This document shows positions 1 to 64,000 of a stretch of 64,000 nt of DNA, piece by piece. Each line of letters begins with the position of its first letter. The first letter of the stretch is position 1. Below the pieces are notes generated by a model. The model was not told the DNA's origin and did no database searches. It saw only the letters and a list, made by a program, of their open reading frames with translations. A program made the position numbers and the translations under genes. Source of the stretch: Streptosporangium brasiliense (lineage in GTDB: Bacteria; Actinomycetota; Actinomycetes; Streptosporangiales; Streptosporangiaceae); NCBI RefSeq assembly GCF_030811595.1, contig NZ_JAUSRB010000002.1, positions 6,696,001 through 6,760,000 of the forward strand. The letters are read 5' to 3'.

Positions 1-690
1 GACGACACTCCTCTGGGGACGTTCGCCGACCGCACCCTCATCGACCCCCGCCGCAGCGTGATCCTTCCCGACGGCATCGACCCCGTACGGATCGCCGCCG
101 CGATGAACCCTGCCATGTCGTCCTGGGTCGCGCTGCGCCGACGTGTCGCCTTCCACGCCGGCCGGCGCGTCCTCGTCCTCGGCGCCACCGGCAGCGCCGG
201 ACGGATGGCGATCCAGATAGCCAAACTGTTCGGCGCCGCCCAGGTCATCGCCGCCGGCCGCGACACCACCCGTCTGAGGGCGCTGACCGCGCTCGGCGCC
301 GACGAGACGATCACCTTCGACCAGATCGGCCGGGCGGCCGATGTCGACGTGGTCATCGACTACGTGTGGGGTGAACCCGCCGCCCGCGCCATGATCCCGA
401 TGCTCACCGCCCGTGCCGACCGCGCCGCCCCGCTGACCTGGATCCAGATCGGATCCATCGCCGGCCGGACCGCGCCGATCCCCTCCGCGGCGCTGCGCTC
501 CGCCCGCCTACAGATCGTCGGCAGCGGCATCGGCTCGGTCCCCGCCCGCGACTTCCTCGCCGAACTGCCGGAACTGGCCTCAGCGGTGGCCGCGGGCGCG
601 ATCGACGTACGGGCGCGCGCCGTACCCCTCGCCCAGGTCGCGCAGGCGTGGACCGGCGAGACCGACGACCGCGTCGTCTTCGTCCCCTAG
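1..690 (+). CDS. MDR-family (zinc-type alcohol dehydrogenase/quinone reductase) C-terminal part, 5' end outside window
   Basis: The reading frame is open from base 1, so the true start lies upstream and about 230 residues are visible. They cover the Rossmann domain of a medium-chain dehydrogenase/reductase: the nucleotide-binding run VLVLGATGSAGRMAIQIAKL is followed by a basic GRDTTRL segment after the second strand, which suggests NADP(H). The C-terminal substrate strand returns at VPLAQVAQAWTG. No catalytic zinc ligands are visible in this part. The next gene starts 34 bases downstream on the same strand and is a flavin monooxygenase, so the two probably form a redox operon. The substrate is unknown. 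Confidence 0.8.
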   Translation, partial: DDTPLGTFADRTLIDPRRSVILPDGIDPVRIAAAMNPAMSSWVALRRRVAFHAGRRVLVLGATGSAGRMAIQIAKLFGAAQVIAAGRDTTRLRALTALGADETITFDQIGRAADVDVVIDYVWGEPAARAMIPMLTARADRAAPLTWIQIGSIAGRTAPIPSAALRSARLQIVGSGIGSVPARDFLAELPELASAVAAGAIDVRARAVPLAQVAQAWTGETDDRVVFVP

Positions 691-724
691 CAAGCCCCTA
701 GCCGTCACCTCCGAGGAGAAAGGC

Positions 725-1945
725 GTGACTTCGTTGAGCAGCAGGAGGAAACGGGCCCTGGTCGTGGGTCTCGGCGTCAGCGGCATGGCCACGGCGATCG
801 GCCTTCGGCGCATCGGCTGGGATCCGGTGATCGTGGAGAGAGCACCGGGCCGTCGATCGGGTGGTTACTTCGTCGTGTTGTTCGGCGCCGGCCAGGCCGC
901 CGCGCGGCGACTCGGCATCCTCGATGCCATCCCCGACCGGTCGCCGCCCGGCGGCGTCACCTACACGGTGGATCGCGCCGGCGTCCGCAGACCCGGCCTG
1001 GGGTTCGGGGATCTGCCGGTCTCGCCTCGCATGATGCTGCGCGGCGACGTGGAACGTGCCGCCTTCACCGCGCTCTCGCACGACGTGGAGATCCGCTACG
1101 CGACGACCCCCACCCGCATCGAGCAGGACGCCTCTGGCGTCGAGGTGACGCTCGAACACGACGGTGGGTCCGTGACCGAGCGATTCGACCTCGTCGTGGG
1201 CGCCGACGGGTTGCGGTCCACGGTCCGGCGGCTCGTCTTCGGCCCGCACGACAGGTATCTGCATCGGCTCGGCTACATGATCGCGGCGACGCTGCTGCCG
1301 GGCCCGGTCGGCGGGCTCTCCCCGCACGAGGGGGCGAGTCTTCTCGAGCCCGGCCGGGCCATGTGGGTCTTTCCGTTCGCCGATCACCCGCCCACCGTGC
1401 TCTTCTCGTACCGTACCGACGACGTCGATGCCGAGTTCACCGGCCGGCCCGCCGAACGGGTGCGCGCCGCGTACGGACCTCAGCCCGCGGGCCGGCTGCT
1501 CGGCGAGGCGCTCGACACGCTCGACGCCGCCGACGAGTTCTTGTTCGACTCGGTCGAGCAACCCCGCATGGACGCCTGGTCGCACGGCCGGGTTGTGCTG
1601 GTCGGCGACTCCGCATGGTGCCCCAGCCTGTACGCCGCCATGGGGATCTCCGCCGGGCTCGCCGGAGCCGACCTGCTCGGCAGCATGCTGCACCGTCACC
1701 CCGGCGACATCCGCGGCGCTCTGCGCGCCTGGGAGACGCAGCTCCGCCCGCACATGACTTACTACCAGGCCAACGGCGTCGAACAGCGGTATTTCGTCAC
1801 CCCCGGCAACCAGCGGCAGATCGCCCTCCGGCCCCTCATGGCGCGCAGCCTCCGGCTCCCGGTGATCGGCAACGCCTTGCGCTCCCTGCGAAGCAACACC
1901 AGGTCCATCCGGGAACGGGAACTGGACATCGCCCACGCCGGCTGA
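725..1945 (+). CDS. FAD-dependent aromatic-type monooxygenase (406 aa)
   Basis: This is a group A flavoprotein monooxygenase of the PHBH fold. The N-terminal dinucleotide motif GLGVSGMATAIGLRRIG ends in an acidic VER (ribose-binding Glu). A DG-type motif, GADGLRSTVRR, lies near residue 160 and the GD motif GDSAWCPSLYAAMGISAG near residue 295. The length of 406 aa is normal for the family. The GTG start at 725 is chosen because GAGGAGAAAG lies just upstream. The GD motif carries a Trp-Cys where many relatives have Ala-His, which may alter the flavin pocket. Such enzymes hydroxylate or epoxidise aromatic or polyketide substrates using NAD(P)H and O2. The substrate cannot be read from the sequence. 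Confidence 0.85.
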   Translation: MTSLSSRRKRALVVGLGVSGMATAIGLRRIGWDPVIVERAPGRRSGGYFVVLFGAGQAAARRLGILDAIPDRSPPGGVTYTVDRAGVRRPGLGFGDLPVSPRMMLRGDVERAAFTALSHDVEIRYATTPTRIEQDASGVEVTLEHDGGSVTERFDLVVGADGLRSTVRRLVFGPHDRYLHRLGYMIAATLLPGPVGGLSPHEGASLLEPGRAMWVFPFADHPPTVLFSYRTDDVDAEFTGRPAERVRAAYGPQPAGRLLGEALDTLDAADEFLFDSVEQPRMDAWSHGRVVLVGDSAWCPSLYAAMGISAGLAGADLLGSMLHRHPGDIRGALRAWETQLRPHMTYYQANGVEQRYFVTPGNQRQIALRPLMARSLRLPVIGNALRSLRSNTRSIRERELDIAHAG

Positions 1946-2219
1946 CGACCACCCGCTCCGCATGCACGCACTCAGACGGTGATGCCCGCCCGGACAGCGT
2001 TCGCGTGTTTGCGCCCGTAGCCATGGTCAGCACCGTTCCAACCAAAAGCGGATCATCGCCCGCGGCTGGGACCCGGCAGCCTGCCGATGACACCGCAGGG
2101 CCGCAGCGAAGTCGCAGACCGGGTGTGACCGTATGTTCGGCAGCCATCCACTGACGCGCAGGCGCAGCCGTTCCGCTGACCACGTTGTGATCACGACCAG
2201 GAGAGAAAGGTGATGCAAG

Positions 2220-2300
2220 ATGCCCACAGTTCTTGGCGGTACGCCGCCGGCTGACCGGGTGGCCGTTGTCACCGGCGCCTTGAGCGGTATCGGAGAGGAA
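2220..2300 (+). pseudogene. SDR N-terminal fragment
   Basis: An ATG preceded by GAGAGAAAGGTG opens a frame whose first 26 residues include ADRVAVVTGALSGIGE, the cofactor loop (TGxxxGIG) that begins a short-chain dehydrogenase. After about base 2300 the SDR-like sequence stops abruptly and the following DNA reads as unrelated sequence. It is a 5' stump of a gene truncated by rearrangement. From 2300 to 2550 no frame can be assigned with confidence, although a few protein-like stretches are visible on the minus strand. Confidence 0.45.
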
Positions 2301-2558
2301 GACGTACAGGTCCTGGACCATGTCGGCGGTGCCGCCTCCTTCGGGGAGGAGCCAGCGAGCTGTGCTGCCGGTGGTGGCCGCGACTTCCACGGTCGGACCA
2401 CGTACTCGACGGCTGCTCGTACCGCACTGCTTCGGCGACGTGCGCGAAAGGGGCGTGCTGGGCGATCAGGAATCTGGATCAGCAGGGCGCCGAATCCGAG
2501 GTCGTTGCTCACCGGCCCGGCCGCGTAGCGGATCCGGCCTTTCCAGCTCATCGCCGCG

Positions 2559-2945
2559 TCATGCAGGCGCTGGGGCGAAGAACCGTAGCGTGCTGTCCAG
2601 TTCGAAGGCCGGGAGCTCACCGTGCTTGCCCGGGTTGGCGTGCAGCGTCTTCTCCGCTGAGCCCAGGGCGTCGAACAGTGCCAAGCTCTGGGCCCGCGGC
2701 ACCCGCTCATCGTCCCACTGCAGCAGGAACTCCACCGGGACGGTGATACGCGCGGCGGCCTCGGCTGCGGCCAGCGCCCCGCCCAGGCCCAGCACCGCCG
2801 CGCGGACTCGGGGTTCGGCGGCAACGAACGGAACCCCGAGTCCGCAGCCCAACGACACACCCCAGTAGCTCACCGGGCCGGCGCCGACGTGCTCGAGTTG
2901 CTGGACCACGTCCAGGACGGCCTGCCATTCCGGGACGGTCCGGCG
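2559..2945 (-). pseudogene. Dienelactone-hydrolase-like alpha/beta hydrolase, C-terminal fragment
   Basis: About 125 residues match the second half of a small alpha/beta hydrolase. The nucleophile elbow is SYWGVSLGCGLG (Ser in GVSLG), the acid is in LLQWDDERVP, and the catalytic His is in PGKHGELPAF. All three triad positions are therefore present, but the N-terminal strands and the cap are missing. Upstream of residue R in RRTVPEWQ the frame becomes low-complexity and unrelated, and another truncated frame abuts it. This is a decayed fragment in the scar between the SDR stump and the DHFR-like gene. Confidence 0.55.
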
Positions 2946-2947
2946 GG

Positions 2948-3330
2948 CTACGAGCTGTGCAGGGCGAGCAGGGCCAGGGTGTGGGCGCCGACGCTGCCCT
3001 CCCACACCTCACGCCGGCTCGCCGCCAGCCGGGCGGTGAGGAAGCGGTGGTCCTGGGCGGCGGGCGGGTGGCCGAGGCCGTGGGCGGTGAGGATCTTCAT
3101 GGCGCAGCCGGTGACCTCTCCCCAGGAGGTCTGGCCTCGGTAGTCCAGGTGGGCGGCCCGGGGCGGGTAGGGGCCCTGCCCGAGGACGGCCAGGTGGAGG
3201 GCGAACAGCAACTGCTTGCGGTCTCTGGTGTGAGGGGGAATGCCGTCCAGGGCCTCCTGCAGGGCGTGCGGCGGCTGGGCAAGGCCCAGGGCGGCGTTGG
3301 CCAGGACCGCGATATCAGCAGCTGGTCCTG
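2948..3330 (-). pseudogene. Fragment of an unrecognised protein
   Basis: A minus-strand frame of about 127 residues reads like real protein (for example LLFALHLAVLGQGPYPP and TGCAMKILTAHGLGHPP) and ends at a stop directly beside the hydrolase fragment. I do not recognise the family. Its upstream end meets a perfect inverted repeat at 3337-3364, and no credible start codon with a ribosome-binding site is visible. I treat it as a truncated remnant. Confidence 0.35.
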
Positions 3331-3336
3331 CGATTA

Positions 3337-3364
3337 GCTTCTGATATCGGGAGATATCAGAAGC
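3337..3364. repeat. Perfect 12-bp inverted repeat with 4-nt spacer
   Basis: The left arm GCTTCTGATATC (3337-3348), spacer GGGA and right arm GATATCAGAAGC (3353-3364) are perfectly complementary. A related CGATATCAGCAG lies at 3310-3321. It could be an operator, a recombination site or an element boundary. It is too AT-rich in the arms for a strong terminator in this genome. Confidence 0.6.
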
Positions 3365-3623
3365 TCTGATGGGAGGGTGGCGTCGGTGCGTTGATCGGGT
3401 CCAAAGTCCCGAGGCCACGCTCAGGCCAAGTCCGTTCGGGGGTCGGCTAAGATACGACGGAAACCGGCAACCAGTGATCTTAAGTTGAACTTGCCGCAGG
3501 TGAGGTGCTGGGGCGGATCGGCGTCGGCTGCCCGACGAGGGACAGCGATGCGCAAACGCAGCCGGAAGCCCGATCTTGTGTCACCATTCGCAGTGGACTT
3601 CTTCGCGTACCCGCTCAGATCGG

Positions 3624-4205
3624 TCAACGGCGCACCCGATAGCGCAGGTGAAGCACCCGGTTGCCCTGAATCATCACGTCAGGATCCTCCAACAGGTGCT
3701 GCGCGTGGACCGACCCGAAGTAGCGCTTGCCGGACCCGAACACGACGGGTACGACGTCCATGCGCACCTCATCGATCAGGCCCGCGGCAAGCACCTGGCC
3801 ACCGACGTCGCCAGCGGCGACCTCGATCAAGCGGTCACCCGCAAGCTCCTGCGCCTTGGCCACGGCTGCCTCGACGCCGTCGACGAAGTGAAACGGTGCC
3901 TCGGGGTCCCAGCCCTCGGGCTGCGGCCGGTGCGTCACGACGACCACGTGGTCGATGCCGCTCGGCGGCTTTCCGTCCCAGCCGTCCGTCAGGTCGAAGA
4001 CGTGGCGGCCGACGATCGTGACTCCGATCTGGTCCCAGTACGAGCGGGTGTAGTCGTAGGACGTCTGAGACACCTTCAGCGCGCCGCTCTCGTCCAACGG
4101 GACGTCACCGCTGGACAACCAGTCGAACAGCGGTCCGGGCTGGTCATTCTCGTCCGCGACGAAGCCGTCCACCGACACCGAGCTGTACATGACCACCTTG
4201 CCCAC
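3624..4205 (-). CDS. Dihydrofolate reductase family protein (RibD C-terminal domain type), 193 aa
   Basis: The sequence opens with KVVMYSSVSVDGFVADENDQPG, the start typical of small DHFR-fold deaminase/reductase proteins, followed by IGVTIVGRHVFDLTDGW and a C-terminal LIEVAAGDVGGQVLAAGLIDEVRMDVVPVVFGSGKRYF. This is the NADPH-binding RibD_C layout, at usual length. These proteins bind NADPH and reduce unknown small substrates; they are not the essential folate enzyme. The GTG start at 4205 is chosen because AGGAG lies 7 bases upstream. An AraC-family gene lies 66 bases upstream on the same strand and may share its transcript. Confidence 0.8.
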   Translation of the reverse strand: MGKVVMYSSVSVDGFVADENDQPGPLFDWLSSGDVPLDESGALKVSQTSYDYTRSYWDQIGVTIVGRHVFDLTDGWDGKPPSGIDHVVVVTHRPQPEGWDPEAPFHFVDGVEAAVAKAQELAGDRLIEVAAGDVGGQVLAAGLIDEVRMDVVPVVFGSGKRYFGSVHAQHLLEDPDVMIQGNRVLHLRYRVRR

Positions 4206-4271
4206 GGGGCTCTCCTCTGCTTTGGGGTGCCCTCAAATTAGCGTGTCGTGAGCTGCCGCTCTTGTAAGAAA

Positions 4272-5117
4272 TCAATCGGCCGGCAGCGGCCAGCCGTCCA
4301 GCGCGTGGCCGGGATGTTCGCGCAGGAACCGCCGCCGGACTTCGACGTACCGGGTCGGCGTGAGCCCGGTGAACGCCCGGAACTCGTGGCCGAAGTGGGC
4401 CTGGTCGAAGTAGCCTGCGCCACCGGCGAGGTCGCCCCAGTCGATCGGTCCGGCGGGGTTGATCGCGAACACGGTGGCAGCGAAGCGGTAGGTGCGGGCC
4501 AGCCGCTTCGGCGTGACGCCGATGAGCTCCTTGAACCGCCGTGCCAGATGAGTGCTGCTGACACCGGCTGCCACGCTCAGGTCGCCGATCGCCACCGCCC
4601 CGCTGGTCGCCGCGATGACGCTGCTCGTATGGCGGACCAGTCCCAGGCCGGCGGTCTCGCACAGCCGTCGTATTAGCTCCTGCTCGAGCAGCGTCAGCAT
4701 CTCGTGCGGTCCGTCCGCCGTGGCCAGCCGGTCTCGCAGCTCAGCAATGGCGGGCCGGCCCCAAACCTGCTCTACCGTCACCGGCCGGTCACACAGCTCG
4801 GCCGCGGGCATCGGCAGGAACGGCGCCAGCCCCCACGGCTTGAAGTGCACGCCGACGGACCGGGTCCGGAGTGGGTAGCCGAACTCCAGCGCGCGGGTGG
4901 GCATGGTGACCACGCAGCCGTCGGCGTACTCGGCCGTCTCGATGTCGGTGCCGGCGCGGATGCGGAACGGCGCCCCGAGGTTGACGATGAGCAACGCCGC
5001 CGGCATCGGCGGCAGCGTCAGCCGGGCGTACGGCGGCGCACCCTCCAGGTAGTAAAGGTCGTCGATCAGTCTGTCCAGCGGCGGTCGCGGCACTCTGGAC
5101 ACGTACTCCACGCCCAC
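4272..5117 (-). CDS. AraC-family transcriptional regulator (281 aa)
   Basis: The C-terminal half carries two helix-turn-helix segments typical of AraC/XylS: IGDLSVAAGVSSTHLARRFKELIGVTPKRLARTYRF, then the second helix pair ending GYFDQAHFGHEFRAFTGLTPTRYVEVRRRFL. The N-terminal half resembles the DUF6597 sensor (PPLDRLIDDLYYLEGAPP...PAALLIVNLGAPFRIR). A GTG at 5117 gives the normal length. An open frame continues upstream, but its sequence is not protein-like. It is probably an activator of the downstream DHFR-like gene, because such pairs are common in actinomycetes. The inducer is unknown. Confidence 0.8.
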   Translation of the reverse strand: MGVEYVSRVPRPPLDRLIDDLYYLEGAPPYARLTLPPMPAALLIVNLGAPFRIRAGTDIETAEYADGCVVTMPTRALEFGYPLRTRSVGVHFKPWGLAPFLPMPAAELCDRPVTVEQVWGRPAIAELRDRLATADGPHEMLTLLEQELIRRLCETAGLGLVRHTSSVIAATSGAVAIGDLSVAAGVSSTHLARRFKELIGVTPKRLARTYRFAATVFAINPAGPIDWGDLAGGAGYFDQAHFGHEFRAFTGLTPTRYVEVRRRFLREHPGHALDGWPLPAD

Positions 5118-5196
5118 AGTATCGCCGACGCCCCGCCGGCATCGAGCGCCGGGATGGTCCAGCCGAGCTGCCGCCGGAACGGGCGAGCGTCCGGCG

Positions 5197-5955
5197 TTAC
5201 GCAGTCGGCAGGTCGGTGAGGTCCAGGCGCCGGTCGGTGCGCAGCTGGATCTCACCGTAGGGGGTCATGTTGGTGTGGAACAGGGGCGTGAGCCCGCGCC
5301 GGTCGGCGTCGGTCAGGACGTTCTCCCACTCGGGTAGGGCGAGGGTGTCCTGGATCATCAGGGTGTTGATCAGACCGAGGGCCGACTGGAGAATGTGCAG
5401 GCACAACATCCCCAGTCTTTGTTCTTCGCGCCGGTTGGAGGCGAGCTCTCCGCGCTTGCCGAACTTGATGTAGTCGTTGACGCCGTTGTAGTTCTCCACC
5501 ACGTTCAGCCCGGATTCGGTCTCCCGCTGAAGATCGCGGTCGCGGAGCCAGCGGGCCAGGAAGGCGGTGCGCTGGGCGCGGCCGACCTCCAGCATCGCGG
5601 CGTAGGCGGGGTGGGTGGTCTCGGAGGTGAACCGGCGTAGCAGGGCCTCGGTGGAGGCGGTCCGCAGCCGGATCGCGGTGGCGTACCTCATCATGATGTC
5701 GTAGCTCTGGGTGATGATGTCCCACCGGATCGGCCTGGTCAGCGCGGGCGCGAGCAGCGGGTAGGAGAAGTCCTCGCCCCGGCCGGGCACATACAGCTTC
5801 GTCTTGTTGATCTGCTTGAACCGGGCGACCAGGTCGAAGTCCAGCAGCCGGGTGATCCCGAACCCGACGAAGCTGGCGCCGTGGGAATCGGCGAAGTTCT
5901 GCTCGACCTCCATGTCGGTGCCGTGCCGCATCGCGCCCTCGACCATGGCGTGCAC
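5197..5955 (-). pseudogene. Tn3-family transposase, C-terminal DDE part
   Basis: About 250 residues match the DDE end of a Tn3-type transposase: SHGASFVGFGITRLLDFDLVARFKQINKTKLYVP, GLNVVENYNGVNDYIKFGKRGELASNRREEQ (Glu of the triad region), and ADRRGLTPLFHTNMTPYGEIQL. The first catalytic Asp region and the N-terminal two thirds of the roughly 1000-aa protein are absent. The gene abuts sequence at 5965 that in other copies lies upstream of the transposase start, but in the opposite orientation, so an inversion or deletion joined two ends of the element. Confidence 0.8.
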
Positions 5956-5964
5956 CTCGGACGC

Positions 5965-6100
5965 GGCCCTCCGCTCCCGAAGGTGGCCCCAGCCCCGAAG
6001 TAGCGATGAGCTAGATCACGATTACGGTTCGCGGTCGTCACGGATTGTGCGTGCCGGGGCGTAGGGGGTGTTTCCCCGTTTGATCGTGTTGCCCTGTTGC
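5965..6100 (+). mobile_element. Tn3-family terminal/leader sequence copy
   Basis: About 130 bases here repeat the region between the terminal repeat and the transposase start seen at 57675-57830 in reverse. Shared landmarks are CCCCAGCCCC, GATGAGCTAGATCACG, GGTTCG, GCGTAGGGGGTGTT, CCCCGTT and GATCGTGT. The terminal GGGGGCAGACCAAG repeat itself is not present on this side. It shows that the same Tn3 subfamily left pieces at both ends of this window. Confidence 0.65.
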
Positions 6101-6338
6101 CGCAGTCCGCTCCTGGAACGGCTCAGCACCCACGTCACCGCCTTCGCCGATGCTCACCGGCCGTTACGGCGACAGGCTCGACGCCTGGCTCGCCGGCGCC
6201 GACAACGACGACCTGCCGCACCTGCAATCCTTCATCCAGGGCATCCACCGCGACCACGCCGCCGTCCTGGCCGGATCCCCCCTGTCTCACAGCAGCGCCA
6301 CAGGCCAAGCCTTGGTCACGACGGTCATCAGCCCCTGA
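6080..6338 (+). pseudogene. ISL3-family transposase C-terminal remnant (frameshifted)
   Basis: Two adjacent frames together give RLSTHVTAFAD and then MLTGRYGDRLDAWLAGADNDDLPHLQSFIQGIHRDHAAVLAG. This matches the region of ISL3 transposases just before the final catalytic Glu. The shift between frames lies near 6150 (GCCGATGCTCACC), and the sequence dies after LSHSSATGQA, before the conserved end. It is a dead piece beside the Tn3 scar. Confidence 0.5.
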
Positions 6339-6351
6339 TGTCCGGCCGCTT

Positions 6352-7602
6352 TCAGACGGCGCTGATCGGAGCCGGGTTCTCGGGGAGCTGCCAGCTGCCG
6401 CCGCGGTCCTCCTTCGAAAAGCGCGCGGCGAGATCGGGGACGTGCAGGAAGCAGGCCAGCGCGGTGGCGGCCTGGAAGGCGTCGATCGCACGCTGGGTCA
6501 TCGGCATGCCCAGGCGTAGGAGACGCGGATTCACCTCGCCCTGGATCTCGTCGACGAAGGGCCGCAGCACGCTGTCATAGTTCGCCAGTGCGGTCGGCAG
6601 ATCGTCCGGGTGCCGGTTGATCTCGCCGGCCAGGACGTAGGCGCCGACCAGACCGCCGGAGGTTCCCATGCCGCTGTAAGGGGAGGCACAGTGGGCGGCG
6701 TCGCCGGCCAGGACCACGCGGCCCTTGGACCAGGTGTCGGTGCGAACCTGGACGATCTCCTGGGAGTAGAAGAAAGGGCTCGTCTGCATGCCGTCGATGA
6801 AACGTTCTGTCTGCCAGCCCGCGTCGCGGAACCTGCTCGCCCAGAACTCCCGCTGGCGCTCGACGGATTCCCGGTGGATCGCCGAGGCCTCCTCGGACTC
6901 CTCCCGCATCACGAAGTACACCTGGGTCTCGGTCGGGTTGTGGCTGCGGCGCATGATCTGACGGCCACCCGGGACCATGTAGGTGTCCCGGATGTTGCTG
7001 TCGGACGCGATGCGCGGGATGAACCAGTAGGCCATGTGGATGCCGACCCGCCAGTACGGGTCACAGCCCGCAGGGAGGATCGCCTGCCGGATGCGCGACC
7101 CCTGCCCGTCCGCTCCGGCCAGAAGGTCGAACTCGCCGGAGGACCCGTCGGAGAAGTGCGCGATGACCTTCTGTTCGTCCTGCTCGAAGCCGTCCACGCT
7201 CACGCCGAAGACGTACTCGATGTCGTCCTTCGACGCGTCGTGCAGGATGCGTACCAGGTCACCGCGCATGATCTCGTACTCGGAGGTGAGGGTCTGCCGG
7301 CCCTGGCCGGAGGTGTTGGCCATGATCGTCGCCTTGGTCCTGCCGCGCGCGTCGACGAAGGCGACACCCGCCTCGTCCACCAGCCTGCCGCGGACGGCGT
7401 CAAGAAGCCCCATCCGTTCGACGGCCTCGATGCCCTGCCCTCGGAGGTCGACCTGCGCCCCGGTGGCCCGCAGCGCCGGAAAGCGTTCGACGACGGTCAC
7501 CCTGTGGCCGCCCCGCGTGAGCCAGAAAGCCAGCGCCTGGCCCGCTATCCCGCCGCCGGCAACAAGGACCCGCAGAGGGTGCGCCCCCGATCCGTTGGCC
7601 AT
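6352..7602 (-). CDS. TetX-like FAD-dependent monooxygenase (416 aa)
   Basis: This class A flavin monooxygenase has the FAD loop VLVAGGGIAGQALAFWLTRGG and acidic VER, a substrate-side VDLRGQGIEAVERMGLLD run that aligns by eye with [20 protein letters not shown] of TetX, a GADGQGSRIRQ motif near residue 165, and the GD motif GDAAHCASPYSGMGTSGG near residue 300. The ATG at 7602 is chosen because GGTGGTGAG precedes it; GTG codons at 7611 and 7608 are alternatives. It is transcribed away from a TetR-class repressor, and a tet-operator-like palindrome lies between them. The usual role of such a pair is induced inactivation of a tetracycline-like or other polyketide compound. The actual substrate is not shown by sequence. 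Confidence 0.85.
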   Translation of the reverse strand: MANGSGAHPLRVLVAGGGIAGQALAFWLTRGGHRVTVVERFPALRATGAQVDLRGQGIEAVERMGLLDAVRGRLVDEAGVAFVDARGRTKATIMANTSGQGRQTLTSEYEIMRGDLVRILHDASKDDIEYVFGVSVDGFEQDEQKVIAHFSDGSSGEFDLLAGADGQGSRIRQAILPAGCDPYWRVGIHMAYWFIPRIASDSNIRDTYMVPGGRQIMRRSHNPTETQVYFVMREESEEASAIHRESVERQREFWASRFRDAGWQTERFIDGMQTSPFFYSQEIVQVRTDTWSKGRVVLAGDAAHCASPYSGMGTSGGLVGAYVLAGEINRHPDDLPTALANYDSVLRPFVDEIQGEVNPRLLRLGMPMTQRAIDAFQAATALACFLHVPDLAARFSKEDRGGSWQLPENPAPISAV

Positions 7603-7617
7603 GCTCACCACCCCAAA

Positions 7618-7666
7618 AATCTATCAGTGAATGATTCCCTTTCAGAGTCATCTATCAGTGATAGAT
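7618..7666. promoter_or_regulatory. Divergent tet-operator-like region
   Basis: A perfect 17-bp palindrome, ATCTATCAGTGATAGAT, lies at 7650-7666. Its 13-base core CTATCAGTGATAG is the core of the Tn10 tetO2 operator as I recall it. A second, imperfect site, AATCTATCAGTGAATGATT, lies at 7618-7636. The two centres are about 31 bp apart. A TTGACA hexamer faces the monooxygenase at 7668-7673 (minus strand). ATAGAT at 7661-7666 is a possible -10 for a leaderless repressor mRNA. Confidence 0.75.
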
Positions 7667-7674
7667 TTGTCAAC

Positions 7675-8304
7675 GTGACCAAGGTGAACCGTGAGATCGT
7701 CGTCTCCGAAGCGCTCGACCTGCTCGACGAGGTCGGGCTGGACACGGTCAGTACGCGGCGGCTGGCGAAGCGGCTGGGCGTCGAACAGCCCTCCCTCTAC
7801 TGGTACTTCCGCACCAAGAAGGACCTCCTCGCCGCCATGGCGGAGGCGGCGATGGCACCGCATGCGGCCGCCCCGCTGCCGACGCCCGACGACGACTGGC
7901 GCGACTGGTTCCTGGACAACACGCGAAGCTTCCGGCGCACCCTGCTGATGCGTCGGGACGGTGCACGCCTCCACGCGGGCAGCACCCCTGCCGGCGACCT
8001 CGACCGGATCCGCCGCAAGATGGACTTCCTGATCACCTCCGGAGTGCCCGAGCGGGACGCCCAGATGGCGATGCTGGCCGCCGGTCGTTTCACGGTCGGC
8101 AGTGTCCTGGAGGAACAGGCGGACGCCGGCTCCGGCGACGGCTCAGATCCACCGGCGGACATGCCTGTGACCGACTACGAGTCGGCATTCGAGGCCGGCC
8201 TGGCCCTCATCTTGGACGGCCTGGTGCACCGCACCGCAATGCGGGCCGCCCCCCGCCGGCAAACGGTGGCACCCTCAATGGGGCAACGCATCACCCATGG
8301 ATGA
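7675..8304 (+). CDS. TetR-class repressor (TetR_C_1 type), 209 aa
   Basis: This is close in layout to the true tetracycline repressors rather than generic TetR proteins. The HTH reads TRRLAKRLGVEQPSLYWYF, sharing GVEQPxLYW with Tn10 TetR. In unshifted numbering N82, F86 and H100 fall where TetR has its drug and Mg contacts, and E146 aligns with E147. R104, Q116 and H139 of TetR are replaced (T104, M/K near 116, R138), so the ligand may differ. The GTG start at 7675 has no clear Shine-Dalgarno sequence and the transcript may be leaderless. The gene is divergent from the TetX-like monooxygenase and surely controls it through the palindromes between them. Confidence 0.85.
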   Translation: MTKVNREIVVSEALDLLDEVGLDTVSTRRLAKRLGVEQPSLYWYFRTKKDLLAAMAEAAMAPHAAAPLPTPDDDWRDWFLDNTRSFRRTLLMRRDGARLHAGSTPAGDLDRIRRKMDFLITSGVPERDAQMAMLAAGRFTVGSVLEEQADAGSGDGSDPPADMPVTDYESAFEAGLALILDGLVHRTAMRAAPRRQTVAPSMGQRITHG

Positions 8305-8480
8305 TCATGTAGCCGCGGAGGTGTGTGTGCGTGACTACGGGTTTTCACCCGCTCAGCAAGACGAGATCTGGCGGCGCTGGCGCGACGGGGAATCCTTCAG
8401 TTTGATGGGCTGGGCACTGGGCGCCCCGATTGCCCACCCGAAGCGTTCGTTTTCCCGTTCATCAACCGCTGGTGTTCGCC
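8297..8480 (+). pseudogene. IS30-family transposase N-terminal remnant
   Basis: The peptide AAEVCVRDYGFSPAQQDEIWRRWRDGESF matches the N-terminus of the intact IS30-type transposase at 17525 (EVRVRDYGLSPDRQDEVWQRWRSGESL). The preceding DNA, GCAACGCATCACC, matches the inner part of that element's terminal repeat. Similarity ends about residue 60. It is a stump of a related insertion sequence. Confidence 0.65.
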
Positions 8481-8518
8481 TTGCTTTCCGAAGACCTTTG
8501 ATGAACGGAGGTGGGGGC

Positions 8519-8595
8519 GTGGCCCTCATCGGCCTGGTCCGGGTAAGCACCGACAAGCAGAACCCCCGACGGCAGCACGACGCCCTGGATTCGAT
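8519..8595 (+). pseudogene. Serine recombinase N-terminal stump
   Basis: GTG preceded by GGAGG opens VALIGLVRVSTDKQNPRRQHDALDS, the start of a resolvase catalytic domain (catalytic Ser in VRVST). It is cut off after about 25 residues at 8595. The DNA from there to the next gene (about 8745) has no credible reading frame. Confidence 0.6.
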
Positions 8596-8745
8596 GGTCA
8601 TTTCCACGCTGAAAATGCGTTCGCTTGCGACATGCTGAGCGCGCCGGTCAACACGCCTTACATGCCTGAGGGACGCGGTCGTGACCGCGGTGCCACTGGG
8701 CCGCTCCGGCTGCCAATCGACGTGCCGACTCCGGTAAAGGCCCGG

Positions 8746-9636
8746 TCACCGACGGATCTCTCGGGCGGCGATCACGGTGACCAGGCCGTCCAGCAGGCGT
8801 TCGAGACCGAAGACGAACAGTGATTCCAAGTCGAGCTCCGCGCCCGGCTCCGCGACCTGGGCGATCAGCGGCCCGTCGACGGACAGCTTGGCCTTGCCCC
8901 ACTGTTTGCTGGTCATCCCCGTATCCAGTTCGGCGACGGCCTCGCTCTCGATATTGATCGCCGTCCCCCGGACGTAGTTCACGATCGTGCCGTAGACGTG
9001 CATGCGGGCGATCGGGTCCAGGCCGAGGCCGTCGAGCGCGCGCAGGGTCCATACCCCGTAGGCGAGCTGCCCGGGCAGTGTGGCTGGCCGGGTGATGGAC
9101 ACGAGCCGCGGCAGCCAGGGATGGCGCTGGTAGGCCGCCCACTGTAGCCGAGCGGCCACCCGCAGGTGGGAACGCCATCCTGGCGGCGGCTGTGGATATT
9201 CGATCTCGGCGAACGCGGCGTCGGCGATCAACTGGGTGAGCTCGGCCTTGGCCTCGAGATGCCGGTAGAGGGCCATGGTGGCGACGCCGAGCTTGGCCGC
9301 AACCGCTCGCATGGACAGTGCGGCCAGGCCGTCGGCGTCGGCGATCTCCATGGCCACACGGACGACGCGGTCGCGTTCGAGACCCCCGGCCGAACGCGAG
9401 GGCAGTCTCCGGGGAGCGACCACGGCGCCGACCCGAGATACCGACTCGATGGCGCCTGCCTGCTTGAGCGCGGCCAGCGCCTTGGTGGCCGTCGCCATCG
9501 CGACGCCCCACTCGCGCATGATCGCCCTGGTGGTCGGGACGGGAGCGCCGGGCTGCAGCTCTCCGTCGGCGATGCGCCGCTCGATGTCGGCGACGATCCG
9601 GAGGTACGGCGGTTGCGGATCGTTCACGACGGCCAT
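8746..9636 (-). CDS. GntR-TetR fusion transcriptional regulator (296 aa)
   Basis: This protein has two DNA-binding domains. Residues 8-80 are a GntR winged helix (YLRIVADIERRIADGELQPGAPVPTTRAIMREWGVAMATATKALAAL), and residues 85-150 are a TetR HTH (RVVRVAMEIADADGLAALSMRAVAAKLGVATMALYRHLEAKAEL). A TetR_C-type ligand domain follows to the end. Such fusions occur in actinomycetes and may bind composite operators. The gene starts 11 bases after the stop of the carotenoid oxygenase gene on the same strand, so they should be cotranscribed and the regulator may control that enzyme. Confidence 0.85.
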   Translation of the reverse strand: MAVVNDPQPPYLRIVADIERRIADGELQPGAPVPTTRAIMREWGVAMATATKALAALKQAGAIESVSRVGAVVAPRRLPSRSAGGLERDRVVRVAMEIADADGLAALSMRAVAAKLGVATMALYRHLEAKAELTQLIADAAFAEIEYPQPPPGWRSHLRVAARLQWAAYQRHPWLPRLVSITRPATLPGQLAYGVWTLRALDGLGLDPIARMHVYGTIVNYVRGTAINIESEAVAELDTGMTSKQWGKAKLSVDGPLIAQVAEPGAELDLESLFVFGLERLLDGLVTVIAAREIRR

Positions 9637-9647
9637 GCTGCCACGTC

Positions 9648-10907
9648 TCAGCGGTCAGGCAGCCAGTTGCCGTGCAGACCGAGCGGCACTCTGACAGGGA
9701 GGTGGACGCGCGCGACGGGCTCGCCGGTGAAGTCCTGGGCTGAGAGGATCACCAGGTCGCTGGCGTTTCGGCGAGGATTGTGCACGTACGTGAGCAGGTA
9801 CCCCTCGTCCTCCCCTAGCCCCACGGCGGCGAACACGGCCTCTCCCACCGCCTCGTCCCTGCCGAACCCGTGCACCTCGGCCGTCCCTCGTTCCAGATCA
9901 TGCTTGACCAGGGCGTTGGTGAAGGCGTCGTCCGGCGGCATGCCCTCAGGCACGAACGGAATTCCGTACAGGGCTGTCGCGGCCGAGTAGCCATATCGGT
10001 ACGGGCGGGAGGTACGTGCCTCGTTCACCCGCGGGAAATCCTGCGGCCGGTCGTCGATGCGCTGCTGGTGGATCCTGTCCGGCGTGATCGTCCAGCGGTC
10101 CAGCGTCGGCCGGATCGCCCCAGGGTCGGCGGGATCGAACGGCCCCTCGGCCGTGACCAGGTCAACCACGACCGAGTCGCCGTCGTCGTAGGCGTTGAGC
10201 GTGTGGCTGACATGGATCGGGCCGATGTCCAGCCAGCGCACGTCACCACCGCTCCGCGGCATGACCCCCACGCGCGTCGGGTGTCCCGGCAGCCACCGGC
10301 ACTCGAACCCGTCGAAACCCAGCGGCGTGTCCCACAACACCACGTGCTCCTCGGTAAGTGCGAAGTCGTGCATGAACGGCGTTCGCGTCATGGGGATGGC
10401 GGTGGTCTGGACGACACTTCCCCCGGCGTCGGTCACGAGGTACTGGACGAAGTCGCGGCCCGGCATGTACGACAGCGAATGCAACTCGCCGGTGAGCGGG
10501 TCGTGCTTGGAGTGCGCCCCCGCCGTGAACCCCTCCGCAGTCCCACCCAGCTCGCACACGCCCACGGTGTTCAGCTCCTCGTCCAACTCGGCGGGCGGCA
10601 GGCCACCCTCGGCCAGGACGAAGGTACGCTGGGCGTGCTCGATCACGTGCACCATGGGCGCGAAACCCGGTGTGCGCACGAAACGGTTGCGGTACCACTC
10701 GGCCCGGCCGTCACGCAGCCGCACCCCGTGCACCATGCCCTGGCCCATGCCCCAGATGTGCACAATCGGGTCTTCCGCGCCCAGCGGGTTGGGCCCGTTG
10801 CGCAAGTAGCGGCCGTTGAGTTCGGCCGGGATCCGCCCGGTGACAGGCAGGTCGTAGGCGGTGACTTCTTCAGTGAGGGGTGCGAAAGGCCCTTCCAGAT
10901 ACTTCAT
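9648..10907 (-). CDS. Carotenoid cleavage oxygenase family protein (419 aa)
   Basis: This is a seven-blade propeller non-haem iron oxygenase. The four iron-binding His can be placed in HSKHDPLTGE, FMHDFALTEEH, HVSHTLNAYDDG and the C-terminal GLHGNW. The start RIPAELNGRYLRNGPNPLG is the family hallmark and supports the ATG at 10907 rather than a longer frame. Such enzymes split carotenoids, stilbenes or lignin-derived aromatics at a double bond using O2. The substrate is not predictable here. Between 10908 and 11117 there is no clear gene; a short minus-strand peptide-like run (PAELDRLVAYYTELLGAPLP) suggests the tail of a lost gene. Confidence 0.85.
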   Translation of the reverse strand: MKYLEGPFAPLTEEVTAYDLPVTGRIPAELNGRYLRNGPNPLGAEDPIVHIWGMGQGMVHGVRLRDGRAEWYRNRFVRTPGFAPMVHVIEHAQRTFVLAEGGLPPAELDEELNTVGVCELGGTAEGFTAGAHSKHDPLTGELHSLSYMPGRDFVQYLVTDAGGSVVQTTAIPMTRTPFMHDFALTEEHVVLWDTPLGFDGFECRWLPGHPTRVGVMPRSGGDVRWLDIGPIHVSHTLNAYDDGDSVVVDLVTAEGPFDPADPGAIRPTLDRWTITPDRIHQQRIDDRPQDFPRVNEARTSRPYRYGYSAATALYGIPFVPEGMPPDDAFTNALVKHDLERGTAEVHGFGRDEAVGEAVFAAVGLGEDEGYLLTYVHNPRRNASDLVILSAQDFTGEPVARVHLPVRVPLGLHGNWLPDR

Positions 10908-11117
10908 GCGGACACCGTACGCAGGAAAACGCTTGATCCCACAGCAGCAACGGGGAATGCCATGCTGTGCACTAGTGCAACAGCGGGAGCCCACCCGAGA
11001 GGGTCCCTCGCGGCATCGCTGTTCCGAAGAGAAGGCGGGGCAGCGGTGCTCCGAGCAACTCCGTGTAGTACGCCACGAGCCGGTCGAGTTCGGCCGGGGG
11101 CGCCTCCCGCCTGATTT

Positions 11118-11147
11118 CATCTCACACAATGCTAATTATGTGAGATG
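11118..11147. promoter_or_regulatory. 9-bp inverted repeat upstream of tyrosine recombinase
   Basis: CATCTCACA (11118-11126) and TGTGAGATG (11139-11147) form a perfect inverted repeat with a 12-nt AT-rich centre, 20 bases before the recombinase start. A further half-site GTGAGAT follows at 11151. It may be the recombinase operator or its recombination core, since the arm-centre-arm layout fits either. Confidence 0.5.
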
Positions 11148-11167
11148 ACCGTGAGATCGTTACCGGC

Positions 11168-12286
11168 GTGACCGAGATCCTCCCCAGCGCGATCCTCCGC
11201 CCCGCTGACGGCGTCCCGGCGGCCTCCGCCCCGTTCGGCACGGTGGTGGCGCTGCCGGAACCGATGGTGCGCACCGTGGGCGACATCGCCGGTCTGTCTC
11301 CTCGCCGCAAGCGCGGCGACGGTGGTGAGGTGCCCGGCGCCGACGTCGACACCGTCGACGCGCTCCCCCACGCGGAATGGTCGGCCGTGGCCGCCTGGCT
11401 GAAGGCGGGCAAGGCCGTCACCACCCGCCGCGCCCGCCTGGCCGACGTCGCCGCGTTCGTCCGCTGGCTGGCGGTCGAGACGCCGGGCGTGCAGCTGCTG
11501 GCCGTGACCGAGGATCACCTGACGCACTACCGCGACACCATCGCCACCGGCACCGCGCGCGCCGGCCTGGCCCGGCCCGGCGTCCCGCTGGCCCCGGCCA
11601 CGGTGGCCCGCCGCCTGTCGAGCCTGTCGTCGCTGTACGGCTACGCCACCCGCCGCCGTCTCCTCGCCGCCAACCCGGCCGACCCGGTGGGGCGGCCGGA
11701 GGTCTCCACCGTGGGCACCACCCTGGCCCGCACCGTGGAGGAGGCCACCGCCCTGGTCGACGGCGCCGAGACCATCGCCGCCACCTACCCGGCCGACGCC
11801 GCCGCGGTGGCGCTGCTGAGCGTGTGCGCGGTCCGCGTCGGCGAGCTGGTCGCCCTCACCGTCGGCTCGGTGGCCGCCGACGCCGGGCACACCATGATCC
11901 TGTTTCGCCGCAAGGGCGGCAAGACCGACCGCATGCCCATCCCGCCGCGGGTGCGCGCCCTGCTGCAGCCGCTGCTGGATGACCGCTCCCCCGATGAGCC
12001 GCTGTTCGTCCGGGAGGACGGCCGGCCGTTCGACCGCTGGCGGATGACCACCGCGCTGCGCCGGGCCGCGACCGCCGCCGGCGTCGACCACACCCGCCTG
12101 ACCCCGCACACCGCGCGGGCCACCGCCGCCACCACCGCCCTGGATGCCGGGGTGCCGCTGACCGACGTCCAGGAACTGCTCGGGCACGCCTCCCCCGTCA
12201 CCACCCAGCGCTACAACCGCGGCCGCCGCAAACTCGACTTCCATGCCGCCTACCGGATGGCGTCCATCCTCGGCGGAGGTGCCTGA
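11168..12286 (+). CDS. Tyrosine recombinase/integrase (372 aa), complete catalytic set
   Basis: An N-terminal SAM-like core-binding domain lies at about 65-165, followed by the catalytic domain. The expected active-site residues can be placed: Arg223 (AVRVGEL), Lys249 or 252 (RRKGGKTDRMPI), His314 and Arg317 (TPHTARAT), His340 (LLGHAS) and Tyr349 (TTQRYNRG). It is therefore probably active in strand exchange. The length is usual for XerC-like enzymes. The next gene overlaps its stop (TGATG). A 195-bp element with 35-bp inverted repeats follows within 400 bases. The same repeat sits beside the truncated recombinase at 48270, so this enzyme is the prime candidate to act on those sites. Confidence 0.85.
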   Translation: MTEILPSAILRPADGVPAASAPFGTVVALPEPMVRTVGDIAGLSPRRKRGDGGEVPGADVDTVDALPHAEWSAVAAWLKAGKAVTTRRARLADVAAFVRWLAVETPGVQLLAVTEDHLTHYRDTIATGTARAGLARPGVPLAPATVARRLSSLSSLYGYATRRRLLAANPADPVGRPEVSTVGTTLARTVEEATALVDGAETIAATYPADAAAVALLSVCAVRVGELVALTVGSVAADAGHTMILFRRKGGKTDRMPIPPRVRALLQPLLDDRSPDEPLFVREDGRPFDRWRMTTALRRAATAAGVDHTRLTPHTARATAATTALDAGVPLTDVQELLGHASPVTTQRYNRGRRKLDFHAAYRMASILGGGA

Positions 12287-12630
12287 TGGAGAACACGCCG
12301 CCGACCCCGGGCGTTCAGGAGGCGCTGGCCACGATCGCCGCCGCGGCACGGGCCGCCTACGCCGACGGCTCGAACCTGCGGGTCCGGTCCTCGGGCATCG
12401 TGCACGAGGTCGCGATGACCCGCTGGTTCGCCGACGAGCGCATGCCCGGCCCGGCCTGCATGGTCGGCGTCAGCGGCTGGGACCCCGCCGCGGCCCACCC
12501 CGACCGCGGGCCGGTCACCTGCCGCCGCTGCCTCAAACTCACACGCGCCGAGCCCGCCAGCGAGCAACTGGAACTGTTCCCCGAGCCGGACCAGGCGCCC
12601 GCCGAAGGCACCGCAGGCGGCGGCGCCTGA
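12286..12630 (+). CDS. Small protein coupled to tyrosine recombinase (114 aa), function unknown
   Basis: The start codon overlaps the recombinase stop, so translation is coupled. The protein has an Ala-rich helix (ALATIAAAARAAYADGS) and a C-terminal Cys cluster: PACMVGVSGWDP and then VTCRRCLKL, a possible single zinc site. It ends in an acidic, Pro-rich tail. I do not recognise a named family. Its tight coupling suggests a partner or directionality factor for the recombinase, which is an inference from position only. Confidence 0.6.
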   Translation: MENTPPTPGVQEALATIAAAARAAYADGSNLRVRSSGIVHEVAMTRWFADERMPGPACMVGVSGWDPAAAHPDRGPVTCRRCLKLTRAEPASEQLELFPEPDQAPAEGTAGGGA

Positions 12631-12643
12631 TCTGGTGGTCAAC

Positions 12644-12838
12644 GGGTTCCGGTAGTAATCGCGGAAAATCCAACGGATCTCGCCGACCAGCGTTGAGGTG
12701 AGGCATCCGGGCGAGGTCAGCGACATCCTCGGTCCGGCCACCGCACCCACTGACCGGCACACCGGTCCTGCGGTGCCCTCACATCAGAGCAGGCCAGGGG
12801 CGTATCCGTTGGATTTTCCGCGATTACTGCCGGAACCC
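12644..12838. mobile_element. 195-bp element bounded by 35-bp inverted repeats (CCAACGGAT family)
   Basis: The left arm 12644-12678 begins GGGTTCCGGTAGTAATCGCG and ends AATCCAACGGAT. The right arm 12804-12838 is its reverse complement with 34 of 35 bases matching. The 125-bp interior has no gene but is similar along its length to 48180-48285, which follows a single copy of the same repeat. It sits directly after the tyrosine recombinase/small protein pair. It is either a miniature element or a pair of recombination sites. Confidence 0.7.
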
Positions 12839-13025
12839 TGCGTCAAGGGGAGAACTTCACCGTACGCGCGGCCGCTGACCTTTTCGGGCTCTGACCCGCT
12901 CCTGATGCAGTGGTGGCGGAGCAGCCCGTGAACATAAGTCGCATGGCCTGAAATTCTGCGATCGCTCGCGGACATATAGGGATTGAAACCCTCTGAGCGT
13001 TCGGAAGGTCTGACGAGGATGACGC

Positions 13026-13574
13026 GTGGATGAAACAGACAACCGGGCTCGGTTCGAGGCTGTGTACCGGCGAACGTACGAGCAGATCCTCGGCTACGCC
13101 ACGCGGCGCTGCTCCTGCGCTGAGGACGCGGCCGACGTCGTGGCTGAGATCTATGTGATCGCCTGGCGGCGGATGGACGAACTCCCGCACGGCGAGGCCG
13201 ACAGGCTCTGGTTGTACGGCGTGGCCCGGCGGGTCCTGGCCAACCACCGTCGCGGCGAGCGACGCAGAGCCACCCGGCACGCCGAGCTCACGGCCGAAGC
13301 CGAGCTTTTCTACCCTCCGACCTTCTCCCAGAACGGGCCTGACGAGGTGGGCCCGGCCCTGGACATGCTTTCGGACAATGATCGCGAACTGCTGGCTCTG
13401 GCCGTCTGGGAAGAGCTCGACCCCGGACAGATCGCCGAGGTGCTGGACTGCTCGCGCAACGCCGCCCGCATCCGCCTGCACCGGGCCCGCAAGCGCTTCG
13501 CCAAAGCCCTGGAGAAGATCCACCCATCGGTCCGTCTCGAAGCGCGGACGCTCATCGAGAAGGAGGCACCGTGA
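13026..13574 (+). CDS. ECF-type RNA polymerase sigma factor (182 aa)
   Basis: Sigma region 2 is visible at residues 8-75 (FEAVYRRTYEQILGYATRRC..AEDAADVVAEIYVIAWRRMDELP, then RLWLYGVARRVLANHRRGERR). Region 4 lies at 115-170 (LALAVWEELDPGQIAEVLDCSRNAARIRLHRARKRF). The length is typical. GTG at 13026 has GAGG about 10 bases upstream. The next gene overlaps its stop by four bases (GTGA) and encodes a membrane protein, so the pair looks like a sigma factor with a membrane-bound partner that could act as anti-sigma or target. Confidence 0.85.
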   Translation: MDETDNRARFEAVYRRTYEQILGYATRRCSCAEDAADVVAEIYVIAWRRMDELPHGEADRLWLYGVARRVLANHRRGERRRATRHAELTAEAELFYPPTFSQNGPDEVGPALDMLSDNDRELLALAVWEELDPGQIAEVLDCSRNAARIRLHRARKRFAKALEKIHPSVRLEARTLIEKEAP

Positions 13575-14437
13575 ACAACGACCAGATCTTTAGGAGCCAG
13601 GCGAGGGTGCTGGACAAAGATCTGGTCGGCCGGGCGTCCTCCACGGGCGCGGACGCGCTGCTGGCGGAGATCGTCCTGCTGAAGCAGGCTCCGGCCCGGC
13701 GGCGTTTCGTGCCGTCTCCACGCCGGATCCTGTTCGGCGTAGTCGCGACCGTCGTCCTAGCGGGAGCCCTGGTCGTCGGGCCGTCCCTGTTCAGGGCGTC
13801 CGAGCAGGTATACGCCAGCCAGGCCGTGACGATCGACCGCGACGGCGACGAGTACGCCTTCTACATCACCGACGGCGATCCCGACCCCGCCGAGCTGGAG
13901 AAGGCCTTCCGCAAGGTCGGCCTGGACAACATCACGGTGAAGCTGATCCCCGTCTCGCCACAGCAGCGATCCCCCGTCGTCGGAGTTGACCTCGGCAAGG
14001 CCGGCCCCGGTGCTCGGGCGTCGGTCACCATGTCCGACTGCGCCGAGCGCGTCGAAGGATGCCTGACGGCCTTCCGCATCACCGCCGATCTCAAGGGGCC
14101 CGCGCAATTACGCCTGGGCCACCCGGCGAAGCCCGGCGAGAAATACGCCTACCCCGCCGACGCGAGTTGGCCGGGCGAGGCGCTGGCCGGAGTGAAGCTC
14201 CAAGGCCGATCCGCCGGCGAGGCGGCCCGCGTCGTGCGCGAACACGACCTTAAGGTGGCCTACGGGCTCGACTGGCCACTGAGGAGCGGGGAACAAGGTT
14301 TCCAGGTAGAGGAGAACGTGCCCGCTTCCCGCATCGACCCCAGCTGGGCGGTCGTGTCGGCTAAAACCTACAACGACGGCGTGATCATCCTGCACGTCAC
14401 GCCAGGCCCGGACGCGACCTGGCCGCCTGGCTTCTGA
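13571..14437 (+). CDS. Single-pass membrane protein with PASTA-like C-terminal domain (288 aa)
   Basis: A cytoplasmic N-terminus of about 55 residues precedes one membrane segment (LFGVVATVVLAGALVVGPSLF) and a long extracellular part. Its last 75 residues (GRSAGEAARVVREHDLKVAYGL..VPASRIDPSWAVVSAKTYNDGVIILHVTPGPD) have the helix-plus-strands pattern of a PASTA domain, which binds cell-wall fragments in other proteins. Translation is coupled to the ECF sigma gene. It could sequester the sigma factor at the membrane or be its main target. No HXXXCXXC zinc anti-sigma motif is present. Confidence 0.7.
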   Translation: MNNDQIFRSQARVLDKDLVGRASSTGADALLAEIVLLKQAPARRRFVPSPRRILFGVVATVVLAGALVVGPSLFRASEQVYASQAVTIDRDGDEYAFYITDGDPDPAELEKAFRKVGLDNITVKLIPVSPQQRSPVVGVDLGKAGPGARASVTMSDCAERVEGCLTAFRITADLKGPAQLRLGHPAKPGEKYAYPADASWPGEALAGVKLQGRSAGEAARVVREHDLKVAYGLDWPLRSGEQGFQVEENVPASRIDPSWAVVSAKTYNDGVIILHVTPGPDATWPPGF

Positions 14438-14571
14438 CCGATGCAAGATCGATAGCATACGCGGCCCCCGACGTCCCCAGCGAGAGAGCCCTCGGGGGCT
14501 GCGTCCAAGGCCTCCCCATCGTTGTTATCCCGCGCTGGCCTGCTCGGCCTTTGATCGGGTCCGTGCCACTG

Positions 14572-15013
14572 AGGGTTGAAGGGCTGGAGTTACAGCGGTT
14601 TGAGGATGAAGCCGGTCTGAGCAATGAATCCGTCCAACAGGCCGGATCGGTACTGCATTCGTTTGAGCTTGGTGGCGACGACTCCGGCGAGTTCGTCGAT
14701 GTCGCGAGGCGCGAGGTTGGCCAGAGCGCGCTTGAGCGCCGACCACACGCCCTCGGCCGGGTTCAGCTCCGGCGCATAAGCGGGCAACTGGAAGACCGTC
14801 AGCCACGGGCGGGCATCGATCAACGCGCGCATCGCGGCCGACAAGTGGCGGCGGTCATTGTCCCACACCAGCACGATCGCCCCGCCGAGCTGGGCGTGCG
14901 CGGCATCCAGCAGAGCTGCGAACCGCCGGGGATCAAAACCCTTGACCTCCCCGGGTCGCCCACGCCGGATCAGCATCCGATACATCAGCCGGGTGCTCAG
15001 CCCTTCAACCTCA
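14572..15013 (-). pseudogene. IS630-family transposase C-terminal remnant
   Basis: A frame at 14590-14985 encodes the second half of the DDE domain: AIVLVWDNDRRHLS (second Asp) and LPAYAPELNPAEGVWSALKR (Glu in NPxExxW). The N-terminal HTH half and first Asp are absent. GAGGGTTGAAGGGCT at 14572 and AGCCCTTCAACCTC at 14999-15012 are inverted, so an element end appears on both sides of a deleted copy. It is not the same copy as the IS630 remnant at 45686. Confidence 0.7.
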
Positions 15014-15135
15014 GATGCAGTCCCGACGGGACTGCGGGCCCTCGGCGCACCGCGAGCCGATCACGTTCATCAACTGATCGATTCTCAACAAGATCACGAT
15101 GGGTCGGAACGGTGCAAGACGCAGGATCGAAGGCT

Positions 15136-16398
15136 TCAATCGCCGACGGGCAGACGGTCGAGTGTGCGCGTGATGGCGGCGCGGCCGGTGCGCAGGGCGG
15201 CGGCCGGGTCGGTTCCGACCGGTCCCTGCCAACGGAGGTAGACCATGGCGGTGCCATGGCGCACGCCCACGGCGACATGAGCAACCGAGCGGCGGTAGAT
15301 GCCCTTGGGCCGGCGCGGCGGGTCGGGGCGCTGCACGGCGAAGGTCTTGATCTCGCCTGTCCACGGGCCACTGGTGAAGGGTTCGAGTCGGGGATCGATG
15401 CTGTAGGACTGCTCGCCCTCGTCGGAGAGGCATGAGCCATCCCAGCCGAGCGACCTGGTGCGCGCCCGTTCGGCGCTCTGCTCCTCAGGCAGGAACAGCA
15501 CGTCCTCGCGGACCGATACCTCACCTACCTCACCGATCAGGCGACGGGTAACAGCGGGCGCGCCGCTGTAGGCGTTCTGCTCATGAAAGGGGTCCCCGCA
15601 GACCAGTTCATGCGAGCCCGGCGCGCTGCCTGGGACCGGCCACGACACCATGTCCTTTCCGTAAGCGGACGGAGGGGGCAGGGCCGCGGCCATCGCGGCC
15701 GAGGCCGACCGCGTGGTGGTGGCGAGTGCGGATTTGGCAGGGTCGCCGCCAACGGCGGCCAGCACGGACGTGGCCGACACAGTGCCCTGGAGCAGTACAT
15801 GTGGGTCCGGCTCGCCGTCCGCCTCGAACGGCCAGGCCCACGTCACCTCCGCCAGCAGCCCGCCACGCGCTGCCACGATCGTCGCGCTGGCGCCCGAGTC
15901 GCCATCCTCCGTCCAGACATCCGTAGTGACCAGGGCCTGCACGCCAAGCCACCCCCGCTGGTTGAAGTCGGCCACGTCCTTGAGCACGTCATCGTCGGGG
16001 CGGCCGCACTCCTCGGTGCCAGAGCTGGCCGCCGCGACCGCGCTCACCGCCGTCTCGGGGGAAGTGATCCAGAACCGCACCTCCAGCGGCTCGTCCATCT
16101 CCGGGGGGAGCAGCTTGCCGCTGTAGGTGGGCACGCCCTCGGGCGGCATTCGTGTCTCAATGTTCTCCGGCCAGCACCAAGCCAGAAGGGGAATGCCCGG
16201 GAGAGTGACATGGGGGGCGTAAGTGACGTCGTCGTCGAGGTGCCCGCGCAGCCGGTCGGCGATCTCCTCGACCGAGGCGGCAGCCCGTGCCGGCATCGGC
16301 AGGGCGGGCGTCTTCAGCTGATCGAAGACACCGAGGGTGAACAACAGGGTGATGGCCGCGGCCGCGATACGCAGCCTCCGGAGCCTGGCAAGATCCAC
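15136..16398 (-). CDS. Membrane-anchored hypothetical protein (420 aa)
   Basis: The GTG at 16398 gives a short basic N-terminus (DLARLRRLR) and one membrane segment or uncleaved signal (IAAAAITLLFTLGVFD), then about 395 extracytoplasmic residues. The sequence is acidic with scattered Trp and four or more Cys (LLAWCWPEN, EECGRPDDD, LVCGDPFH, GSCLSDEG). I do not recognise a family. The frame stays open upstream to 16671, but that part runs antisense to another protein-like frame and has no start signal. It is flanked by two similar 18-20 bp stretches around CGGGACTGCGGG (15026 and 16654), which may mark an inserted segment. Confidence 0.6.
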   Translation of the reverse strand: MDLARLRRLRIAAAAITLLFTLGVFDQLKTPALPMPARAAASVEEIADRLRGHLDDDVTYAPHVTLPGIPLLAWCWPENIETRMPPEGVPTYSGKLLPPEMDEPLEVRFWITSPETAVSAVAAASSGTEECGRPDDDVLKDVADFNQRGWLGVQALVTTDVWTEDGDSGASATIVAARGGLLAEVTWAWPFEADGEPDPHVLLQGTVSATSVLAAVGGDPAKSALATTTRSASAAMAAALPPPSAYGKDMVSWPVPGSAPGSHELVCGDPFHEQNAYSGAPAVTRRLIGEVGEVSVREDVLFLPEEQSAERARTRSLGWDGSCLSDEGEQSYSIDPRLEPFTSGPWTGEIKTFAVQRPDPPRRPKGIYRRSVAHVAVGVRHGTAMVYLRWQGPVGTDPAAALRTGRAAITRTLDRLPVGD

Positions 16399-16461
16399 AA
16401 TGGATACGACGCAGGGAATCCGGCCGAGGTTGACTCGGACGGACGCGCCCAGGCGACCCAG

Positions 16462-16620
16462 GTGCAGGTGCAGTACACCGGGGCCGAAGAGTGGTACACC
16501 CTGCAAGGCAGCCCCATCCCACTCGCCGGCCACTCCATCGAGCAGCTGCACCAGGTGGTGCTGCACGCCGCCGCCCACGGCGCGGACGGCGGTGTGACCG
16601 CCGATCAGCTGTCGTATTGA
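16462..16620 (+). pseudogene. C-terminal fragment of a small unknown protein
   Basis: About 52 residues (QVQYTGAEEWYTLQGSPIPL, then EQLHQVVLHAAAHGADGGV) read as a real folded tail, ending at 16620. The frame is open upstream but soon overlaps the opposite gene start, and no ribosome-binding site is seen. It is probably the 3' part of a truncated gene. Confidence 0.35.
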
Positions 16621-16714
16621 CCAGCTCCGGCACAAAGCGCCCGCGGTTCCGTCGGGACTGCGGGCTCGCATCTGGTTGTAACGGCTTCCGTACCCTGGGC
16701 GCCCACACAGCGGC

Positions 16715-17344
16715 CTATTGCCGGTCGTCGCCTTCGAGGGCCCGATACAGCGTCGAGCGCCCCACCTTCAGATGCTTGGCGATCGTGGTGACCGACTCCC
16801 CGCGGGCCAGGCGGGCGCGGGCGATGGCCAGGGTGTCGGCGTCCAGCGCCGGAGGCCGGCCGCCCTTGCGGCCGTGCGCGGCGGCGGCCGCCAGGCCGTC
16901 CAGGGTGCGCTCGCTGATCAGGTCGCGCTCCATCTCCGCGGCCATGGCCGCGACCATGAACAGCATCTTGTCGGCGACCGTCTGGCCGTTGGGCCGGTGC
17001 AGGCCCGCGCAGATGCCGCTCAAGATCTCCAGGTTGATGCCGCGGGGGGCCAGGGTGTCTTCGAGGAAGACCAGCAGTTCCTTCACCGAGCGCGCGACCC
17101 GGTCGGGCTTGTAGATGACCAGGGTGTCGCCGGCTGTCATCCGCTCGATGGTCGCGGTCAGCTTGGGCCGGTCCTTGCGGGTGCTGGCGGTCTCCTCGAC
17201 CACCTCGCGGCAGTGCGCCCCGGCGAGTGCCTCCATCTGGGACAGGTGGTCCTGGGCGCGGGTGGAGACGCGGGCGTAGCCGATCCGGATCGTGTTGATC
17301 GTGGGCTCCGAGGTCTCCTGGGAGGCATTCACGGGGGTGCGCAT
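16715..17344 (-). CDS. Serine recombinase, resolvase type (209 aa)
   Basis: The resolvase catalytic domain begins IRIGYARVSTRAQDHLSQMEAL (catalytic Ser in RVST) and continues with DTLVIYKPDRVARSVKELLVFLEDTL and the long E-helix region MLFMVAAMAAEMERDLISERTLDG. It ends in an HTH (GESVTTIAKHLKVGRSTLYRALEG). All of this is intact, with normal Tn3-resolvase length if the ATG at 17344 is used. The frame extends to 17449, but that stretch contains inverted repeats likely to be its binding sites. No matching Tn3 transposase is adjacent. Confidence 0.8.
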   Translation of the reverse strand: MRTPVNASQETSEPTINTIRIGYARVSTRAQDHLSQMEALAGAHCREVVEETASTRKDRPKLTATIERMTAGDTLVIYKPDRVARSVKELLVFLEDTLAPRGINLEILSGICAGLHRPNGQTVADKMLFMVAAMAAEMERDLISERTLDGLAAAAAHGRKGGRPPALDADTLAIARARLARGESVTTIAKHLKVGRSTLYRALEGDDRQ

Positions 17345-17349
17345 CTCCC

Positions 17350-17475
17350 CACCGTCCCGAAAAGGATCCTGAAACTCAATTTCCAGAGGCGGTGTTTCGG
17401 GATGAGTTTCGGGACGGCCGTTCCTGGGCGAACCCTCCTCGGCATCCATGATCGTTTCACCGTCCCGTAAACGAC
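17350..17475. promoter_or_regulatory. Candidate res-like sites upstream of the serine recombinase, disrupted by IS30
   Basis: CCGTCCCGAAA lies at about 17351 and its inverse TTTCGGGACGG at about 17406. A second TTTCGGGATG copy lies between them, and CCGTCCCGTAAAC sits just before the IS30 end at 17476. The inverse CGTTTCAGGGACG resumes right after the IS at 18709. Together they look like a set of inverted binding sites for the neighbouring recombinase. Confidence 0.5.
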
Positions 17476-18707
17476 GGCGGTCTCAAGGGGTCAACGCATC
17501 ACCACACAATGACCTTGATCATTAGTGGAGGTGCGTGTGCGGGACTACGGGTTATCACCCGATCGCCAAGACGAGGTCTGGCAGCGATGGCGCAGCGGAG
17601 AGTCGCTGAGCTCCATCGCCCGGGGCGTCGGTGCTCCGCTACAGCATGTACGCCGCTTCTTCGCCCAGACCGGCGGCGTCCGGCCTCCTGCCGTACGACG
17701 CTCGCTCCGGCACCTGGCCGTCGCCGAGCGGGAGGAGGTCTCCCGTGGCCTGGCCGCCGGCCACTCGGCGCGGGCGATCGCCCGGCGGCTGGGACGCTCG
17801 GCCTCGACCGTCTCCCGGGAGATCGCCCGTAACGGCGGCCGCGAGCACTACCGGGCCCGAAACGCTGAAGACAACGCCCGTCGGCGGGCATGTCGCCCCA
17901 AGCCCGCCAAGCTGGCCCAACACCTCCATTTACGTGGCCTGGTGGAAGACAAGCTCGCCCGGCGCTGGTCACCCCAGCAGATCGCCGGCTGGCTGCGGCG
18001 CCGTTTTCCCCAGGCCCGGCACCTGCAGGTTTCCCACGAGACGATCTATCGCTCGTTGTTCGACCCACGGCGCCGGGCGATCAACCGGGACCTGTCGCGG
18101 CAGCTGCGCACCGGCCGGCCCATGCGTTATCCACGGACGGCCCGCCACGCCTCGGGCCGGGGTCGGCTGCGCGACATGGTCTCGATCAAAGCTCGTCCGC
18201 TCGAGGTCGAGACCCGTCTGATCGCCGGTCACTGGGAGGGCGATCTGGTGATGGGCAGCCGTCCCTCGGCGATCGCCACCCTGGTCGAGCGCACCAGCCG
18301 CTACGTGGTGCTGGTGGCGCTGCCCGATGGAATCAAGGCCGCGCAGGTCCGGCCGCATCTGACCCGCGTCTTCACCGGCCTGTCGCCGCAGATGCGCCGT
18401 TCGCTGACCTGGGATCGCGGCCGAGAGATGGCCGAGCATCGCCTCTTCAGCAACGACACCGGTGTCCCGGTCTACTTCTGTAAACGGCGCAGTCCCTGGC
18501 AGCGAGGGACCAACGAGAACACCAACGGGCTGCTACGGCAGTATCTGGCCAAAAGCGCCGACCTGCGCCACCTGACACAGGAAGACCTCGATGGCATCGC
18601 CGCCGAGCTCAACGACCGGCCTCGCCGGATCCACGACTTTCGAAGTCCAGCCGAGGTCTACGCTGACCTCATCAAAGACGGTGATGCGTTGACCCCTTGA
18701 GACCGCC
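17476..18707 (+). mobile_element. IS30-family insertion sequence, 1232 bp, intact
   Basis: The terminal inverted repeats are 28 bp and match perfectly. The left end 17476-17503 begins GGCGGTCTCAAGGGGTCAAC and the right end 18680-18707 is its reverse complement. The element encloses one full transposase gene. Both flanks carry AC next to the element, consistent with a 2-bp target duplication. With the element removed, the flanks join into an imperfect palindrome (CGTCCCGTAAACG / CGTTTCAGGGACG), the kind of target IS30 elements prefer. Confidence 0.9.
17525..18700 (+). CDS. IS30-family transposase (391 aa), apparently intact
   Basis: Two N-terminal HTH segments are visible (LSPDRQDEVWQRWRSGESLSSIARGVGAP and SARAIARRLGRSASTVSREIARNGG). 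The DDE domain follows, with triad Asp in GHWEGDLVMG, Asp in LTWDRGREMAEH and Glu in RGTNENTNGLLRQYL. The length is close to other IS30 transposases. No frameshift or internal stop is seen, so this element may still move. The truncated copy at 8297 shares its N-terminus. Confidence 0.9.
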   Translation: MEVRVRDYGLSPDRQDEVWQRWRSGESLSSIARGVGAPLQHVRRFFAQTGGVRPPAVRRSLRHLAVAEREEVSRGLAAGHSARAIARRLGRSASTVSREIARNGGREHYRARNAEDNARRRACRPKPAKLAQHLHLRGLVEDKLARRWSPQQIAGWLRRRFPQARHLQVSHETIYRSLFDPRRRAINRDLSRQLRTGRPMRYPRTARHASGRGRLRDMVSIKARPLEVETRLIAGHWEGDLVMGSRPSAIATLVERTSRYVVLVALPDGIKAAQVRPHLTRVFTGLSPQMRRSLTWDRGREMAEHRLFSNDTGVPVYFCKRRSPWQRGTNENTNGLLRQYLAKSADLRHLTQEDLDGIAAELNDRPRRIHDFRSPAEVYADLIKDGDALTP

Positions 18708-18713
18708 ACCGTT

Positions 18714-21710
18714 TCAGGGACGCCCCTCAGCCTCCTTCGTCCAGAACGCCAGGTTGGCCCGGGCGGTCAGCGTCTGCGGATGTTCAGGACCCAGCACCCG
18801 CTCACGCACTGGCAGCAGCGCCGCATACTGATCTCGCGCACCGACCGCATCCCCCGCCCGTCCCGTCCACCGGGCGAGGTTGGCCCGAGCGGTCAGCGTC
18901 TGCGGATGTTCAGGACCCGACACCCGCTCACGCACTGGCAGCAGCGCCGCATACTGATCTCGCGCACCGACCGCATCCCCCGTCCGTCCCGTCCAGAACG
19001 CCAGATTGGCCCGGTCAGTCAGCGTCTGCGGATGTTCAGGACCCGACACCCGCTCACGCACCGGCAGCAGCGCCGCAAACTGATCCCGCGCACCGACCGC
19101 ATCCCCTGCCTCCCCCGTCCACCCGGCGAGGTTGGCCCGGGCGGTCAGCGTCTCCGGATGTTCAGGACCCGACACCCGCTCGACTATCGGCAGCAGCGCC
19201 GCGAACAGACCCCGCGCACCGACCGCATCCCCCGTCCGTCCCGTCCAGAACGCCAGATTGGCCCGGGCGGTCAGCGCCTCCGGATGTTCAGGACCCAGCA
19301 CCCGCTCACGCACTGGCAGCAGCGCCGCGAACTGATCTCGCGCTCTGGCCGCATCCCCTGCCTCCCCCGTCCACCGGGCGAGGTTGGCCCGATCGGTCAG
19401 CGTCTGCGGATGTTCAGGACCCAGTACCCGCTCACGCACTGGCAGCAGCGCCGCGAACTGATCTCGCGCTCTGGCCGCATCCCCTGCCTCCCCCGTCCAC
19501 CGGGCGAGGTTGGCCCGATCGGTCAGCGTCTGCGGATGTTCAGGACCTGACACTCGCTCACGCACCGGCAGCAACGCCGCGAACTGATCCCGCGCACCGA
19601 CCGCATCCCCTGCCCGTCCCGTCCAGAACGCCAGATTGGCCCGGGCGGTCAGCATCTGCCGATGTTCAGGACCCGACACCCGCTCACGCACCGGCAGCAG
19701 CGCCGCGAACTGATCTCGCGCTCTGGCCGCATCCCCTGCCTCCCCCGTCCACCGGGCGAGGTTGGCCCGATCGGTCAGCGTCTGCGGATGTTCAGGACCT
19801 GACACTCGCTCACGCACCGGCAGCAACGCCGCGAACTGATCCCGCGCACCGACCGCATCCCCTGCCCGTCCTGTCCAGAACGCCAGATTGGCCTGGGCGG
19901 TCAGCGTCTGCGGATGTTCAGGTCCGCGGGCGTGGTGCAGCACGGTGTAGCGGCGGTGCTGCAGGGCTTGGGCGGAGCGGTAGTCGCCGCTGGCACCCAA
20001 GTAGTTGAGGATCGCGCGCATGGCGTCGGAGCCGGCGTCAAGGACAGCTTGGGCGTGTGGCAGCAGCCGAGCGTAGAGCGGCCAGGAGGAGATGCGCTCG
20101 GGGTCGTCGGGCAGGGCGGCCTGCAGCAGGTCGGCGGCGGCGGCGCGGGCGATGGTACGGGCGTCGTCGGGCAGGGCGGCCAGGGTGACGGCCTGGACCA
20201 GGCGGTGGACGCTCACCGCCCGCCCGTCCCGCGACCGATTGATCATGCTGTAGGAGGCCAGCACGCCCAGGGCGTCGGCGATCACGGCCGCATCGCCACC
20301 CTCGAACCCGGTCAGCACCTCACACGGCAGGTCGTCGGGGGCGTAGCAGGCCAGCGCCTGCAGCAGCCGCATCGCCCGTGGGTCGATCTGCTCGATCCGC
20401 GCACATGTCACCTGCCACACCCGGGCGACGACGCGGTCGGTCGCTGTGTCGCGTCGCGGGTCGGCGCTCAGCGCCCGCACCGGGGTGGTGCGCAGCAGGC
20501 CCAGATAGGTGGCCGGGTCCATGCCGGGGGTGGCGGCGATGTAGGCGCCGGCCTGCTTGAGGGCCAGTGGCAGCTCCCCCAGCTCCGCCGCCAGCTCCCC
20601 GGCCGACGCCCGGTCGACCGTGGTCTCGGCGCCGATCACCTCCAGCAGCAGCTGCACCGCATCGGCCTGCGGCAGCACGCCCAGTTGCAGCACCTCGCCA
20701 ACGTCCTGCCAGCCGACGGCGCGGCGACTGGTGACCAGCACGTGCCCGGCTCTCAGGCGGCCGAGACAGGGCTGCAGGTCCTCGGCGTCTGCGGCGTTGT
20801 CGAAGACCACCAGCCAGTCGTCATGGGCGGCCAGCCAGGCCAGCGCCCACGCCTCGGCCTCCTCGGCCGGAGCCTGGGCCGCGGCGTTGGAGGCCACGCC
20901 GGCACACAACGCCCGGCCCAGCTCGGCCAGCCCGGCCTGGATCTGCTCCGGGGTTTCGGCGGTGATCCACCACACCAGCCGGTAGGCGTCCCGGTGCCGG
21001 TGGGCGTACTGCAGGGCCAGCTCGCTCTTGCCGATCCCGCCCAGCCCGACCACCGCCTGCGTGATCACCCCGGGGCCGGAGCGCAGCGCCGGCTCCAGCC
21101 GCTCCAGCTGCTCCTGCCGGCCGACGAACACTCCCGCCGGGCGGCGCGGCAGCCCGGCCAGCCCAGCCGCCGGCACCTCCACCGCGCCGATGGGCGGCAG
21201 CGGTGGCCGCATCTGGGCGGCCGTCGTGGTGATCGTGGCCCCGTCGCCCGTGATGAGCATTCCGGCGGTGAGGTCGCCGGCCACGGCCACCGCCCGCTGG
21301 CCACCGGCCGCGGCGCCGCCCGGGCCGGCTGTCGTGCCGCCGGAGACCTGCCCGACGACCATGCCGCCCGACATCGCCCCGCCGACCACCGGCGACCCCG
21401 GCCCGGAGGAGGAGACAGCAGGCGCGGCGGGCGCATCGGACGATGGCGGGGTCTGCTGGCGCAGCAGGCCCACCCCGGCCACCGCCAGGCCCGCGATGCC
21501 GACGAACAGGCTGAGTACGCTGGCCCGCTTGTCCAGCACGTCCAGCGCCGCATCCGGCAGGTGCAGCGGATCGGCGAAGAACCCCACCAGCCCGGTGGCC
21601 AGTGCCAGCACCGATACGGCCACGACCACAGCTGCCACCACCCGGCGCCGATGGTGTCGAACCGGCGTCGGTGGCACACTCGCGGGCTGGGAGGAGGAGG
21701 AAGTCGGCAC
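18714..21710 (-). CDS. STAND NTPase: two membrane segments, NB-ARC domain, ten 42-residue TPRs (998 aa)
   Basis: In order: a basic N-terminus; two membrane segments (about 23-45 and 63-83); a Gly/Ala-rich linker; and an NB-ARC NTPase with Walker A GLGGIGKSELAL at about 222-233, Walker B WLVVFDNAAD, LGELPLAL, and VHRLVQAV in the MHD position. The C-terminus from about 590 consists of ten copies of a TPR of the form GPEHPQTLTxRANLAxWTGxAGDA. STAND proteins switch from autoinhibited to oligomeric on ligand binding by the repeat domain, and many bacterial members defend against phage. The membrane segments could be the effector. That role here is an inference. The stop lies 6 bases from the IS30 end, so the 3' region was nearly hit. 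Confidence 0.8.
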   Translation of the reverse strand: MPTSSSSQPASVPPTPVRHHRRRVVAAVVVAVSVLALATGLVGFFADPLHLPDAALDVLDKRASVLSLFVGIAGLAVAGVGLLRQQTPPSSDAPAAPAVSSSGPGSPVVGGAMSGGMVVGQVSGGTTAGPGGAAAGGQRAVAVAGDLTAGMLITGDGATITTTAAQMRPPLPPIGAVEVPAAGLAGLPRRPAGVFVGRQEQLERLEPALRSGPGVITQAVVGLGGIGKSELALQYAHRHRDAYRLVWWITAETPEQIQAGLAELGRALCAGVASNAAAQAPAEEAEAWALAWLAAHDDWLVVFDNAADAEDLQPCLGRLRAGHVLVTSRRAVGWQDVGEVLQLGVLPQADAVQLLLEVIGAETTVDRASAGELAAELGELPLALKQAGAYIAATPGMDPATYLGLLRTTPVRALSADPRRDTATDRVVARVWQVTCARIEQIDPRAMRLLQALACYAPDDLPCEVLTGFEGGDAAVIADALGVLASYSMINRSRDGRAVSVHRLVQAVTLAALPDDARTIARAAAADLLQAALPDDPERISSWPLYARLLPHAQAVLDAGSDAMRAILNYLGASGDYRSAQALQHRRYTVLHHARGPEHPQTLTAQANLAFWTGRAGDAVGARDQFAALLPVRERVSGPEHPQTLTDRANLARWTGEAGDAARARDQFAALLPVRERVSGPEHRQMLTARANLAFWTGRAGDAVGARDQFAALLPVRERVSGPEHPQTLTDRANLARWTGEAGDAARARDQFAALLPVRERVLGPEHPQTLTDRANLARWTGEAGDAARARDQFAALLPVRERVLGPEHPEALTARANLAFWTGRTGDAVGARGLFAALLPIVERVSGPEHPETLTARANLAGWTGEAGDAVGARDQFAALLPVRERVSGPEHPQTLTDRANLAFWTGRTGDAVGARDQYAALLPVRERVSGPEHPQTLTARANLARWTGRAGDAVGARDQYAALLPVRERVLGPEHPQTLTARANLAFWTKEAEGRP
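18760..19920 (-). repeat. Tandem array of 126-bp coding repeats
   Basis: About nine and a half units of 126 bases, each encoding one 42-residue TPR, are so alike that long blocks are identical (for example the segment giving AGDAARARDQFAALLPVRERV occurs in three or more units). Two alternating unit types (AFWTGRxGDAVGARDQ and ARWTGEAGDAARARDQ) show that pairs of units were duplicated together. This degree of identity implies recent expansion or gene conversion and makes copy number unstable. Confidence 0.85.
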
Positions 21711-21837
21711 CCTTCCAAGATTGCCGTCTGCGGCCGATAGCGCGCCAAGGTGTCACGAACCCGTTACCGGTTGATCTTCTCCCAGCGAGTTTGTCCCGGA
21801 CCGGCCAGTTCTCTGCGGAAGCTCCTGGGCATCGTCA

Positions 21838-21866
21838 GGGGGCAGACCAAGCACGGGAGAAAGGCG
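21838..21866 (+). repeat. Isolated Tn3-type terminal repeat
   Basis: GGGGGCAGACCAAGCACGGG followed by AGAAAGGC matches the ends at 37087, 37328 and 57939. Just inside it, the run GTGGCCCCAGCCCCAAGTG (21880-21898) matches the interior of the same family at 5975-6000. No transposase follows, so this is an orphan end. Confidence 0.6.
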
Positions 21867-21937
21867 TCCTCCTCCCGAGCGTGGCCCCAGCCCCAAGTGA
21901 GCTGATCAGTACAGGTCACCGAGGTTCCAAGAAGACC

Positions 21938-22024
21938 GTGTTCTCGGAAGCGGAGACGCTACCGACTTTCGAGAACACACGTGACTCCGGCTTGAAACCC
22001 CAGCTCAGCACTTCCGAGAACAGG
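21938..22024. promoter_or_regulatory. Orphan res-like repeat cluster
   Basis: GTGTTCTCGGAAG (21938-21950), CTTTCGAGAACAC (21966-21978) and CTTCCGAGAACAGG (22011-22024) are inverted and direct copies of one motif; the first pair matches at 12 of 13 positions. The array resembles resolvase subsites, but no recombinase gene is adjacent. The rest of 21711-22143 has no gene that I can support. Confidence 0.45.
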
Positions 22025-22143
22025 ACCTCACTGCTACATGGCGGCTGAGGTCACGTTCGGGAGGAGGGCGCCGTCATGGCCGGGCGGTAAGGGGGGCGGG
22101 CCGCCTCCGCCATGACCATGTTCCCGGCGGGATTCGTGGCTTA

Positions 22144-22992
22144 CTACCTGTCGACGGCGTCGGTCACACGCTGCCAGCTGTCCAGGTCTGCGATCCGTGC
22201 TTCCAAAGCGGGGCGCATGCCCGTCGCGCTGGAGGCGCCAAGGGCCAGGCGCAGCGGAGGGTTGGGGCTGTCGACCGCGGTCCGGATGCCTGCGGCGATC
22301 CGCGTCGCGGCGGAGAACGCGGCCGCCGGCAGCTCTCCGATGCCCTTCTGAACCTCGCGGACAGTCTGGTCGTAGTCGCCCAGGCCGACTGCGACATCGA
22401 GGTTGGCAAGGAAGGGGGTCGCGGTCAGCCCGGGCTGGATGATCGTGACCTTGATGCCGAGCGGTGCGACCTCGGCCGCGAGCGCGTCCGACAGCCCCTC
22501 GACCGCGTACTTGGTGGCGGCCAGCAGACCCACGCCGGGATGGGCGGACTGCCCGTAGACCGACGAGCCCTGGAGGATGTGCCCGGATCGCTGGGCGCGG
22601 AGCACCGGCAGCGTTGCGCGGAGCACGTTGAGCACTCCGAAGACATTGGTGTCGAACACGGCACGGACCTGCGTGTCGGAGGCCTCCTCAACGGCTCCGA
22701 ACAGTCCGTATCCCGCGTTGTTGGCCACGACGTCGATACGGCCGAACCGTGCGAGCGTGCCTTTCACTGCGTCCCGGACGGCTCGCTCGTCACGTACGTC
22801 CGCCTGGATGAGAAGCAGGCGCTCACCGTGCGCTTGCGCCAGTTCGTCCAGGGAGGAGGTGTCGCGGGCGAGGGCCGAGACGGTGTCGCCGTTCTCCAGT
22901 GCCTGGAGCGTCAGTTCGCGGCCGATGCCGGACGTCGCGCCGGTGATCAGCCATGTGCGGAGGTGGGTCTGGTGGTTGGGTGTTCCGTTCAT
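22144..22992 (-). CDS. Short-chain dehydrogenase/reductase-like protein lacking the catalytic Tyr (282 aa)
   Basis: This is a classical SDR fold: TWLITGATSGIGRELTLQAL binds the cofactor, ADVRDERAV and VANNAGYGLFGAVEE follow, and LQGSSVYGQ supplies the Ser. Where YxxxK is expected the sequence is LLAATKYAVEGLS, so the active-site Tyr is Leu while the Lys is kept. It may be inactive, use another residue or have a binding role. The ATG at 22992 is chosen because sequence upstream is not SDR-like. It diverges from a CGNR regulator gene 88 bases away, a common pairing in which the regulator controls the oxidoreductase. Confidence 0.8.
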   Translation of the reverse strand: MNGTPNHQTHLRTWLITGATSGIGRELTLQALENGDTVSALARDTSSLDELAQAHGERLLLIQADVRDERAVRDAVKGTLARFGRIDVVANNAGYGLFGAVEEASDTQVRAVFDTNVFGVLNVLRATLPVLRAQRSGHILQGSSVYGQSAHPGVGLLAATKYAVEGLSDALAAEVAPLGIKVTIIQPGLTATPFLANLDVAVGLGDYDQTVREVQKGIGELPAAAFSAATRIAAGIRTAVDSPNPPLRLALGASSATGMRPALEARIADLDSWQRVTDAVDR

Positions 22993-23080
22993 GTTGCGAC
23001 CGTAAGCTGTTAGCTCGCAACGAGTCAAACTGGATCGGCTGGGAGGTTGCTCACTAGTTGGATTAGCGCCGCTCACGCTG

Positions 23081-23707
23081 ATGTACTGTGGGGGGATGAT
23101 CACTGCGGCGGCCGGATCCCCCAAACCCAGCTCGCGCACCGTCACGCCGACGGTGGAGACCGTTCTCGCGTTCGTGAACACGCGCGCGGACGGATCGGGT
23201 CGCCGAGAGTTGTTCGGGGACGGGGACTCGTTCGCGGCGTGGCTGGCGGAGCGCGACGAGTTCGGTGGCGAAACCGTGGTGACCGACGCTGACGCCGCGG
23301 TCGCGCGCGAGCTGCGTGATGCCCTGGTGACTGTGCTGCTCGCGCACTCGGGCGATGAGGAAAGTCTGGGTGAGCCGCTGCTGCGTGCCGAGCGGCACCT
23401 GCGGCGTGTGGGTTCGCTCTACCCGCTGGCGACGGTGGTCACGGCCGGCGGTGTAGAGCTGGCCTCGCCGCAGGCGGGGGTGCCGCGCGTGTTCGGAACC
23501 GTACTGGCTGCGGTGACGACGTTTGCGCAGAGCGGCGACTGGGGGCGCATCAAGGCGTGCCGGAACCCCCCATGCCATTTCGGTTTCTTCGACCGCACCC
23601 GCAATGGGGGAGGGCTGTACTGCAGTACTGGCTGCGGCTCTCAGGTGTCCATGCGCAAACACCGCCAGCGGCAGCGCCATGGCAGTGGTGCGCCGTCCGA
23701 GGCGTGA
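23081..23707 (+). CDS. ABATE/CGNR zinc-finger regulator (208 aa)
   Basis: The N-terminal part (VETVLAFVNTRADGSGRRELFGDGDSFAAWL) is the ABATE stress-ligand domain. The C-terminal 45 residues form the CGNR-type zinc finger: IKACRNPPCHFGFFDRTRNGGGLYCSTGCGSQVSMRKHRQR, where four Cys bind zinc and CGSQ stands in for CGNR. Such proteins are DNA-binding regulators of neighbouring oxidoreductase or export genes. The start could be ATG 23081 or ATG 23096. It is divergent from the SDR-like gene and probably regulates it. Confidence 0.8.
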   Translation: MYCGGMITAAAGSPKPSSRTVTPTVETVLAFVNTRADGSGRRELFGDGDSFAAWLAERDEFGGETVVTDADAAVARELRDALVTVLLAHSGDEESLGEPLLRAERHLRRVGSLYPLATVVTAGGVELASPQAGVPRVFGTVLAAVTTFAQSGDWGRIKACRNPPCHFGFFDRTRNGGGLYCSTGCGSQVSMRKHRQRQRHGSGAPSEA

Positions 23708-23727
23708 GACCGCCCTTCCAGCGAGGA

Positions 23728-23878
23728 AGGGTGATCATCCCCACCGGCGAGCGCAAGGGCCAGAACCCTGGCCTGGCCAGCATCTACCGGGCACTCGCCG
23801 AGCACGAGAAGCGCCAGGCCTACCCCGAAGCCGTCGAAGCGGCCCACACCGACTTCGCCACCTTCCAGGTCGGCGTCC
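23728..23878 (+). pseudogene. Serine recombinase C-terminal fragment
   Basis: About 50 residues (IPTGERKGQNPGLASIYRALAEHEKRQAYPEAVEAAHTDFATF) match the C-terminal HTH tail of the recombinases at 59517 and 63612, which read GKRKGQAPSVASIYHALAEHAKQQAYPEAV. The catalytic domain is absent. It directly follows the CGNR gene. Confidence 0.65.
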
Positions 23879-24047
23879 TCCTCCCGAACGTGACCTCAGC
23901 CGCCAGGAGGATGTGCGTTACCTTCGACGATCTACTCATAAGGCGCAACCATCCCACGGATCCCGGCGTAGCGGCGCATCGTCCCTCCGATCGCCCCAGA
24001 GCCAGGACGATCGGGCCTCAGCTTCTCCGACCGGATGATCGCGACAA

Positions 24048-24932
24048 CTAAACGACCGGACCGACACGGCTCGCCGGGGTGGTGGGCCAGTAGCTCGCCG
24101 CATGGGCCAGAGCACGGCCTTCGAGCAACGCGACCAGCTTCTCGAAGAGGGCGCCTGCCGCTGGTGCCGCCCAATCGTCCAGGAGAAGTTCACGCGGCAG
24201 GCCAGGGTCACGGAAGGGCAGCTTCCGCCAATCGTCGATGACGGCAAGGTATGACACGAACGCGTGTTGCCCGTCGATGACTCCCGAGCGCTCGAGCACA
24301 CGCGTCTCGTCTTTGTGCCTGTCGATGAACTCACGGTATCGACGGTCGATTCCCTCAAGGTCCCAGCAGGCGTGGACCATCGTTCGAAGGTCCTGGCCTG
24401 CGGCATAGTCACCGACGAAGACAGCGCAGTGGCGCATGAGATCGAGCTCGCCGATAGCGCGCTCAGCGGCCGGCAGCATGCGGGCCGGGGCGATCCAGAC
24501 CGCCGAGCTGATATTGCCGAACCCGAGCGATGACAGGTGCGCGCGGAGCTGGTTCCGCTTCGTCCGAGTCGACTCGGGCACCGAGAAGTTGACGACGCAC
24601 CAGCCGTCGGAGAGATCCGCCGGCTGCCGGGCATGCCAGACGATCTTATCGCCGTCGGCAAGGGATTCGAGCGCCTCCGCTGCCAAGGAGTAGCCGCGGG
24701 TCCCTTCGCGTGTGTCCGGGACCAGCCAGCCACGTTGCTTGAGCCGGAAGACGCCGGTGCGGACGCTTGATTGGTCGAGGCCGAACTGGCCGAGCAGCTC
24801 GACCGTGCCCGCGATCGGCATCCAGTTCCCCATCCGTCGCACGATGGCGCCGAGAAAACCGATGAGCACGGTGCGTGACTGGTGGGACGGGGTGATCGTG
24901 TCTACCGGATCCATGTCGCTCATCTGGCTCAT
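24048..24932 (-). CDS. PaaX-family transcriptional repressor (294 aa)
   Basis: The N-terminal winged helix (RTVLIGFLGAIVRRMGNWMPIAGTVELLGQFGLDQSSVRTGVFRLKQRGWLV) is followed by the PaaX dimer and C-terminal domains (GWCVVNFSVPESTRTKRNQLRAHLSSLGFGNISSAVWIAP, then WDLEGIDRRYREFIDRH). PaaX proteins repress aromatic catabolic genes and are released by aryl-CoA thioesters. It is the last gene of a six-gene operon handling aromatic CoA esters, 32 bases after the thioesterase gene, so feedback control by the operon's own intermediate is likely. ATG 24932 is preferred over upstream starts. Confidence 0.85.
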   Translation of the reverse strand: MSQMSDMDPVDTITPSHQSRTVLIGFLGAIVRRMGNWMPIAGTVELLGQFGLDQSSVRTGVFRLKQRGWLVPDTREGTRGYSLAAEALESLADGDKIVWHARQPADLSDGWCVVNFSVPESTRTKRNQLRAHLSSLGFGNISSAVWIAPARMLPAAERAIGELDLMRHCAVFVGDYAAGQDLRTMVHACWDLEGIDRRYREFIDRHKDETRVLERSGVIDGQHAFVSYLAVIDDWRKLPFRDPGLPRELLLDDWAAPAAGALFEKLVALLEGRALAHAASYWPTTPASRVGPVV

Positions 24933-24964
24933 GATGCCTGATCCAGGTTGCCGGAAAATCCTGG

Positions 24965-25387
24965 TCATGAGACGCCGAGCGCTGTGAGCCACTGCTGTGG
25001 CCACGGTGCGCTCTTGCCCGTCTGAGGATCGATGTGGACCGTGACGAACCGTCCGTGCGCGGCACGAGTGCGGGGTCGCCCGGCGAACGGCTCGCCCCAG
25101 AGCTCGAACGCGAACGTCATCGAGGCTGTGCCGATGCGAACGATTTCGACGACGGTGGTGGCCTCCTGCCCGAAGCGGAGCGGTGACTCGAAATCCACCT
25201 CGTATCGGACGCGCGGGGCTGAGGAGAAGTAGCCGTCGAGGCCGCGCTCACGCATGAGCGTGGCCTCGGCGGCCTCGACATACCGCACCACGGCCGTATT
25301 GTGGTAGATCCCTGCGGCGTCGGTGTCGATCCACTCCACGCGCACACGGTGAACGCCGGCCGTCCTGGTGTCTCGCGGAGCCGTCAC
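24965..25387 (-). CDS. 4-hydroxybenzoyl-CoA-type thioesterase (140 aa)
   Basis: This is a single hot-dog domain. The active-site stretch is VEWIDTDAAGIYHNTAVVRYVEAAEATLMRERGL, with the Asp of DTDAAG at the catalytic position, followed by YEVDFESPLRFGQEATTVVEI. The length is standard for the 4HBT family. Its GTG start overlaps the stop of the preceding oxygenase gene by four bases. It probably releases the free hydroxylated aromatic acid after the CoA-bound ring has been oxidised. Confidence 0.85.
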   Translation of the reverse strand: MTAPRDTRTAGVHRVRVEWIDTDAAGIYHNTAVVRYVEAAEATLMRERGLDGYFSSAPRVRYEVDFESPLRFGQEATTVVEIVRIGTASMTFAFELWGEPFAGRPRTRAAHGRFVTVHIDPQTGKSAPWPQQWLTALGVS

Positions 25388-27759
25388 GGGCCCATGGTGA
25401 CGCGGTCGGGAGTCCATCGCAGATGCACGTTGTCCGTCTCCGGGGCGCGCAGCAACGCCAGGCGCGGTGGGATCTTGTCGGTACGCGAACTGGGCGGCTT
25501 GCGGCGGCCGGCGGCGAACTGGTCCGGCCACGGCGCGCCGGGCCCGCCGTACTCCTGCTCGGCGGCGGCCTGAAGCGTCCACTGCGGGTTGTAAAGGTGG
25601 CTGCGGCCCAGCGCGCACAGGTCGGCGCGGCCGGCGAGGAGGATCGAGTTGACGTCGTCGTATGACGAGATCGCACCGACCGCGATGACCGCGACACCCG
25701 CGGGGCCGGCGACCTCGTGCCGGATCCGGTCGGCGAACGGAGTCTGGTAGGACCGCCCGAAGGCCGGCCTCTCCGCCATGGTCACCTGTCCGGAGGAGAC
25801 GTCGATGGCGGCGGCGCCGTGCTCGATGAACGCGCGGGCGATCTCCACCGCGTCGTGCTCGGTGTTGCCCTCCGGGGCCCAGTCGGTCGCCGAGATGCGG
25901 ATCGTCACCGGAATCGGGGCGGGCACCGCCGCACGGACGGCGTCGAACACCTCGAGCGGGAAGCGCAGCCGGTTCTCCAGGGACCCGCCGTATCCGTCGG
26001 TGCGGTGGTTGGCGATCGGCGAGAGGAACGAGGAGAGCAGGTAGCCGTGGGCGGCGTGCACCTCGATCAGGTCGAAGCCCGCCTCGACGCCGCGGCGCGC
26101 GGCGGCGAGGAAGTCGGCGACGACCTTGTCCATGTCGGCTCGGGTCATCTCACGCGGCATGTGGCAGCCGGATCCATAGGGCAGCGCGGAAGGGCCGGTG
26201 ACCTCCCAGTTGCCCTCCTCCAGCGGCTCGTCGAGGCCCTCCCACATCAGCTTGGTCGAGCCCTTGCGGCCGGAGTGGCCGAGCTGGAGCCCGATCCTGC
26301 CGGTGGTTCGGGTGTGGACGAAGTCGGTGACCTTCCGCCACGAGTCGCGCTGCTCGTCGTTCCACAGCCCGGTGCAGCCCGGCGTGATCCGCCCCTCGGG
26401 CGAGACGCAGACCATCTCGGTCATCACCAGGCCTGCGCCGCCGAGCGCCTTGGAGCCGAGGTGGACGAGGTGGAAGTCGCCGGGAAGGCCGTCCACGGCG
26501 GAATACATGTCCATCGGCGAGACCACGACGCGGTTCTTCAGCTCCAGCCCGCCGATCCATGCCGGCTGGAACATCGCCGGCGCGACCTGTTCGAGCCCGT
26601 TGGCCTTCGCGAATTCCGTCTCGATCAGTTCGGCGAACTCGGCGTCGCGTTCTTTGAGGTTCTCGAACGTGATCCGTCGCGACCGGGTCAGCAGGTTGAA
26701 GCAGAACTGCGCGGGCTCCTGGCCGGCGTACATCCCGATGTTCTCGAACCACTCCAGCGACGCCTGCGCCGCACGCTGGGTCGACTCGACGACAGGCCTC
26801 CGCTCGGACTGGTAGGCCTCGAGGGATTCGGCCACCGTCGGATGCTCATGCAGGCAGGCGGCCAGCGCAAGCGCGTCCTCCATGGCGAGCTTGGTGCCCG
26901 AACCGATGGAGAAGTGCGCGGTGTGGGCGGCGTCGCCCAGGAGCACCACGTTGCCGGCGTACCAGCGCTCGTTGCGGACCGTCGTGAAGTTGATCCACTT
27001 GGAGTTGTTCGTCAGCACGGTGTGGCCGCGCAGCTCGTCGGCGAAGATCTCCTTGATCCGCGCGACCGCGTAGTCGTCGGACACCCCGGGCGGGAAGACC
27101 TCGCGCTCGGTCGCGTCAAAGCCGGCCCGGCGCCACACGTCCTCGTGCATCTCGACGATGAAGGTCGAGCCGGTGTCGGAGAACGGGTAGCCGTGGATCT
27201 GCATGACGCCCCACTCCGTCTGCTTGACGAAGAACTGGAACGCCTCGAAAACCAGATCGGTGCCGAACCAGATGTACTTGTTCCTGCGTACGTCCAGCGA
27301 CGGCTTGAAGACATCGGCGAATTTGGTCCGGATGGTGGAGTTGAGCCCGTCGGAGGCCAGCACCAGGTCGTACGTTGCGCGCAACTCCTCGACGTCGGGC
27401 GCCTCGGCCCGGTACCGGACGGTCACGCCGAGATCGGCGGCCCGCTTCTGCAGGATGTGCAGCAGCTCCTTGCGCCCCATCGCCGCGAAGCCCTGGCCGC
27501 CGACGGTGAACGAGGTGGTGTTGAACGTGATGTCGATGTCGGTCCAGCGGGCGAACCGGCTCTCCATCTGCTGGTAGATCACCGTGTCGGCGTTCTCGAT
27601 GCCGCCAAGGGTCTCGTCGGAGAAGACGACGCCGAAGCCGAAGGTGTCGCCGGGGGCGTTGCGCTCCCAGACGGTGATCTCATGGGTCGGGTCAAGCTGC
27701 TTCATCAGCGCGGCGAAGTAGAGTCCGCCGGGGCCGCCGCCCGCGATCGCGATCCTCAT
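25384..27759 (-). CDS. Bifunctional aryl-CoA monooxygenase/reductase (salicylyl-CoA 5-hydroxylase or 2-aminobenzoyl-CoA monooxygenase type), 791 aa
   Basis: Residues 1-385 are a flavin monooxygenase: FAD loop AIAGGGPGGLYFAALMKQL, DG-type LASDGLNSTIRTKF, and GD motif LLGDAAHTAHFSIGSGTKLAMEDALALA. Residues from about 400 form an Old-Yellow-Enzyme-type FMN domain (PAWIGGLELKNRVVVSPMDMYSA, IGLQLGHSGRKGST, IEVHAAHGYLLSSFLSP, and then the C-terminal ADLCALGRSHLYNPQW). This fusion is known for 2-aminobenzoyl-CoA monooxygenase/reductase and salicylyl-CoA 5-hydroxylase. It acts on a CoA thioester, which fits the ligase and thioesterases beside it. Start and stop overlap both neighbours by 4 bases, so expression is tightly coupled. 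Confidence 0.85.
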   Translation of the reverse strand: MRIAIAGGGPGGLYFAALMKQLDPTHEITVWERNAPGDTFGFGVVFSDETLGGIENADTVIYQQMESRFARWTDIDITFNTTSFTVGGQGFAAMGRKELLHILQKRAADLGVTVRYRAEAPDVEELRATYDLVLASDGLNSTIRTKFADVFKPSLDVRRNKYIWFGTDLVFEAFQFFVKQTEWGVMQIHGYPFSDTGSTFIVEMHEDVWRRAGFDATEREVFPPGVSDDYAVARIKEIFADELRGHTVLTNNSKWINFTTVRNERWYAGNVVLLGDAAHTAHFSIGSGTKLAMEDALALAACLHEHPTVAESLEAYQSERRPVVESTQRAAQASLEWFENIGMYAGQEPAQFCFNLLTRSRRITFENLKERDAEFAELIETEFAKANGLEQVAPAMFQPAWIGGLELKNRVVVSPMDMYSAVDGLPGDFHLVHLGSKALGGAGLVMTEMVCVSPEGRITPGCTGLWNDEQRDSWRKVTDFVHTRTTGRIGLQLGHSGRKGSTKLMWEGLDEPLEEGNWEVTGPSALPYGSGCHMPREMTRADMDKVVADFLAAARRGVEAGFDLIEVHAAHGYLLSSFLSPIANHRTDGYGGSLENRLRFPLEVFDAVRAAVPAPIPVTIRISATDWAPEGNTEHDAVEIARAFIEHGAAAIDVSSGQVTMAERPAFGRSYQTPFADRIRHEVAGPAGVAVIAVGAISSYDDVNSILLAGRADLCALGRSHLYNPQWTLQAAAEQEYGGPGAPWPDQFAAGRRKPPSSRTDKIPPRLALLRAPETDNVHLRWTPDRVTMGP

Positions 27760-28703
27760 GACGGGTTCCTCCCCGAGGTGCGGATCATGCCTTCCTGCAC
27801 GACGGTGGCCAGATGACAACGGTCGCGGGTGAAGAAGCGGCCGATGCCGAGGCCGCGGCCGCCGTCCGCCGCCGCCGCGTCCTGGACGTAGAGGAGCCAG
27901 TCGTCGATCGTCCCGGATGCCAGGGGGCGGTGGAACCACATCGCGTGGTCGAGGCTGGCGGTGACGAGCCCGGGCTCGGCCCAGGGCAGCCCGAGCACGC
28001 GCAGGACGGGCTCGAGGATGGTGTAGTCGCAGACGTAGGCGAGCGCGGCGAGGTCACGCTGCTCGTCGGTGAGCCCTTCGACACTGCGCAGAGTGTCGAA
28101 CGGCTTGACCCAGACGGCCTGGTGCGGCACCTGCTCGCCATCGATGCTCAGGTAGACCGGGCCGGGGACATGGCGCATGTCGAAGCTGCGGCCGGCGGAC
28201 CAGTAGGCCTTGGACTCCTCGGTCATGGTTCCGCCGCTGCGGCTTTCGAGGTAGGCCGCGGTGCTGGGCAGCTCCTCGGGGCCGGGGAAGCCGGCGGGGA
28301 GCTCTGCGGCGAAGGTCCCGCCGGGCTCGCCCGCGGCGAAGCCGGCCAGGCACACGTAGAGCGGCTTGCCGTTCTGGTAGCCGCGGACCTGGCGGGTGCT
28401 GTAGCCCCGGCCGTCGCGCAGCAACTCGACCTCATAGCGCACGTCTGCGCCGATGTCGGCGGGGCGCATGAAGTAGCTGTGCATCGAGTGCAGCGTCTTG
28501 CCGTCGGTCACCGACCGCATCGCCGCGGCCGCGGCCTGGGCGACCAGGTCGCCGCCGTACGCCTTGGGCCACGGACACGGCTGGGTGACGGCGGTGAACG
28601 CGAGATCGAAGTGTTCCGGCTCGGCCTCGGTGAGGGTGATCGCGGCGCAGAAGACCGCCGAGGTCTGCGGCGTCCGTGCCGTCATCGACGTCCCGGCGGT
28701 CAT
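27756..28703 (-). CDS. Acyl-CoA thioesterase II-like double hot-dog protein (315 aa)
   Basis: Two hot-dog halves are visible. The first has PCPWPKAYGGDLVAQAAAAAMRSV..LHSMHSYFMRPADIGADVRYEVELLRDGRGYSTRQVRGYQNGKPLY. The second has VTASLDHAMWFHRPLASGTIDDWLLYVQDAAAADGGRGLGIGRFFTRDRCHLATVVQEGMIR. This is the TesB/acyl-CoA thioesterase II layout, including the DHAMWFHRP catalytic Asp-His stretch. ATG 28703 overlaps the cupin stop (ATGA). It may clear dead-end CoA esters or hydrolyse a later intermediate; the operon encodes two thioesterases. Confidence 0.85.
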   Translation of the reverse strand: MTAGTSMTARTPQTSAVFCAAITLTEAEPEHFDLAFTAVTQPCPWPKAYGGDLVAQAAAAAMRSVTDGKTLHSMHSYFMRPADIGADVRYEVELLRDGRGYSTRQVRGYQNGKPLYVCLAGFAAGEPGGTFAAELPAGFPGPEELPSTAAYLESRSGGTMTEESKAYWSAGRSFDMRHVPGPVYLSIDGEQVPHQAVWVKPFDTLRSVEGLTDEQRDLAALAYVCDYTILEPVLRVLGLPWAEPGLVTASLDHAMWFHRPLASGTIDDWLLYVQDAAAADGGRGLGIGRFFTRDRCHLATVVQEGMIRTSGRNPS

Positions 28704-29203
28704 CGGCTGAGCCAGCCCGGCAGATCGGTGTCCGGGACGTCGGGCAGGTTGACGACGATGTTCTCCGGCGTGCGGGTCGTCATCCAGGTCAGCGGCCTGT
28801 CGCGGTCCAGGTTGCACTCGACGTGGGGCATGAACGGCGGGACGAAGACCCAGTCGCCCTCCTCGAGGTCGACGTAGTCCTCGAACCTGTCGCCGAAGTA
28901 GATGCGGGCACGGCCCGAGAGCACGTAGCCGCCGGTCTCGGCCTCGCCGTGGTGGTGCGGGACCGAGCGATAGCCGGCCTCGTTGCCCACCTTGCCGAAC
29001 CAGAGCTTGGTGGCCGGGGTGTGCTGGATGCTGACGCCGGAGATGCGGGTCGCGCCGTCGGACTGCCCGGTGTCGCCGGCCTCGAGGCCGCCGCGGGTCA
29101 CCACCGGGACGACCAGGCCACTCTCGGTGGCGTACATCGAGTTGTCGCCCTCAAGGGCGTACTTGCTCAGGTCATGCTCCATGACTGGCTCCTGGATTGT
29201 CAC
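28700..29203 (-). CDS. Small cupin, candidate ring-cleavage dioxygenase (167 aa)
   Basis: A single cupin barrel carries the metal motif GYRSVPHHHGEAETGGYVLSGRARIYFG (three His, one Glu) and the second motif VFVPPFMPHVECN (His). All four usual ligands are present. Classical gentisate dioxygenases have about 350 residues and two barrels, so this is half that size. Its place between a fumarylpyruvate-hydrolase-like gene and the aryl-CoA oxygenase suggests ring opening of gentisate or a 5-hydroxyanthranilate-like acid, but a non-catalytic role is possible. Both ends overlap neighbours by ATGA. Confidence 0.75.
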   Translation of the reverse strand: MTIQEPVMEHDLSKYALEGDNSMYATESGLVVPVVTRGGLEAGDTGQSDGATRISGVSIQHTPATKLWFGKVGNEAGYRSVPHHHGEAETGGYVLSGRARIYFGDRFEDYVDLEEGDWVFVPPFMPHVECNLDRDRPLTWMTTRTPENIVVNLPDVPDTDLPGWLSR

Positions 29204-30027
29204 TGATGAGCGGGGCCGGCGTGGAAGGCCACGGCGTTGCGCAGCGTGCCGATGCCGGGGATCTCGGTCTCGACGACGTCGCCGTCGACGAGATAGCGGG
29301 GCGGTTTGCGACCGGCTCCGACGCCGCCCGGGGTACCGGTCAGCACGACGTCGCCGGGGCGCAGGATGGTGAAGGTGGAGATGTAGGCGAGCAGGTCGGC
29401 GGGGTCGAAGACCAGGGTGCGGGTGCTGCCGCGCTGCACCTCCTCACCGTTGACCCGGCAGATGACCTCCACCCCTGCGGCCACGTCCACCTCGTCGGGG
29501 GTGACGATCACCGGGCCGATCGGCGTCGACCGATCCCAGGCCTTGCCCTGGAACCACTCGCTGGTGCGGTTCTGCCAGTCGCGCACCGAGACGTCGTTGG
29601 CGACGGTGTAACCGGCGATCGCGGCGGCGGCGACGTCCCGGCCGGCCCGCCACAGCGCGGTCCCCACCACGACGGCGAGCTCGGCCTCCCAATCCACCTT
29701 GAGACCGGCCGGCAGCTCGATCGGCTCGCCTGGGCCTATCAGCGTGTCGGCGTACTTGGTGAACAGGGTCGGGTAAGCGGGGAGTTCACGCCCCATCTCG
29801 AAGATGTGGTCGCCGTAGTTCAGGCCACAGCAGACCACCTTGCCCGGAGACGGCAGGGGCTGGACGGGAACGGCCCCGAGGAGCGGGTCGGTGAGGTCGT
29901 CGAGGCGGATCGGCCCGGCGGCCATCAGCGCCGACAGGTCCGGGGCAGGCAGCCGACGCCAGATGCCGTCCTCGTCCAGGGCGGCGGCGGTCGATCCAGC
30001 TTCGGTGATCACGGTCGCAAGCCGCAT
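29200..30027 (-). CDS. Fumarylacetoacetate hydrolase family protein (275 aa)
   Basis: A short N-terminal region is followed by the FAH core: PSPGKVVCCGLNYGDHIFEMGRELP, then the metal-binding VDWEAELAVVVGTALWRAG (E..E) and YTVANDVSVRDWQNRTSEWFQGKAWDRSTPIGPVIV (Asp), ending FTILRPGDVVLTGTPGGVGAGRKPP. This group includes fumarylpyruvate, acylpyruvate and oxaloacetate-type C-C hydrolases. GGGAGG precedes ATG 30027. As the first gene of the operon it probably cleaves the ring-opened product into two central metabolites, in keeping with a gentisate-like route. Confidence 0.85.
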   Translation of the reverse strand: MRLATVITEAGSTAAALDEDGIWRRLPAPDLSALMAAGPIRLDDLTDPLLGAVPVQPLPSPGKVVCCGLNYGDHIFEMGRELPAYPTLFTKYADTLIGPGEPIELPAGLKVDWEAELAVVVGTALWRAGRDVAAAAIAGYTVANDVSVRDWQNRTSEWFQGKAWDRSTPIGPVIVTPDEVDVAAGVEVICRVNGEEVQRGSTRTLVFDPADLLAYISTFTILRPGDVVLTGTPGGVGAGRKPPRYLVDGDVVETEIPGIGTLRNAVAFHAGPAHQ

Positions 30028-30140
30028 ACATACCTCCCAGACTCCCTTAGGTGTCACAGAATATTAACGACCGTCTAGAAAACGCAACATAGATGCGCTT
30101 AGATGTGGGGGCGACCACACTCGCGACCGAGGAGGAATCC

Positions 30141-30560
30141 GTGACCCCCGACGCCATCAACCCCGCTTCCCTGCCGGCGCCGAGCGGTTACTCCCACGGC
30201 ACGCTGGTGGACAACACTCTGTACCTGGGCGGCCAGACCGCCCTGGACGCCAACATGCAGATCGTTCCCGGAGGGATCGTCGAGCAGTTCCGACAGGCGT
30301 TCGGCAACGTGCTGACCACGCTCGCCGCCGCGGGTGGCGTACCTGCGGACCTGGTCAGCATCACGATCTACCTGACCGACATCCCGGACTACCAGGCGCA
30401 CGGCAAGGAGATCGGCCGAGTCTGGCGCGAGCTGGCCGGTCCGGTCTATCCGGCGATGGCGGGGATCGGCTGCACGGCACTCTGGCAGCCCGAGGCCATG
30501 ATCGAGATCCTCGGTGTCGCGGTGATTCCCGACGAGCGGCTCAAGCGCCCGGAGTCCTGA
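30141..30560 (+). CDS. RidA-family imine/enamine deaminase-like protein (139 aa)
   Basis: This is a single YjgF/RidA domain: GYSHGTLVDNTLYLGGQTALDANMQIVPGGIVEQFRQAFGNVLTTLAAAGGVPADLVSITIYLTDI, ending ALWQPEAMIEILGVAVIP. The usual active-site Arg (CxxxAR region) is not obvious: the sequence reads GIGCTALWQPEAMIEI, so the archetypal Arg is missing. Some family members in aromatic operons act as 2-aminomuconate deaminases. GTG 30141 follows GAGGAGGAA. It diverges from the operon at 30027, 113 bases away. The AT-rich stretch between (AATATTAACGACCGTCTAG) probably holds both promoters. Confidence 0.8.
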   Translation: MTPDAINPASLPAPSGYSHGTLVDNTLYLGGQTALDANMQIVPGGIVEQFRQAFGNVLTTLAAAGGVPADLVSITIYLTDIPDYQAHGKEIGRVWRELAGPVYPAMAGIGCTALWQPEAMIEILGVAVIPDERLKRPES

Positions 30561-30673
30561 CCGGGACACGCCAAGCCAACGTCTTACACAATCTCGACGC
30601 ACGCACTCAAAGAGAAATTAAGACGTAACGTCCCGGATCTAGGGTCAAGGCACCTTTCATTCTTATGATGGCC

Positions 30674-30687
30674 GTCACGATCGTGAC
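30674..30687. promoter_or_regulatory. 14-bp perfect palindrome at the CoA-ligase promoter
   Basis: GTCACGATCGTGAC is a perfect palindrome 20 bases before the GTG of the ligase gene. TATGAT at 30664-30669 is a good -10 hexamer, so the palindrome would cover the transcription start, a typical repressor position. A second partial palindrome, GACGTAACGTC, lies at about 30623. Confidence 0.55.
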
Positions 30688-30707
30688 ATTCAGGGAAGGA
30701 TCCCGGT

Positions 30708-32030
30708 GTGGCCGAGAGCCCGTACTGGAACCCGAAGACGGAGGCGCTCGCCCGGGACGACCTGCGCGCCCTGCAGTTCGCCAAGCTGCGGCGCGTCGTT
30801 GAATGGGCCGAGACTCGCAGCCCGTTCTACCGCCGCACGTGGGCGGCGGCCGGGTTCACCGCGGACCAGCTGAAGAGCTGGGACGACTACCAGCGCATCC
30901 CGTTTCTCACCCGGGACGAGTGGATGGCGAACCAGGCGGAGCTGCCACCTTACGGCGACCTGCCCGTGACCGGGGCCGCGGGCGCGATTCGCATGCACAC
31001 CACGAGCGGCACTTCGGGGCGCACGCCACTGCGGGCGCTCGACAGCCGCAAGGACTGGTTCTGGGCGGCCGAGATGTGGTGCTACGCCCTGTGGGGCATC
31101 GGGATCCGACCGGCCGATGTCGGCTATCTGGCCTTCGGGTACGGCTCCTTCATCGGTTTCTGGGGCCTGCACAACGGGCTGGAGAAGATCGGGGCGTTGA
31201 CCGTCCCCGGCGGCGCGCAGACCACCACGCAGCGAGTCAGGCAGATCATCGACTTCGGCTGCACGGTGGTCGCGACCACGCCGACGTACGCGTTCCGGAT
31301 GGCCCAGGAGGCCCGCGAACTGGGAGTCGACCTTCCGAGCTCGGCCGTACGCACGGTCGTCCTCTCAGGTGAGCCCGCGGGGATGATTCCCGAGACGAAG
31401 GCACTCATCGAGGCCGAATGGGGCGCGAAGGCGTTCGACACCGCGGGGATGACCGAGATCTCAACGATCTTCATGTTCGAGCCGGCCGACCAGCCCGGCG
31501 GCTGCCACATCATCGAGGACCACTTCATCGAGAAGGTCTACGACCCCGAGACTCTCGAGGAGCTTCCGTACGGGGAGTGGGGTGAGCGCGTCACCACGTC
31601 GTTCGGCCGCAGCATCATCCCACTGATCAAGTACCGCACCGCGGACGCGGTCGTGAAGGTACCCCATACGACCGCCGCGAACGGCCGCACCTTCGACCTC
31701 TACGAGGGCGGCATTCTCGGTCGCGTGGACGATATGAAGCTGGTGCGCGGCACCAACGTGTATCCGCGGGCGGTCGAGGCGATAGTGCGCGGTTTCCCGA
31801 TCGAGGAGTTCCAGATCCGGATCGAGAAAGTCGAGATGCGCGATGAGGTCTTCCTGACGGTGGAGCCCGCGCCGTCCCTCGACGACGGCGCATGGGCGGA
31901 CGTGGAAGGCCGGTTGCAGACCGAACTCGCCGATGCCCATGAAGGCCTGCGCTTCATCATCGAGCGTGCGGCCCCCAACTCACTGCCTCGCTTCGAGCTG
32001 AAGGCCAAGCGCCTTCAAGACCTGCGCTGA
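30708..32030 (+). CDS. PaaK-like aryl-CoA ligase (440 aa)
   Basis: This is an adenylate-forming enzyme of the phenylacetate-CoA ligase family. It has SPFYRRTWAAAGF near the N-terminus, the phosphate loop MHTTSGTSGRTPLRALDS at about residue 100, FDTAGMTEISTIFMFEPADQPGG, and the hinge and C-terminal lid ILGRVDDMKLVRGTNVYPRAVEAIV. The length of 440 matches PaaK and 2-aminobenzoate-CoA ligases. It should activate an aromatic acid with ATP and CoA, feeding the aryl-CoA oxygenase encoded in the divergent operon. It has its own promoter region with a palindrome. A 66-codon gene follows 13 bases after its stop. Confidence 0.85.
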   Translation: MAESPYWNPKTEALARDDLRALQFAKLRRVVEWAETRSPFYRRTWAAAGFTADQLKSWDDYQRIPFLTRDEWMANQAELPPYGDLPVTGAAGAIRMHTTSGTSGRTPLRALDSRKDWFWAAEMWCYALWGIGIRPADVGYLAFGYGSFIGFWGLHNGLEKIGALTVPGGAQTTTQRVRQIIDFGCTVVATTPTYAFRMAQEARELGVDLPSSAVRTVVLSGEPAGMIPETKALIEAEWGAKAFDTAGMTEISTIFMFEPADQPGGCHIIEDHFIEKVYDPETLEELPYGEWGERVTTSFGRSIIPLIKYRTADAVVKVPHTTAANGRTFDLYEGGILGRVDDMKLVRGTNVYPRAVEAIVRGFPIEEFQIRIEKVEMRDEVFLTVEPAPSLDDGAWADVEGRLQTELADAHEGLRFIIERAAPNSLPRFELKAKRLQDLR

Positions 32031-32043
32031 AGGGTTGATCTCC

Positions 32044-32244
32044 ATGGCTGCCGATCTCCTCAACAGTTCCTTCACCGGCCAGGAGGCCAAGCTCGTCGCC
32101 GTCTACGAGGCTCTCAAAGAGCTCGCCGGCGACGACATGCCGCCGTGCGCCGCCAGCAACGTCCGGGTCGCACTCGCGGCGCTCAACGTCGCCGTGATCG
32201 ATCTTGGCCTGGTGTACGAACACCTCACCGACTACGGCTGCTGA
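32044..32244 (+). CDS. Small conserved-looking protein after the CoA ligase (66 aa)
   Basis: ATG 32044 follows GAAGGG and encodes AADLLNSSFTGQEAKLVAVYEALKELAG, then CAASNVRVALAALNVAVIDLGLVYEHLTDYGC. This is a mostly helical 66-residue protein with a Cys near the middle and a C-terminal Cys. Codon use and helix pattern look real. I cannot name a family. The position suggests an accessory factor for the ligase or pathway. Confidence 0.6.
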   Translation: MAADLLNSSFTGQEAKLVAVYEALKELAGDDMPPCAASNVRVALAALNVAVIDLGLVYEHLTDYGC

Positions 32245-32432
32245 GATCCGTTCTGCCGCGCGCCGGCCTACTGGCGATGCCTCGTCCGCTGATCTTCGCG
32301 TCAGGATCTCTACAGGGTGACCACGGATTCCGCCGGGGTAGCTGATCCATTTGAGTTGCGCGAGCGTTTGCCGTGAATCATGGGGTTGAGAAGATATCGC
32401 CACCAACGATCTGTCCCCTGCAGGAGCACGGT

Positions 32433-32786
32433 GTGACGCGGCTACGCGACGCCGCGACGGCGCTGGGACGCGTAGTCGGCGACGTTCAGGAGCAGATCGC
32501 CGGGCAGGCCGGGCGTGCGACCGGGGCCGGGGCCGGGGCCGGGCCGGCCACGGCCGCGTCCGGACAGGCCGCGCGGGTGGTGCACGGCGAGAACGGGCAG
32601 CTGGCGGACCTGCAGCGGCGGTGCGAGCATCTCGCCTATTGCGGCCAGATCGCCTATGACGCGATCGTCAAGGCCAGATGGCGATTCGTGGCATCCGCGG
32701 AGTTCGAGCGGACGGGCCTGACCGGAGCGCTCAACCGGTACCGCCCTCCAGGACTTCCTCGACAGTCTCTGACTGAGCATTTCTGA
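32433..32786 (+). CDS. Hypothetical protein (117 aa)
   Basis: GTG 32433 has AGGAG about 8 bases upstream. The product has a helical start (TRLRDAATALGRVVGDVQEQIAGQAG), a Gly/Ala low-complexity stretch and a second helix pair (ENGQLADLQRRCEHLAYCGQIAYDAIVKARWRFVASAEFE). No family is recognised. The opposite strand is also open here but reads as shadow. The 300 bases after it (32787-33087) contain no gene I can support. Confidence 0.4.
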   Translation: MTRLRDAATALGRVVGDVQEQIAGQAGRATGAGAGAGPATAASGQAARVVHGENGQLADLQRRCEHLAYCGQIAYDAIVKARWRFVASAEFERTGLTGALNRYRPPGLPRQSLTEHF

Positions 32787-33087
32787 CGCCGCAGCCTGCG
32801 GCCCACAGGACGCGAGCGCCAGGTCGGGCCGCGGTGGCCGCAGCGGGCTTGCGCCGGTGTGTGCCCCGGCCACCGAGGACCGACATCCGTGGCCGCGGAA
32901 TACCGGGGTGTCGGCCACGGACTCTGCGGCTGCCATAGTCTGCGTCGTCTGCTCGCTCGTGGCCTTGCCGGGCGCGGCGGCCAACCGGCCCGTGGCTGCC
33001 ACCGGCGTGCCGGCCGGCGCGTAGAGGAAGGCGATGCGAAAGCCGCCCACGCACCCGGCGTACCTCACGCCGAGGGGGCCAAGGGGT

Positions 33088-33720
33088 TCACGGATTCACC
33101 GTGAGCCCGCCCAGCACGTCGTACATCTGCTGCGTGGTCAAAGGCGCGACGGGAAGCGGTCCTCGGACGGCCTCCGTACGCAGCCCGTCGAGCAGGAAGG
33201 CGACGCCCCGGCGCCACGCGCCGGGCGCGGCGCCGGCGGCTGCGCGAGCGAGCAGAGCGCTGCTGCCGAAGACGAGCAGAAGGTCCTCGCTGGTGAAGTC
33301 CGGGCGCAGGGAGCCGGCCCGCTGGGCGCGCTCGATGATCCGGGTGGAGGCGGCCTGCGCCCGGCCGCAGACGGCCATCAGCAGCTCGGCACGCGGATAC
33401 CGGCCGCTGACCACGTCGGCGACGGCGGGGTCGGTGGCCTGCAGCTCGCAGACCTTCTCGATGTAGTAGGCGAATCCGTCCCAGGCGTCGCCGAAGGACA
33501 GGGCGTGCTCGGCGACCTCGTCGAGGCGGCCTGCGGCCAGGTCGGTCACCACCTCGTCGATGAGCGCCTCGCGGGTGCCATAGAGGTTGTACAGGGTGCC
33601 GTGACTCACCCCGGCCCGGCGGGCGATCTCTTTCAGCGGCACCTTGAGGCCGCGCTCCTGGAAGAGCTCGGTGGCGGCCGCCCGTAGTTTTTCCGCGTTA
33701 CGTTGCGCATCGGCCCGCAT
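33088..33720 (-). CDS. TetR-family repressor (210 aa)
   Basis: The N-terminal HTH reads AAATELFQERGLKVPLKEIARRAGVSHGTLYNLYGTREALIDEVV. The C-terminal part (DAWDGFAYYIEKVCELQATDPAVADVVSG) fits the SbtR-like ligand domain. ATG 33720 has AGGAGG 9 bases upstream; longer starts exist but run into the operator. It diverges from an SDR gene, and two identical palindromic operators lie between them, so it should repress itself and that gene. Confidence 0.85.
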   Translation of the reverse strand: MRADAQRNAEKLRAAATELFQERGLKVPLKEIARRAGVSHGTLYNLYGTREALIDEVVTDLAAGRLDEVAEHALSFGDAWDGFAYYIEKVCELQATDPAVADVVSGRYPRAELLMAVCGRAQAASTRIIERAQRAGSLRPDFTSEDLLLVFGSSALLARAAAGAAPGAWRRGVAFLLDGLRTEAVRGPLPVAPLTTQQMYDVLGGLTVNP

Positions 33721-33781
33721 CCGGTCGTTCCTCCTGGCTGTGGCGTGGGACTCCATGGTCGCATCCTGAGACGCATCCAAT

Positions 33782-33839
33782 TTGACCCGGGGGTCAAGTT
33801 GGATGCTACCGTCGTCCAACAAGTTGACCCCAGGGTCAA
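33782..33839. promoter_or_regulatory. Twin TTGACCC-N2-GGGTCAA operators
   Basis: Two 16-bp palindromes with identical 7-bp arms lie at 33782-33797 and 33824-33839. Their 42-bp spacing equals four helical turns, so two repressor dimers would sit on the same face of the DNA. A third inverted repeat (GTTGGA 33798-33803 / TCCAAC 33815-33820) lies between them. This is the binding region of the adjacent TetR protein. Confidence 0.75.
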
Positions 33840-33868
33840 GAAAGCCGTTCATGTCAAGGAGCACTCCC

Positions 33869-34591
33869 ATGTCCAAAGTGATCGCCGTCTTCGGTGCCGG
33901 TACCGGCCTTGGGGTGTCCGTGGCCCGCCGCTTCGGACGCGAAGGTTTCCGGGTCGCACTGGTGGCCCGCCGCAAGGACCGGCTGGACGCCCTCGCCGGG
34001 GAGCTCGGCGGCGAAGGCATCGAGGCGGTCGCCTTCTCCGCCGATCTTGCCAAGCCCTCCGAGGTGCCTGCCCTGGTGCAGATGATCCGGGACCGCCTGG
34101 GCCGGATCGACGTGGTCGAGTACGGGCCGATCAGCGGTGACACGGGCTTCACCGCCGCCACCGAGCTGGACGCGGCGACCCTGATGGAGCTGTCGCCGCT
34201 GCTCCTGTTCACCCCGGTCGAGGTGGTCCGGGCAGTGCTGCCGGAGTGGACCGAGCGCGGTGACGGTGCCTTTCTGCTGACCCAGGGCTACTCGGCGGCG
34301 CGGCCGATGCCGTACCTCAGCGGCCTGGGCCCGGTGATGTCCGCCACCCGCAACTACCTGTACTCCCTCAACGCCGAGCTGGCCGGCACGGGCGTCTACG
34401 CCGGCACCCTGAGCGTCGCCTCCCTGATCGCCCGGAGCGAGGTGGCCGCCGCGGCGCAGGCCGCCTTCACCGCGGCCGACGGCCCGAAGGTCGGCATCGT
34501 CGATCCGGACGACCTGGCCGATCAGTACTGGCGCATGTACACCGAGCGCGACCACGTCGAGCGGTTCTACCCCGACTCGCTCACTGCCTGA
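33869..34591 (+). CDS. Atypical short-chain dehydrogenase-like protein (240 aa)
   Basis: The Rossmann start is IAVFGAGTGLGVSVARRFGREGFRVALVARRKDRLDALAGEL, with basic residues that favour NADP. The later motifs are changed: NNAG is replaced by VVEYGPISG, and YxxxK by a PVMSATRNYLYSLN stretch with no Lys in place. It is probably a non-canonical SDR. ATG 33869 has AAGGAG upstream. The gene is controlled by the divergent TetR protein. Its stop overlaps the 3' end of a recombinase remnant on the other strand. Confidence 0.75.
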   Translation: MSKVIAVFGAGTGLGVSVARRFGREGFRVALVARRKDRLDALAGELGGEGIEAVAFSADLAKPSEVPALVQMIRDRLGRIDVVEYGPISGDTGFTAATELDAATLMELSPLLLFTPVEVVRAVLPEWTERGDGAFLLTQGYSAARPMPYLSGLGPVMSATRNYLYSLNAELAGTGVYAGTLSVASLIARSEVAAAAQAAFTAADGPKVGIVDPDDLADQYWRMYTERDHVERFYPDSLTA

Positions 34592-35374
34592 TCACTGACG
34601 TCTCCCGTCCGCGCGTGAAGCGGTCCTGGCATCTGCAGGCATACGGCCCTTGGCTCATGACCTGTTCGACCAGGTCCGTGAACGGGACGATGCCGGTCTT
34701 GGCCGAGCAGCGGCCGAAGACGTGGGCGTGGTGGGCGGCCAGGCTGTAAGAGGTCGCGCGGATAGGCGTGCGGTCACGGTCGGCGGTCCGGCGTTCGTCC
34801 CAGCGGTGAGTCGTCCATACCTGCCTGATCAGGCTACGCACGGTAATGATCGTGTCGGCGAGGTCGAAGAGTGCGTCGATGACGGTGGTGCGCCGCTCGC
34901 GGCCGCGGGCTCGCGCGGCGGCCAGGCCCTCGCGGGTGCCGGCGACGATGAGCTCGCGGATGAACTCGGCCAGCACGGCGAAGACGTGGAAGACCAGGCG
35001 CCCGCCCGGGGTGGTGGTGTCGAGGTTCTCATGCAGGGAGGCGAAGCCGATCTCGCAGCGGCGCAGCTCGCCGACCATGGCGATCAGGTCGGCCAGGGAC
35101 CGGCCGTAGCGATCCAGGGAGGGAACCACCAGGGTGTCGCCGGCGGTCAGGAAGGCGTGGCAGGCCTCCAGCTCGGGCCGCTGCACGGTCTTGCCGGACC
35201 TTTTGTGGCGAAGATGCGGCGGCGCCCGGCCGCGCTCAGCGCATCGATCTGGCGCTCCAGCTTCTGTCCGCCGGTGGAGACCCGGGCGTAGCCGATGTGG
35301 ATCTCGCTGGGGTGGGCCGGTAAGGCGGCCAGCAGGTCGGCAGGCGGCTCCAGGATGCTCGTCACGCCCTCCAT
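34581..35374 (-). pseudogene. Frameshifted serine recombinase fused to an IS630-type transposase piece
   Basis: The start at 35374 gives IHIGYARVSTGGQKLERQIDALSAAGRRRIF. A frameshift near 35180 moves the rest into another frame: RPELEACHAFLTAGDTLVVPSLDRYGRSLADLIAMVGEL..FHVFAVLAEFIRELIVAGTREGLAAARARGRE, which is a resolvase catalytic domain and E helix. The expected HTH is replaced by sequence ending YSLAAHHAHVFGRCSAKTGIVPFTDLVEQVMSQGPYA, which reads like the DDE region of an IS630-type transposase. Two dead elements are joined here. The 190 bases before 35562 show only short direct repeats of ATTTCTGAAGTC type. Confidence 0.65.
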
Positions 35375-35561
35375 CCTCTCAACAAACGGCCTGTGACGGT
35401 TGTTGAAGCCTTCAGGTTATTGAAGGGGTTTTTGAAGGCATCCCGGGCCCCCTGGACCCTCTTTTGTCGATTTCCGAAGTCAACTGCACGGATTTCTGAA
35501 GTCGTGTGCACAGACGGCTGAGCGCAGAGGCCTCACGGCTTCCTGAGGATCCCGCGCAAGA

Positions 35562-36701
35562 TCAGTCCGTGTCGGTTGCGGCGAGCAAGCGTAGTCGTTG
35601 GTTATCCGGAGACAGGGCGGTGATGCCGATGTCCCAGGCGACTTGCTCGAACCATTTCGTGGTCGCTCCGAAGGTGTACCAGCGGGATGTCTGGACTCGC
35701 TGTTCGGCGTCGGCGAAGGCCTCCCCGCCCGACGTTCCGGCCAAGCCGCGGAGCGACTGCCATGCGGCCAGCCTGCCGTACGCGCCGTAGAGGCCTTGGT
35801 TGTAGGCGCCTCCCGTGGACGCGGCGGCGAACAACACCTGCCAGGCCCGAGAAGGTGGACAGGAAGAAGTCGACAGCGTCATCTTGCGGCCGAGACCAGC
35901 GAGACATTCGAGATTCAGCGCGGCGAGCAGGTCGGCGATCGATCCTGCAGGTCCGTCGAGCTCGAATGATCTGGATTCGATCCGGCCGTTCGATTCCTCT
36001 GCCCAGTTCGTGACGGCGCTCTCGATGGCCTCGGAAGTCTCGGGTGTGCTGATCTCCCGGACCGGGGGTGGAGCGGCGCCTTTCTCGGAGGTGACCGCTG
36101 ATCCTTCGTCTGACGGTCCGAAGGGAAGCGAGTGGCTGGAGCCGCGAACGCTGTAGCCGGGAAGCTCGTGTCCCTCTTCTACTGGTGAGCGTCTCAGAGG
36201 AAGCCACCGCAAGGGGTGGTGGCTCCAGTGCGGAGACGTGGCCCACTCCGCGATCGCCGGCACATTTTCGATGACCGAGTCCCGGAGGATCAGTTCATGA
36301 ACGAGGCATGCCCGGAGTTCCTCTAAGCCGCCCCCGCTCCGCAACCCACCGGCGAAGACCTGTGCCAGATCCTCTGCAGAATGGTTGGAGCCAAGGAGTG
36401 ACGCCAGATACCGCGCCTTCTTGCGGTCTCCTTCTCCGACGACCGCAAGAAGGCGGAGCGTCTGCTCCATGTGCTCACGTCCGGCTGCGACGGTCAGAAG
36501 ACGCAGAACGGAGTTGAACACGCTTCGGTACTGCCAGATCGGATTGGAGGATGCCCCGAACCGCTTGAAGAGGGCGATTCCAAGATCTGCGACGAACACG
36601 GCATCTCCCTGGGTCAGCCTTCGCTCCGCCAGGTCGCGCACACTGTTCACGTCGTCCATGCCCGACAGGGCTTCAACGGTCTGCTTGATCGAGTCGGACA
36701 T
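35562..36701 (-). CDS. DUF6183-like hypothetical protein (379 aa)
   Basis: This is a helical N-terminal half (VNSVRDLAERRLTQGDAVFVADLGIALFKRFG) and a C-terminal half with LSTSSCPPSRAWQVLFAAASTGGAYNQGLYGAYGRLAAWQSLRGLAG, a stretch I associate from memory with DUF6183 proteins of actinomycetes. No catalytic motif, signal peptide or membrane segment is seen. It stands alone between recombinase remnants, with lower GC and less biased codon use than the catabolic genes, suggesting it was brought in. Function unknown. Confidence 0.65.
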   Translation of the reverse strand: MSDSIKQTVEALSGMDDVNSVRDLAERRLTQGDAVFVADLGIALFKRFGASSNPIWQYRSVFNSVLRLLTVAAGREHMEQTLRLLAVVGEGDRKKARYLASLLGSNHSAEDLAQVFAGGLRSGGGLEELRACLVHELILRDSVIENVPAIAEWATSPHWSHHPLRWLPLRRSPVEEGHELPGYSVRGSSHSLPFGPSDEGSAVTSEKGAAPPPVREISTPETSEAIESAVTNWAEESNGRIESRSFELDGPAGSIADLLAALNLECLAGLGRKMTLSTSSCPPSRAWQVLFAAASTGGAYNQGLYGAYGRLAAWQSLRGLAGTSGGEAFADAEQRVQTSRWYTFGATTKWFEQVAWDIGITALSPDNQRLRLLAATDTD

Positions 36702-36781
36702 GCTCTGAGCGTACGCGGTTCGCGATCAAGACCAGTCTCCGGCGGTCTCAAAAACCCTCGATTCCGCAACCGCCGCAGCTG

Positions 36782-37020
36782 TCAGTCGCCGAGGTAGCGG
36801 TGCAGCGAAGTCTTGGGGATACCCGTCTTGCCTGCGATGACGCCGAGGGAGTCGCCCTGGGCCTTCAAGAGTCGGGCGTATTCGATCTTGTCTTCGGGGT
36901 GGGCGAGAGGTCGGCCGATCTGGCGGTGGTTGGCTTCAGCGACGGCGCGGGCATGGGCGGCGCGTTCGGCGGTGAAGGTGCGTTCCATCTCGGCGAACAG
37001 AGCCAGGAGAAGGAATAAAT
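36782..37020 (-). pseudogene. Serine recombinase C-terminal fragment
   Basis: The frame from about 37020 reads [76 protein letters not shown]. This is the E helix and HTH of a resolvase. The catalytic N-terminal domain is missing; sequence upstream of LFLL is unrelated and leads into the Tn3-derived MITE at 37087. Confidence 0.7.
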
Positions 37021-37086
37021 GCGCCTTCCAAGACACACCCACCGCCGTACCAACATCGGACCGTTCAAAGCGCGGGCAGTACCGAC

Positions 37087-37328
37087 GGGGGGCAGACCAA
37101 GTACGCCGGAAAGGGCTAACAGGGCTGGTCGGGCGGTGGGGGCGGAAGCCGGGGTTTCGGCTGTGGATGGCCGCGCCCGGCGTGGGGCCGGATTGGCTCC
37201 CGCAGCGGTCTGGCTGCGTTGACCTGGTCAGACGCCGTCCCGGGAACCGGACAGAGTTGACAGAGTTGTAGTCCTGTCCGATGTGCCCGCCGCCGTTGCC
37301 CCTTTCTCCCGTACTTGGTCTGCCCCCC
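37087..37328. mobile_element. 242-bp MITE with Tn3-type terminal repeats
   Basis: GGGGGGCAGACCAAGTACG at 37087-37105 faces the reverse complement at 37310-37328; the match continues imperfectly for about 10 more bases. The interior has no gene. Its right 120 bases repeat the Tn3 terminal region at 57840-57939 (landmarks GACCTGGTCAGACG, CGGGAACCGGACAG, CCGCCGCCGTTGCCCC). It is therefore an internally deleted Tn3 derivative that could be moved by a relative. A clear 5-bp target duplication was not found. Confidence 0.7.
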
Positions 37329-37380
37329 TACAAGGCTTCCCCCAAACTGGGGATCACCTCGCGGGCGGAGCCGGCCGCGC

Positions 37381-38352
37381 TCACCTGAGCAGGCCGTACA
37401 GCTGGTTGATCCTGGTCTGGTCGGCGATCAGCGGCAGCTGGTCGAAGGACAGCTGCCACCGCGTCGAGACGCCACCCTTGTCCGCGATGCGCTCGATGAT
37501 GCCGAAGCTCATCGGCTCGCTCTGCCCCTTCGGCAGGACCGTGCCGTACCACTCCACGTACGTCGCACCGTGCACCCGCACGGCCTGGCCTGGCTGCAGC
37601 TTCACGTCGCTGACCTGGTCGAAGAAGGCCGCCAGGTAAGCCCGCTTGCCCTCGCCTGTCTGCAGCTCGCGCTCGCCCAGCCCGGGGGCCGACAGCGGAG
37701 CGCCGCTGAGGTGCGCCGTGAGGACCTCGGCGTCCTCGCTGTTCCACGCCTGCGCCCGGGCGGCGAGCTCGTCGGGGCCCATGACCGGTCGCCTTCCCTC
37801 CTCGGGCAGACCGCTGTCGGCGACGTCACCGAACAGATCGGGCAGGCTCGGGTCGAGCGGGGAGAACCACAGATGACGGTCGTAGTACCGGCGGCCCTGG
37901 ATCACCTTGCCGCCATCGGTCAGCAGGACCCGGTACACCGCCGGATAGGTGATCTTGTGGCCTTTGAGCGTGGCCTCGTTGACCGCCTCGAACATCACCG
38001 CCGGACCGTTCACGGCGACGCGCGTGCCGCGGAAGCGGAAGTCCGGCACCAGGGCCAGCGACCCCGCGATCGACGTCCTGATCGTGTCCAGACCCTGCAT
38101 CAGCGGCGCGCCGGCCTTGCCCGGCTCCCAGAGCGTCGCGTTGGCGTCCCACATGTCCACGTAGGCCTGCACCCGGTTCTCCGTGGTCACCTTGCCGAAC
38201 CTGATCTGCTTGTCGATGAACGTGCAGGCGTTGGGCGACACCCATCCCTTGATGCTCGACACCTCCTCGCGCGCGTCCGCGCAACCGTCCTTTGCCTGCG
38301 CCGGGCTCGCCATCACGCTCAACGCCAACGCCGCAACGACCAGAACCTTCAT
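37381..38352 (-). CDS. Secreted protein with two NTF2-like (SnoaL) domains (323 aa)
   Basis: The ATG at 38352 follows AAGGAGGCGGAG. A signal peptide, KVLVVAALALSVMASPAQA, is followed by KDG, so it is exported. Two alpha+beta NTF2-type halves follow: RVQAYVDMWDANATLWEPGKAGAPLMQGLDTIRTSI and RAQAWNSEDAEVLTAHLSGAPLSAPGLGERELQTGEGKRAYLAAFFDQ. These domains bind small molecules or act as isomerases; the substrate is unknown. It sits alone between the MITE and the kinase element. Confidence 0.75.
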   Translation of the reverse strand: MKVLVVAALALSVMASPAQAKDGCADAREEVSSIKGWVSPNACTFIDKQIRFGKVTTENRVQAYVDMWDANATLWEPGKAGAPLMQGLDTIRTSIAGSLALVPDFRFRGTRVAVNGPAVMFEAVNEATLKGHKITYPAVYRVLLTDGGKVIQGRRYYDRHLWFSPLDPSLPDLFGDVADSGLPEEGRRPVMGPDELAARAQAWNSEDAEVLTAHLSGAPLSAPGLGERELQTGEGKRAYLAAFFDQVSDVKLQPGQAVRVHGATYVEWYGTVLPKGQSEPMSFGIIERIADKGGVSTRWQLSFDQLPLIADQTRINQLYGLLR

Positions 38353-38539
38353 CTCCGCCTCCTTCGGGGGCGCTGTGCCCCGAACTGAAACTACGAAGAT
38401 CGGCCCGATGGGCGAATCTGTCATCGTGACGGTAGTCGCAGGCTCAACGGCCTCCCCCCAGAGGCATTCAACGCCACGGTTGATCTGCGGGAACGGGCTT
38501 GGCCTGCGTTTTCGTTCCGCCGCACTCCGAACCCCCGAC

Positions 38540-38625
38540 TCAGTCCTGGCTGATCAGGTCGGTCAGGCCGCTCAGCATGCCGAGCAGGATGTCGACGTTG
38601 CCGGCCCTCCGCTCGGGTCGACGTC
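38540..38625 (-). pseudogene. Truncated copy of the small protein found at 48712
   Basis: The last 27 or so codons (NVDILLGMLSGLTDLISQD, then stop) match the end of the 87-residue protein at 48712 (NVDILLKMLSGLSVFLDKD). The rest is missing. The finding links the flanks of the kinase element and the recombinase region at 48 kb. Confidence 0.5.
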
Positions 38626-38650
38626 ACCAGGGGCAAAGTAGCTGTGAGTC

Positions 38651-40144
38651 GGGTGCCACCGGAATACGGCAGAAACGGGCCGCAGGCTTGATCATCGATC
38701 GGAATCACTTCACAGTTGCCACAACCGCACGGTGCCGTCACTGCTGCCGCTGGCCAGGAGCTTGCCGTCGGGGCTGAAGGCCACCGCGGAGACCCCGCGG
38801 CCGGTGTGGCCGGCGAGGGGCTGGCCGCGGAGGGTGGCGGTCTCTTCCCGGGTGAAGGTGTAGTAGGCGGCCGGCAGGGCGGCGGCCAGACCTGCGACAC
38901 CCAGCCCGGTGAGCAGGCGGCGGCGGGACAGAACCCGGTGCGGCGCGGCAGCGACGTGCTCTCGCGGTGCGGATGCGGGCGCGGACCGATCCCCGAGACC
39001 GGGAGAGCCGGGTGCGTGGAGGGCCGACGCCTGGGGCGCCAGTGCAGGGGGCGCCGGGTCGACAGGTGGGGAGACGTGAAGCCGGGTAGCCGGTGCGGTT
39101 GCGGGGGGCGGGGCCGGCGCAGGCGCCTGGGCGGTGGGGGCGGCTAAGCCGGTTTCGATGGCCTGGCGCATCGCCGCGGCATCCCGGTGGCGCTGGTGAG
39201 GGTCTTTGGCCAGCGCGGTCGCCAGCATCTGGTCCCAGAAGGGGGCCAGGACCGGGTTCAGCTGTGAAGGCGGCAGCGGGGCCTTGTGCAGGTGCCCGAA
39301 GAGCACGACGGCGGGTGAGTCCCCGGTGAAGGGCGGGCGACCGGTGAGCATCTCGTACAACACGCATCCGGTGGAGTACAGATCCGAGCGGGCGTCGGTG
39401 GGCCTGCCGTCGGCCTGCTCGGGCGACATGTAGGACGGGGTGCCGATCCGCATCCCGGTGGCGGTCAGCCGGGTGGCCGTCTCCGACATGAGCTTGGCGA
39501 TCCCGAAGTCCATCACCTTCACCCGCACCCGGCCGCCGGCGCGGTGGACCATGATGTTGGCGGGTTTGATGTCGCGGTGCACCACCTCCCGCCCGTGGCT
39601 GTGCTCCAACGCCTCCAGGACGGCCGCCACGATCCGCCCGGCCTCCGCGGCGGTGGGCGGCGCCTGGCGCAGCAGATCGGCCAGTGTTCCGCCCTCCACC
39701 AGCTCCATCACCAGATACGGAACCGGATCCCCGCCATCGGTGCTCTCTCCGATGTCGTAGACGGTCGCGATGTGGGGATGCGACAAGCCCGCCGCCGCCC
39801 GCGCCTCCCGGCGGAACCGGGCCCGGAAGTCCTCATCGCGCAGCATCTGCGCGGGCAGCACCTTGACCGCCACGATCCGCTCCAGCTCCCGGTCACGCGC
39901 CCGGTACACCACCCCCATACCGCCGCGCCCCAACGGCTCCAGCAGCTCATACCGCCCTGACAGCGCCCTCACCACAACACCCCAACCTCTCCACCCCCCT
40001 CTGATCCACATCAAACTACGGGCAAGAGCGCAGGCCGGCGTCTCGGCCACCTCGGCGACTCCGCCGCCTACGCAGCACTCGCATAACGCTGACCAGCAGC
40101 TGTGCCACCCCGTGGCCCGTTTCTGCCGTATTCCGGTGGCACCC
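38651..40144. mobile_element. 1494-bp segment bounded by perfect 31-bp inverted repeats, carrying a Ser/Thr kinase
   Basis: The left repeat 38651-38681 begins GGGTGCCACCGGAATACGGC and ends AACGGGCC. The right repeat 40114-40144 is its exact reverse complement, 31 of 31 bases. The only gene between them is the kinase. No transposase or target duplication was found. A diverged copy of the repeat lies at about 58489-58518. The structure suggests a transposable or duplicated cassette. Confidence 0.65.
38710..39972 (-). CDS. Membrane Ser/Thr protein kinase with a single WD40 unit (420 aa)
   Basis: The kinase domain occupies residues 6-270: glycine loop LGRGGMGVVYRARD, catalytic Lys37 in VAVKVLP, HRDIKPANIM at 132-141, DFGIAK at 155-160, GTPSYMSPEQADG. 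A Pro/Ala-rich linker and one membrane segment (LLTGLGVAGLAAALPAAYY) lead to one WD40 unit (LAGHTGRGVSAVAFSPDGKLLASGSSDGTVRLWQL). The stop follows at once. Relatives usually carry a full propeller of about seven units, so this sensor looks truncated and may not fold alone. The GTG at 39972 starts just before the kinase core. Confidence 0.85.
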   Translation of the reverse strand: MRALSGRYELLEPLGRGGMGVVYRARDRELERIVAVKVLPAQMLRDEDFRARFRREARAAAGLSHPHIATVYDIGESTDGGDPVPYLVMELVEGGTLADLLRQAPPTAAEAGRIVAAVLEALEHSHGREVVHRDIKPANIMVHRAGGRVRVKVMDFGIAKLMSETATRLTATGMRIGTPSYMSPEQADGRPTDARSDLYSTGCVLYEMLTGRPPFTGDSPAVVLFGHLHKAPLPPSQLNPVLAPFWDQMLATALAKDPHQRHRDAAAMRQAIETGLAAPTAQAPAPAPPPATAPATRLHVSPPVDPAPPALAPQASALHAPGSPGLGDRSAPASAPREHVAAAPHRVLSRRRLLTGLGVAGLAAALPAAYYTFTREETATLRGQPLAGHTGRGVSAVAFSPDGKLLASGSSDGTVRLWQL

Positions 40145-40455
40145 CTGGTTCGCCGGCCTTGGCCCGTAACTCCGGTTTATCTACCAACTTGCTCCGCGCA
40201 GTGACGTGTCACCCGCCCGTCGGCGGATCGGCGTTCATCCGGCAGGGGGACGACCCGGTGGCGTGGTGACGGCATCATGTGACTTCTCTCCGCGGTGGCC
40301 CTTCCTCTGCTTTTCGGCGGGCGAAAGCGTCAACGACGTCGGCCGGTTCTCGATCGGGATCCGATCGCGACTGGTCACGGCGGAAAACATGGTCATCGGC
40401 CCAAGCGATGATCGCTACCCCTCAGCCCTGCTGACCCCACGGGAAAGGCCAGCTT
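40145..40455. other. Gene-free stretch
   Basis: I see no supported gene in these 311 bases. A short near-palindrome, GTGACGTGTCAC, lies at 40201-40212. The end of the stretch may hold the promoter of the DUF6882-like gene. Confidence 0.4.
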
Positions 40456-41121
40456 TTGAACAACCTGCTTCAACACCTCTCACGTCATGTCGCCTCATCC
40501 ATGGCACGCCAGTTGTCCCTGATGGACCTGCTCGGCGATCGAGGTTGGTTCGTGGACACAGACGCCGGAATGATCATGTTCGGTGAGGACCTCAGATTCC
40601 CGATCCAGCTTCTGGGCACGGAGGGTGAGCGCGCCCAGACTTGGCTCTGGGCGTGGGCGAACACGCAAAGCGGTTTCCCGCCGGGTCTCCTGCGCGCGGC
40701 CAACTGGTTGCGAGAGTACGGGCGCCAGCACCACATCCCGGAGCTGACCGAAGGGACCATGCCTCTCGACCGTGTCGACGGGCATCTCCTCTCCCTGCTG
40801 GCGGCGGGCCTGACCGGACACTGCTACTACCGTGGCCCCTACTCGGGCGGGGCTGTTTTTCTGCTTCTGGAGAGCGTGCCGGATGTGGTATTGGCGCCCG
40901 TGCGGCCGGAACGTGTCGTCTCCGTCCTGGGGCAGGTCATCTCGACGTACGAACTCGAGCATCGAACAGTGGTCGAAAGCTTCCTGGGCCAGCAGGGATG
41001 GCACGTCGAAACGACGGCGACAGCCATTACCGGCCGGCATTTCAGCGGATCAGATCTACGTGCGGAGTTTGACGGTCAGGGGCGGATCGCCGACCTGCAG
41101 AGCACGCTCCGAGCCGGCTGA
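40456..41121 (+). CDS. DUF6882-like protein (221 aa)
   Basis: The protein reads MARQLSLMDLLGDRGWFVDTDAGMIMFGEDLRFPIQLLGTEGERAQTWLWAWANTQSGFPPGLLRAANWLREYG, which I recognise as the pattern of DUF6882 (a W-rich domain typical of actinomycete cytosolic proteins). The later part (GHCYYRGPYSGGAVFLLLESVPD) is also typical. No catalytic residues are known. The TTG at 40456 gives the longest product; ATG 40501 is an alternative. It directly follows the kinase element. Role unknown. Confidence 0.7.
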   Translation: MNNLLQHLSRHVASSMARQLSLMDLLGDRGWFVDTDAGMIMFGEDLRFPIQLLGTEGERAQTWLWAWANTQSGFPPGLLRAANWLREYGRQHHIPELTEGTMPLDRVDGHLLSLLAAGLTGHCYYRGPYSGGAVFLLLESVPDVVLAPVRPERVVSVLGQVISTYELEHRTVVESFLGQQGWHVETTATAITGRHFSGSDLRAEFDGQGRIADLQSTLRAG

Positions 41122-41166
41122 GCTCACACGGCTCTCCGTTTCCTGGGTTGGGCGGCCCCGGAGAGG

Positions 41167-41362
41167 GGTCTCGGTAGCAATGGAGCAGAATCCAACGAAC
41201 CTGCTGCTGACCTGCGGGTGGAGACCGCAGATCAGGCGACAGGGTAGAAGCTGGGTTTCGGCTGTGGACGGCCGTACCCGGCGTGGGGCCGGATTGACTC
41301 CTGTAGCGGTCTCGCCGCGCTGACCTGGGCAGACGACATCACGGGAACGGGACAGTACGGAA
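41167..41362 (+). repeat. Single CCAAC-family site followed by a Tn3-derived 115-bp repeat
   Basis: 41167-41200 (GGTCTCGGTAGCAATGGAGC, then AGAATCCAACGAAC) is a member of the site family seen at 12644, 45526 and 58446. From 41246 to 41362 the DNA matches 37147-37260 of the MITE for about 115 bases (shared GGTTTCGGCTGTGGA, CCCGGCGTGGGGCCGGATTG, GCAGACG, GACAG). No terminal GGGGGCAGACC repeat is present. No gene is seen between 41122 and 41486. Confidence 0.65.
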
Positions 41363-41486
41363 AATCTGTCCGGTTGGCCAAAGTTGCTCGCCGGTATCGC
41401 CAATGGCTGTCCCGCTGTTCCTCGACTCCGGATTCAGCCGGGCGTGGTGACAGCGTGAGCCGTGGGCATCCCGACATGCTGAGGGG

Positions 41487-41984
41487 ATGAGACGCCGCAG
41501 CGCCCAACCGCCTGCTCCACCAAGGAACTATGCCGGCGCGATCTACGGCGCGCTCCTCGCCGCCTCAGTCATCGCCACAGCAGGAACGCTGGGCCCATTT
41601 CCACGGCTGCAGCTCGTGATCATGTTGCTCGTCACTGGACTGGTCTTCTGGGCCACCCACGTCTACGCCCTCCTCGTCGGCGAGCGGCTGGCCCATCATG
41701 AGTTGTCCTGGAAGCAGATCCGCCGTGCGGCCGGCCACGAGTGGCCGATCGCCGAAGCCGCACTCCCACCGGCCGCCGCCGTGGCAGTGAGTCCTTTCCT
41801 GGGGCTCGAATCTGGCGGCACCGCGTGGCTGGGGCTCGCCGTCGCCCTCGTTGAACAGGCCGGCTGGGCCACCGCGGCCATCGTCAGAGCCGGCGCCCCC
41901 CGCCGGGTGGTCGCAACCACCGGTGTCGTCAACCTCCTCCTCGGGCTGATCATTGTGGCCGCGAAGGCCGCCATCCAGCACTGA
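41487..41984 (+). CDS. Four-helix integral membrane protein (165 aa), unknown function
   Basis: Four hydrophobic segments are visible: AGAIYGALLAASVIATAGTL, LVIMLLVTGLVFWATHVYAL, AALPPAAAVAVSPFLG..GLAVALVEQAGWA and VVNLLLGLIIVAAKAAI. A basic N-terminus suggests it lies in the cytoplasm. No family is recognised. It is monocistronic by its surroundings: a truncated transporter gene follows on the other strand. Confidence 0.65.
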   Translation: MRRRSAQPPAPPRNYAGAIYGALLAASVIATAGTLGPFPRLQLVIMLLVTGLVFWATHVYALLVGERLAHHELSWKQIRRAAGHEWPIAEAALPPAAAVAVSPFLGLESGGTAWLGLAVALVEQAGWATAAIVRAGAPRRVVATTGVVNLLLGLIIVAAKAAIQH

Positions 41985-42021
41985 GCCGAGCGATCAACCA
42001 CCCCTTCCCGGCGGTTGACGG

Positions 42022-42186
42022 TCAGATCGTGGCGCGGCGCAGCATCAGCGGTACCAGCAAGAACGCCATGCCCGCGACCAGGAAGGCGCCGGCCCCGACG
42101 GCGCCCACTGCTCCACCGGCCAACGCGGCCAACGGCGGGACGACGGGCTGCGCCACGCCCCACGACGACCCTTGGAAGGCGAACCA
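42022..42186 (-). pseudogene. Transporter C-terminal fragment
   Basis: The minus-strand frame reads FAFQGSSWGVAQPVVPPLAALAGG, then GAFLVAGMAFLLVPLMLRRATI and a stop: the last membrane helix and tail of an MFS-type exporter. The rest of the gene is missing. Confidence 0.4.
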
Positions 42187-42360
42187 GCGCGGCCGATCGG
42201 ATTCCGGTGCGGCGCCGCCTCTGAGGTGGATACCAGACAGTGCCCTCGCACTGTCCGGTACAGGGCTCGGGGTCGCCTCCGGCCTGCGGTCAGTTCTCCC
42301 CCGCCGGGACGCCGTCTGCTTCCTCTCAGATCAGGCGGCCCGTCCCCTCCGGCGTCACCT

Positions 42361-42735
42361 TCACGCGCCACCTGTCCGGCCAGGAATGAGGCGCCGCACC
42401 GTGAACTCCGGGGTGAGCATCCGCCGCAACCGCGTGTGCTCCGGCGGGTCGAACCCGATCAGCTGTCCGGCCTGCATCTTGGCCAGCTCGTCCGCGTTCA
42501 TCTGCCCGGATCCCGGGAACGGCGTCAGGGCACTGCTGAACCGGGCCGGATCCGACAGCACCTGGTGAACGTCCTCGTGGCGGCAGACCAGGTACGCGGG
42601 CAGACCGAACGGCGTCTCTACCCGGACCACCCCCTCGCCGTCGCGGGCCCGGGCCAGTGCCTCGACGGGGTTGAACCCGTTCCGCCGCAGGTGCAGCGGC
42701 AATTTCGGCGTTTGCGTCATCATCTGTCCGTTCAT
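42361..42735 (-). pseudogene. Cytochrome P450 N-terminal fragment
   Basis: From ATG 42735 the frame gives LPLHLRRNGFNPVEALARARDGEGVVRVETPFGLPAYLVCRHEDVHQVLSDPARFSSALTPFPG, then AGQLIGFDPPEHTRLRRMLTPEFTVRRL, the A helix to C helix part of a bacterial P450. It ends 12 residues later. The I helix, ExxR and the haem Cys loop are absent, so no haem can bind. This is a 5' stump of a gene of about 400 codons. Confidence 0.75.
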
Positions 42736-42981
42736 CTGGTGATCGTGTGGGATCGTCAGGTGCGGGACTCGGCCAGCAGGTCGATGAGGACGAGTGCGGT
42801 TGTTGTGTCGATAGTGGTGACGGGCATGAGTGAGCCCCTTTCCGGGATGCGGTGATGAGTCCAGGCGTCGAACTGAGCCCCCGAACGCCGCTGGCGAGCG
42901 AAGTTCGGAGGAAGGCTTGCTCTCGGAGCTCCGGGCCGTGGAGCTCCGAGAGAAAGGTGAGGCCGTGGTCATTCGGCCGGC

Positions 42982-43740
42982 TCAGGGTTGGATGTCGAGC
43001 CACTCCTGGAAAGTGGGGCCGGCGAGCTTGGCGTGCGGGCTGGGCAGGAAGCCGCCCTTGGCGGCGATCTCGGCATCGGGCATGCCGGAGCCGTCGACAC
43101 CGACGACCTTGATGCCCCGGCGGGCGCCGAGGAGTGCGGCCGCCTCGGCCAGGGTCTCCTTGTGGGGTCCGGCGATCTCGGGGATCGGCGTTCCTGGAGC
43201 GGGCTGGGCGGGGTCGAGGGCCAGGTCGACCAGTTCCTCCGCCACGGTGCGGCAGGCCACGAGCTGGCTGGGCAGGGCCGGCATGTAGGCGACGTCGCCC
43301 TGCTGCCAGTCCAGGAGCTGACCGACGAATTCGTGGAACTGCGCGGCCCGCAGGATACGGACGGCGAGCGGGCCGGACAGGAGCAGTTCCTCGTGCGCCT
43401 TCTTGGCGGTGAGGAAACCGGTGGTGGCGTTGTCGACGCCGATGATGGACGCCACGGTGATCCGGGCGACCCCGGCCTTCTGCCCGTACTCGTGCAGATT
43501 GCGGGCCGACGTGCGGAAGAACTCCGTCGCCGCCTCCTGCTCGGAGGCGTGCCACGAGGCGACGTCGATGATGACATCCACCTCGGTGAGCGCCTCGGCC
43601 AAGCCCTCACCGGTGATGATGTCCACGCCGGTGGCTCGGGACATCGGCACGACCTGGTACCCCCGTTCAGCCAGGACGTCCACGGCGTGGCGTCCCAGCC
43701 GCCCGGTCGCTCCTGCCACCGCGACCTTGGTGATGCTCAT
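42982..43740 (-). CDS. NAD(P)-binding epimerase/NmrA-like protein (252 aa), ECF41-linked
   Basis: This is an atypical SDR of the NmrA/NAD(P)H-binding kind: KVAVAGATGRLGRHAVDVLAERGYQVVPMSRATGVD at the N-terminus, VIIDVASWH..AGVARITVASIIGVDN, and LLSGPLAVRILRAAQFHEFVGQLLDW. It has no YxxxK. It follows the carboxymuconolactone-decarboxylase-like gene by 15 bases on the same strand. That pairing with an ECF41 sigma factor is the known COE (carboxymuconolactone decarboxylase, oxidoreductase, epimerase) context, so it is probably a target of that sigma factor. Confidence 0.85.
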   Translation of the reverse strand: MSITKVAVAGATGRLGRHAVDVLAERGYQVVPMSRATGVDIITGEGLAEALTEVDVIIDVASWHASEQEAATEFFRTSARNLHEYGQKAGVARITVASIIGVDNATTGFLTAKKAHEELLLSGPLAVRILRAAQFHEFVGQLLDWQQGDVAYMPALPSQLVACRTVAEELVDLALDPAQPAPGTPIPEIAGPHKETLAEAAALLGARRGIKVVGVDGSGMPDAEIAAKGGFLPSPHAKLAGPTFQEWLDIQP

Positions 43741-43755
43741 GCTTTGTTCCCTTTC

Positions 43756-44253
43756 CTACTCGCTGTAGTTCTGGCCGGGGGGCATGCCGGGGATCGGCTT
43801 GGCGATGAGCGCGGCGGGGGTGAAGAAGCCGATGTGGGCGATCGCCATGATGAGCGTCCACATCGCCTTGTCGTCGTAGTGCGAGGACGCCTTGGCGTAC
43901 AGCTCGTCGGGGACGCGCTCCCCGGACGGGTTATGGGTGAGGACGGCCTCCACCAGCTCCAGCGCGACCCGTTCGGCGTCGGTGAAGCAGGTGGCGTCCC
44001 GCCAGGTCGTCACGGCGGTGATGCGCTCCTCCGATTCCCCTGCCTGGCGGAGGTTGCCGGTTTCCCGGATGGTGAAGTACGTGCTGCCGAGCATCTGCCC
44101 GGCGCGCAGCTGCAGCAGATGGACGGTGACCAGCGGGATCGAGCCGTTTTTGATGACCTTGTGCAAACCTCCGGCGACTTCTGCCATCTCGGGGACGAAC
44201 GGGAGGGGGTTGGGCATGCGCGAGCGGAGGTCGCTCGTCGTGGGTGCAGACAT
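43756..44253 (-). CDS. Carboxymuconolactone decarboxylase-like protein (165 aa), ECF41-linked
   Basis: An AhpD-like helical fold: GGLHKVIKNGSIPLVTVHLLQLRAGQMLGSTYFTIRETGNLRQAG, then RITAVTTWRDATCFTDAERVALELVEAVLTHNPSGERVPDELY. The usual CxxC pair is absent: LRAGQMLGST stands where CVYC would be, so peroxidase activity is unlikely. ATG 44253 follows GGGAAG. A promoter signature of the neighbouring sigma factor lies on this strand at 44334-44360. It forms a two-gene unit with the epimerase gene. Confidence 0.85.
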   Translation of the reverse strand: MSAPTTSDLRSRMPNPLPFVPEMAEVAGGLHKVIKNGSIPLVTVHLLQLRAGQMLGSTYFTIRETGNLRQAGESEERITAVTTWRDATCFTDAERVALELVEAVLTHNPSGERVPDELYAKASSHYDDKAMWTLIMAIAHIGFFTPAALIAKPIPGMPPGQNYSE

Positions 44254-44333
44254 GGTGAGGCTTCCCTTCTCAAACTCAACTCGTGGTGTCGCGTGCCGCA
44301 CGGATCGTTCGCGCGGCGTCCTGACGACCATGA

Positions 44334-44360
44334 GACGTCGGCTATCCGCCCCCCGTAACA
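44334..44360 (-). promoter_or_regulatory. ECF41-type promoter for the COE operon
   Basis: On the minus strand the sequence reads TGTTACG, 16 bases, CGTC, close to the TGTCACA-N16-CGTC consensus described for ECF41 sigma factors. The start would fall about 70 bases before ATG 44253. It mirrors the promoter at 44396. Confidence 0.8.
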
Positions 44361-44395
44361 GCGCCTGACATGTGATGTGGACCACTGATCGCAGG

Positions 44396-44422
44396 TGTTA
44401 CAAAACGGTCCGCAGCAGCGTC
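44396..44422 (+). promoter_or_regulatory. ECF41-type promoter for the sigma gene itself
   Basis: TGTTACA (44396-44402), 16 bases, CGTC (44419-44422) matches the ECF41 consensus at all but one -35 base. It lies 44 bases before ATG 44467, as expected for autoregulation. Confidence 0.85.
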
Positions 44423-44466
44423 TCGTGCGTGTGGTAGAGCTAAGTGCGGACAGGCAGGGGCCAGGC

Positions 44467-45405
44467 ATGAGTGAGCGCAGCGGACGAACGACGGGCACAC
44501 CGGGGCCGCTCGACCGTGCCGACCGCGGGGACCCCGCCACCGAGGCGTTCGTCGCCCATCGCAACCTGCTGTTCACCGTCGCCTACGAGATGCTCGGCTC
44601 CGCCGCCGACGCCGAAGACGTCCTACAGGAGACATGGCTGCGATGGGCCGGCATCGACCTTGACAGCGTTCGGGAGGAGCGTGCCTACCTGGTGCGGATC
44701 GTCACAAGGCAGGCGCTGGACCGGCTGCGTACGCTCGGCCGGCGTAAGGAGTCCTACGTCGGACCGTGGCTGCCCGAGCCGTTGCTGACCGCGCCTGATG
44801 TCGCCGAGGACGTGGAGTTGGCAGACAGCGTCTCCATGGCGATGCTGCTGGTGCTGGAGACGCTCCAGCCGATCGAGCGGGCGGTGTTCGTGCTCCGCGA
44901 GGTGTTCGATCTGGATTACGACGAGATCGCCGAGGCCGTCGACAAGAGCCCGTCCGCGGTCCGTCAGCTCGCCTATCGGGCACGGGCACACGTCGCCGCG
45001 CGCCGGCCACGCGGCACCGGCTCCCCGGCCGAGCACCGAGCCGCCCTCCAAGCTTTCCAACGAGCGGTAGAAACCGGCGAGCTGCAGAGCCTGCTCGACA
45101 TCCTCGCGCCGGACGTCGTCGCCCTGAGCGACGGCGGCGGTGTTAAGCATGCCCTGCTGCGGCCCATCGTGGGGGCTGACAACGTTGCTCGCCTGCTGGC
45201 CATCGGCTGGTGGAAGCGCGACGCGGAAAGGTCCGTCGAGCTGGTGCAGATCAATGGCGGCCCGGGGCTGCTCGTCCGCGTCAACGGCGAGATCGACGGC
45301 GTGGTGGCGGTGCGAGTGGAGAACGGCTACGTCACCGGCGCCTACCACGTGCGCAATCCCGAGAAGCTGTCCCGTATTGACCAGCAGACCGCCGTGAGCC
45401 GCTGA
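44467..45405 (+). CDS. ECF41-family sigma factor with SnoaL-like C-terminal domain (312 aa)
   Basis: Sigma regions 2 (FVAHRNLLFTVAYEMLGSAADAEDVLQETWLRW) and 4 (FVLREVFDLDYDEIAEAVDKSPSAVRQLAYRARAHV) are joined by a linker with the ECF41 hallmark WLPEP at 101-105. A SnoaL-like domain follows, carrying DGGGV at 222-226 and NPEKL at 297-301, which correspond to the DGGGR and NPDKL motifs. In this family the C-terminal domain acts as a built-in anti-sigma and activator. ATG 44467 is chosen for the promoter spacing. It is divergent from the COE genes and has its own promoter. Confidence 0.9.
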   Translation: MSERSGRTTGTPGPLDRADRGDPATEAFVAHRNLLFTVAYEMLGSAADAEDVLQETWLRWAGIDLDSVREERAYLVRIVTRQALDRLRTLGRRKESYVGPWLPEPLLTAPDVAEDVELADSVSMAMLLVLETLQPIERAVFVLREVFDLDYDEIAEAVDKSPSAVRQLAYRARAHVAARRPRGTGSPAEHRAALQAFQRAVETGELQSLLDILAPDVVALSDGGGVKHALLRPIVGADNVARLLAIGWWKRDAERSVELVQINGGPGLLVRVNGEIDGVVAVRVENGYVTGAYHVRNPEKLSRIDQQTAVSR

Positions 45406-45523
45406 GAACCGGTCAGTAGACCTGTCACCCGAGGAATCCTGGACGCGCAGATCTTCGCGCACGGTCGCGGCCGGTGTGGTCGCGGCCATACGTCTGACAT
45501 CTCGGGCGTCCTCTGTCCGAGCA

Positions 45524-45660
45524 GGGGTCCCGGTAGTATCGGCGAGACTTTCAACGGATATGCAGGTCAGAGCTTCCTTAAAGACCTTCGGGAACAACTT
45601 GGAAGGCGGGCCGCTGACCTGCATATCCGTTGTTTTCTGTGTCGTTACTACTGGGACCCC
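45524..45660. mobile_element. 137-bp inverted-repeat element (CCAACGGAT family)
   Basis: The left arm 45524-45569 and right arm 45612-45660 share an outer GGGGTCCC-GTAGTA block and an inner CAACGGATATGCAGGTCAG block, with a diverged 10-base gap between them. The loop is 42 bases and has no gene. It is the second inverted pair of the family after 12644-12838. An IS630 remnant abuts the right end. Confidence 0.65.
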
Positions 45661-45685
45661 GCTTACTGAGTTTTAATATGTGAAG

Positions 45686-46776
45686 TTACAGCGACGTGAG
45701 GACCAGGCCGGTCCCGGCCAGGCAACCGTCGATCAGATGCGGCCGGTACTGGATCTTCTTCAGTCCTCGCTTGACCACTCGCACCAGCTCATCCAGGCCA
45801 CTCACCGCGAGGTTGGCCGGCCCGCCGCGATTCAGCAGCGACCAGACGCCCTCTGTCGGGTGGAGATCGGGCGCATACGCCGGTAGCTGGACGACCCGCA
45901 GCCAGTCGGCGCTCTCGGCGATGAACCGGCGTATTTCCGCGCAGGTATGCCGATTCAGGTTGTCCCAGATCAGCACGGTCGGCGCGCTGAGTTGCCGGTG
46001 TGCCAGGAGAATCAGGTCGCGGTAGTCGGCCCAGGTGAAGCTCGCCTTCTCATCCTTGCGCCGCCGATGGACATGCACCCGCTACAGCAGCCGGGAACGC
46101 TCACCGGGCCGGTAGCAGGTCAGCGCGGCCACCGAGATGCGGCCCGCGCGCCGCCCCGGCACGTGCGCCACCGGCGGGGCGCCGCGCGGGGCCCGGCTCC
46201 GCGCGATCGGTGCTCTCAGCGTCCGGCCGCACTCGTCTTCGAAGCAGACCCAGGCATCCAGGTCCGCCGCGGCCTTTCCACGGCCGGCCACACCTCCGTC
46301 TTCCACACCACGATCGCGCCCTCATCGCGCTCGATGGCCCGGCGCGCCGGAACCTGGCATGACCAGCCGTGCCGCCGCAGCAGCTTCCACACCCCGGGCA
46401 AGGAGTAGCTCAGGTGGAACATCCGGCCGATCACCTTCCGGATGCGGGCCAGGGTCCAGTACTGGTCGTTCCAGCCGTGCGCGGCCGGGCCGCGCAGCAG
46501 CGCGGCCTCCAGTCGGGCGAAGCGCGCCTCATCCAGCACCGGCAGCGAGGCCGGGCCCTTGGAGGCCGGCGCCGCATCCCCGCCGCGGGCCCAGGCGCGG
46601 CGCCAGCGGTTGGCCGACATCCGGCTGACCCGCAGTTCCTTGGCCACCTGGGCGTCGCTGTAGTCCCGGGCGAACAGTTCGGCCGCGCGCAGCCGTACCT
46701 GTTCGCGCTTGGCTCGTTGTCCGGCGGTCAGCCCGCCGCCTTGCGCGTACCGCATGTTCTGGGCGTACCACGACAA
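45686..46776 (-). pseudogene. IS630-family transposase, broken by a frameshift and a stop
   Basis: Starting at 46776 the HTH half is present (LTAGQRAKREQVRLRAAELFARDYSDAQVAKELRVSRMSANRWRRAWARGG). The frame shifts near 46260 into WVCFEDECGRTLRAP..GRISVAALTCYRPGERSRLL. A TAG at about 46082 interrupts it, and HVHRRRKDEKASF..LIWDNLNRHT..NPTEGVWSLL-type DDE sequence (LHPTEGVWS here) continues to 45686. Catalytic Asp, Asp and Glu remain visible, so decay is recent. The total length is near a full element. Confidence 0.75.
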
Positions 46777-46819
46777 CCCGGCGTGGTCACATGATCGCTT
46801 AACACCACGAATTAAAGAT

Positions 46820-46850
46820 CAGTAATCGCCGAAAATCCAACGGATATACC
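46820..46850 (+). repeat. Single CCAACGGAT-family site before the MFS gene
   Basis: CAGTAATCGCCGAAAATCCA followed by ACGGATATACC matches the family; the outer GGTTCC block is lost. It lies 68 bases before the MFS start, in the same orientation as the copy just after the MFS gene at 48157. Confidence 0.6.
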
Positions 46851-46917
46851 CCTGCTCCGATGATGCCGCTCGCTGAAATTTCGCAGAGCGCCACAACACA
46901 CCCCTAGGGTCGATCAG

Positions 46918-48150
46918 ATGCCCCCCGCTTTCCGTCGTTACGTCACCGCCGACGGCTTCAGCCAGTTCGGCACCCAGGTCACGCGCGTGGCCCTCCCACT
47001 GGTCGCGCTGCTGGTGCTCGACGCGGGCCCGTTCGAGATCGGCCTGCTCAGCGCCGCCGAGATGATCGGTTTCCTCCTCTTCGGGCTGCCCGCCGGCGTG
47101 TGGGTCGACCGGTTGCGCAGGAAGCCCATCCTGGTGACGGCCGACGTGCTGCGCGCGGTGTCCCTGGCCTCCATCCCGATCGCCGCGCTGTTCGACGCGC
47201 TCACGCTGGCGCAGCTCTACGCGGTCGCCGTGATCGTCAGCATCGGCACGGCCTTCTTCGACGTCGCCCACCTGAGCTTCCTGCCCTCCATCGTGACCAA
47301 GGAGCAGCTGCCCAAGAGCATGGGGACCCTGGAGTCCGTACGCAGCCTCGCCGGGCTCTTCGGCCCCGGGCTCGGCGGCTGGCTCGTGCAGGCGCTCACG
47401 GCGCCCATCGCCATCGTGGCCGACGCGGTGAGCTACATGATCTCCGCCACCCTGCTGGCGACCGTCAAGGCCAAGGAGACTCCCTCCGGGGGGCGCGTGA
47501 GCCTCATGGAGGGCCTGCGCTACGTGCTCGGCCACCCCATCCTGCGCCTGATCGGCCTCGGCGGCGCCATGAACATGTTCATCAACGGCATCTGGGCCAT
47601 CGTCCAGCCGTTGTACCTGGTCGACGAGCTGGGCGTGAGCGCGACGGCCTACGGCCTGATGATCTCGGGCGCGGGGGCCGGCGGCCTGCTCGGCGCGCTC
47701 CTCGCGCCACGCGTGATCGCCCGCTTCGGTCACGGCCCCACGATGTGGGGCACAGCCGTCCTCATGCTGCCGCTCAACGTGCTCGTCGCCTTCACCGGAC
47801 CCGGCTGGCGGCTCGCCCTCTACCCGATCGGCATGGCACTCGTCTTCCTGGCCGGGGTGATGTTCAACGTCGCCCAGGGCAGTTACCGCCAGGCGATCTG
47901 CCCAGAGGCCCTGCGCGGCAGGATGAACGCCAGCCTCCGCTTCCTCATGTGGGGTTCGCTGCCGCTCGGCGGTGTCATCGGCGGGCTGCTGGGCGAGGCC
48001 GTCACCGTTCACCAGCTCCTGTGGATCGCCTGCCTCGGCACCGCGGCGGCCCACCTACCCTTCGTGCTGGCTCCCGCCGTACGAAAGCTCAAGATCACGG
48101 ACGACAGCGGCCGTGAGGACGCCGACGCCAAGGAGGACAGCCGCGCGTAG
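46918..48150 (+). CDS. MFS-family exporter (410 aa)
   Basis: About twelve hydrophobic segments with the MFS loop 2-3 motif GLPAGVWVDRLRRKP and FIPS-like LSFLPSIVTKEQLPKSMGTLESVRSLAGLFGPGLGGWLVQ in the helix 4-5 region. The layout resembles macrolide/multidrug exporters of the DHA3 group. It ends in a charged tail (KLKITDDSGREDADAKEDSRA). No regulator is adjacent. It lies between two same-orientation copies of the CCAACGGAT site, like a mobile gene cassette. The substrate is unknown. Confidence 0.85.
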   Translation: MPPAFRRYVTADGFSQFGTQVTRVALPLVALLVLDAGPFEIGLLSAAEMIGFLLFGLPAGVWVDRLRRKPILVTADVLRAVSLASIPIAALFDALTLAQLYAVAVIVSIGTAFFDVAHLSFLPSIVTKEQLPKSMGTLESVRSLAGLFGPGLGGWLVQALTAPIAIVADAVSYMISATLLATVKAKETPSGGRVSLMEGLRYVLGHPILRLIGLGGAMNMFINGIWAIVQPLYLVDELGVSATAYGLMISGAGAGGLLGALLAPRVIARFGHGPTMWGTAVLMLPLNVLVAFTGPGWRLALYPIGMALVFLAGVMFNVAQGSYRQAICPEALRGRMNASLRFLMWGSLPLGGVIGGLLGEAVTVHQLLWIACLGTAAAHLPFVLAPAVRKLKITDDSGREDADAKEDSRA

Positions 48151-48156
48151 GTCGTC

Positions 48157-48285
48157 GGGGTGCGGAAAATCCAACGGATATCGCTTCGCCAGCGTCGAAG
48201 TGGAGCATCCGGCGAGGTCAGCGGCACCCTCGACCCAGCCCGCTGCGCCCACCAACCGGCATACCAGCCATGCGATGCCCTCACA
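48157..48285 (+). repeat. CCAACGGAT-family site plus interior shared with 12662-12790
   Basis: TGCGGAAAATCCAACGGATA (48161-48180) is followed by about 105 bases similar to the inside of the 12644 element (shared CCAGCGT, GCATCCGG-CGAGGTCAGCG, CCGGCA, TGCCCTCACA). The right-hand repeat is missing; tyrosine recombinase coding sequence takes its place. Confidence 0.65.
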
Positions 48286-48596
48286 GCATCGACCGGCACG
48301 GCCGCATCACCACCGGCCACACCGGCGCCTCGGGCAAGACCGCCCCGCGGATCAGCGGGCACGGTCTGAACCTCATCGTGCGCCGCGCCGCGACGCGGGC
48401 CGGCCTGCCGGGCGCCGAGACCTACACCGCGCACTCGCTGCGCGCCGGCGGGGCCACCGCCGCCGCCAAGAACGGGGCGCCGGTCTCGGCGATCGCCCGG
48501 CACGGCCGCTGGTCGGAGACCTCCCCCGTCGTGCACGGCTACATCCGCTCCGCCGACAAGTGGCGCGACAACCCCATACGCGGCATCGGCCTGTGA
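48270..48596 (+). pseudogene. Tyrosine recombinase C-terminal fragment
   Basis: The frame encodes GHGLNLIVRRAATRAGLPGAETYTAHSLRAGGATAAAKNGAPVSAIARHGRWSETSPVVHGYIRSADKWRDNPIRGIGL. His-x-x-Arg (HSLR), the second His (ARHGRW) and the nucleophile Tyr (HGYIR) are present, but the N-terminal domain and the first catalytic Arg are missing. It is a different lineage from the intact enzyme at 11168. It joins directly to a CCAACGGAT-family repeat. Confidence 0.75.
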
Positions 48597-48649
48597 CCGC
48601 ACGGCCGCCCCGCGGCGGCGGTCCCCGCGGTGGAGTTTCCGGAGTTTCC

Positions 48650-48683
48650 GGACCCCCCTACGCGTGCGCGCGTAGGGGGGTCC
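48650..48683. terminator. 15-bp perfect hairpin
   Basis: GGACCCCCCTACGCG (48650-48664), loop TGCG, and the exact complement 48669-48683 form a very stable hairpin 54 bases after the recombinase fragment. No T-run follows. It could be a factor-independent terminator of actinomycete type or part of a recombination site. Confidence 0.55.
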
Positions 48684-48711
48684 GAAGCGTCCGGCGGCTT
48701 CCAGGCGCGCA

Positions 48712-48975
48712 TCAGTCCTTGTCGAGAAACACCGACAGGCCACTGAGCATCTTCAGCAGGATGTCGACGTTGTCGATCGCGTCGACGAGGCACTGGCGGG
48801 CCGCGCGCATCTCGGTGACCCCCTCCTTGACCGCCTCCACGTCGGGCACCTGCCCGGTGCCGGCGATGCCGAGGAGCTTCTGCAGGCCCTCGGCGGCGTG
48901 CGCGGCCGCCAGCGGGATCGGCCCGGTCGAGGGGTCCTGGGCGATGATCTTCAGGGGGCCGGCCCCCCGCAGCAC
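48712..48975 (-). CDS. Small helical protein (87 aa), unknown
   Basis: The protein reads IIAQDPSTGPIPLAAAHAAEGLQKLLGIAG, then EAVKEGVTEMRAARQCLVDAIDNVDILLKMLSGLSVFLDKD. It is helical with an acidic C-terminus. A truncated copy exists at 38540-38625, so it belongs to a repeated accessory family. The upstream end stops just before the MITE-like repeat at 48990 and could be shortened. Function unknown; its place next to recombinase pieces suggests a mobile cargo or accessory gene. Confidence 0.5.
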   Translation of the reverse strand: MLRGAGPLKIIAQDPSTGPIPLAAAHAAEGLQKLLGIAGTGQVPDVEAVKEGVTEMRAARQCLVDAIDNVDILLKMLSGLSVFLDKD

Positions 48976-48989
48976 CTGCCAGCGCAGGA

Positions 48990-49168
48990 AGGGGCGCCGT
49001 TAAGAACCGCGCCACCAGCCCCAAACGAGCGAGAATATGCAGGTCAATGGCTTACACGTGAGAGCTGCGGCGGCCCTGGCGAGTCGACGCTTCTCCGGAG
49101 GACACCCCGCCCGGCCTGGGAAGATGTTGCCGCTTGGGGTTGGTGGCGCGGTTTTTAACGGCACCCCA
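48990..49168. mobile_element. 179-bp MITE-like element with 34-bp inverted repeats
   Basis: The left repeat 48990-49023 begins GGGGCGCCGTTAAGAACCGC. The right repeat 49135-49168 is its reverse complement with 31 of 34 bases matching. The interior has no gene but contains ATATGCAGGTCA (49032), the inner block of the 45524 element. This links the two families of small elements. Confidence 0.7.
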
Positions 49169-49287
49169 GGATGCATGACCGGAGACGGCGGGCCAGCGGT
49201 GGCGTCCCTGACTCCTGGACGAACAGCGCGACGGAAATGGTGCGGGCGGACGAAGCCCACCGCTCTCGCTGTCAGCAGGATGAACGG

Positions 49288-50610
49288 ATGGCTGACCTTA
49301 ACCATCTGCAGAGCCTGCTCGACAGCAAGGTGAAATCCCTCCATGTCCCCGGTGCCGCCGTCGGCGTGCTTTTCGATGGCGCGGACCACGTCCTCACCAC
49401 CGGCGTCACCAGCGTCGACGCGCCGGCCCCCGTGACGGGCGACACGCTGTTCCAGATCGGGTCGACCACCAAGACGATCACGGCGACAGCGATCATGCAC
49501 CTCGTCGAGCGCGGTCGGCTCGACCTGGACGGGCGCGTGCGCCAGTATCTGCCCGGCTTCCAGCTCGCCGACGAGCGGGCCGCCGACGAGCTGACTATCC
49601 GGCACCTGCTCACCCACACCGGCGGATTCCTCGGCGATATCGACGACGGCGAGAGCTGGGACACCGGCGCGCTGGCCGCCTCGATCGGTACCTACGACCA
49701 GCTGCCCCAGCTCTTCCCGCCCGACGCGCTCGCCTCCTACAACAACGCCGGGTTCAGGCTGCTCGGCAGGGTCATCGAGGTCGTGTGCGGCGAGCCGTAC
49801 GAGAGCGCGGTCAGTCGGATCGTGCTCGAACCCCTGGGCATGAGCTCCAGCTTCTTCTTCCCCTGGGAGGCCGCGACGCGGTCGCACGCCGTCGGGCACG
49901 CCGTAGGAGAGGACGGCCCGCAGGTCGCGCACACGTGGGGGCTGTTCCGCGAAGGCATGCCCGAGGGCGGGCTGGTGTCGTCGGTGCGCGACCAGCTCCG
50001 CTACGCCGCCTTCCACCTGGGTGCGAGCGGCGAGGAGCCGGTCGGAGCCGCCACCAGGGAGCTGATGCAGGCGGAGCACGTCCGGGTCGGCGTGCCGTGG
50101 ACCGGCATCGGGCTGCCGTGGCTGCTGGATGAGCAGGCGGGCGTGCGGCTGGTCACGCACGGCGGCAACATCGGCAACCTGCAGCTGTCCACGTTCGTGC
50201 TGGTGCCCGAGCGCGGCTTCGCCGTCACCACGCTCACCAACTCCGCGCCCGGCAAGGTGCTGGGCAAGCTGGTGACCGACTGGTGCCTGGAGCATCTGCT
50301 CGACGCCAAGCCGCAGGCCGTACGGCTGGCGCTGCGCGAACCCGCGCCGGAGTACGCGGGCAGCTACGACGCGGGGCAGTGGACCTTCGAGGTCGACGAG
50401 GGTCTGACGGCGCGATTCGTGCTGCGACCCGAACTGGTGGCCGCGGGTGTGGAGGGCATGCCCGACATGCCGCTCGCGCTGGTCGAGGGCTGTGACGACG
50501 TGACGATCGCCGCCGACCCGCAGCGTGCCGTCGGCCGCTTCCTGCGAGACGACGCGGGTGAGGTCGCGTTCCTGCACCTGGGCGGTAGGGCGGCCAGGCG
50601 GATCCGCTGA
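49288..50610 (+). CDS. Class C beta-lactamase-fold serine hydrolase (440 aa)
   Basis: The nucleophile motif is IGSTTKTITATAIMHLVE (SxxK, Ser59 and Lys62). The second motif is YNN in ASYNNAGFRLLGRVIE. The third is HGG in RLVTHGGNIGNLQLSTFVLVP, in place of KTG. All three fit the esterase/D-aminopeptidase/beta-lactamase group. The C-terminal 110 residues form a beta-rich extra domain. No signal peptide is visible, so it is probably cytoplasmic and more likely an esterase or peptidase than a beta-lactamase. ATG 49288 starts the domain. It lies between the MITE-like element and the group II intron. Confidence 0.85.
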   Translation: MADLNHLQSLLDSKVKSLHVPGAAVGVLFDGADHVLTTGVTSVDAPAPVTGDTLFQIGSTTKTITATAIMHLVERGRLDLDGRVRQYLPGFQLADERAADELTIRHLLTHTGGFLGDIDDGESWDTGALAASIGTYDQLPQLFPPDALASYNNAGFRLLGRVIEVVCGEPYESAVSRIVLEPLGMSSSFFFPWEAATRSHAVGHAVGEDGPQVAHTWGLFREGMPEGGLVSSVRDQLRYAAFHLGASGEEPVGAATRELMQAEHVRVGVPWTGIGLPWLLDEQAGVRLVTHGGNIGNLQLSTFVLVPERGFAVTTLTNSAPGKVLGKLVTDWCLEHLLDAKPQAVRLALREPAPEYAGSYDAGQWTFEVDEGLTARFVLRPELVAAGVEGMPDMPLALVEGCDDVTIAADPQRAVGRFLRDDAGEVAFLHLGGRAARRIR

Positions 50611-50781
50611 ATCGGCCTGCCGTCAACGAAGCTGCTACCGGGCACATCCGATCGCATCGAGCCTGGTCAGCAGCTCCCCGCCGCTGAGCGGAAGACCCGG
50701 CGGAACGGGGGCCCTATCCAGTATTGCCGTGCCCACCACCTGACCTAACGTGATCGCGTGTACCTGGTTGCACGAGCCTTA

Positions 50782-52950
50782 GTGCGCCACGAGGCGCTGT
50801 TTGTCCGAATGGAGGTGAAAGACCGTCCATCTCTTCGCCGTCGTAGCGGCGGGGTGAAGCTGGAGGCAGCCTGAGCCGGGAGTCGCCGGGGAGGGTGGGA
50901 GCAGCCTCGACAAAGTCGCGTCGGCCCAGCACTACCGGATGGGCCGAGCGCGGTGAGCAAGACGAGAAGGTATACGCGAGGAACCGGTGCCATTACGCCT
51001 CTTGATGTGTCTGCCAGCTCAAATCCGGTGGATATGGGCTGGATGGCGGCGCGTACCCGCTCCCTCATCACGGAGCGGGGAACTCCAGGTTCGGTCTTAA
51101 CTGCTTGGGCTTGGAGGCCACGGTGAAGGACTACGGCGTAGCCGTGGCGATGCCGCAGGGGTATAGCCGGGTGCCTAACCCGTCGATCGGACAGCAGTGA
51201 ACGTGGGAACCGCCCGTGGTCGTTCCCGGCCTCATCTTCTCCAGGGGTGAGCGCGGGATAGGCGCGACGCCAGCCGAAGGCGCGGGCGGGACGGAGCCGC
51301 CGTAGTACTCGGAGACCGGGAGAGCCGGTCACATGGGGAAGGGCGGCAGCATGCCAGACAAGGAAGGAATGCAATGTCCGAAGATGCGCCGGTGAATACC
51401 GGCGCCACGCGATGGCCGGACGCTGATTCGGCTTTCGTCACGGTACGGAGGATGCAGACCAAGTTGCACCGTTGGGCGACCGATGATCACGGTCGCCGGT
51501 TCGGTGACCTGTTCAACCTCGTCTACGATCCAGCGTTCCTGATCCATGCGTGGGAGCGCGTGGACCAGGAACGTCGGAGCTCGGACTCCAGGAATCGATC
51601 GGGCCACGGTGGTCTGGATCGAGACCCGGATCGGGGTCGAGACGTTTCTGAGCCAGATCCGGGATTCACTGAAGTCCGGTGAGTTCTTTCCGGTCGAGGT
51701 CCGGCAGGTGATGATTCCCAAGGCCAGCGGCAAGCTGCGCAAGCTGGGCATCCCCACCGTCGCTGACCGAGTGGTCCAGGCCAGTCTCAAGCAGGTGCTC
51801 GAACCCATCTTCGAGGCGGACTTTCTGCCGTGCTCGTATGGGTTTCGCCCCAACCGGCGCGCGCACGACGCGATCGCCGAGATTCACCATCTGGCCTCTG
51901 AGCCCATCAACTACCGCTGGGTGCTGGAGGCCGACATCACGGCGTGTTTCGACGAGATCGACCACACGGCCCTGATGGATCGCCTGCGGGTAAGGATCTC
52001 GGATAAGCAGGTGAACGCGCTGGTCAAGGCGTTCCTGAAGTCCGGCGTCATGACGGCGGACGGCAATCGGGAAGAGACCTGGACCGGAACCCCACAAGGC
52101 GGCGTCCTGTCCCCACTGCTCGCCAACATCGCCTTGACCGCGCTGGACGATCATTTCGATCGGTAGTGGCGTCAGATGATGGGCACATGGCGGCGGCGGA
52201 ACCGGCGCAGACTCAAAGGCCAGGGCAACTGGAGACTCATCAGGTTCGCTGATGACTTCGTGTTGATGGTGTCGGGCGACCGGCACCATGCCGAAAGTCT
52301 GCGTGAGGAGGTGTCAGCCGTACTGGCCCCGCTGGGGCTGCGGCTGGCTCCGGACAAGACCTGCGTGGTCCATATTGACGAGGGGTTCGACTTCCTCGGA
52401 CATCACATCCGCCGCCAGCGGAAGCGAGGGACGAACAAGTACTTCGTCTACACCAAACCGTCCAGGAAGGCCGTCCAGGCAATCAGGGACAAGGTGTCGG
52501 CGAAGACACACAGGTCAACCCGCAATCAGGACCTGGCCAGGCTGATCTTGAGCTTGAACAGGATGCTGCGCGGGTGGGCGAACTACTTCCGCTACGGCGT
52601 CTCCAAGGCGACCTTCGCAGCGATCGACGCCCACACCTGGGCCCGGTTGATGCGCTGGATCCGCCGGAAGTATGCGGGCAAGGCCCGCATGGGGATGCCG
52701 GAGTTCAGGCGTCGCTTCTGCGACGTCGGCTGGAGAGTCGCTCACCAGGGAGTCGCCTTCACCGGCACATCCACTGTCTCGGTGAAGCGCTACCGCTACC
52801 GCGGTGGCAGCATCGCGACTCCATGGGCTCCGACACCGGCAACCGCCTCAGGCGGCTGACCAGCGGGCAAGGCATGTGGAGCGCCCGGTGCGTGGAGACA
52901 CGCACGCCGGGTGCGGCGGGCGGGCCGGGGAAACCCACCGGGAGTAATCA
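50782..52950 (+). mobile_element. Group II intron (about 2.17 kb), reverse transcriptase inactive
   Basis: GTGCGCCACGAGG at 50782 matches the GUGYG start of group II introns. About 590 bases of structured, gene-free RNA sequence follow, then the reverse transcriptase. A domain V hairpin lies at 52879-52916: it begins GAGC (AGC triad), closes with a GAGA loop in GTGCGTG-GAGA-CACGCAC and ends CCGGGTGCGG. A domain VI-like stem follows. The exact 3' end (near 52950) is an estimate. It sits in noncoding DNA after the serine hydrolase gene. Confidence 0.75.
51374..52859 (+). pseudogene. Group II intron reverse transcriptase/maturase, frameshift plus amber stop
   Basis: The frame from 51374 gives the N-terminus (ATRWPDADSAFVTVRRMQTKLHRWATDDHGRRFGDLFNLVYDPAFLIHAWERV). 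A frameshift near 51565 moves to GARTPGIDRATVVWIE..GKLRKLGIPTVADRVVQASLKQVLEPIFEADFLPCSYGFRPNRRAHDAI..TGTPQGGVLSPLLANIAL. An in-frame TAG at 52164-52166 follows DDHFDR. The same frame resumes with IRFADDFVLM (FADD active site) and the maturase X domain (LNRMLRGWANYFRYG). Two lesions make it non-functional unless complemented. Confidence 0.85.
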
Positions 52951-53120
52951 CGGCAGGGCGCCCCGGTCCGACCCAACACGACACCCCATGTCGGCGCGCA
53001 GCTCACGCAGGGCCTCTGTGCTCTCCGCGGCTTCCTGCTCGCGGCGCAGTGCCCACAACAGACGTTCTTCGGCTCGTACGGCCAGGCGCTTGGCCTCCTT
53101 ACCAACACCGTCCACAGCTC
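52948..53120 (-). pseudogene. Fragment of an unrecognised helical protein
   Basis: A minus-strand frame reads GKEAKRLAVRAEERLLWALRREQEAAESTEALRELRADMGCRVGSDRGALP and stops at about 52948, next to the estimated intron 3' end. It looks like a real Arg/Glu-rich helix. The start is unclear, and it may be the tail of a gene cut by the intron or by earlier rearrangement. Confidence 0.35.
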
Positions 53121-53182
53121 CCTGAACGCACGCTGTGCGGCGTGACCGGCACCCTGGCCAAGGTCGTTGTCCGCACGATGAA

Positions 53183-53998
53183 TCACAGTGCGGGCAGGGG
53201 CTTGGAGCGCTCGTTGTCGGCAGTCGCCCAGAACGCTGCCCGCCACGCCGCGGCGAGACCGTCGCGGCTCGCCTCGACGGCAGCGGCGGTGTTGCCGCCG
53301 GGAACCGCGACGCGGTCCACGATCTCGGCCAAGGGCGTCCCGTGATCCAGCAGCCGGCTGACGGCGTCGATGCTCTGCGCGAGGAGTTGTTCGGCCAGAC
53401 CCGGGGGTAGCGGCGCGCCGCGCTCGATCTGCGCTGCGATCATCGATTGGGCCACACTGGCCAGAAGTGCCGGACCGCACGATGCCAGGTCGGTGGCTGC
53501 CCGGCCCTGTCGCTCGCCGATCACGAACGGCCGGGAAAACCCCTGTAGCAACTCCGTCAACTCGGCAACGGCGTCCTCGCTCAGGCCAGGGCCGGGCATG
53601 AGCAGCGTCGCGCCCGCACCGATCTCGTTACCGACGCTGGGAATCAGCTTGGCAACGGGACAGGGAACCGAGTCCGCCAGCCTCGGCAGGGGCAGTGCGT
53701 TGTTAATCGTGACCACGATGTGCTCCGCCGAAAGTCGAGGACGCACAACGGCGAGCACGTCAGGAAGGTCCACGTTGCGCACACACAGAACAACCAGGGT
53801 AGCCCGGTCAGCCAAGTCGGCTGGCGGCAGCACCGTGGCGGTAGGTACAGCAGCGCGTACGCGCTCGATGCTGGATACCGACCGACCTGCGACGAACAAT
53901 CGTGCCGGTTCGACTGCTCTGCTGAAGCCAGCGGCCAGAGTCAGCCCCATTCGGCCCAAGCCCACGATCCCCACAGTTCGTGCTGTCACGAGCACCAT
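53183..53998 (-). CDS. Pyrroline-5-carboxylate-reductase-like NAD(P)-dependent oxidoreductase (271 aa)
   Basis: The Rossmann start is TVGIVGLGRMGLTLAAGFSRAVEPARLFVAGRS. The conserved NAD-pocket stretches are LVVLCVRNVDLPDVLAVVRPRL and HIVVTINNALPLPRL. The C-terminal dimer domain has GPALLASVAQSMIAAQIERGAPLP and VAVPGGNTAAAVEASRDGLAAAWRAAF, where PGGNT corresponds to PGGTT of ProC. The length matches ProC. Context gives no proline genes apart from a prolyl aminopeptidase 232 bases away, divergently transcribed, so a shared proline-related role is possible but weakly supported. Confidence 0.75.
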   Translation of the reverse strand: MVLVTARTVGIVGLGRMGLTLAAGFSRAVEPARLFVAGRSVSSIERVRAAVPTATVLPPADLADRATLVVLCVRNVDLPDVLAVVRPRLSAEHIVVTINNALPLPRLADSVPCPVAKLIPSVGNEIGAGATLLMPGPGLSEDAVAELTELLQGFSRPFVIGERQGRAATDLASCGPALLASVAQSMIAAQIERGAPLPPGLAEQLLAQSIDAVSRLLDHGTPLAEIVDRVAVPGGNTAAAVEASRDGLAAAWRAAFWATADNERSKPLPAL

Positions 53999-54230
53999 CG
54001 TCCCAGAATCTCGCTGCCGCCGTGGACCCGCCTGCCGCCTTGGACATCGATTGACCGCCGACCAGGCGTGCTGTCGGCCGGTGTCGGCACGGGTGGGCCG
54101 ACGTCGGCCCCCGCCCGATTATCGATCTCACTCATCGGGTTGTCAGCCGGTGGAGCAGACCTTGGTTAGCAGTGCAAAGACGTGCGGGTGGAGCTGCTGA
54201 CTCGGGCGCTGGCGCTTGTATCTTGGGGCG

Positions 54231-55178
54231 ATGTATCCCCCGATCGAGCCCTACGACCACGGGCACCTTGGCACCGGCGACGGCCACCTCATCTACTGGG
54301 AGGTCTGCGGCAACCCCGAGGGCAAGCCTGCGCTCGTCGTCCATGGCGGCCCTGGCGGGGGCTGCACGCCTGGTCAACGCCGCGGCTTTGATCCCGAGCG
54401 TTACCGCATCATCTTGTTCGATCAGCGCAACTGCGGTCGGAGCCTGCCGCACGCCAGCGACCCGGCCGTCGATCTGAGCACCAACACCACCCAGCACCTG
54501 GTCGCTGACATGGAACGGTTGCGCGAGCATCTCGGTGTCGACCGATGGCTGCTCTATGGCGGGTCGTGGGGATCCACGCTGATGCTTGCCTACGCCCAAG
54601 CCCACCCGGCGCGCGTGTCGGAGATGGTCATCTGCGCCGTCACCATGACCCGCCGCTCTGAGATCGACTGGCTCTACCGTGGTGTGGGTCGCTTCTTTCC
54701 CGAGCAGTGGCAGCGCTTCCGCGAGGGCGTCCCCCAGGCCGAACGCGACGATGATCTGCTGGCCGCCTACGCGCGGCTGATGTCCGATCCCGACCCCGCC
54801 GTACGCGCCAAGGCCACTCACGACTGGGCGGCCTGGGAGGACGCGGTGATCTCCCTGGAGGTCAACGGCAAACCGAACGCCTACAGCGACCAGCCAGAGG
54901 CCGATCTGCTGGCCTTCACCCGCATCTGCGCCCACTACTTCTCCAACGCCGCCTGGCTGGAGGAAGGCATCTTGCTGCGCAATGCGCACAAGCTGGCCGG
55001 CATCCCCGGCGTGCTCATCCACGGCCGCTTCGACTTGGGCTGTCCGCTGGAGAACGCCTGGCAATTGGCCCAGGCCTGGCCCGACGCACGACTTGTCGTG
55101 GTGGATGACTCGGGGCATACCGGCAGTAGCACCATGGCCAAGGCCGTTCCCGCCGCCTTGGATGGCTTCGCGAGCTGA
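54231..55178 (+). CDS. pip: Prolyl aminopeptidase (proline iminopeptidase), 315 aa
   Basis: This S33 alpha/beta hydrolase has HGGPGGGCTPGQRRGFDPERYRIILFDQRNCGRSLPHA at residues 39-80 and the nucleophile elbow LLYGGSWGSTLMLAYAQAHP. Late Asp and His of the triad lie in GRFDLGCPLENAW and DDSGHTGSS. It cleaves N-terminal Pro from peptides in the cytoplasm. ATG 54231 gives the family start YPPIEPYDHGHL. The length is standard. It is monocistronic. The match to the family is strong, so the symbol is given. Confidence 0.85.
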   Translation: MYPPIEPYDHGHLGTGDGHLIYWEVCGNPEGKPALVVHGGPGGGCTPGQRRGFDPERYRIILFDQRNCGRSLPHASDPAVDLSTNTTQHLVADMERLREHLGVDRWLLYGGSWGSTLMLAYAQAHPARVSEMVICAVTMTRRSEIDWLYRGVGRFFPEQWQRFREGVPQAERDDDLLAAYARLMSDPDPAVRAKATHDWAAWEDAVISLEVNGKPNAYSDQPEADLLAFTRICAHYFSNAAWLEEGILLRNAHKLAGIPGVLIHGRFDLGCPLENAWQLAQAWPDARLVVVDDSGHTGSSTMAKAVPAALDGFAS

Positions 55179-55269
55179 GTCGGGCCTGGCTCACTGGTCA
55201 ATAACGGGGGGTTGAGGAACCGGCGGACAGCAGTCATCGCTGAGAATGACCATGGCGGTTAGTCGTCTC

Positions 55270-55385
55270 GGTGTTTCACAGGCGAGGACTCATGAAACAC
55301 CGGCCCTGGCCGATCACGACCAGGGACTCCCCTGTTTCATAGGTCGGTGCAAACGGGTAACAAGTTGAAACACTCCTATGAAACG
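55270..55385. promoter_or_regulatory. Candidate res site array for the adjacent serine recombinase
   Basis: GGTGTTTCA (55270-55278) pairs with TGAAACACC (55293-55301). Further on, TGTTTCATAGG (55333-55343) pairs with CCTATGAAAC (55375-55384), and TTGAAACACTCC lies between them at 55365. Four to five copies of one TGTTTCA motif, in both orientations, directly precede the recombinase start, as expected for a three-subsite res region. Confidence 0.65.
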
Positions 55386-55393
55386 ATCTTGGG

Positions 55394-56239
55394 GTGAGCG
55401 ACGACGACCACCTTCGCGTGAAGGCCCACGCCTGCCCGATGACCTCCTGCGCCGCCCCGGCCGGTTCACCCTGCCAGACTGGCAAGGGCAAGGTCGCTGT
55501 CCAGTACCACACCGCCCGCTTCCGGCTCGTGCCTGCGCTCGCCAAGACGCTCAACCTCCCGACCCCGGCCGTCCGCAAGCCAGGCACGCTCTGGATCGAG
55601 CTGCCCCGCCCGACCGCGGCCGGTGCGGAACCGGCGGGGCATGTGCGGATCGGCTACGCCCGCGCCTCCACCGCCCGCCAATCTCTCGACACCCAGCTCG
55701 ACTCCCTCAAGACCGCCGGCGTCACCCGCATCTTCTCCGAGAAGATCTCCACCCGCGCCACCATCCGGCCCGAACTCGACAAGGCCGTCATCCTGGCCCG
55801 CGAACTCCGCACAGCGGGCGTCGCGGTCACCATCGTGGTGCACGAGCACAAGTGGCTCGGCCGCGGCCTCGACCTGGCCGCCCTCGCCGAGCAACTGCGC
55901 GCCGCCGGCATCGGCCTGGAGTTCCTCACCGGCGAGCTGCAGGGCAGCCACGACCCGTCCGGTGTGGTGTTCACCGTGCTCGCCGCCCTGTCGGGGATGG
56001 AACGCGAGTACATCCGCGACCGTACCCTGGAAGGCCACGAATCCGCCCGCAGCCGCGGCAAGACCATCGGCGGCGCCACCGTCACCGACGACGCCATGCT
56101 CTCCATGGCCCTGCACCTACGCGCCCAGAACCTCAGCCTCCGCGACATCGCCGCCCGCCTCGTCATCATCAAGGGCAAGAAGAAGGGCCGACGCCCCTCC
56201 CCGGCCACCGTCCTGCGCATGCTCCGCGAACACGACTAG
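55394..56239 (+). CDS. Serine recombinase with N-terminal zinc-finger-like domain (281 aa), intact
   Basis: Residues 10-45 carry CPMTSCAAPAGSPCQTGKGKVAVQYHTARF (Cys14, Cys19, Cys27, His39), a small zinc-binding domain seen in other actinomycete proteins. The resolvase domain begins at 84 (VRIGYARASTARQSLDTQLDSL, catalytic Ser92) and continues through VLAALSGMEREYIRDRTLEGHESARSRGKTIGGATV. It ends in an HTH (LSLRDIAARLVIIKGKKKGRRPSPATVLRML). No lesions are seen. GTG 55394 overlaps the repeat array that is probably its res site. A Tn3 transposase N-terminal stump lies 200 bases downstream, so it may be the resolvase of that transposon. Confidence 0.85.
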   Translation: MSDDDHLRVKAHACPMTSCAAPAGSPCQTGKGKVAVQYHTARFRLVPALAKTLNLPTPAVRKPGTLWIELPRPTAAGAEPAGHVRIGYARASTARQSLDTQLDSLKTAGVTRIFSEKISTRATIRPELDKAVILARELRTAGVAVTIVVHEHKWLGRGLDLAALAEQLRAAGIGLEFLTGELQGSHDPSGVVFTVLAALSGMEREYIRDRTLEGHESARSRGKTIGGATVTDDAMLSMALHLRAQNLSLRDIAARLVIIKGKKKGRRPSPATVLRMLREHD

Positions 56240-56445
56240 GCGAACGACACGGCGCCATCAGCGGCGGCCACCCCCGCAGGCTGATCGGCCAATCATCGGC
56301 AGCACCGTCCACCGCGACGGCGGTCCGCCCTCATTCCCCACCCCGCCTCGGCACTCTGAGCGACTGGTCGGCAAGTTGGTCGGTGCTGGCGCCAAAATCC
56401 GGTCCGATCCTCCCCGGAGGCCGTCAGGTGAAGGGAGCGGCGGAG

Positions 56446-56727
56446 ATGCGTCAGGAGTGGGAGCCTGAGGAGCTGATCGCGGCGTGGACGCTGCTGGACA
56501 GCGACTGGGATCTGGTGGGGAACAAGACGGGGGCGACCCGTCTGGGCTTCGGCCTGCTGCTGAAGTTCTTTGAGCAGGAGGGCCGCTTCCCGCGACATGC
56601 GGGTGAGGTGCCGCGGGCGGCGGTGGACTACATGGCCGGGCAGGTGAAGGTCGATGCTGCGCTGTTTTCGGAGTATCGGTGGTCGGGGTCCACACCCTGC
56701 CCATGGCGGTGTGCACTGCCCCGATGA
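56446..56727 (+). pseudogene. Tn3-family transposase N-terminal fragment, copy 1
   Basis: ATG 56446 after GTGAAGGGAGCGGCGGAG starts RQEWEPEELIAAWTLLDSDWDLVGNKTGATRLGFGLLLKFFEQEGRFPRHAGEVPRAAVDYMAGQVKV, the DUF4158 N-terminal domain of Tn3 transposases. After about 85 residues (ALFSEYRWSG) the match stops and the frame ends at 56727. About 90 percent of the protein is missing. A second copy lies inverted at 57543-57674. Confidence 0.85.
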
Positions 56728-56734
56728 GGCCCTG

Positions 56735-57274
56735 TCAGACGCCTTGGCGTATGTACAGGTCGCGCAGCAGGCCGATCTCGCCGCCGTGATGCGCGACCTC
56801 GACCAGGGCGTGCAGTGCGAGCTTCAGGTAGGTCTCCTCGGCCCAACCGCCGGGACCCATGCCGATCGGGGCCAGCAGACGCTGGTCGCCGAGGGCGGCG
56901 ATGCGGGAGGTGAAGTGCTCCCAGTCCTCGGCGAGCGCCTCGATGCCCTCTTTCGCGGTGCCCGGCCACTCGTCGCGCTCGCCGAACTCGGGGGCGTCGT
57001 CGAAGAGGTAGATCACGTAGCCGCGCAGGCAGAGGTTGCCGATGTGCCAGATGCGCCAGGCGATCGTGGTGACGGGGTCCGGCGCATCCGGGCTCGACTC
57101 CGGAAAGACCGCGTCGACGCGGAAGACGCCGTCGTCGCCGGGGCGCAGGCCGACGCAGTCGCTGACCGGCTCCCAGTGGTACTCGGCGTCGGTCAGGCCC
57201 TCAAGGCGCCTGAACAGCATGGATCGCGCGCGTTCGAAGCTGGCGAGGATGTCCCGGGTGGCGGGATCGGTCAT
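56735..57274 (-). CDS. DinB-family protein (179 aa)
   Basis: A four-helix DinB/DUF664 protein: DILASFERARSMLFRRLEGLTDAEYHWEPVSDCVGLR, then TTIAWRIWHIGNLCLRGYVIYLFDD (metal-side His in WHIGN), ending HALVEVAHHGGEIGLLRDLYIR (second and third His of the metal triad). Many family members are thiol-dependent transferases that bind a divalent metal. ATG 57274 is 30 bases from the divergent nucleotidyltransferase fragment. Both lie between two inverted Tn3 N-terminal fragments. Confidence 0.8.
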   Translation of the reverse strand: MTDPATRDILASFERARSMLFRRLEGLTDAEYHWEPVSDCVGLRPGDDGVFRVDAVFPESSPDAPDPVTTIAWRIWHIGNLCLRGYVIYLFDDAPEFGERDEWPGTAKEGIEALAEDWEHFTSRIAALGDQRLLAPIGMGPGGWAEETYLKLALHALVEVAHHGGEIGLLRDLYIRQGV

Positions 57275-57304
57275 GTCCACCTGATGCACCCTATAGTCCG
57301 GATC

Positions 57305-57571
57305 ATGGAGCGCTATGCCGGGGATGTCGCATCGGTGATGTCGGAGATATTCGGCCCACGCCTCGTGGGCGCGTATCTGCACGGTTCTGCGGTGCTCGGG
57401 GGCTTCGACCCGCGACGCAGTGACGTCGACCTCCTCGTCGTCTGCCAGGACCCGATGACGGCAGAGCAGCGCTCGGCCGTCGCCGAGCGGCTGAGCGACG
57501 ACCGGCTGCCGTGCCCGGCTCAAGGGCTGGAGCTGAGCGTCGTCACCCTCGCCACCACGCAGCTTCGCTGA
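57305..57571 (+). pseudogene. Nucleotidyltransferase (AadA-like) N-terminal fragment
   Basis: ATG 57305 starts MERYAGDVASVMSEIFGPRLVGAYLHGSAVLGGFDPRRSDVDLLVV; GSAVLGGFDPRRSDVDL is the GS-x10-DxD active-site motif of ANT-type aminoglycoside nucleotidyltransferases. Only about 88 residues remain. At 57543-57571 the frame runs into the inverted Tn3 fragment and stops. The C-terminal helical domain that binds the drug is lost, so it cannot confer resistance as it stands. Confidence 0.75.
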
Positions 57572-57674
57572 AGCCCAGACGGGTCGCCCCCGTCTTGTTC
57601 CCCACCAGATCCCAGTCGCTGTCCAGCAGCGTCCACGCCGCGATCAGCTCCTCAGGCTCCCACTCCCGACGCAT
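57543..57674 (-). pseudogene. Tn3-family transposase N-terminal fragment, copy 2
   Basis: The minus-strand ATG at 57674 starts RREWEPEELIAAWTLLDSDWDLVGNKTGATRLGF, nearly identical to copy 1 at 56446. It ends at the nucleotidyltransferase fragment after about 35 matching residues. Confidence 0.85.
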
Positions 57675-57939
57675 CTCCGCCGCTCCCTTCACCTGACCGA
57701 CCCCCGAGAACAGGGCACACGATCGAACGGGGAACACCCCCTACGCCCCGGTACGCGCGATTCGTGACGACTACGAACCGCAACCGTGATCTAGCTCATC
57801 GCTACTTTGGGGCTGGGGACGCCTTCGGGAGCAGGGCGCCGACCTGGTCAGACGTCGTCTCGGGAACCGGACAGGGTTGTAGTTCTGTCCTGTATGTCCG
57901 CCGCCGTTGCCCCTTTCCGGCTTACTTGGTCTGCCCCCT
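57675..57939 (-). mobile_element. Tn3-family left end with terminal repeat
   Basis: Reading inward from 57939 on the minus strand: GGGGGCAGACCAAGTAAGCC then GGAAAGGGGCAACGG, about 225 bases of leader, and the transposase ATG at 57674. This is the only place where terminal repeat, leader and transposase start are still joined, so it defines the element end for the other copies (5965, 21838, 37087, 37328). Confidence 0.75.
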
Positions 57940-57940
57940 C

Positions 57941-58276
57941 TCAGGCACCGGGTCGCCGTAGTCGCGCGCGTCCGGTCGCGGCGGCGGTCACCAGCAGCGC
58001 GCCGCACAGTCCCATGCCCAGCGTCGTCACCGCGGCCAGCGTCGAGCCTTCCTCGATCGACAGTGACGCCAGCCCGGCCAGTCCCGCCGCGACCCCCGCG
58101 GCCATGATCCACTGCTCGATCTCCTCGTGCGTGATCTCCCACGATCGCGCGTCCCCCAAGCCGATCCTGGCCGTCAGCCCGCCCCAGCCGGGCACCGGCC
58201 CGAGCCTGACGCGCCGCGCGAGTACGAACAGGGCAAGGCCGACGCTCAGCAAACACAATCCCGCGACCTCGTTCAC
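57941..58276 (-). CDS. Small membrane protein, 3' end formed by the Tn3 insertion (111 aa)
   Basis: The N-terminal hydrophobic segment NEVAGLCLLSVGLALFVLARRV is followed by two more (IMAAGVAAGLAGLASLSI and LAAVTTLGMGLCGALLVTAAA). The frame ends with ARLRRPGA at a TGA that begins two bases from the Tn3 terminal repeat, so the original C-terminus may have been cut. No family is recognised. Confidence 0.5.
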   Translation of the reverse strand: MNEVAGLCLLSVGLALFVLARRVRLGPVPGWGGLTARIGLGDARSWEITHEEIEQWIMAAGVAAGLAGLASLSIEEGSTLAAVTTLGMGLCGALLVTAAATGRARLRRPGA

Positions 58277-58445
58277 GACACCCTCCAGCAGGCGGTGGAT
58301 CCTGGCCTGGCGACGCCGTATGACGCCGCTCTTTCCAGTCCCATGGTGAGCCGGTACCCGGGCCCGTCACCATGGCTTTAACACGATCCATATGCCTTTG
58401 CGGGATTTCCTGACGCCTTCACCACGCCGCATTCCCGGATGTCGG

Positions 58446-58520
58446 GGTCCCGGTAGCAATGGAGCAGAATCCAACGGACTCGCCCCGAGGGGCCACCGGA
58501 GTGCGGCGGGAACGGACCAT
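58446..58520 (+). repeat. CCAACGGA-family site followed by a diverged kinase-element repeat
   Basis: 58446-58480 (GGTCCCGGTAGCAATGGAGC, then AGAATCCAACGGACTCGCC) is nearly identical to the site at 41167. At 58489-58518 the sequence GGGCCACCGGAGTGCGGCGG followed by GAACGGACC resembles the 31-bp repeat of the kinase element. The remainder of 58277-58720 has no gene I can support. Confidence 0.6.
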
Positions 58521-58720
58521 ACCGGGCCGCAGACCGGACAGGACCTTCATTCTGATCGGTCAGAAGTGTCGCCTGTACCAGGTAGCAAGATCCTTACTGG
58601 CAGGCCTTGCCAGGTCGGACACCCGGTCCGTCACAGCCCGGTGATGTGTAAGAGCCTGCTGACGAAGGCTTAAGTGCGCGTGGGCATGGACCGTAGAGGG
58701 CCGACTCGGTCTTCCCAGCC

Positions 58721-59257
58721 TCACTGCATCTGGTCGAGCATCTCCGACAGAGCGCTCTTGACCCGCAGCGCCTTCTTGATCTCGGCGGCGGTGACGTAGG
58801 GGTACTCCCCATACTCGATGAAGCTCGGGCACTGGTGCTCGCGCACGTACCTGACGAACGCCTCGGGGTTGCTCTTCCAGTCCTCGGGGAACCCCACGAG
58901 GTTCTCGAAGACCGTGCTCACCCCCACCTTGCTGAACAGTGCGACGGCGTCCTCGGTGTACTTGTCGAAGTCGGTATCGAAGATCCCCTGATACAGGAAG
59001 CGCGTGTCGTCGTCGAACAGCACCCAGCGCAGATAGTGCAGTTTCAGCGGCGCCAGCAGGTGCGGGTCGCTCTCCAGCGCATTGACCAGCGTGTGACCGT
59101 GGTTACGGATCGCCTCGGCCCGCCCCGGCTTGATGTCGGCGATGATCGTGAACCCGTAGCACGCCGGGGTCCTGGGGAAGATGGGGCCGTACTTGCCCTG
59201 TTCGAGGTGGTCGGTTTCCTTGGGGATGGCGACCATCTGCGGTGTGGTGATATCCAT
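58721..59257 (-). CDS. Hypothetical protein (178 aa)
   Basis: ATG 59257 follows GAAGGGAGC. The protein starts TTPQMVAIPKETDHLEQGKYGPIFPRTPACYGFTIIADIKPGRAEAIRNHG and continues HYLRWVLFDDDTRFLYQGIFDTDFDKYTEDAVALFSKVGVSTVFENLVGFPEDWKSNPEAFVRYVREHQCPSFIEYGEYPYVT. The pattern resembles a ferredoxin-like alpha+beta barrel of about 110 residues with extra ends, but I cannot name the family. No signal or membrane segment is present. It looks intact and is flanked by transposon debris. The 259 bases after 59257 hold nothing clear. Confidence 0.6.
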   Translation of the reverse strand: MDITTPQMVAIPKETDHLEQGKYGPIFPRTPACYGFTIIADIKPGRAEAIRNHGHTLVNALESDPHLLAPLKLHYLRWVLFDDDTRFLYQGIFDTDFDKYTEDAVALFSKVGVSTVFENLVGFPEDWKSNPEAFVRYVREHQCPSFIEYGEYPYVTAAEIKKALRVKSALSEMLDQMQ

Positions 59258-59516
59258 GCCTGCTCCCTTCACCTGGGTCAGGGGGGAACGGGCTCGTAGG
59301 CTGCCTGACCAGGGAATTATCCCACACCGTGATACTGAAGGACCGGTGAGCGGGACAGCCGCATGGCCCAGGAGGAGACCGCCCCCGCCGTTGCGCTGGA
59401 AGCGCACACGCTGCCTGCACACCGAGGAACTGCCCGGCCCCACCGCTACCAACACCTCGCAGCTTGACCCACTTAGCTCCTGGGGTGTCTAACGCCACTG
59501 GCCGTTCGGTTGCTGC

Positions 59517-59918
59517 TCAAGCCCCGGCTCGGCGGGGGCGGGGGATGTCGTCGGCGCCGTGGAGGTCGGCGAAGTCGGTGTGCGCCTGGGCGACGGCTTC
59601 GGGGTAGGCCTGCTGCTTGGCGTGCTCGGCGAGCGCGTGGTAGATGCTCGCGACGCTGGGGGCCTGGCCCTTGCGCTTGCCGGTTGCGATGATCAGGTCG
59701 GGTTGGATCTGCTCGACCGACTCACCGTTCGCGCGGCGGCGGAGCACGGTGTGCAGCATGTCGTCGGTGATGACGGGCGGGCGGCCGCCGTGTTTGCCCT
59801 TGCGGGCCGCCGCGTCGAGTCCTTCGAGAGTCGACTCGCGGATGTTCTCCCGTTCGGTCTCGGCCATCGCGGCGAAGAACGCGAACAGCAGGCGGCCGGG
59901 CCCGCTGGGGTCATACAT
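59517..59918 (-). pseudogene. Serine recombinase C-terminal part
   Basis: The visible part begins DPSGPGRLLFAFFAAMAETERENIRESTLEGLDAAARKGKHGGRPPVITDDMLHTVLRRRANGESVEQI, then the HTH tail GKRKGQAPSVASIYHALAEHAKQQAYPEAVAQAHTDFADL. The catalytic Ser region is missing because the upstream side meets a Tn3 transposase C-terminal fragment on the other strand. It is closely related to the gene at 63612. Confidence 0.8.
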
Positions 59919-59935
59919 CCGGCAGGGACCCGGCG

Positions 59936-60277
59936 AGCATCTCCAGGACCAGGCCGCACGGCCTGGCCAAGCACGTCTTCCACGGCCGCAAGGGCGAACT
60001 CCGCGAGGCCTACCACTCCGGGATGGAAGACCAACTCGGCGCCCTCGGCCTGGTCGTCAACGCCATCACGCTGTGGAACACGGCCTACCTCGACATGATC
60101 CTGGGCCGGCTGCACGCCGACGGGTACCCGGTACGCGAGGCTGACGTCGCCCGCCTGCACCTGTACTGGCACCGGCACATCAACGTCGCCGGCCACTACA
60201 GCTTCACCCCGCCCGACCTCGACTCCGATGGTCGCCGCGCCCTGCGCGACCCGGGCACCGACGACGGGCAGATGTGA
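59936..60277 (+). pseudogene. Tn3-family transposase C-terminal fragment
   Basis: The frame reads GLAKHVFHGRKGELREAYHSGMEDQLGALGLVVNAITLWNTAYLDMILGRLHADGYPVREADVARLHLYWHRHINVAGHYSFTPPDL. This is the last 110 residues of a Tn3 transposase, including the ALGLVVNAITLWNTAYLD signature, and a natural stop. It belongs to a different subgroup from the fragment at 5197. Confidence 0.85.
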
Positions 60278-60350
60278 GCCGCCTGGCCAGCAGGTGAGAA
60301 GACAACATGGACCCCGTGAGCTGAATCTCCGGGCTGGCCGACCTCCCCGT

Positions 60351-60459
60351 AGTAACCAGCAAAAAACAGCAGAAATCGGCGCTGGCAAAGGAATTCGGCA
60401 TCAGCCGCGAAACCGTGTACAGCTACCTACGCGCCACGCCAGCCGAAGCCCGCACCTAG
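60351..60459 (+). pseudogene. Serine recombinase HTH remnant
   Basis: VTSKKQQKSALAKEFGISRETVYSYLRATPAEART and a stop at 60457-60459 form the C-terminal HTH of a resolvase/invertase. Nothing of the catalytic domain is present. Confidence 0.55.
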
Positions 60460-60601
60460 ATCATCCTTAGCGCCAGTATCAAGCGCCGTCCACTCCTCAA
60501 CCAAGTTCAACTTTTTGGCCCCTGGTCGCAAGATCGTCAGGAAACCCCCTTACGGATCGGAACTGCGGTGCAGGGGGCCGCGCGACGGTCCGTGAGCGTC
60601 G

Positions 60602-61276
60602 CTATGCGGAGGCTCTCAGGGGCTCCAGGGCGGCTAGGACGAGGTCGAGGCCGAAGATGAACTCCTCCGCCGGGTCGTAGCCGGCAGCGACGAGCGCCGC
60701 GGCGGACTCGTTGAGGAAGGGGAACTCGTCAGGAGGAAGCTGGGGCAGGAAGACGTCCTCGGTCATGTCCGCGAACTCATCGGCGGTGTCGAACTGCAGG
60801 CTGGCTTCCTGCAGGGCGAAACCGTAGACATAGCTGTTGAGCAACCAATTGGCGTGCGTCGCCATCACGACCGAGAAGCCAGCCCTCCGCAGGCAGGCGG
60901 TGACCGCCTCGCGGTGGCGGAGGTTCGCGGGCCCCGGCGATGTCCGCGACTCCATCAGGCCGATCGCCCACGGGTGGCGCGCGAGAACCTGTCGGGCGGA
61001 TACCGCCTCCCGTCGCATCGCCGACTGCCAGTCGGCCTCTTCGGGCGGGAGCTCGATCTCCTCGAACACGACGTCGATCATGGCGTCCAGCAACTCCTCC
61101 TTGCTCGCCACGTAGTAGTAGAGCGACATCGCGCCCGCGCCGAGCGCGCCAGCCAGCCGGCGCATGCTCAGCCCGCCGACCCCCTCGCTGTCGGCGAGCC
61201 GGACCGCCTCGGCCACCACCCGCTGCTTGCTCAGCCCCGCGTCTGACGCGACCTGGCGTTGTTCCCTCGCAGACAC
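60602..61276 (-). CDS. TetR-family repressor with TetR_C_1-type domain (224 aa)
   Basis: The HTH reads VVAEAVRLADSEGVGGLSMRRLAGALGAGAMSLYYYVASKEELLDAMIDVVFEEIELP. The C-terminal part (ADWQSAMRREAVSARQVLARHPWAIGLMESRTSPGPANLRHREAVTACLRRAGFSV) matches the tetracycline-repressor-like ligand fold. GTG 61276 is chosen because GAGGAG precedes it. It is divergent from an MDR-family reductase gene, and a striking GTACG array lies between, surely its operator. The DUF6326 gene further downstream may belong to the same regulon. Confidence 0.85.
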   Translation of the reverse strand: MSAREQRQVASDAGLSKQRVVAEAVRLADSEGVGGLSMRRLAGALGAGAMSLYYYVASKEELLDAMIDVVFEEIELPPEEADWQSAMRREAVSARQVLARHPWAIGLMESRTSPGPANLRHREAVTACLRRAGFSVVMATHANWLLNSYVYGFALQEASLQFDTADEFADMTEDVFLPQLPPDEFPFLNESAAALVAAGYDPAEEFIFGLDLVLAALEPLRASA

Positions 61277-61307
61277 GGTTCTCCTCGCTCTCGAACGGCT
61301 TGACAAT

Positions 61308-61352
61308 CGTACAACGTACTATCATAGTACGGCGTACGACGTACGGTGTACG
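61308..61352. promoter_or_regulatory. GTACG array operator
   Basis: CGTACTAT-C-ATAGTACG (61315-61331) is a perfect 8-bp-arm palindrome. Outer CGTAC (61308) and GTACG (61334) extend the symmetry, and two more GTACG units follow at 61341 and 61348, giving a 7-base phase. It is the likely binding platform of the TetR protein and covers the promoters of both genes. Confidence 0.7.
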
Positions 61353-61391
61353 AGCCTGCGAGAGTCGCAGCTCGGACGTGAGGAGGCTTCG

Positions 61392-62432
61392 GTGGGAATC
61401 GAACAGCGATCGAATGCCGGAGCACGCCTGGTTCCGGGGGCGAGTCCGGCCGGGGCGGCGACGATGCGGGCCGCCGTCCAGTACCGCTACGGCCCGCCCT
61501 CAGTGCTCGAGTCGTCCGCCGTCGGGCTACCGCTGCCCGGTCGAGGCGATGTGCTCGTCCAGGTGGGCGCGGCCTCGGTACACCCTGGCGACTACTTCGT
61601 GATGACCGGTGTGCCGTATGCGGTGCGCCTGGCGTTCGGGCTCCGCCGGCCGCGCCACGGCATCCCGGGCAGGGACCTCGCCGGCGTGGTGGCAGCGGTC
61701 GGGAAGGATGTCACCGCTCTCCGCCCCGGCGACGAGGTGTTCGGCTGGAGCACCGCCGGAACGCTCGCGGAGTACGCCTGCGTCCCGGCGGACAACCTCG
61801 TGTCCACGCCTGCAACCCTGTCGGTCGTGGACGCGGCAGCGGTGCCCACGTCGGCCATGACGGCGTTGCAGGCATTGCGCAAGATCGCGAATGTTCAACC
61901 GGGCCAGACGGTGCTGGTCACGGGAGCGTCGGGCGGCGTGGGCTCCTTCGCCGTACAGATCGCCAAGGCTTTCGGCGCCGAGGTGACGGGTGTGTGCAGC
62001 ACCCGCAACGTCGACTTGGTCCGGTCGCTCGGTGCCGACCATGTCGTTGACTACACGAGAACCGACTTCACCCGCACCGAGAAGCGCTACGACGTCATCC
62101 TCGACAACGTGGAAGCGAAGCCGCTGGCGGCTGTCCGCCGAGCACTGACGCCCACCGGCACCCTCATCCCCAACAGCGGACGCGGCGGCCGCTGGCTCGG
62201 CCCCCTCGGCCGGATCGTCAAAGCACGCGTGCTGTCCGGGTTCGCCCGTCAGCAGCTGAAGCCCTTCACGTCGATCGGGAAGCGCCAGGACCTGCTCACC
62301 CTGGCCGACCTGCTCACGACCGGGCAGGTCACGCCCGTCATCGACCGCACCTACCCCCTCGACGAAGCAGCCGACGCCCTCCGCTACGTCGCGGCCGGCC
62401 ACACCCGAGGGAAGGTCGTCGTCACCGTCTGA
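61392..62432 (+). CDS. NAD(P)-dependent MDR-family quinone reductase/alcohol dehydrogenase (346 aa)
   Basis: This is a zinc-free quinone-oxidoreductase-like MDR: AVQYRYGPPSVLESSAVGLPLPGRGDVLVQVGAASVHPGDYFVMTG, GRDLAGVVAAVGKDVTALRPGDEVFGW, the cofactor loop VLVTGASGGVGSFAVQIAKAFGAEVTGVCSTRN, and LGADHVVDYTRTDF. GTG 61392 follows GAGGAGG. The length is normal. It is controlled by the divergent TetR repressor. A DUF6326 membrane protein gene follows after 93 bases, probably on the same mRNA. Such pairs often respond to electrophiles or antibiotics. Confidence 0.85.
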   Translation: MGIEQRSNAGARLVPGASPAGAATMRAAVQYRYGPPSVLESSAVGLPLPGRGDVLVQVGAASVHPGDYFVMTGVPYAVRLAFGLRRPRHGIPGRDLAGVVAAVGKDVTALRPGDEVFGWSTAGTLAEYACVPADNLVSTPATLSVVDAAAVPTSAMTALQALRKIANVQPGQTVLVTGASGGVGSFAVQIAKAFGAEVTGVCSTRNVDLVRSLGADHVVDYTRTDFTRTEKRYDVILDNVEAKPLAAVRRALTPTGTLIPNSGRGGRWLGPLGRIVKARVLSGFARQQLKPFTSIGKRQDLLTLADLLTTGQVTPVIDRTYPLDEAADALRYVAAGHTRGKVVVTV

Positions 62433-62525
62433 CGACCGGACCGACGCGAACGACCCAACCCATGCGTACACGCCCAGACCTGCCGCCACTCCGGCGGAGG
62501 GACCGTCCTCTCGAAAGAAGAACCG

Positions 62526-63002
62526 ATGACCATCCGAACGAAATCGCCGAACCTGCTCGACAACCCGCCGATTCCCGTGCAGGCCAAGCTCGCCGCCGCA
62601 TGGACCAGCTTCATGTTTCTCTACGCCTACGTCGACATCTTCAACTTCTTCAAGCCCGGCGTCATCGACGACATCCTGGCTGGCGTCGTCTTTGAGTTCG
62701 ACATCAGCCCGACGTTGTTGACCATGATGCTCGCGTCCGTGGCGATCCCGGCCCTGATGGTGATGCTCTCCATGACGCTGCCCGCCCGGGTGAACCGCGC
62801 CACGAACCTCGTCGTTGCATTGCTCTACATCCCCTACTCGGTGGTCAACGCGGTAGGGGAGTCCTGGGACTGGGCCTCCTTCTACGGCCTCTCCATCGGA
62901 ATCGAGGTGCTGCTCCTGGCCTTCATCCTGCGCTCCGCCTGGACATGGCCTCGAACCCCCGCCGTCCCAGCCGGTCCCGCGACGACCGACCTTCGACAGT
63001 AG
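62526..63002 (+). CDS. DUF6326-like membrane protein (158 aa)
   Basis: Four hydrophobic segments are visible: TSFMFLYAYVDIFNFFKPG, LLTMMLASVAIPALMVMLSMTL, TNLVVALLYIPYSVVNAVG and FYGLSIGIEVLLLAFILRSAW. The YAYVDIFNFFKPG stretch is typical of DUF6326, recalled from memory. An ATG at 62526 follows AAAGAAG. It probably shares the transcript of the MDR reductase gene. Function unknown. Confidence 0.7.
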   Translation: MTIRTKSPNLLDNPPIPVQAKLAAAWTSFMFLYAYVDIFNFFKPGVIDDILAGVVFEFDISPTLLTMMLASVAIPALMVMLSMTLPARVNRATNLVVALLYIPYSVVNAVGESWDWASFYGLSIGIEVLLLAFILRSAWTWPRTPAVPAGPATTDLRQ

Positions 63003-63284
63003 GTATCCGTGTAAACGCGCCTCGGAAAGTCCTGCGGCGTGAAGCCCGCCGCCGCGGACACCGCCGACCGTGACCAGCTCAGTCGCCGTATGCGCAGAGA
63101 ACCTGCTCACGAACGGTCCGGTGTGCACATGCCGAAATGCTCAGAAGCCCACCGCTTGGGCGGTTTGGAATCGCGCTCAGTGATCATCACATTTCCGCAA
63201 TGGGCATCGGAATAATTCACTGCCTGCGTGGCGCGGCCAACGACGCCACCATCGCCGCCGGCGCTCATGGCGGAGACTGGCCGA

Positions 63285-63617
63285 ATGGATTTCACGCCCA
63301 CAGGTTGGGCCGCTCGCTACGACGGCAGCGGCGCCAACGGACAGACTTGGTGAGCGGTTGAGTCCTGGAACACCAATGGCACGGCGATGGTCGTCGACCC
63401 TGCCACGGCGAAGCTGACCCCGGCATCGGGCTTGCCGGGCTTCGAGCGGCTAGAGGAAGCCAGCCGGGTCGTTGCGGCTTTCCCTGCGCACCCGGGCTGG
63501 GGTGCCGGTATGACCGACGGGTGGGCCGACGACGTCACTACCGAGCTGGCCGAGCTCCTGGATGATCCGGATCACGATCCAGACGTCGACTTCGACGAGG
63601 AGTACGAACGGCTATAG
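63285..63617 (+). pseudogene. Small acidic protein gene with in-frame TGA
   Basis: From ATG 63285 the frame reads DFTPTGWAARYDGSGANGQTW, meets TGA at 63351-63353, and continues in the same frame as ESWNTNGTAMVVDPATAKLTPASGLPGFERLEEASRVVAAFPAHPGWGAGMTDGWADDVTTELAELLDDPDHDPDVDFDEEYERL. Both halves look like one 110-residue protein split by a nonsense mutation. Alternatively the second part starts at ATG 63387. No family is recognised. The 280 bases before it hold no clear gene. Confidence 0.45.
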
Positions 63618-64000
63618 GCCGGCGAACTCCGCGCGGGCCGCCTCCACGGCGTCGGGATACGCGCTCGCCTTGGCGTGCGCTGCCAGGGCCCGGTAGACGC
63701 TGGCCACACTCGGCGACTGCCCCCGGCGCTTCCCCGAGGCGATGACCAGGTCCTGCGCGATGGCCTCGACCTTCTCCCCGGCCGCCTGACGGCGCAGCAC
63801 GGTGTGCAGCATGTCCTCGGTGATCACCGGCGGCCGGCCGCCGTGCTTGCCCTGGCGCGCGGCGGCGTCGAGCCCTTCGAGAGTGCCCTCGCGGATGCTG
63901 TCGCGCTCGGTCTCGGCCAGCGCGGCGAAGAACGCGAACAGGATCCGGCCGTGCCCGGCCGGGTCGTAGATCCCGGCCAGCGGGCCGGCGAGCATCTCCA
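63612..64000 (-). CDS. Serine recombinase, C-terminal part, runs off the window
   Basis: The frame is open to base 64000, so the N-terminal catalytic half lies outside. Visible: GPLAGIYDPAGHGRILFAFFAALAETERDSIREGTLEGLDAAARQGKHGGRPPVITEDMLHTVLRRQAAGEKVEAIAQDLVIASGKRRGQSPSVASVYRALAAHAKASAYPDAVEAARAEFAGL. It is about 80 percent similar by eye to the fragment at 59517. It may be an intact gene, but this window cannot tell. Confidence 0.75.
   Translation of the reverse strand, partial: EMLAGPLAGIYDPAGHGRILFAFFAALAETERDSIREGTLEGLDAAARQGKHGGRPPVITEDMLHTVLRRQAAGEKVEAIAQDLVIASGKRRGQSPSVASVYRALAAHAKASAYPDAVEAARAEFAGL

What the first reader, a model, noticed from the sequence alone, without database searches (positions are those of the whole stretch)
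12644..58480. A dispersed family of about 35-bp CCAACGGAT sites beside tyrosine recombinases
Eight copies of one site can be aligned: 12644, 12838 (minus), 41167, 45526, 45658 (minus), 46820, 48157 and 58446. The consensus is GGTYCCGGTAGTAATCGCGG followed by AAAATCCAACGGATATC. Two pairs form inverted elements of 195 and 137 bp, and two direct copies bracket an MFS gene (46820 and 48157). One pair lies just after an intact tyrosine recombinase with a coupled small protein; another copy leads into a truncated recombinase. Established knowledge says tyrosine recombinases act on short inverted-repeat cores. I infer that these are recombination sites or ends of a cassette-type element that captures genes. 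I know of no named element with this repeat, but I could not search.
Basis: partly seen in the sequence, partly recalled or inferred. Interest (0 to 1): 0.75.

Follow-up and report, generated by a model that had tools for sequence, protein, structure and literature searches.

The report
Tn3-type mini-transposons that can carry genes
The repeated 36-letter sites are the ends of small gene-less jumping elements derived from the Tn3 family of transposons, scattered in soil actinomycetes and sometimes found in pairs around other genes; the neighbouring recombinase gene is very probably a bystander.

Summary
The sites are real and far above chance. They are the 38-bp terminal inverted repeats (starting GGGG) of short non-autonomous elements of about 197, 154 and 137 bp, not tyrosine-recombinase sites. 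Related repeats (24 to 36 of 38 positions) bound Tn3-family transposons in related genomes, with the transposase beginning 48-147 bp from the outer end of one repeat. Of 17 larger units, 10 carry a perfect 5-bp target duplication. The window elements are therefore Tn3-derived miniature elements (TIMEs). In relatives, inverted pairs enclose cargo (TIME-COMPs): one three-gene unit is shared by four genomes at 97-99% identity in unrelated flanks, and 2 of 6 composites have perfect duplications. The recombinase at 11168 has relatives without the elements; 10 of 16 element genomes lack it. It has its own 28-bp palindrome upstream. Two facts stand out: these elements are multi-copy, whereas published TIMEs are usually single-copy; and solo elements almost never keep a duplication (1 of 44), perhaps through unresolved replicative transposition, unproven.

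The parts
12643..12839 (+). 197-bp Tn3-derived miniature element (TIME, class A); left end 12643-12680, right end 12802-12839 (minus); first G of each GGGG end is changed to C or A
   Evidence: arms 97% complementary over 35 bp; 13 places in the own genome with E<=5.9e-13, query included
45524..45660 (+). 137-bp TIME (class B) with inverted ends and GCAGGTCAG subterminal motif
   Evidence: same class repeated in relative G002
41165..41200 (+). single end of a 154-bp class TIME (truncated copy)
   Evidence: resembles one end of the L021 and L022 elements
58444..58479 (+). single end of a 154-bp class TIME (truncated copy)
46820..46854 (+). right-type TIME end without its first 10 bp or so; interior lost
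   Evidence: matches element positions 152-186, reversed
48162..48288 (+). TIME fragment, element positions 18-143 (80% identity), left-type end facing the MFS gene
46918..48150 (+). MFS transporter between the two TIME fragments: possible decayed composite cargo
   Evidence: PF07690; same block at 94-97% in three other genomes in other flanks; 2 of these 3 loci have no TIME end in the stretch held and L240 has an end of another subtype about 800 bp away
5254..5955 (-). Tn3-family transposase fragment (about 25-28% like the group with matching ends)
   Evidence: NF033527 and PF01526
55378..56724 (+). ORF holding an N-terminal Tn3 transposase fragment (about residues 351-439)
   Evidence: PF13700 and NF033527
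59957..60199 (+). C-terminal Tn3 transposase fragment
   Evidence: PF01526 positions 309-389
11168..12286 (+). intact tyrosine recombinase; neighbour, judged not part of the element
   Evidence: PF00589, XerC/D-like but below cut-offs; relatives without TIME ends
12286..12630 (+). small ORF overlapping the recombinase stop codon; no family match; present beside the closest recombinase relatives only
   Evidence: found in L143, L012, L177, L178, not in L179-L183, L190, L159
11119..11146 (.). 28-bp palindrome (11-bp arms, one mismatch, 6-bp centre) just upstream of the recombinase: candidate core site or operator of the recombinase
   Evidence: in 10 genomes searched, 10 places with 0-1 mismatch, all directly upstream of a recombinase copy

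Best explanation
[quoted passage not shown] The elements encode no protein. Inferred: a Tn3-family transposase supplied by a full transposon binds the two 38-bp ends and moves the element by replicative (paste-and-copy) transposition. Shown from sequence: transposons with related ends exist in related genomes and have 5-bp target duplications; two elements in inverted orientation can bracket other genes; and one such unit sits at different places in four genomes, ending at or within about 12 bp of the element ends. Inferred: most solo copies lost or never had target duplications because unresolved intramolecular transposition causes deletions and inversions next to the element. The tyrosine recombinase at 11168 is a separate unit with its own palindromic site.
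For: Ends: the element-end consensus matches 12 transposase-associated ends at 24-32 of 38 positions, and that of L259 at 36 of 38. The transposase of the group carries full Tn3 models (NF033527 819.5 bits, PF01526, PF13700). Units with CCAACG-type ends on both sides, a transposase beginning 128-145 bp from one outer end and a perfect 5-bp duplication: L258 (9131 bp, open frame of 1024), L261 (10012 bp, one alignment, frame not settled), L262 (9122 bp, transposase in two pieces), L273 (3662 bp, 2 in-frame stops). Larger units overall: 10 of 17 with 5/5. Composites: L137 (4618 bp, CTCTT) and L270 (1658 bp, AGCCC), 2 of 6; the unit shared by G004, G010, G012 and G078. One solo element with AATGC on both sides (L144). 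Boundary: L178 matches the window through recombinase and small ORF to the base before the GGG of the element. Reversed-pattern control: 0 in every genome listed.
Against: Only 1 of 44 solo elements has a perfect 5-bp duplication, none has 4 of 5, and 3-of-5 matches are at chance. The recent four-genome composite has none in the two copies with both ends intact (1/5 and 2/5). L269 has 2/5, and L259, whose ends are closest to the window's, 1/5. No transposase with exactly the window's ends was found. The three full-length Tn3 transposases of the own genome are only about 25-33% like the matching group; ends of this type were not found on them, apart from a 136-bp miniature element about 1 kb before one. 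Three transposase loci of the group or near it, with the gene start in view, show no such end (L216, L217, L221). Duplications split between copies: chance numbers only (2 of 946 pairs, 0.9 expected; 1 of 903, 0.9 expected). Transposition was not observed.
Confidence: 0.93

Rival explanations
1. The sites are recombination sites of the neighbouring tyrosine recombinase, in an integron-like cassette system.
For: The small ORF after the recombinase ends 12 bp before the 12643 element; in G012 (L143) a recombinase copy abuts a half element, and in L012 a decayed copy lies about 0.8 kb from an end. Both occur together in 6 of 149 genomes (16 with element, 14 with recombinase; 1.5 expected if independent, relatedness not corrected). 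The inner ends ATCCAAC and GTTGGAT fit the attC motif (recalled, not tested).
Against: 10 of 16 element genomes lack the recombinase; G002 has 49 end matches at up to 3 mismatches and no homologue at E<=1e-30. Eight recombinase loci show no such end. Related ends belong to Tn3 transposons with 5-bp duplications. The recombinase is far below the integron integrase cut-off (40 vs 265 bits) and has its own palindrome.
Confidence: 0.03
2. TIMEs as above, but the missing duplications come from homologous recombination between copies, not from unresolved intramolecular transposition.
For: Szuplewska et al. 2014 proposed this for their TIMEs, of which only 4 of 18 had direct repeats (PMC4133298, section read). 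Many similar copies exist per genome.
Against: Exchange should leave matching duplications on different copies; none above chance, although the set of ends is incomplete and old.
Confidence: 0.25
3. Solo elements are single surviving ends of larger composites, so each has one outer and one cargo flank and never had its own duplication.
For: In 6 of 6 composites of the 197-bp class the same end (CCCCTGACCTG side) faces outward (L133, L134, L135, L136, L137, L269); three of these are one unit, so about four independent cases. A 4600-bp pair in G263 has a full element on one side and a single end on the other (L260).
Against: No partner with a matching outer duplication above chance in the stretches of the own genome or G002. 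L144 shows that a solo element can move alone.
Confidence: 0.3

Closest known systems
TIMEs of Pseudomonas (Szuplewska et al. 2014, PMC4133298; abstract, the section on databases and found passages seen)
   Same: short, no transposase gene, 38-bp Tn3-type ends, able to form composites; most database copies lack direct repeats (4 of 18 have them)
   Different: published ones are mostly 262 bp, mostly from Pseudomonas and usually single copy; these are 137, 154 and 197 bp, in Streptosporangiaceae and relatives, with tens of ends in some genomes (22 own, 49 in G002 at up to 3 mismatches)
TIME-COMPs of Enterobacteriaceae: TIME244, IS101, MITESen1, IMU (Gomi and Yano 2026, PMC13367494; abstract, introduction, overview section and found passages seen)
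   Same: two TIMEs in inverted or direct orientation around cargo, 5-bp repeats at the outer ends in most, 1 to 11 kb; the IMU ones lack repeats
   Different: cargo there is resistance genes, mainly on plasmids; here an ArsR-type three-gene set or a heavy-metal ATPase-like ORF, other cargo not identified
Tn4556 of Streptomyces (PMC6403206; found passages and one section seen)
   Same: actinomycete class-II transposon with transposase, resolvase, 38-bp ends and 5-bp target duplication
   Different: its end letters were not in the text seen, so the ends were not compared
Integron cassettes with attC sites (recalled)
   Same: tyrosine recombinase next to imperfect palindromes, gene capture
   Different: no IntI-level match, no cassette array seen, ends match DDE transposons

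Membership tests
Tn3-derived miniature element (TIME) | about 38-bp terminal inverted repeats related to those of Tn3-family transposons | tested here: met
   (24-36 of 38 positions)
Tn3-derived miniature element (TIME) | under about 500 bp, no transposase gene | tested here: met
   137, 154 and 197-bp classes
Tn3-derived miniature element (TIME) | 5-bp (or 6-bp) target duplication | tested here: inconclusive
   solo elements 1 of 44; composites 2 of 6; larger units with such ends 10 of 17; neither window element has one (1/5 and 2/5)
Tn3-derived miniature element (TIME) | mobilised in trans by a Tn3-family transposase | not testable with these tools
   needs a transposition assay
TIME-COMP | two TIMEs bounding cargo, direct repeats at outer ends | tested here: met
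   in relatives: L137 CTCTT and L270 AGCCC; repeats not met in L133, L136, L269, 4 of 5 in L134
TIME-COMP | window copies around the MFS gene form a composite | tested here: inconclusive
   fragments in opposite orientation, but the same MFS block occurs in three genomes without such a frame
Integron / attC cassette system | IntI-type integrase | tested here: not met
   TIGR02249 40 bits against cut-off 265
Integron / attC cassette system | sites co-occur with the integrase | tested here: not met
   10 of 16 genomes with the element lack it; 6 of 16 have it
Insertion sequence or transposon carried by the recombinase | recombinase enclosed by a pair of the elements | tested here: not met
   in none of 11 loci scanned, within the stretches held; L143 is cut short by a contig end

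The most novel reading that the evidence does not exclude
In Streptosporangiaceae these TIMEs act as a genome-remodelling system: with no resolution site, each transposition inside a chromosome ends as a deletion or inversion with an intact element at the junction. Solo copies would then mark old rearrangement breakpoints, and paired copies with one fixed end outward would export the genes between them.
Probability: 0.2. Interest if true: 0.55.

Novelty: new member of a known kind. Interest (0 to 1): 0.35.

Why it matters
The TIMEs and TIME-COMPs in the papers seen are from Proteobacteria and usually single copy. In the paper searches made here (listings only, open-access library) no actinomycete TIME appeared, and the words Actinobacteria or Actino and Streptomyces do not occur in the three papers on TIMEs and MITEs that were checked for them. 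A multi-copy family with three size classes, transposons with related ends and gene-carrying composites would extend this route of gene movement to soil actinomycetes. The regular absence of target duplications makes a testable question of what unresolved Tn3-type transposition does to a chromosome.

Tried and rejected
Rejected: tyrosine-recombinase cassette system (see rivals). Rejected: the 195-bp block as long ends of an element carrying the recombinase. The inverted pairs in relatives enclose other genes, and the recombinase unit is found without them.

Led nowhere: ends of the full-length Tn3 elements of the own genome (other ends or none found); exchange of target duplications between copies (null); plasmid collection search with the 203-bp element (no match); MFS block as proof of a composite in the window (undecided). 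In one search three comparisons of the window with L133, L135 and L137 gave no output, because an option was given twice; they are not relied on.

Rows dropped before the duplication count: from 56 short elements, 11 that are arms of composites and L128 (at a contig end) were set aside, leaving 44. L135 and L143 were left out of the 6 composites because an arm is cut; L260 was left out of both larger units and composites because one side is a single end. The 17 larger units are those with a pair of ends in the stretches I chose to fetch, not a random sample; places where the listing showed a pair were favoured. They are not all transposons with an intact transposase (some hold fragments; in L267, L271 and L272 none was found). 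The elements of L260, L269 and L270 came after the count of 56 and are not in it. Search counts are lower bounds where the tool scored only the first candidates.
Full report
What was seen. The eight sites are in the sequence. The pair at 12643-12839 is one 197-bp element with near-perfect inverted ends, and the pair at 45524-45660 is a 137-bp one. The sites at 41165 and 58444 are single ends of a 154-bp class. Those at 46820 and 48162-48288 are truncated pieces of two 197-bp elements in opposite orientation around an MFS gene. Chance is excluded for the better sites: simulated windows reach 12 mismatches of 36 at best, in 6 of 200, while six window sites have 2 to 9.

A family of elements, not isolated sites. 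With the 203-bp stretch around 12643 as query, 13 places in the own 10.49-Mb genome match at E<=5.9e-13, query included. In 149 genomes searched, 16 (own included) match at E<=1e-6. A degenerate 38-bp end pattern, which also takes in the sister transposon ends, is found in 77 of 345 genomes of the order at up to 2 mismatches; the reversed control pattern is 0 in every genome listed. Twenty-seven full-length 197-bp elements align with mean pairwise identity 0.81 (0.50 to 0.995).

What the ends belong to. Transposons with such ends were found in related genomes. L258 is 9131 bp, with identical ends ...AATCCAACGGATAT, a Tn3-family transposase (stop-free stretch of 1024 codons) whose alignment begins 128 bp from one outer end, and the duplication GGTAT. 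L261 is 10012 bp (TGAAG), L262 is 9122 bp (TGCTA, transposase in two alignments) and L273 is 3662 bp (CTCCT; 2 in-frame stops). A sister group has ends ...AATCGGGCGGATAT or similar: L172, 16688 bp (TTCAC) and L266, 5278 bp (TACGT), both with an open transposase frame; L264, L265, L268 and L176 with fragments and a perfect duplication; L171 with 4 of 5. Larger units without a perfect duplication are L171, L175, L259, L263, L267, L271 and L272. The transposase of L172 is a full Tn3 transposase (NF033527 819.5 bits against a cut-off of 500; PF01526 and PF13700).

Among 30 transposase loci brought in by similarity (L208-L237), 12 have an end of this type at or close before the start of the transposase or its fragment: L208-L210, L212-L215, L218, L219, L222, L223 and L226 (in L226 the fragment begins at residue 373). 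L227 has an end inside a transposase fragment, and L231 a 136-bp miniature element about 1 kb before a distant Tn3. The other 16 show none: 7 are of the distant group at 27-31% identity (L229, L230, L232, L233, L235-L237), 6 lack the gene start or its upstream side (L211, L220, L224, L225, L228, L234), and 3 have the start in view and still no end (L216 at 60%, L217 at 57%, L221 at 46%), which is unexplained. The window element's end consensus agrees with 12 such ends at 24 to 32 of 38 positions and with that of L259 at 36 of 38, though L259 itself shows no duplication (1 of 5) and its transposase is interrupted. In the own genome a sister-type end lies about 440 bp from a Tn3 fragment (L066, L092), but no complete matching transposon was found.

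Composites. In G010, G078, G004 and G012 two inverted 197-bp elements enclose the same 1.57-kb cargo: a mycothiol maleylpyruvate isomerase N-terminal-domain protein, an ArsR-type regulator and an AHSA1-domain protein (named in L136, and ArsR in L133). The unit is 97-99% identical, and alignments stop at or within about 12 bp of the element ends. In G012 the left arm is cut to half, and in G078 the far end of one arm is cut. The two copies with both ends intact show no duplication (1/5 in L133, 2/5 in L136). In Streptosporangium pseudovulgare (L129, contained in L137/G001) two inverted elements enclose 4.2 kb with a heavy-metal P-type ATPase-like ORF, with CTCTT on both sides. L270 (G160) is a 1658-bp composite of two 154-bp elements with AGCCC on both sides; L134 has 4 of 5 and L269 2 of 5.

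Target duplications. Larger units: 10 of 17 perfect. Composites: 2 of 6. Solo short elements: 1 of 44 (L144). Solo against larger units: Fisher p = 2e-6. Apart from L144 the short elements are at the level of shuffled flanks. The larger units were chosen from fetched stretches, so their rate is not a population estimate. Duplications split over two copies were sought and not found above chance in the own genome (2 of 946 pairs) or G002 (1 of 903). Low rates were already reported for TIMEs: 4 of 18 (PMC4133298). My preferred cause, unresolved intramolecular replicative transposition, is inference from the known mechanism (paste-and-copy, PMC13367494 introduction). Homologous recombination and lost composite partners are not excluded.

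The recombinase. The protein at 11168 is a tyrosine recombinase (PF00589; XerC/D-like but below cut-offs), followed by a 114-aa ORF with no family match. That ORF is beside the recombinase in L143, L012, L177 and L178 and not found in L179-L183, L190 or L159. Relatives of the recombinase at E<=1e-30 are in 14 of 149 genomes (own included), and 6 of these 14 also have the element. Of 11 recombinase loci scanned, 3 have a TIME end nearby (window, L143, L012) and 8 have none (L177-L183, L190). Upstream of the gene lies a 28-bp palindrome, 11-bp arms around 6 bp. In ten genomes searched, 10 places match at 0 or 1 mismatch and each is directly upstream of a recombinase copy; the other matches, at 2 mismatches in G001, G012 and G051, are elsewhere. 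The G051 copy (53% identical), the decayed copy L012 and the more distant copies held showed none. Homology between copies of the unit begins within about 13 bp of this palindrome. It may be the recombinase's own core site or its operator; not tested. Past the small ORF, L178 matches the window up to the base before the GGG of the 12643 element and then diverges. This fits the element's edge and shows that the recombinase unit exists without it; the right flank of the element found no counterpart in the loci held.

Verdict. This is a new family of a known kind of element. The mechanism (Tn3 transposase in trans) is inferred with high confidence from shared ends, duplications and composites; no transposition was observed. 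Papers: abstracts, sections or found passages of PMC4133298, PMC13367494, PMC10969869 and PMC6403206 were seen; everything else in print was seen only as search listings. That no actinomycete TIME is in print rests only on these searches of an open-access library.

Noticed in passing
window 11119-11146: 28-bp palindrome (11-6-11) directly upstream of the tyrosine recombinase, present with 10 of 11 intact recombinase copies (53% identity or more) in the genomes searched; candidate recombination core or operator.
   Followed up: partly
window 12286-12630: 114-aa protein overlapping the recombinase stop codon, with a CxxC motif and no match in Pfam, NCBIfam or PHROGs; beside the recombinase in 4 of 11 other loci tested, the closest ones.
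   Followed up: partly
window 45692-46788 (minus): Broken transposase remnant with winged-helix and DDE_3 domains between the 137-bp element and the MFS gene; looks like IS630-type, a recalled label.
   Followed up: partly
window 56411-56553 and 57567-57709: 143-bp inverted arms, 95% complementary, around 1 kb holding an ORF with a weak nucleotidyltransferase match (ANT(9)-like, far below cut-off) next to a Tn3 transposase start.
   Followed up: no
window 18599-20032 (within ORF 18714-21710 minus): Ten copies of a 126-bp-spaced tandem repeat in a 998-aa ORF with tetratricopeptide repeats and weak NB-ARC/AAA matches.
   Followed up: no
window 37087-37328, 57836-57938, 5964-6076, 57729-57841, 38651-40144: Several other dispersed inverted and direct repeat families (e.g. 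a 113-bp pair 87% complementary 51 kb apart) that do not look like the TIME ends; possibly other miniature elements.
   Followed up: no
window 46849-48160: MFS transporter block found at 94-97% in three other genomes with differing flanks, so it seems to move by some means; no TIME frame there.
   Followed up: partly
G026:C1 (L180, L181, L182): Three recombinase copies on one 62-kb contig, two with identical search scores and identical printed upstream sequence, though a 3-kb stretch is not letter-for-letter the same; perhaps a plasmid or a repeated assembly.
   Followed up: no
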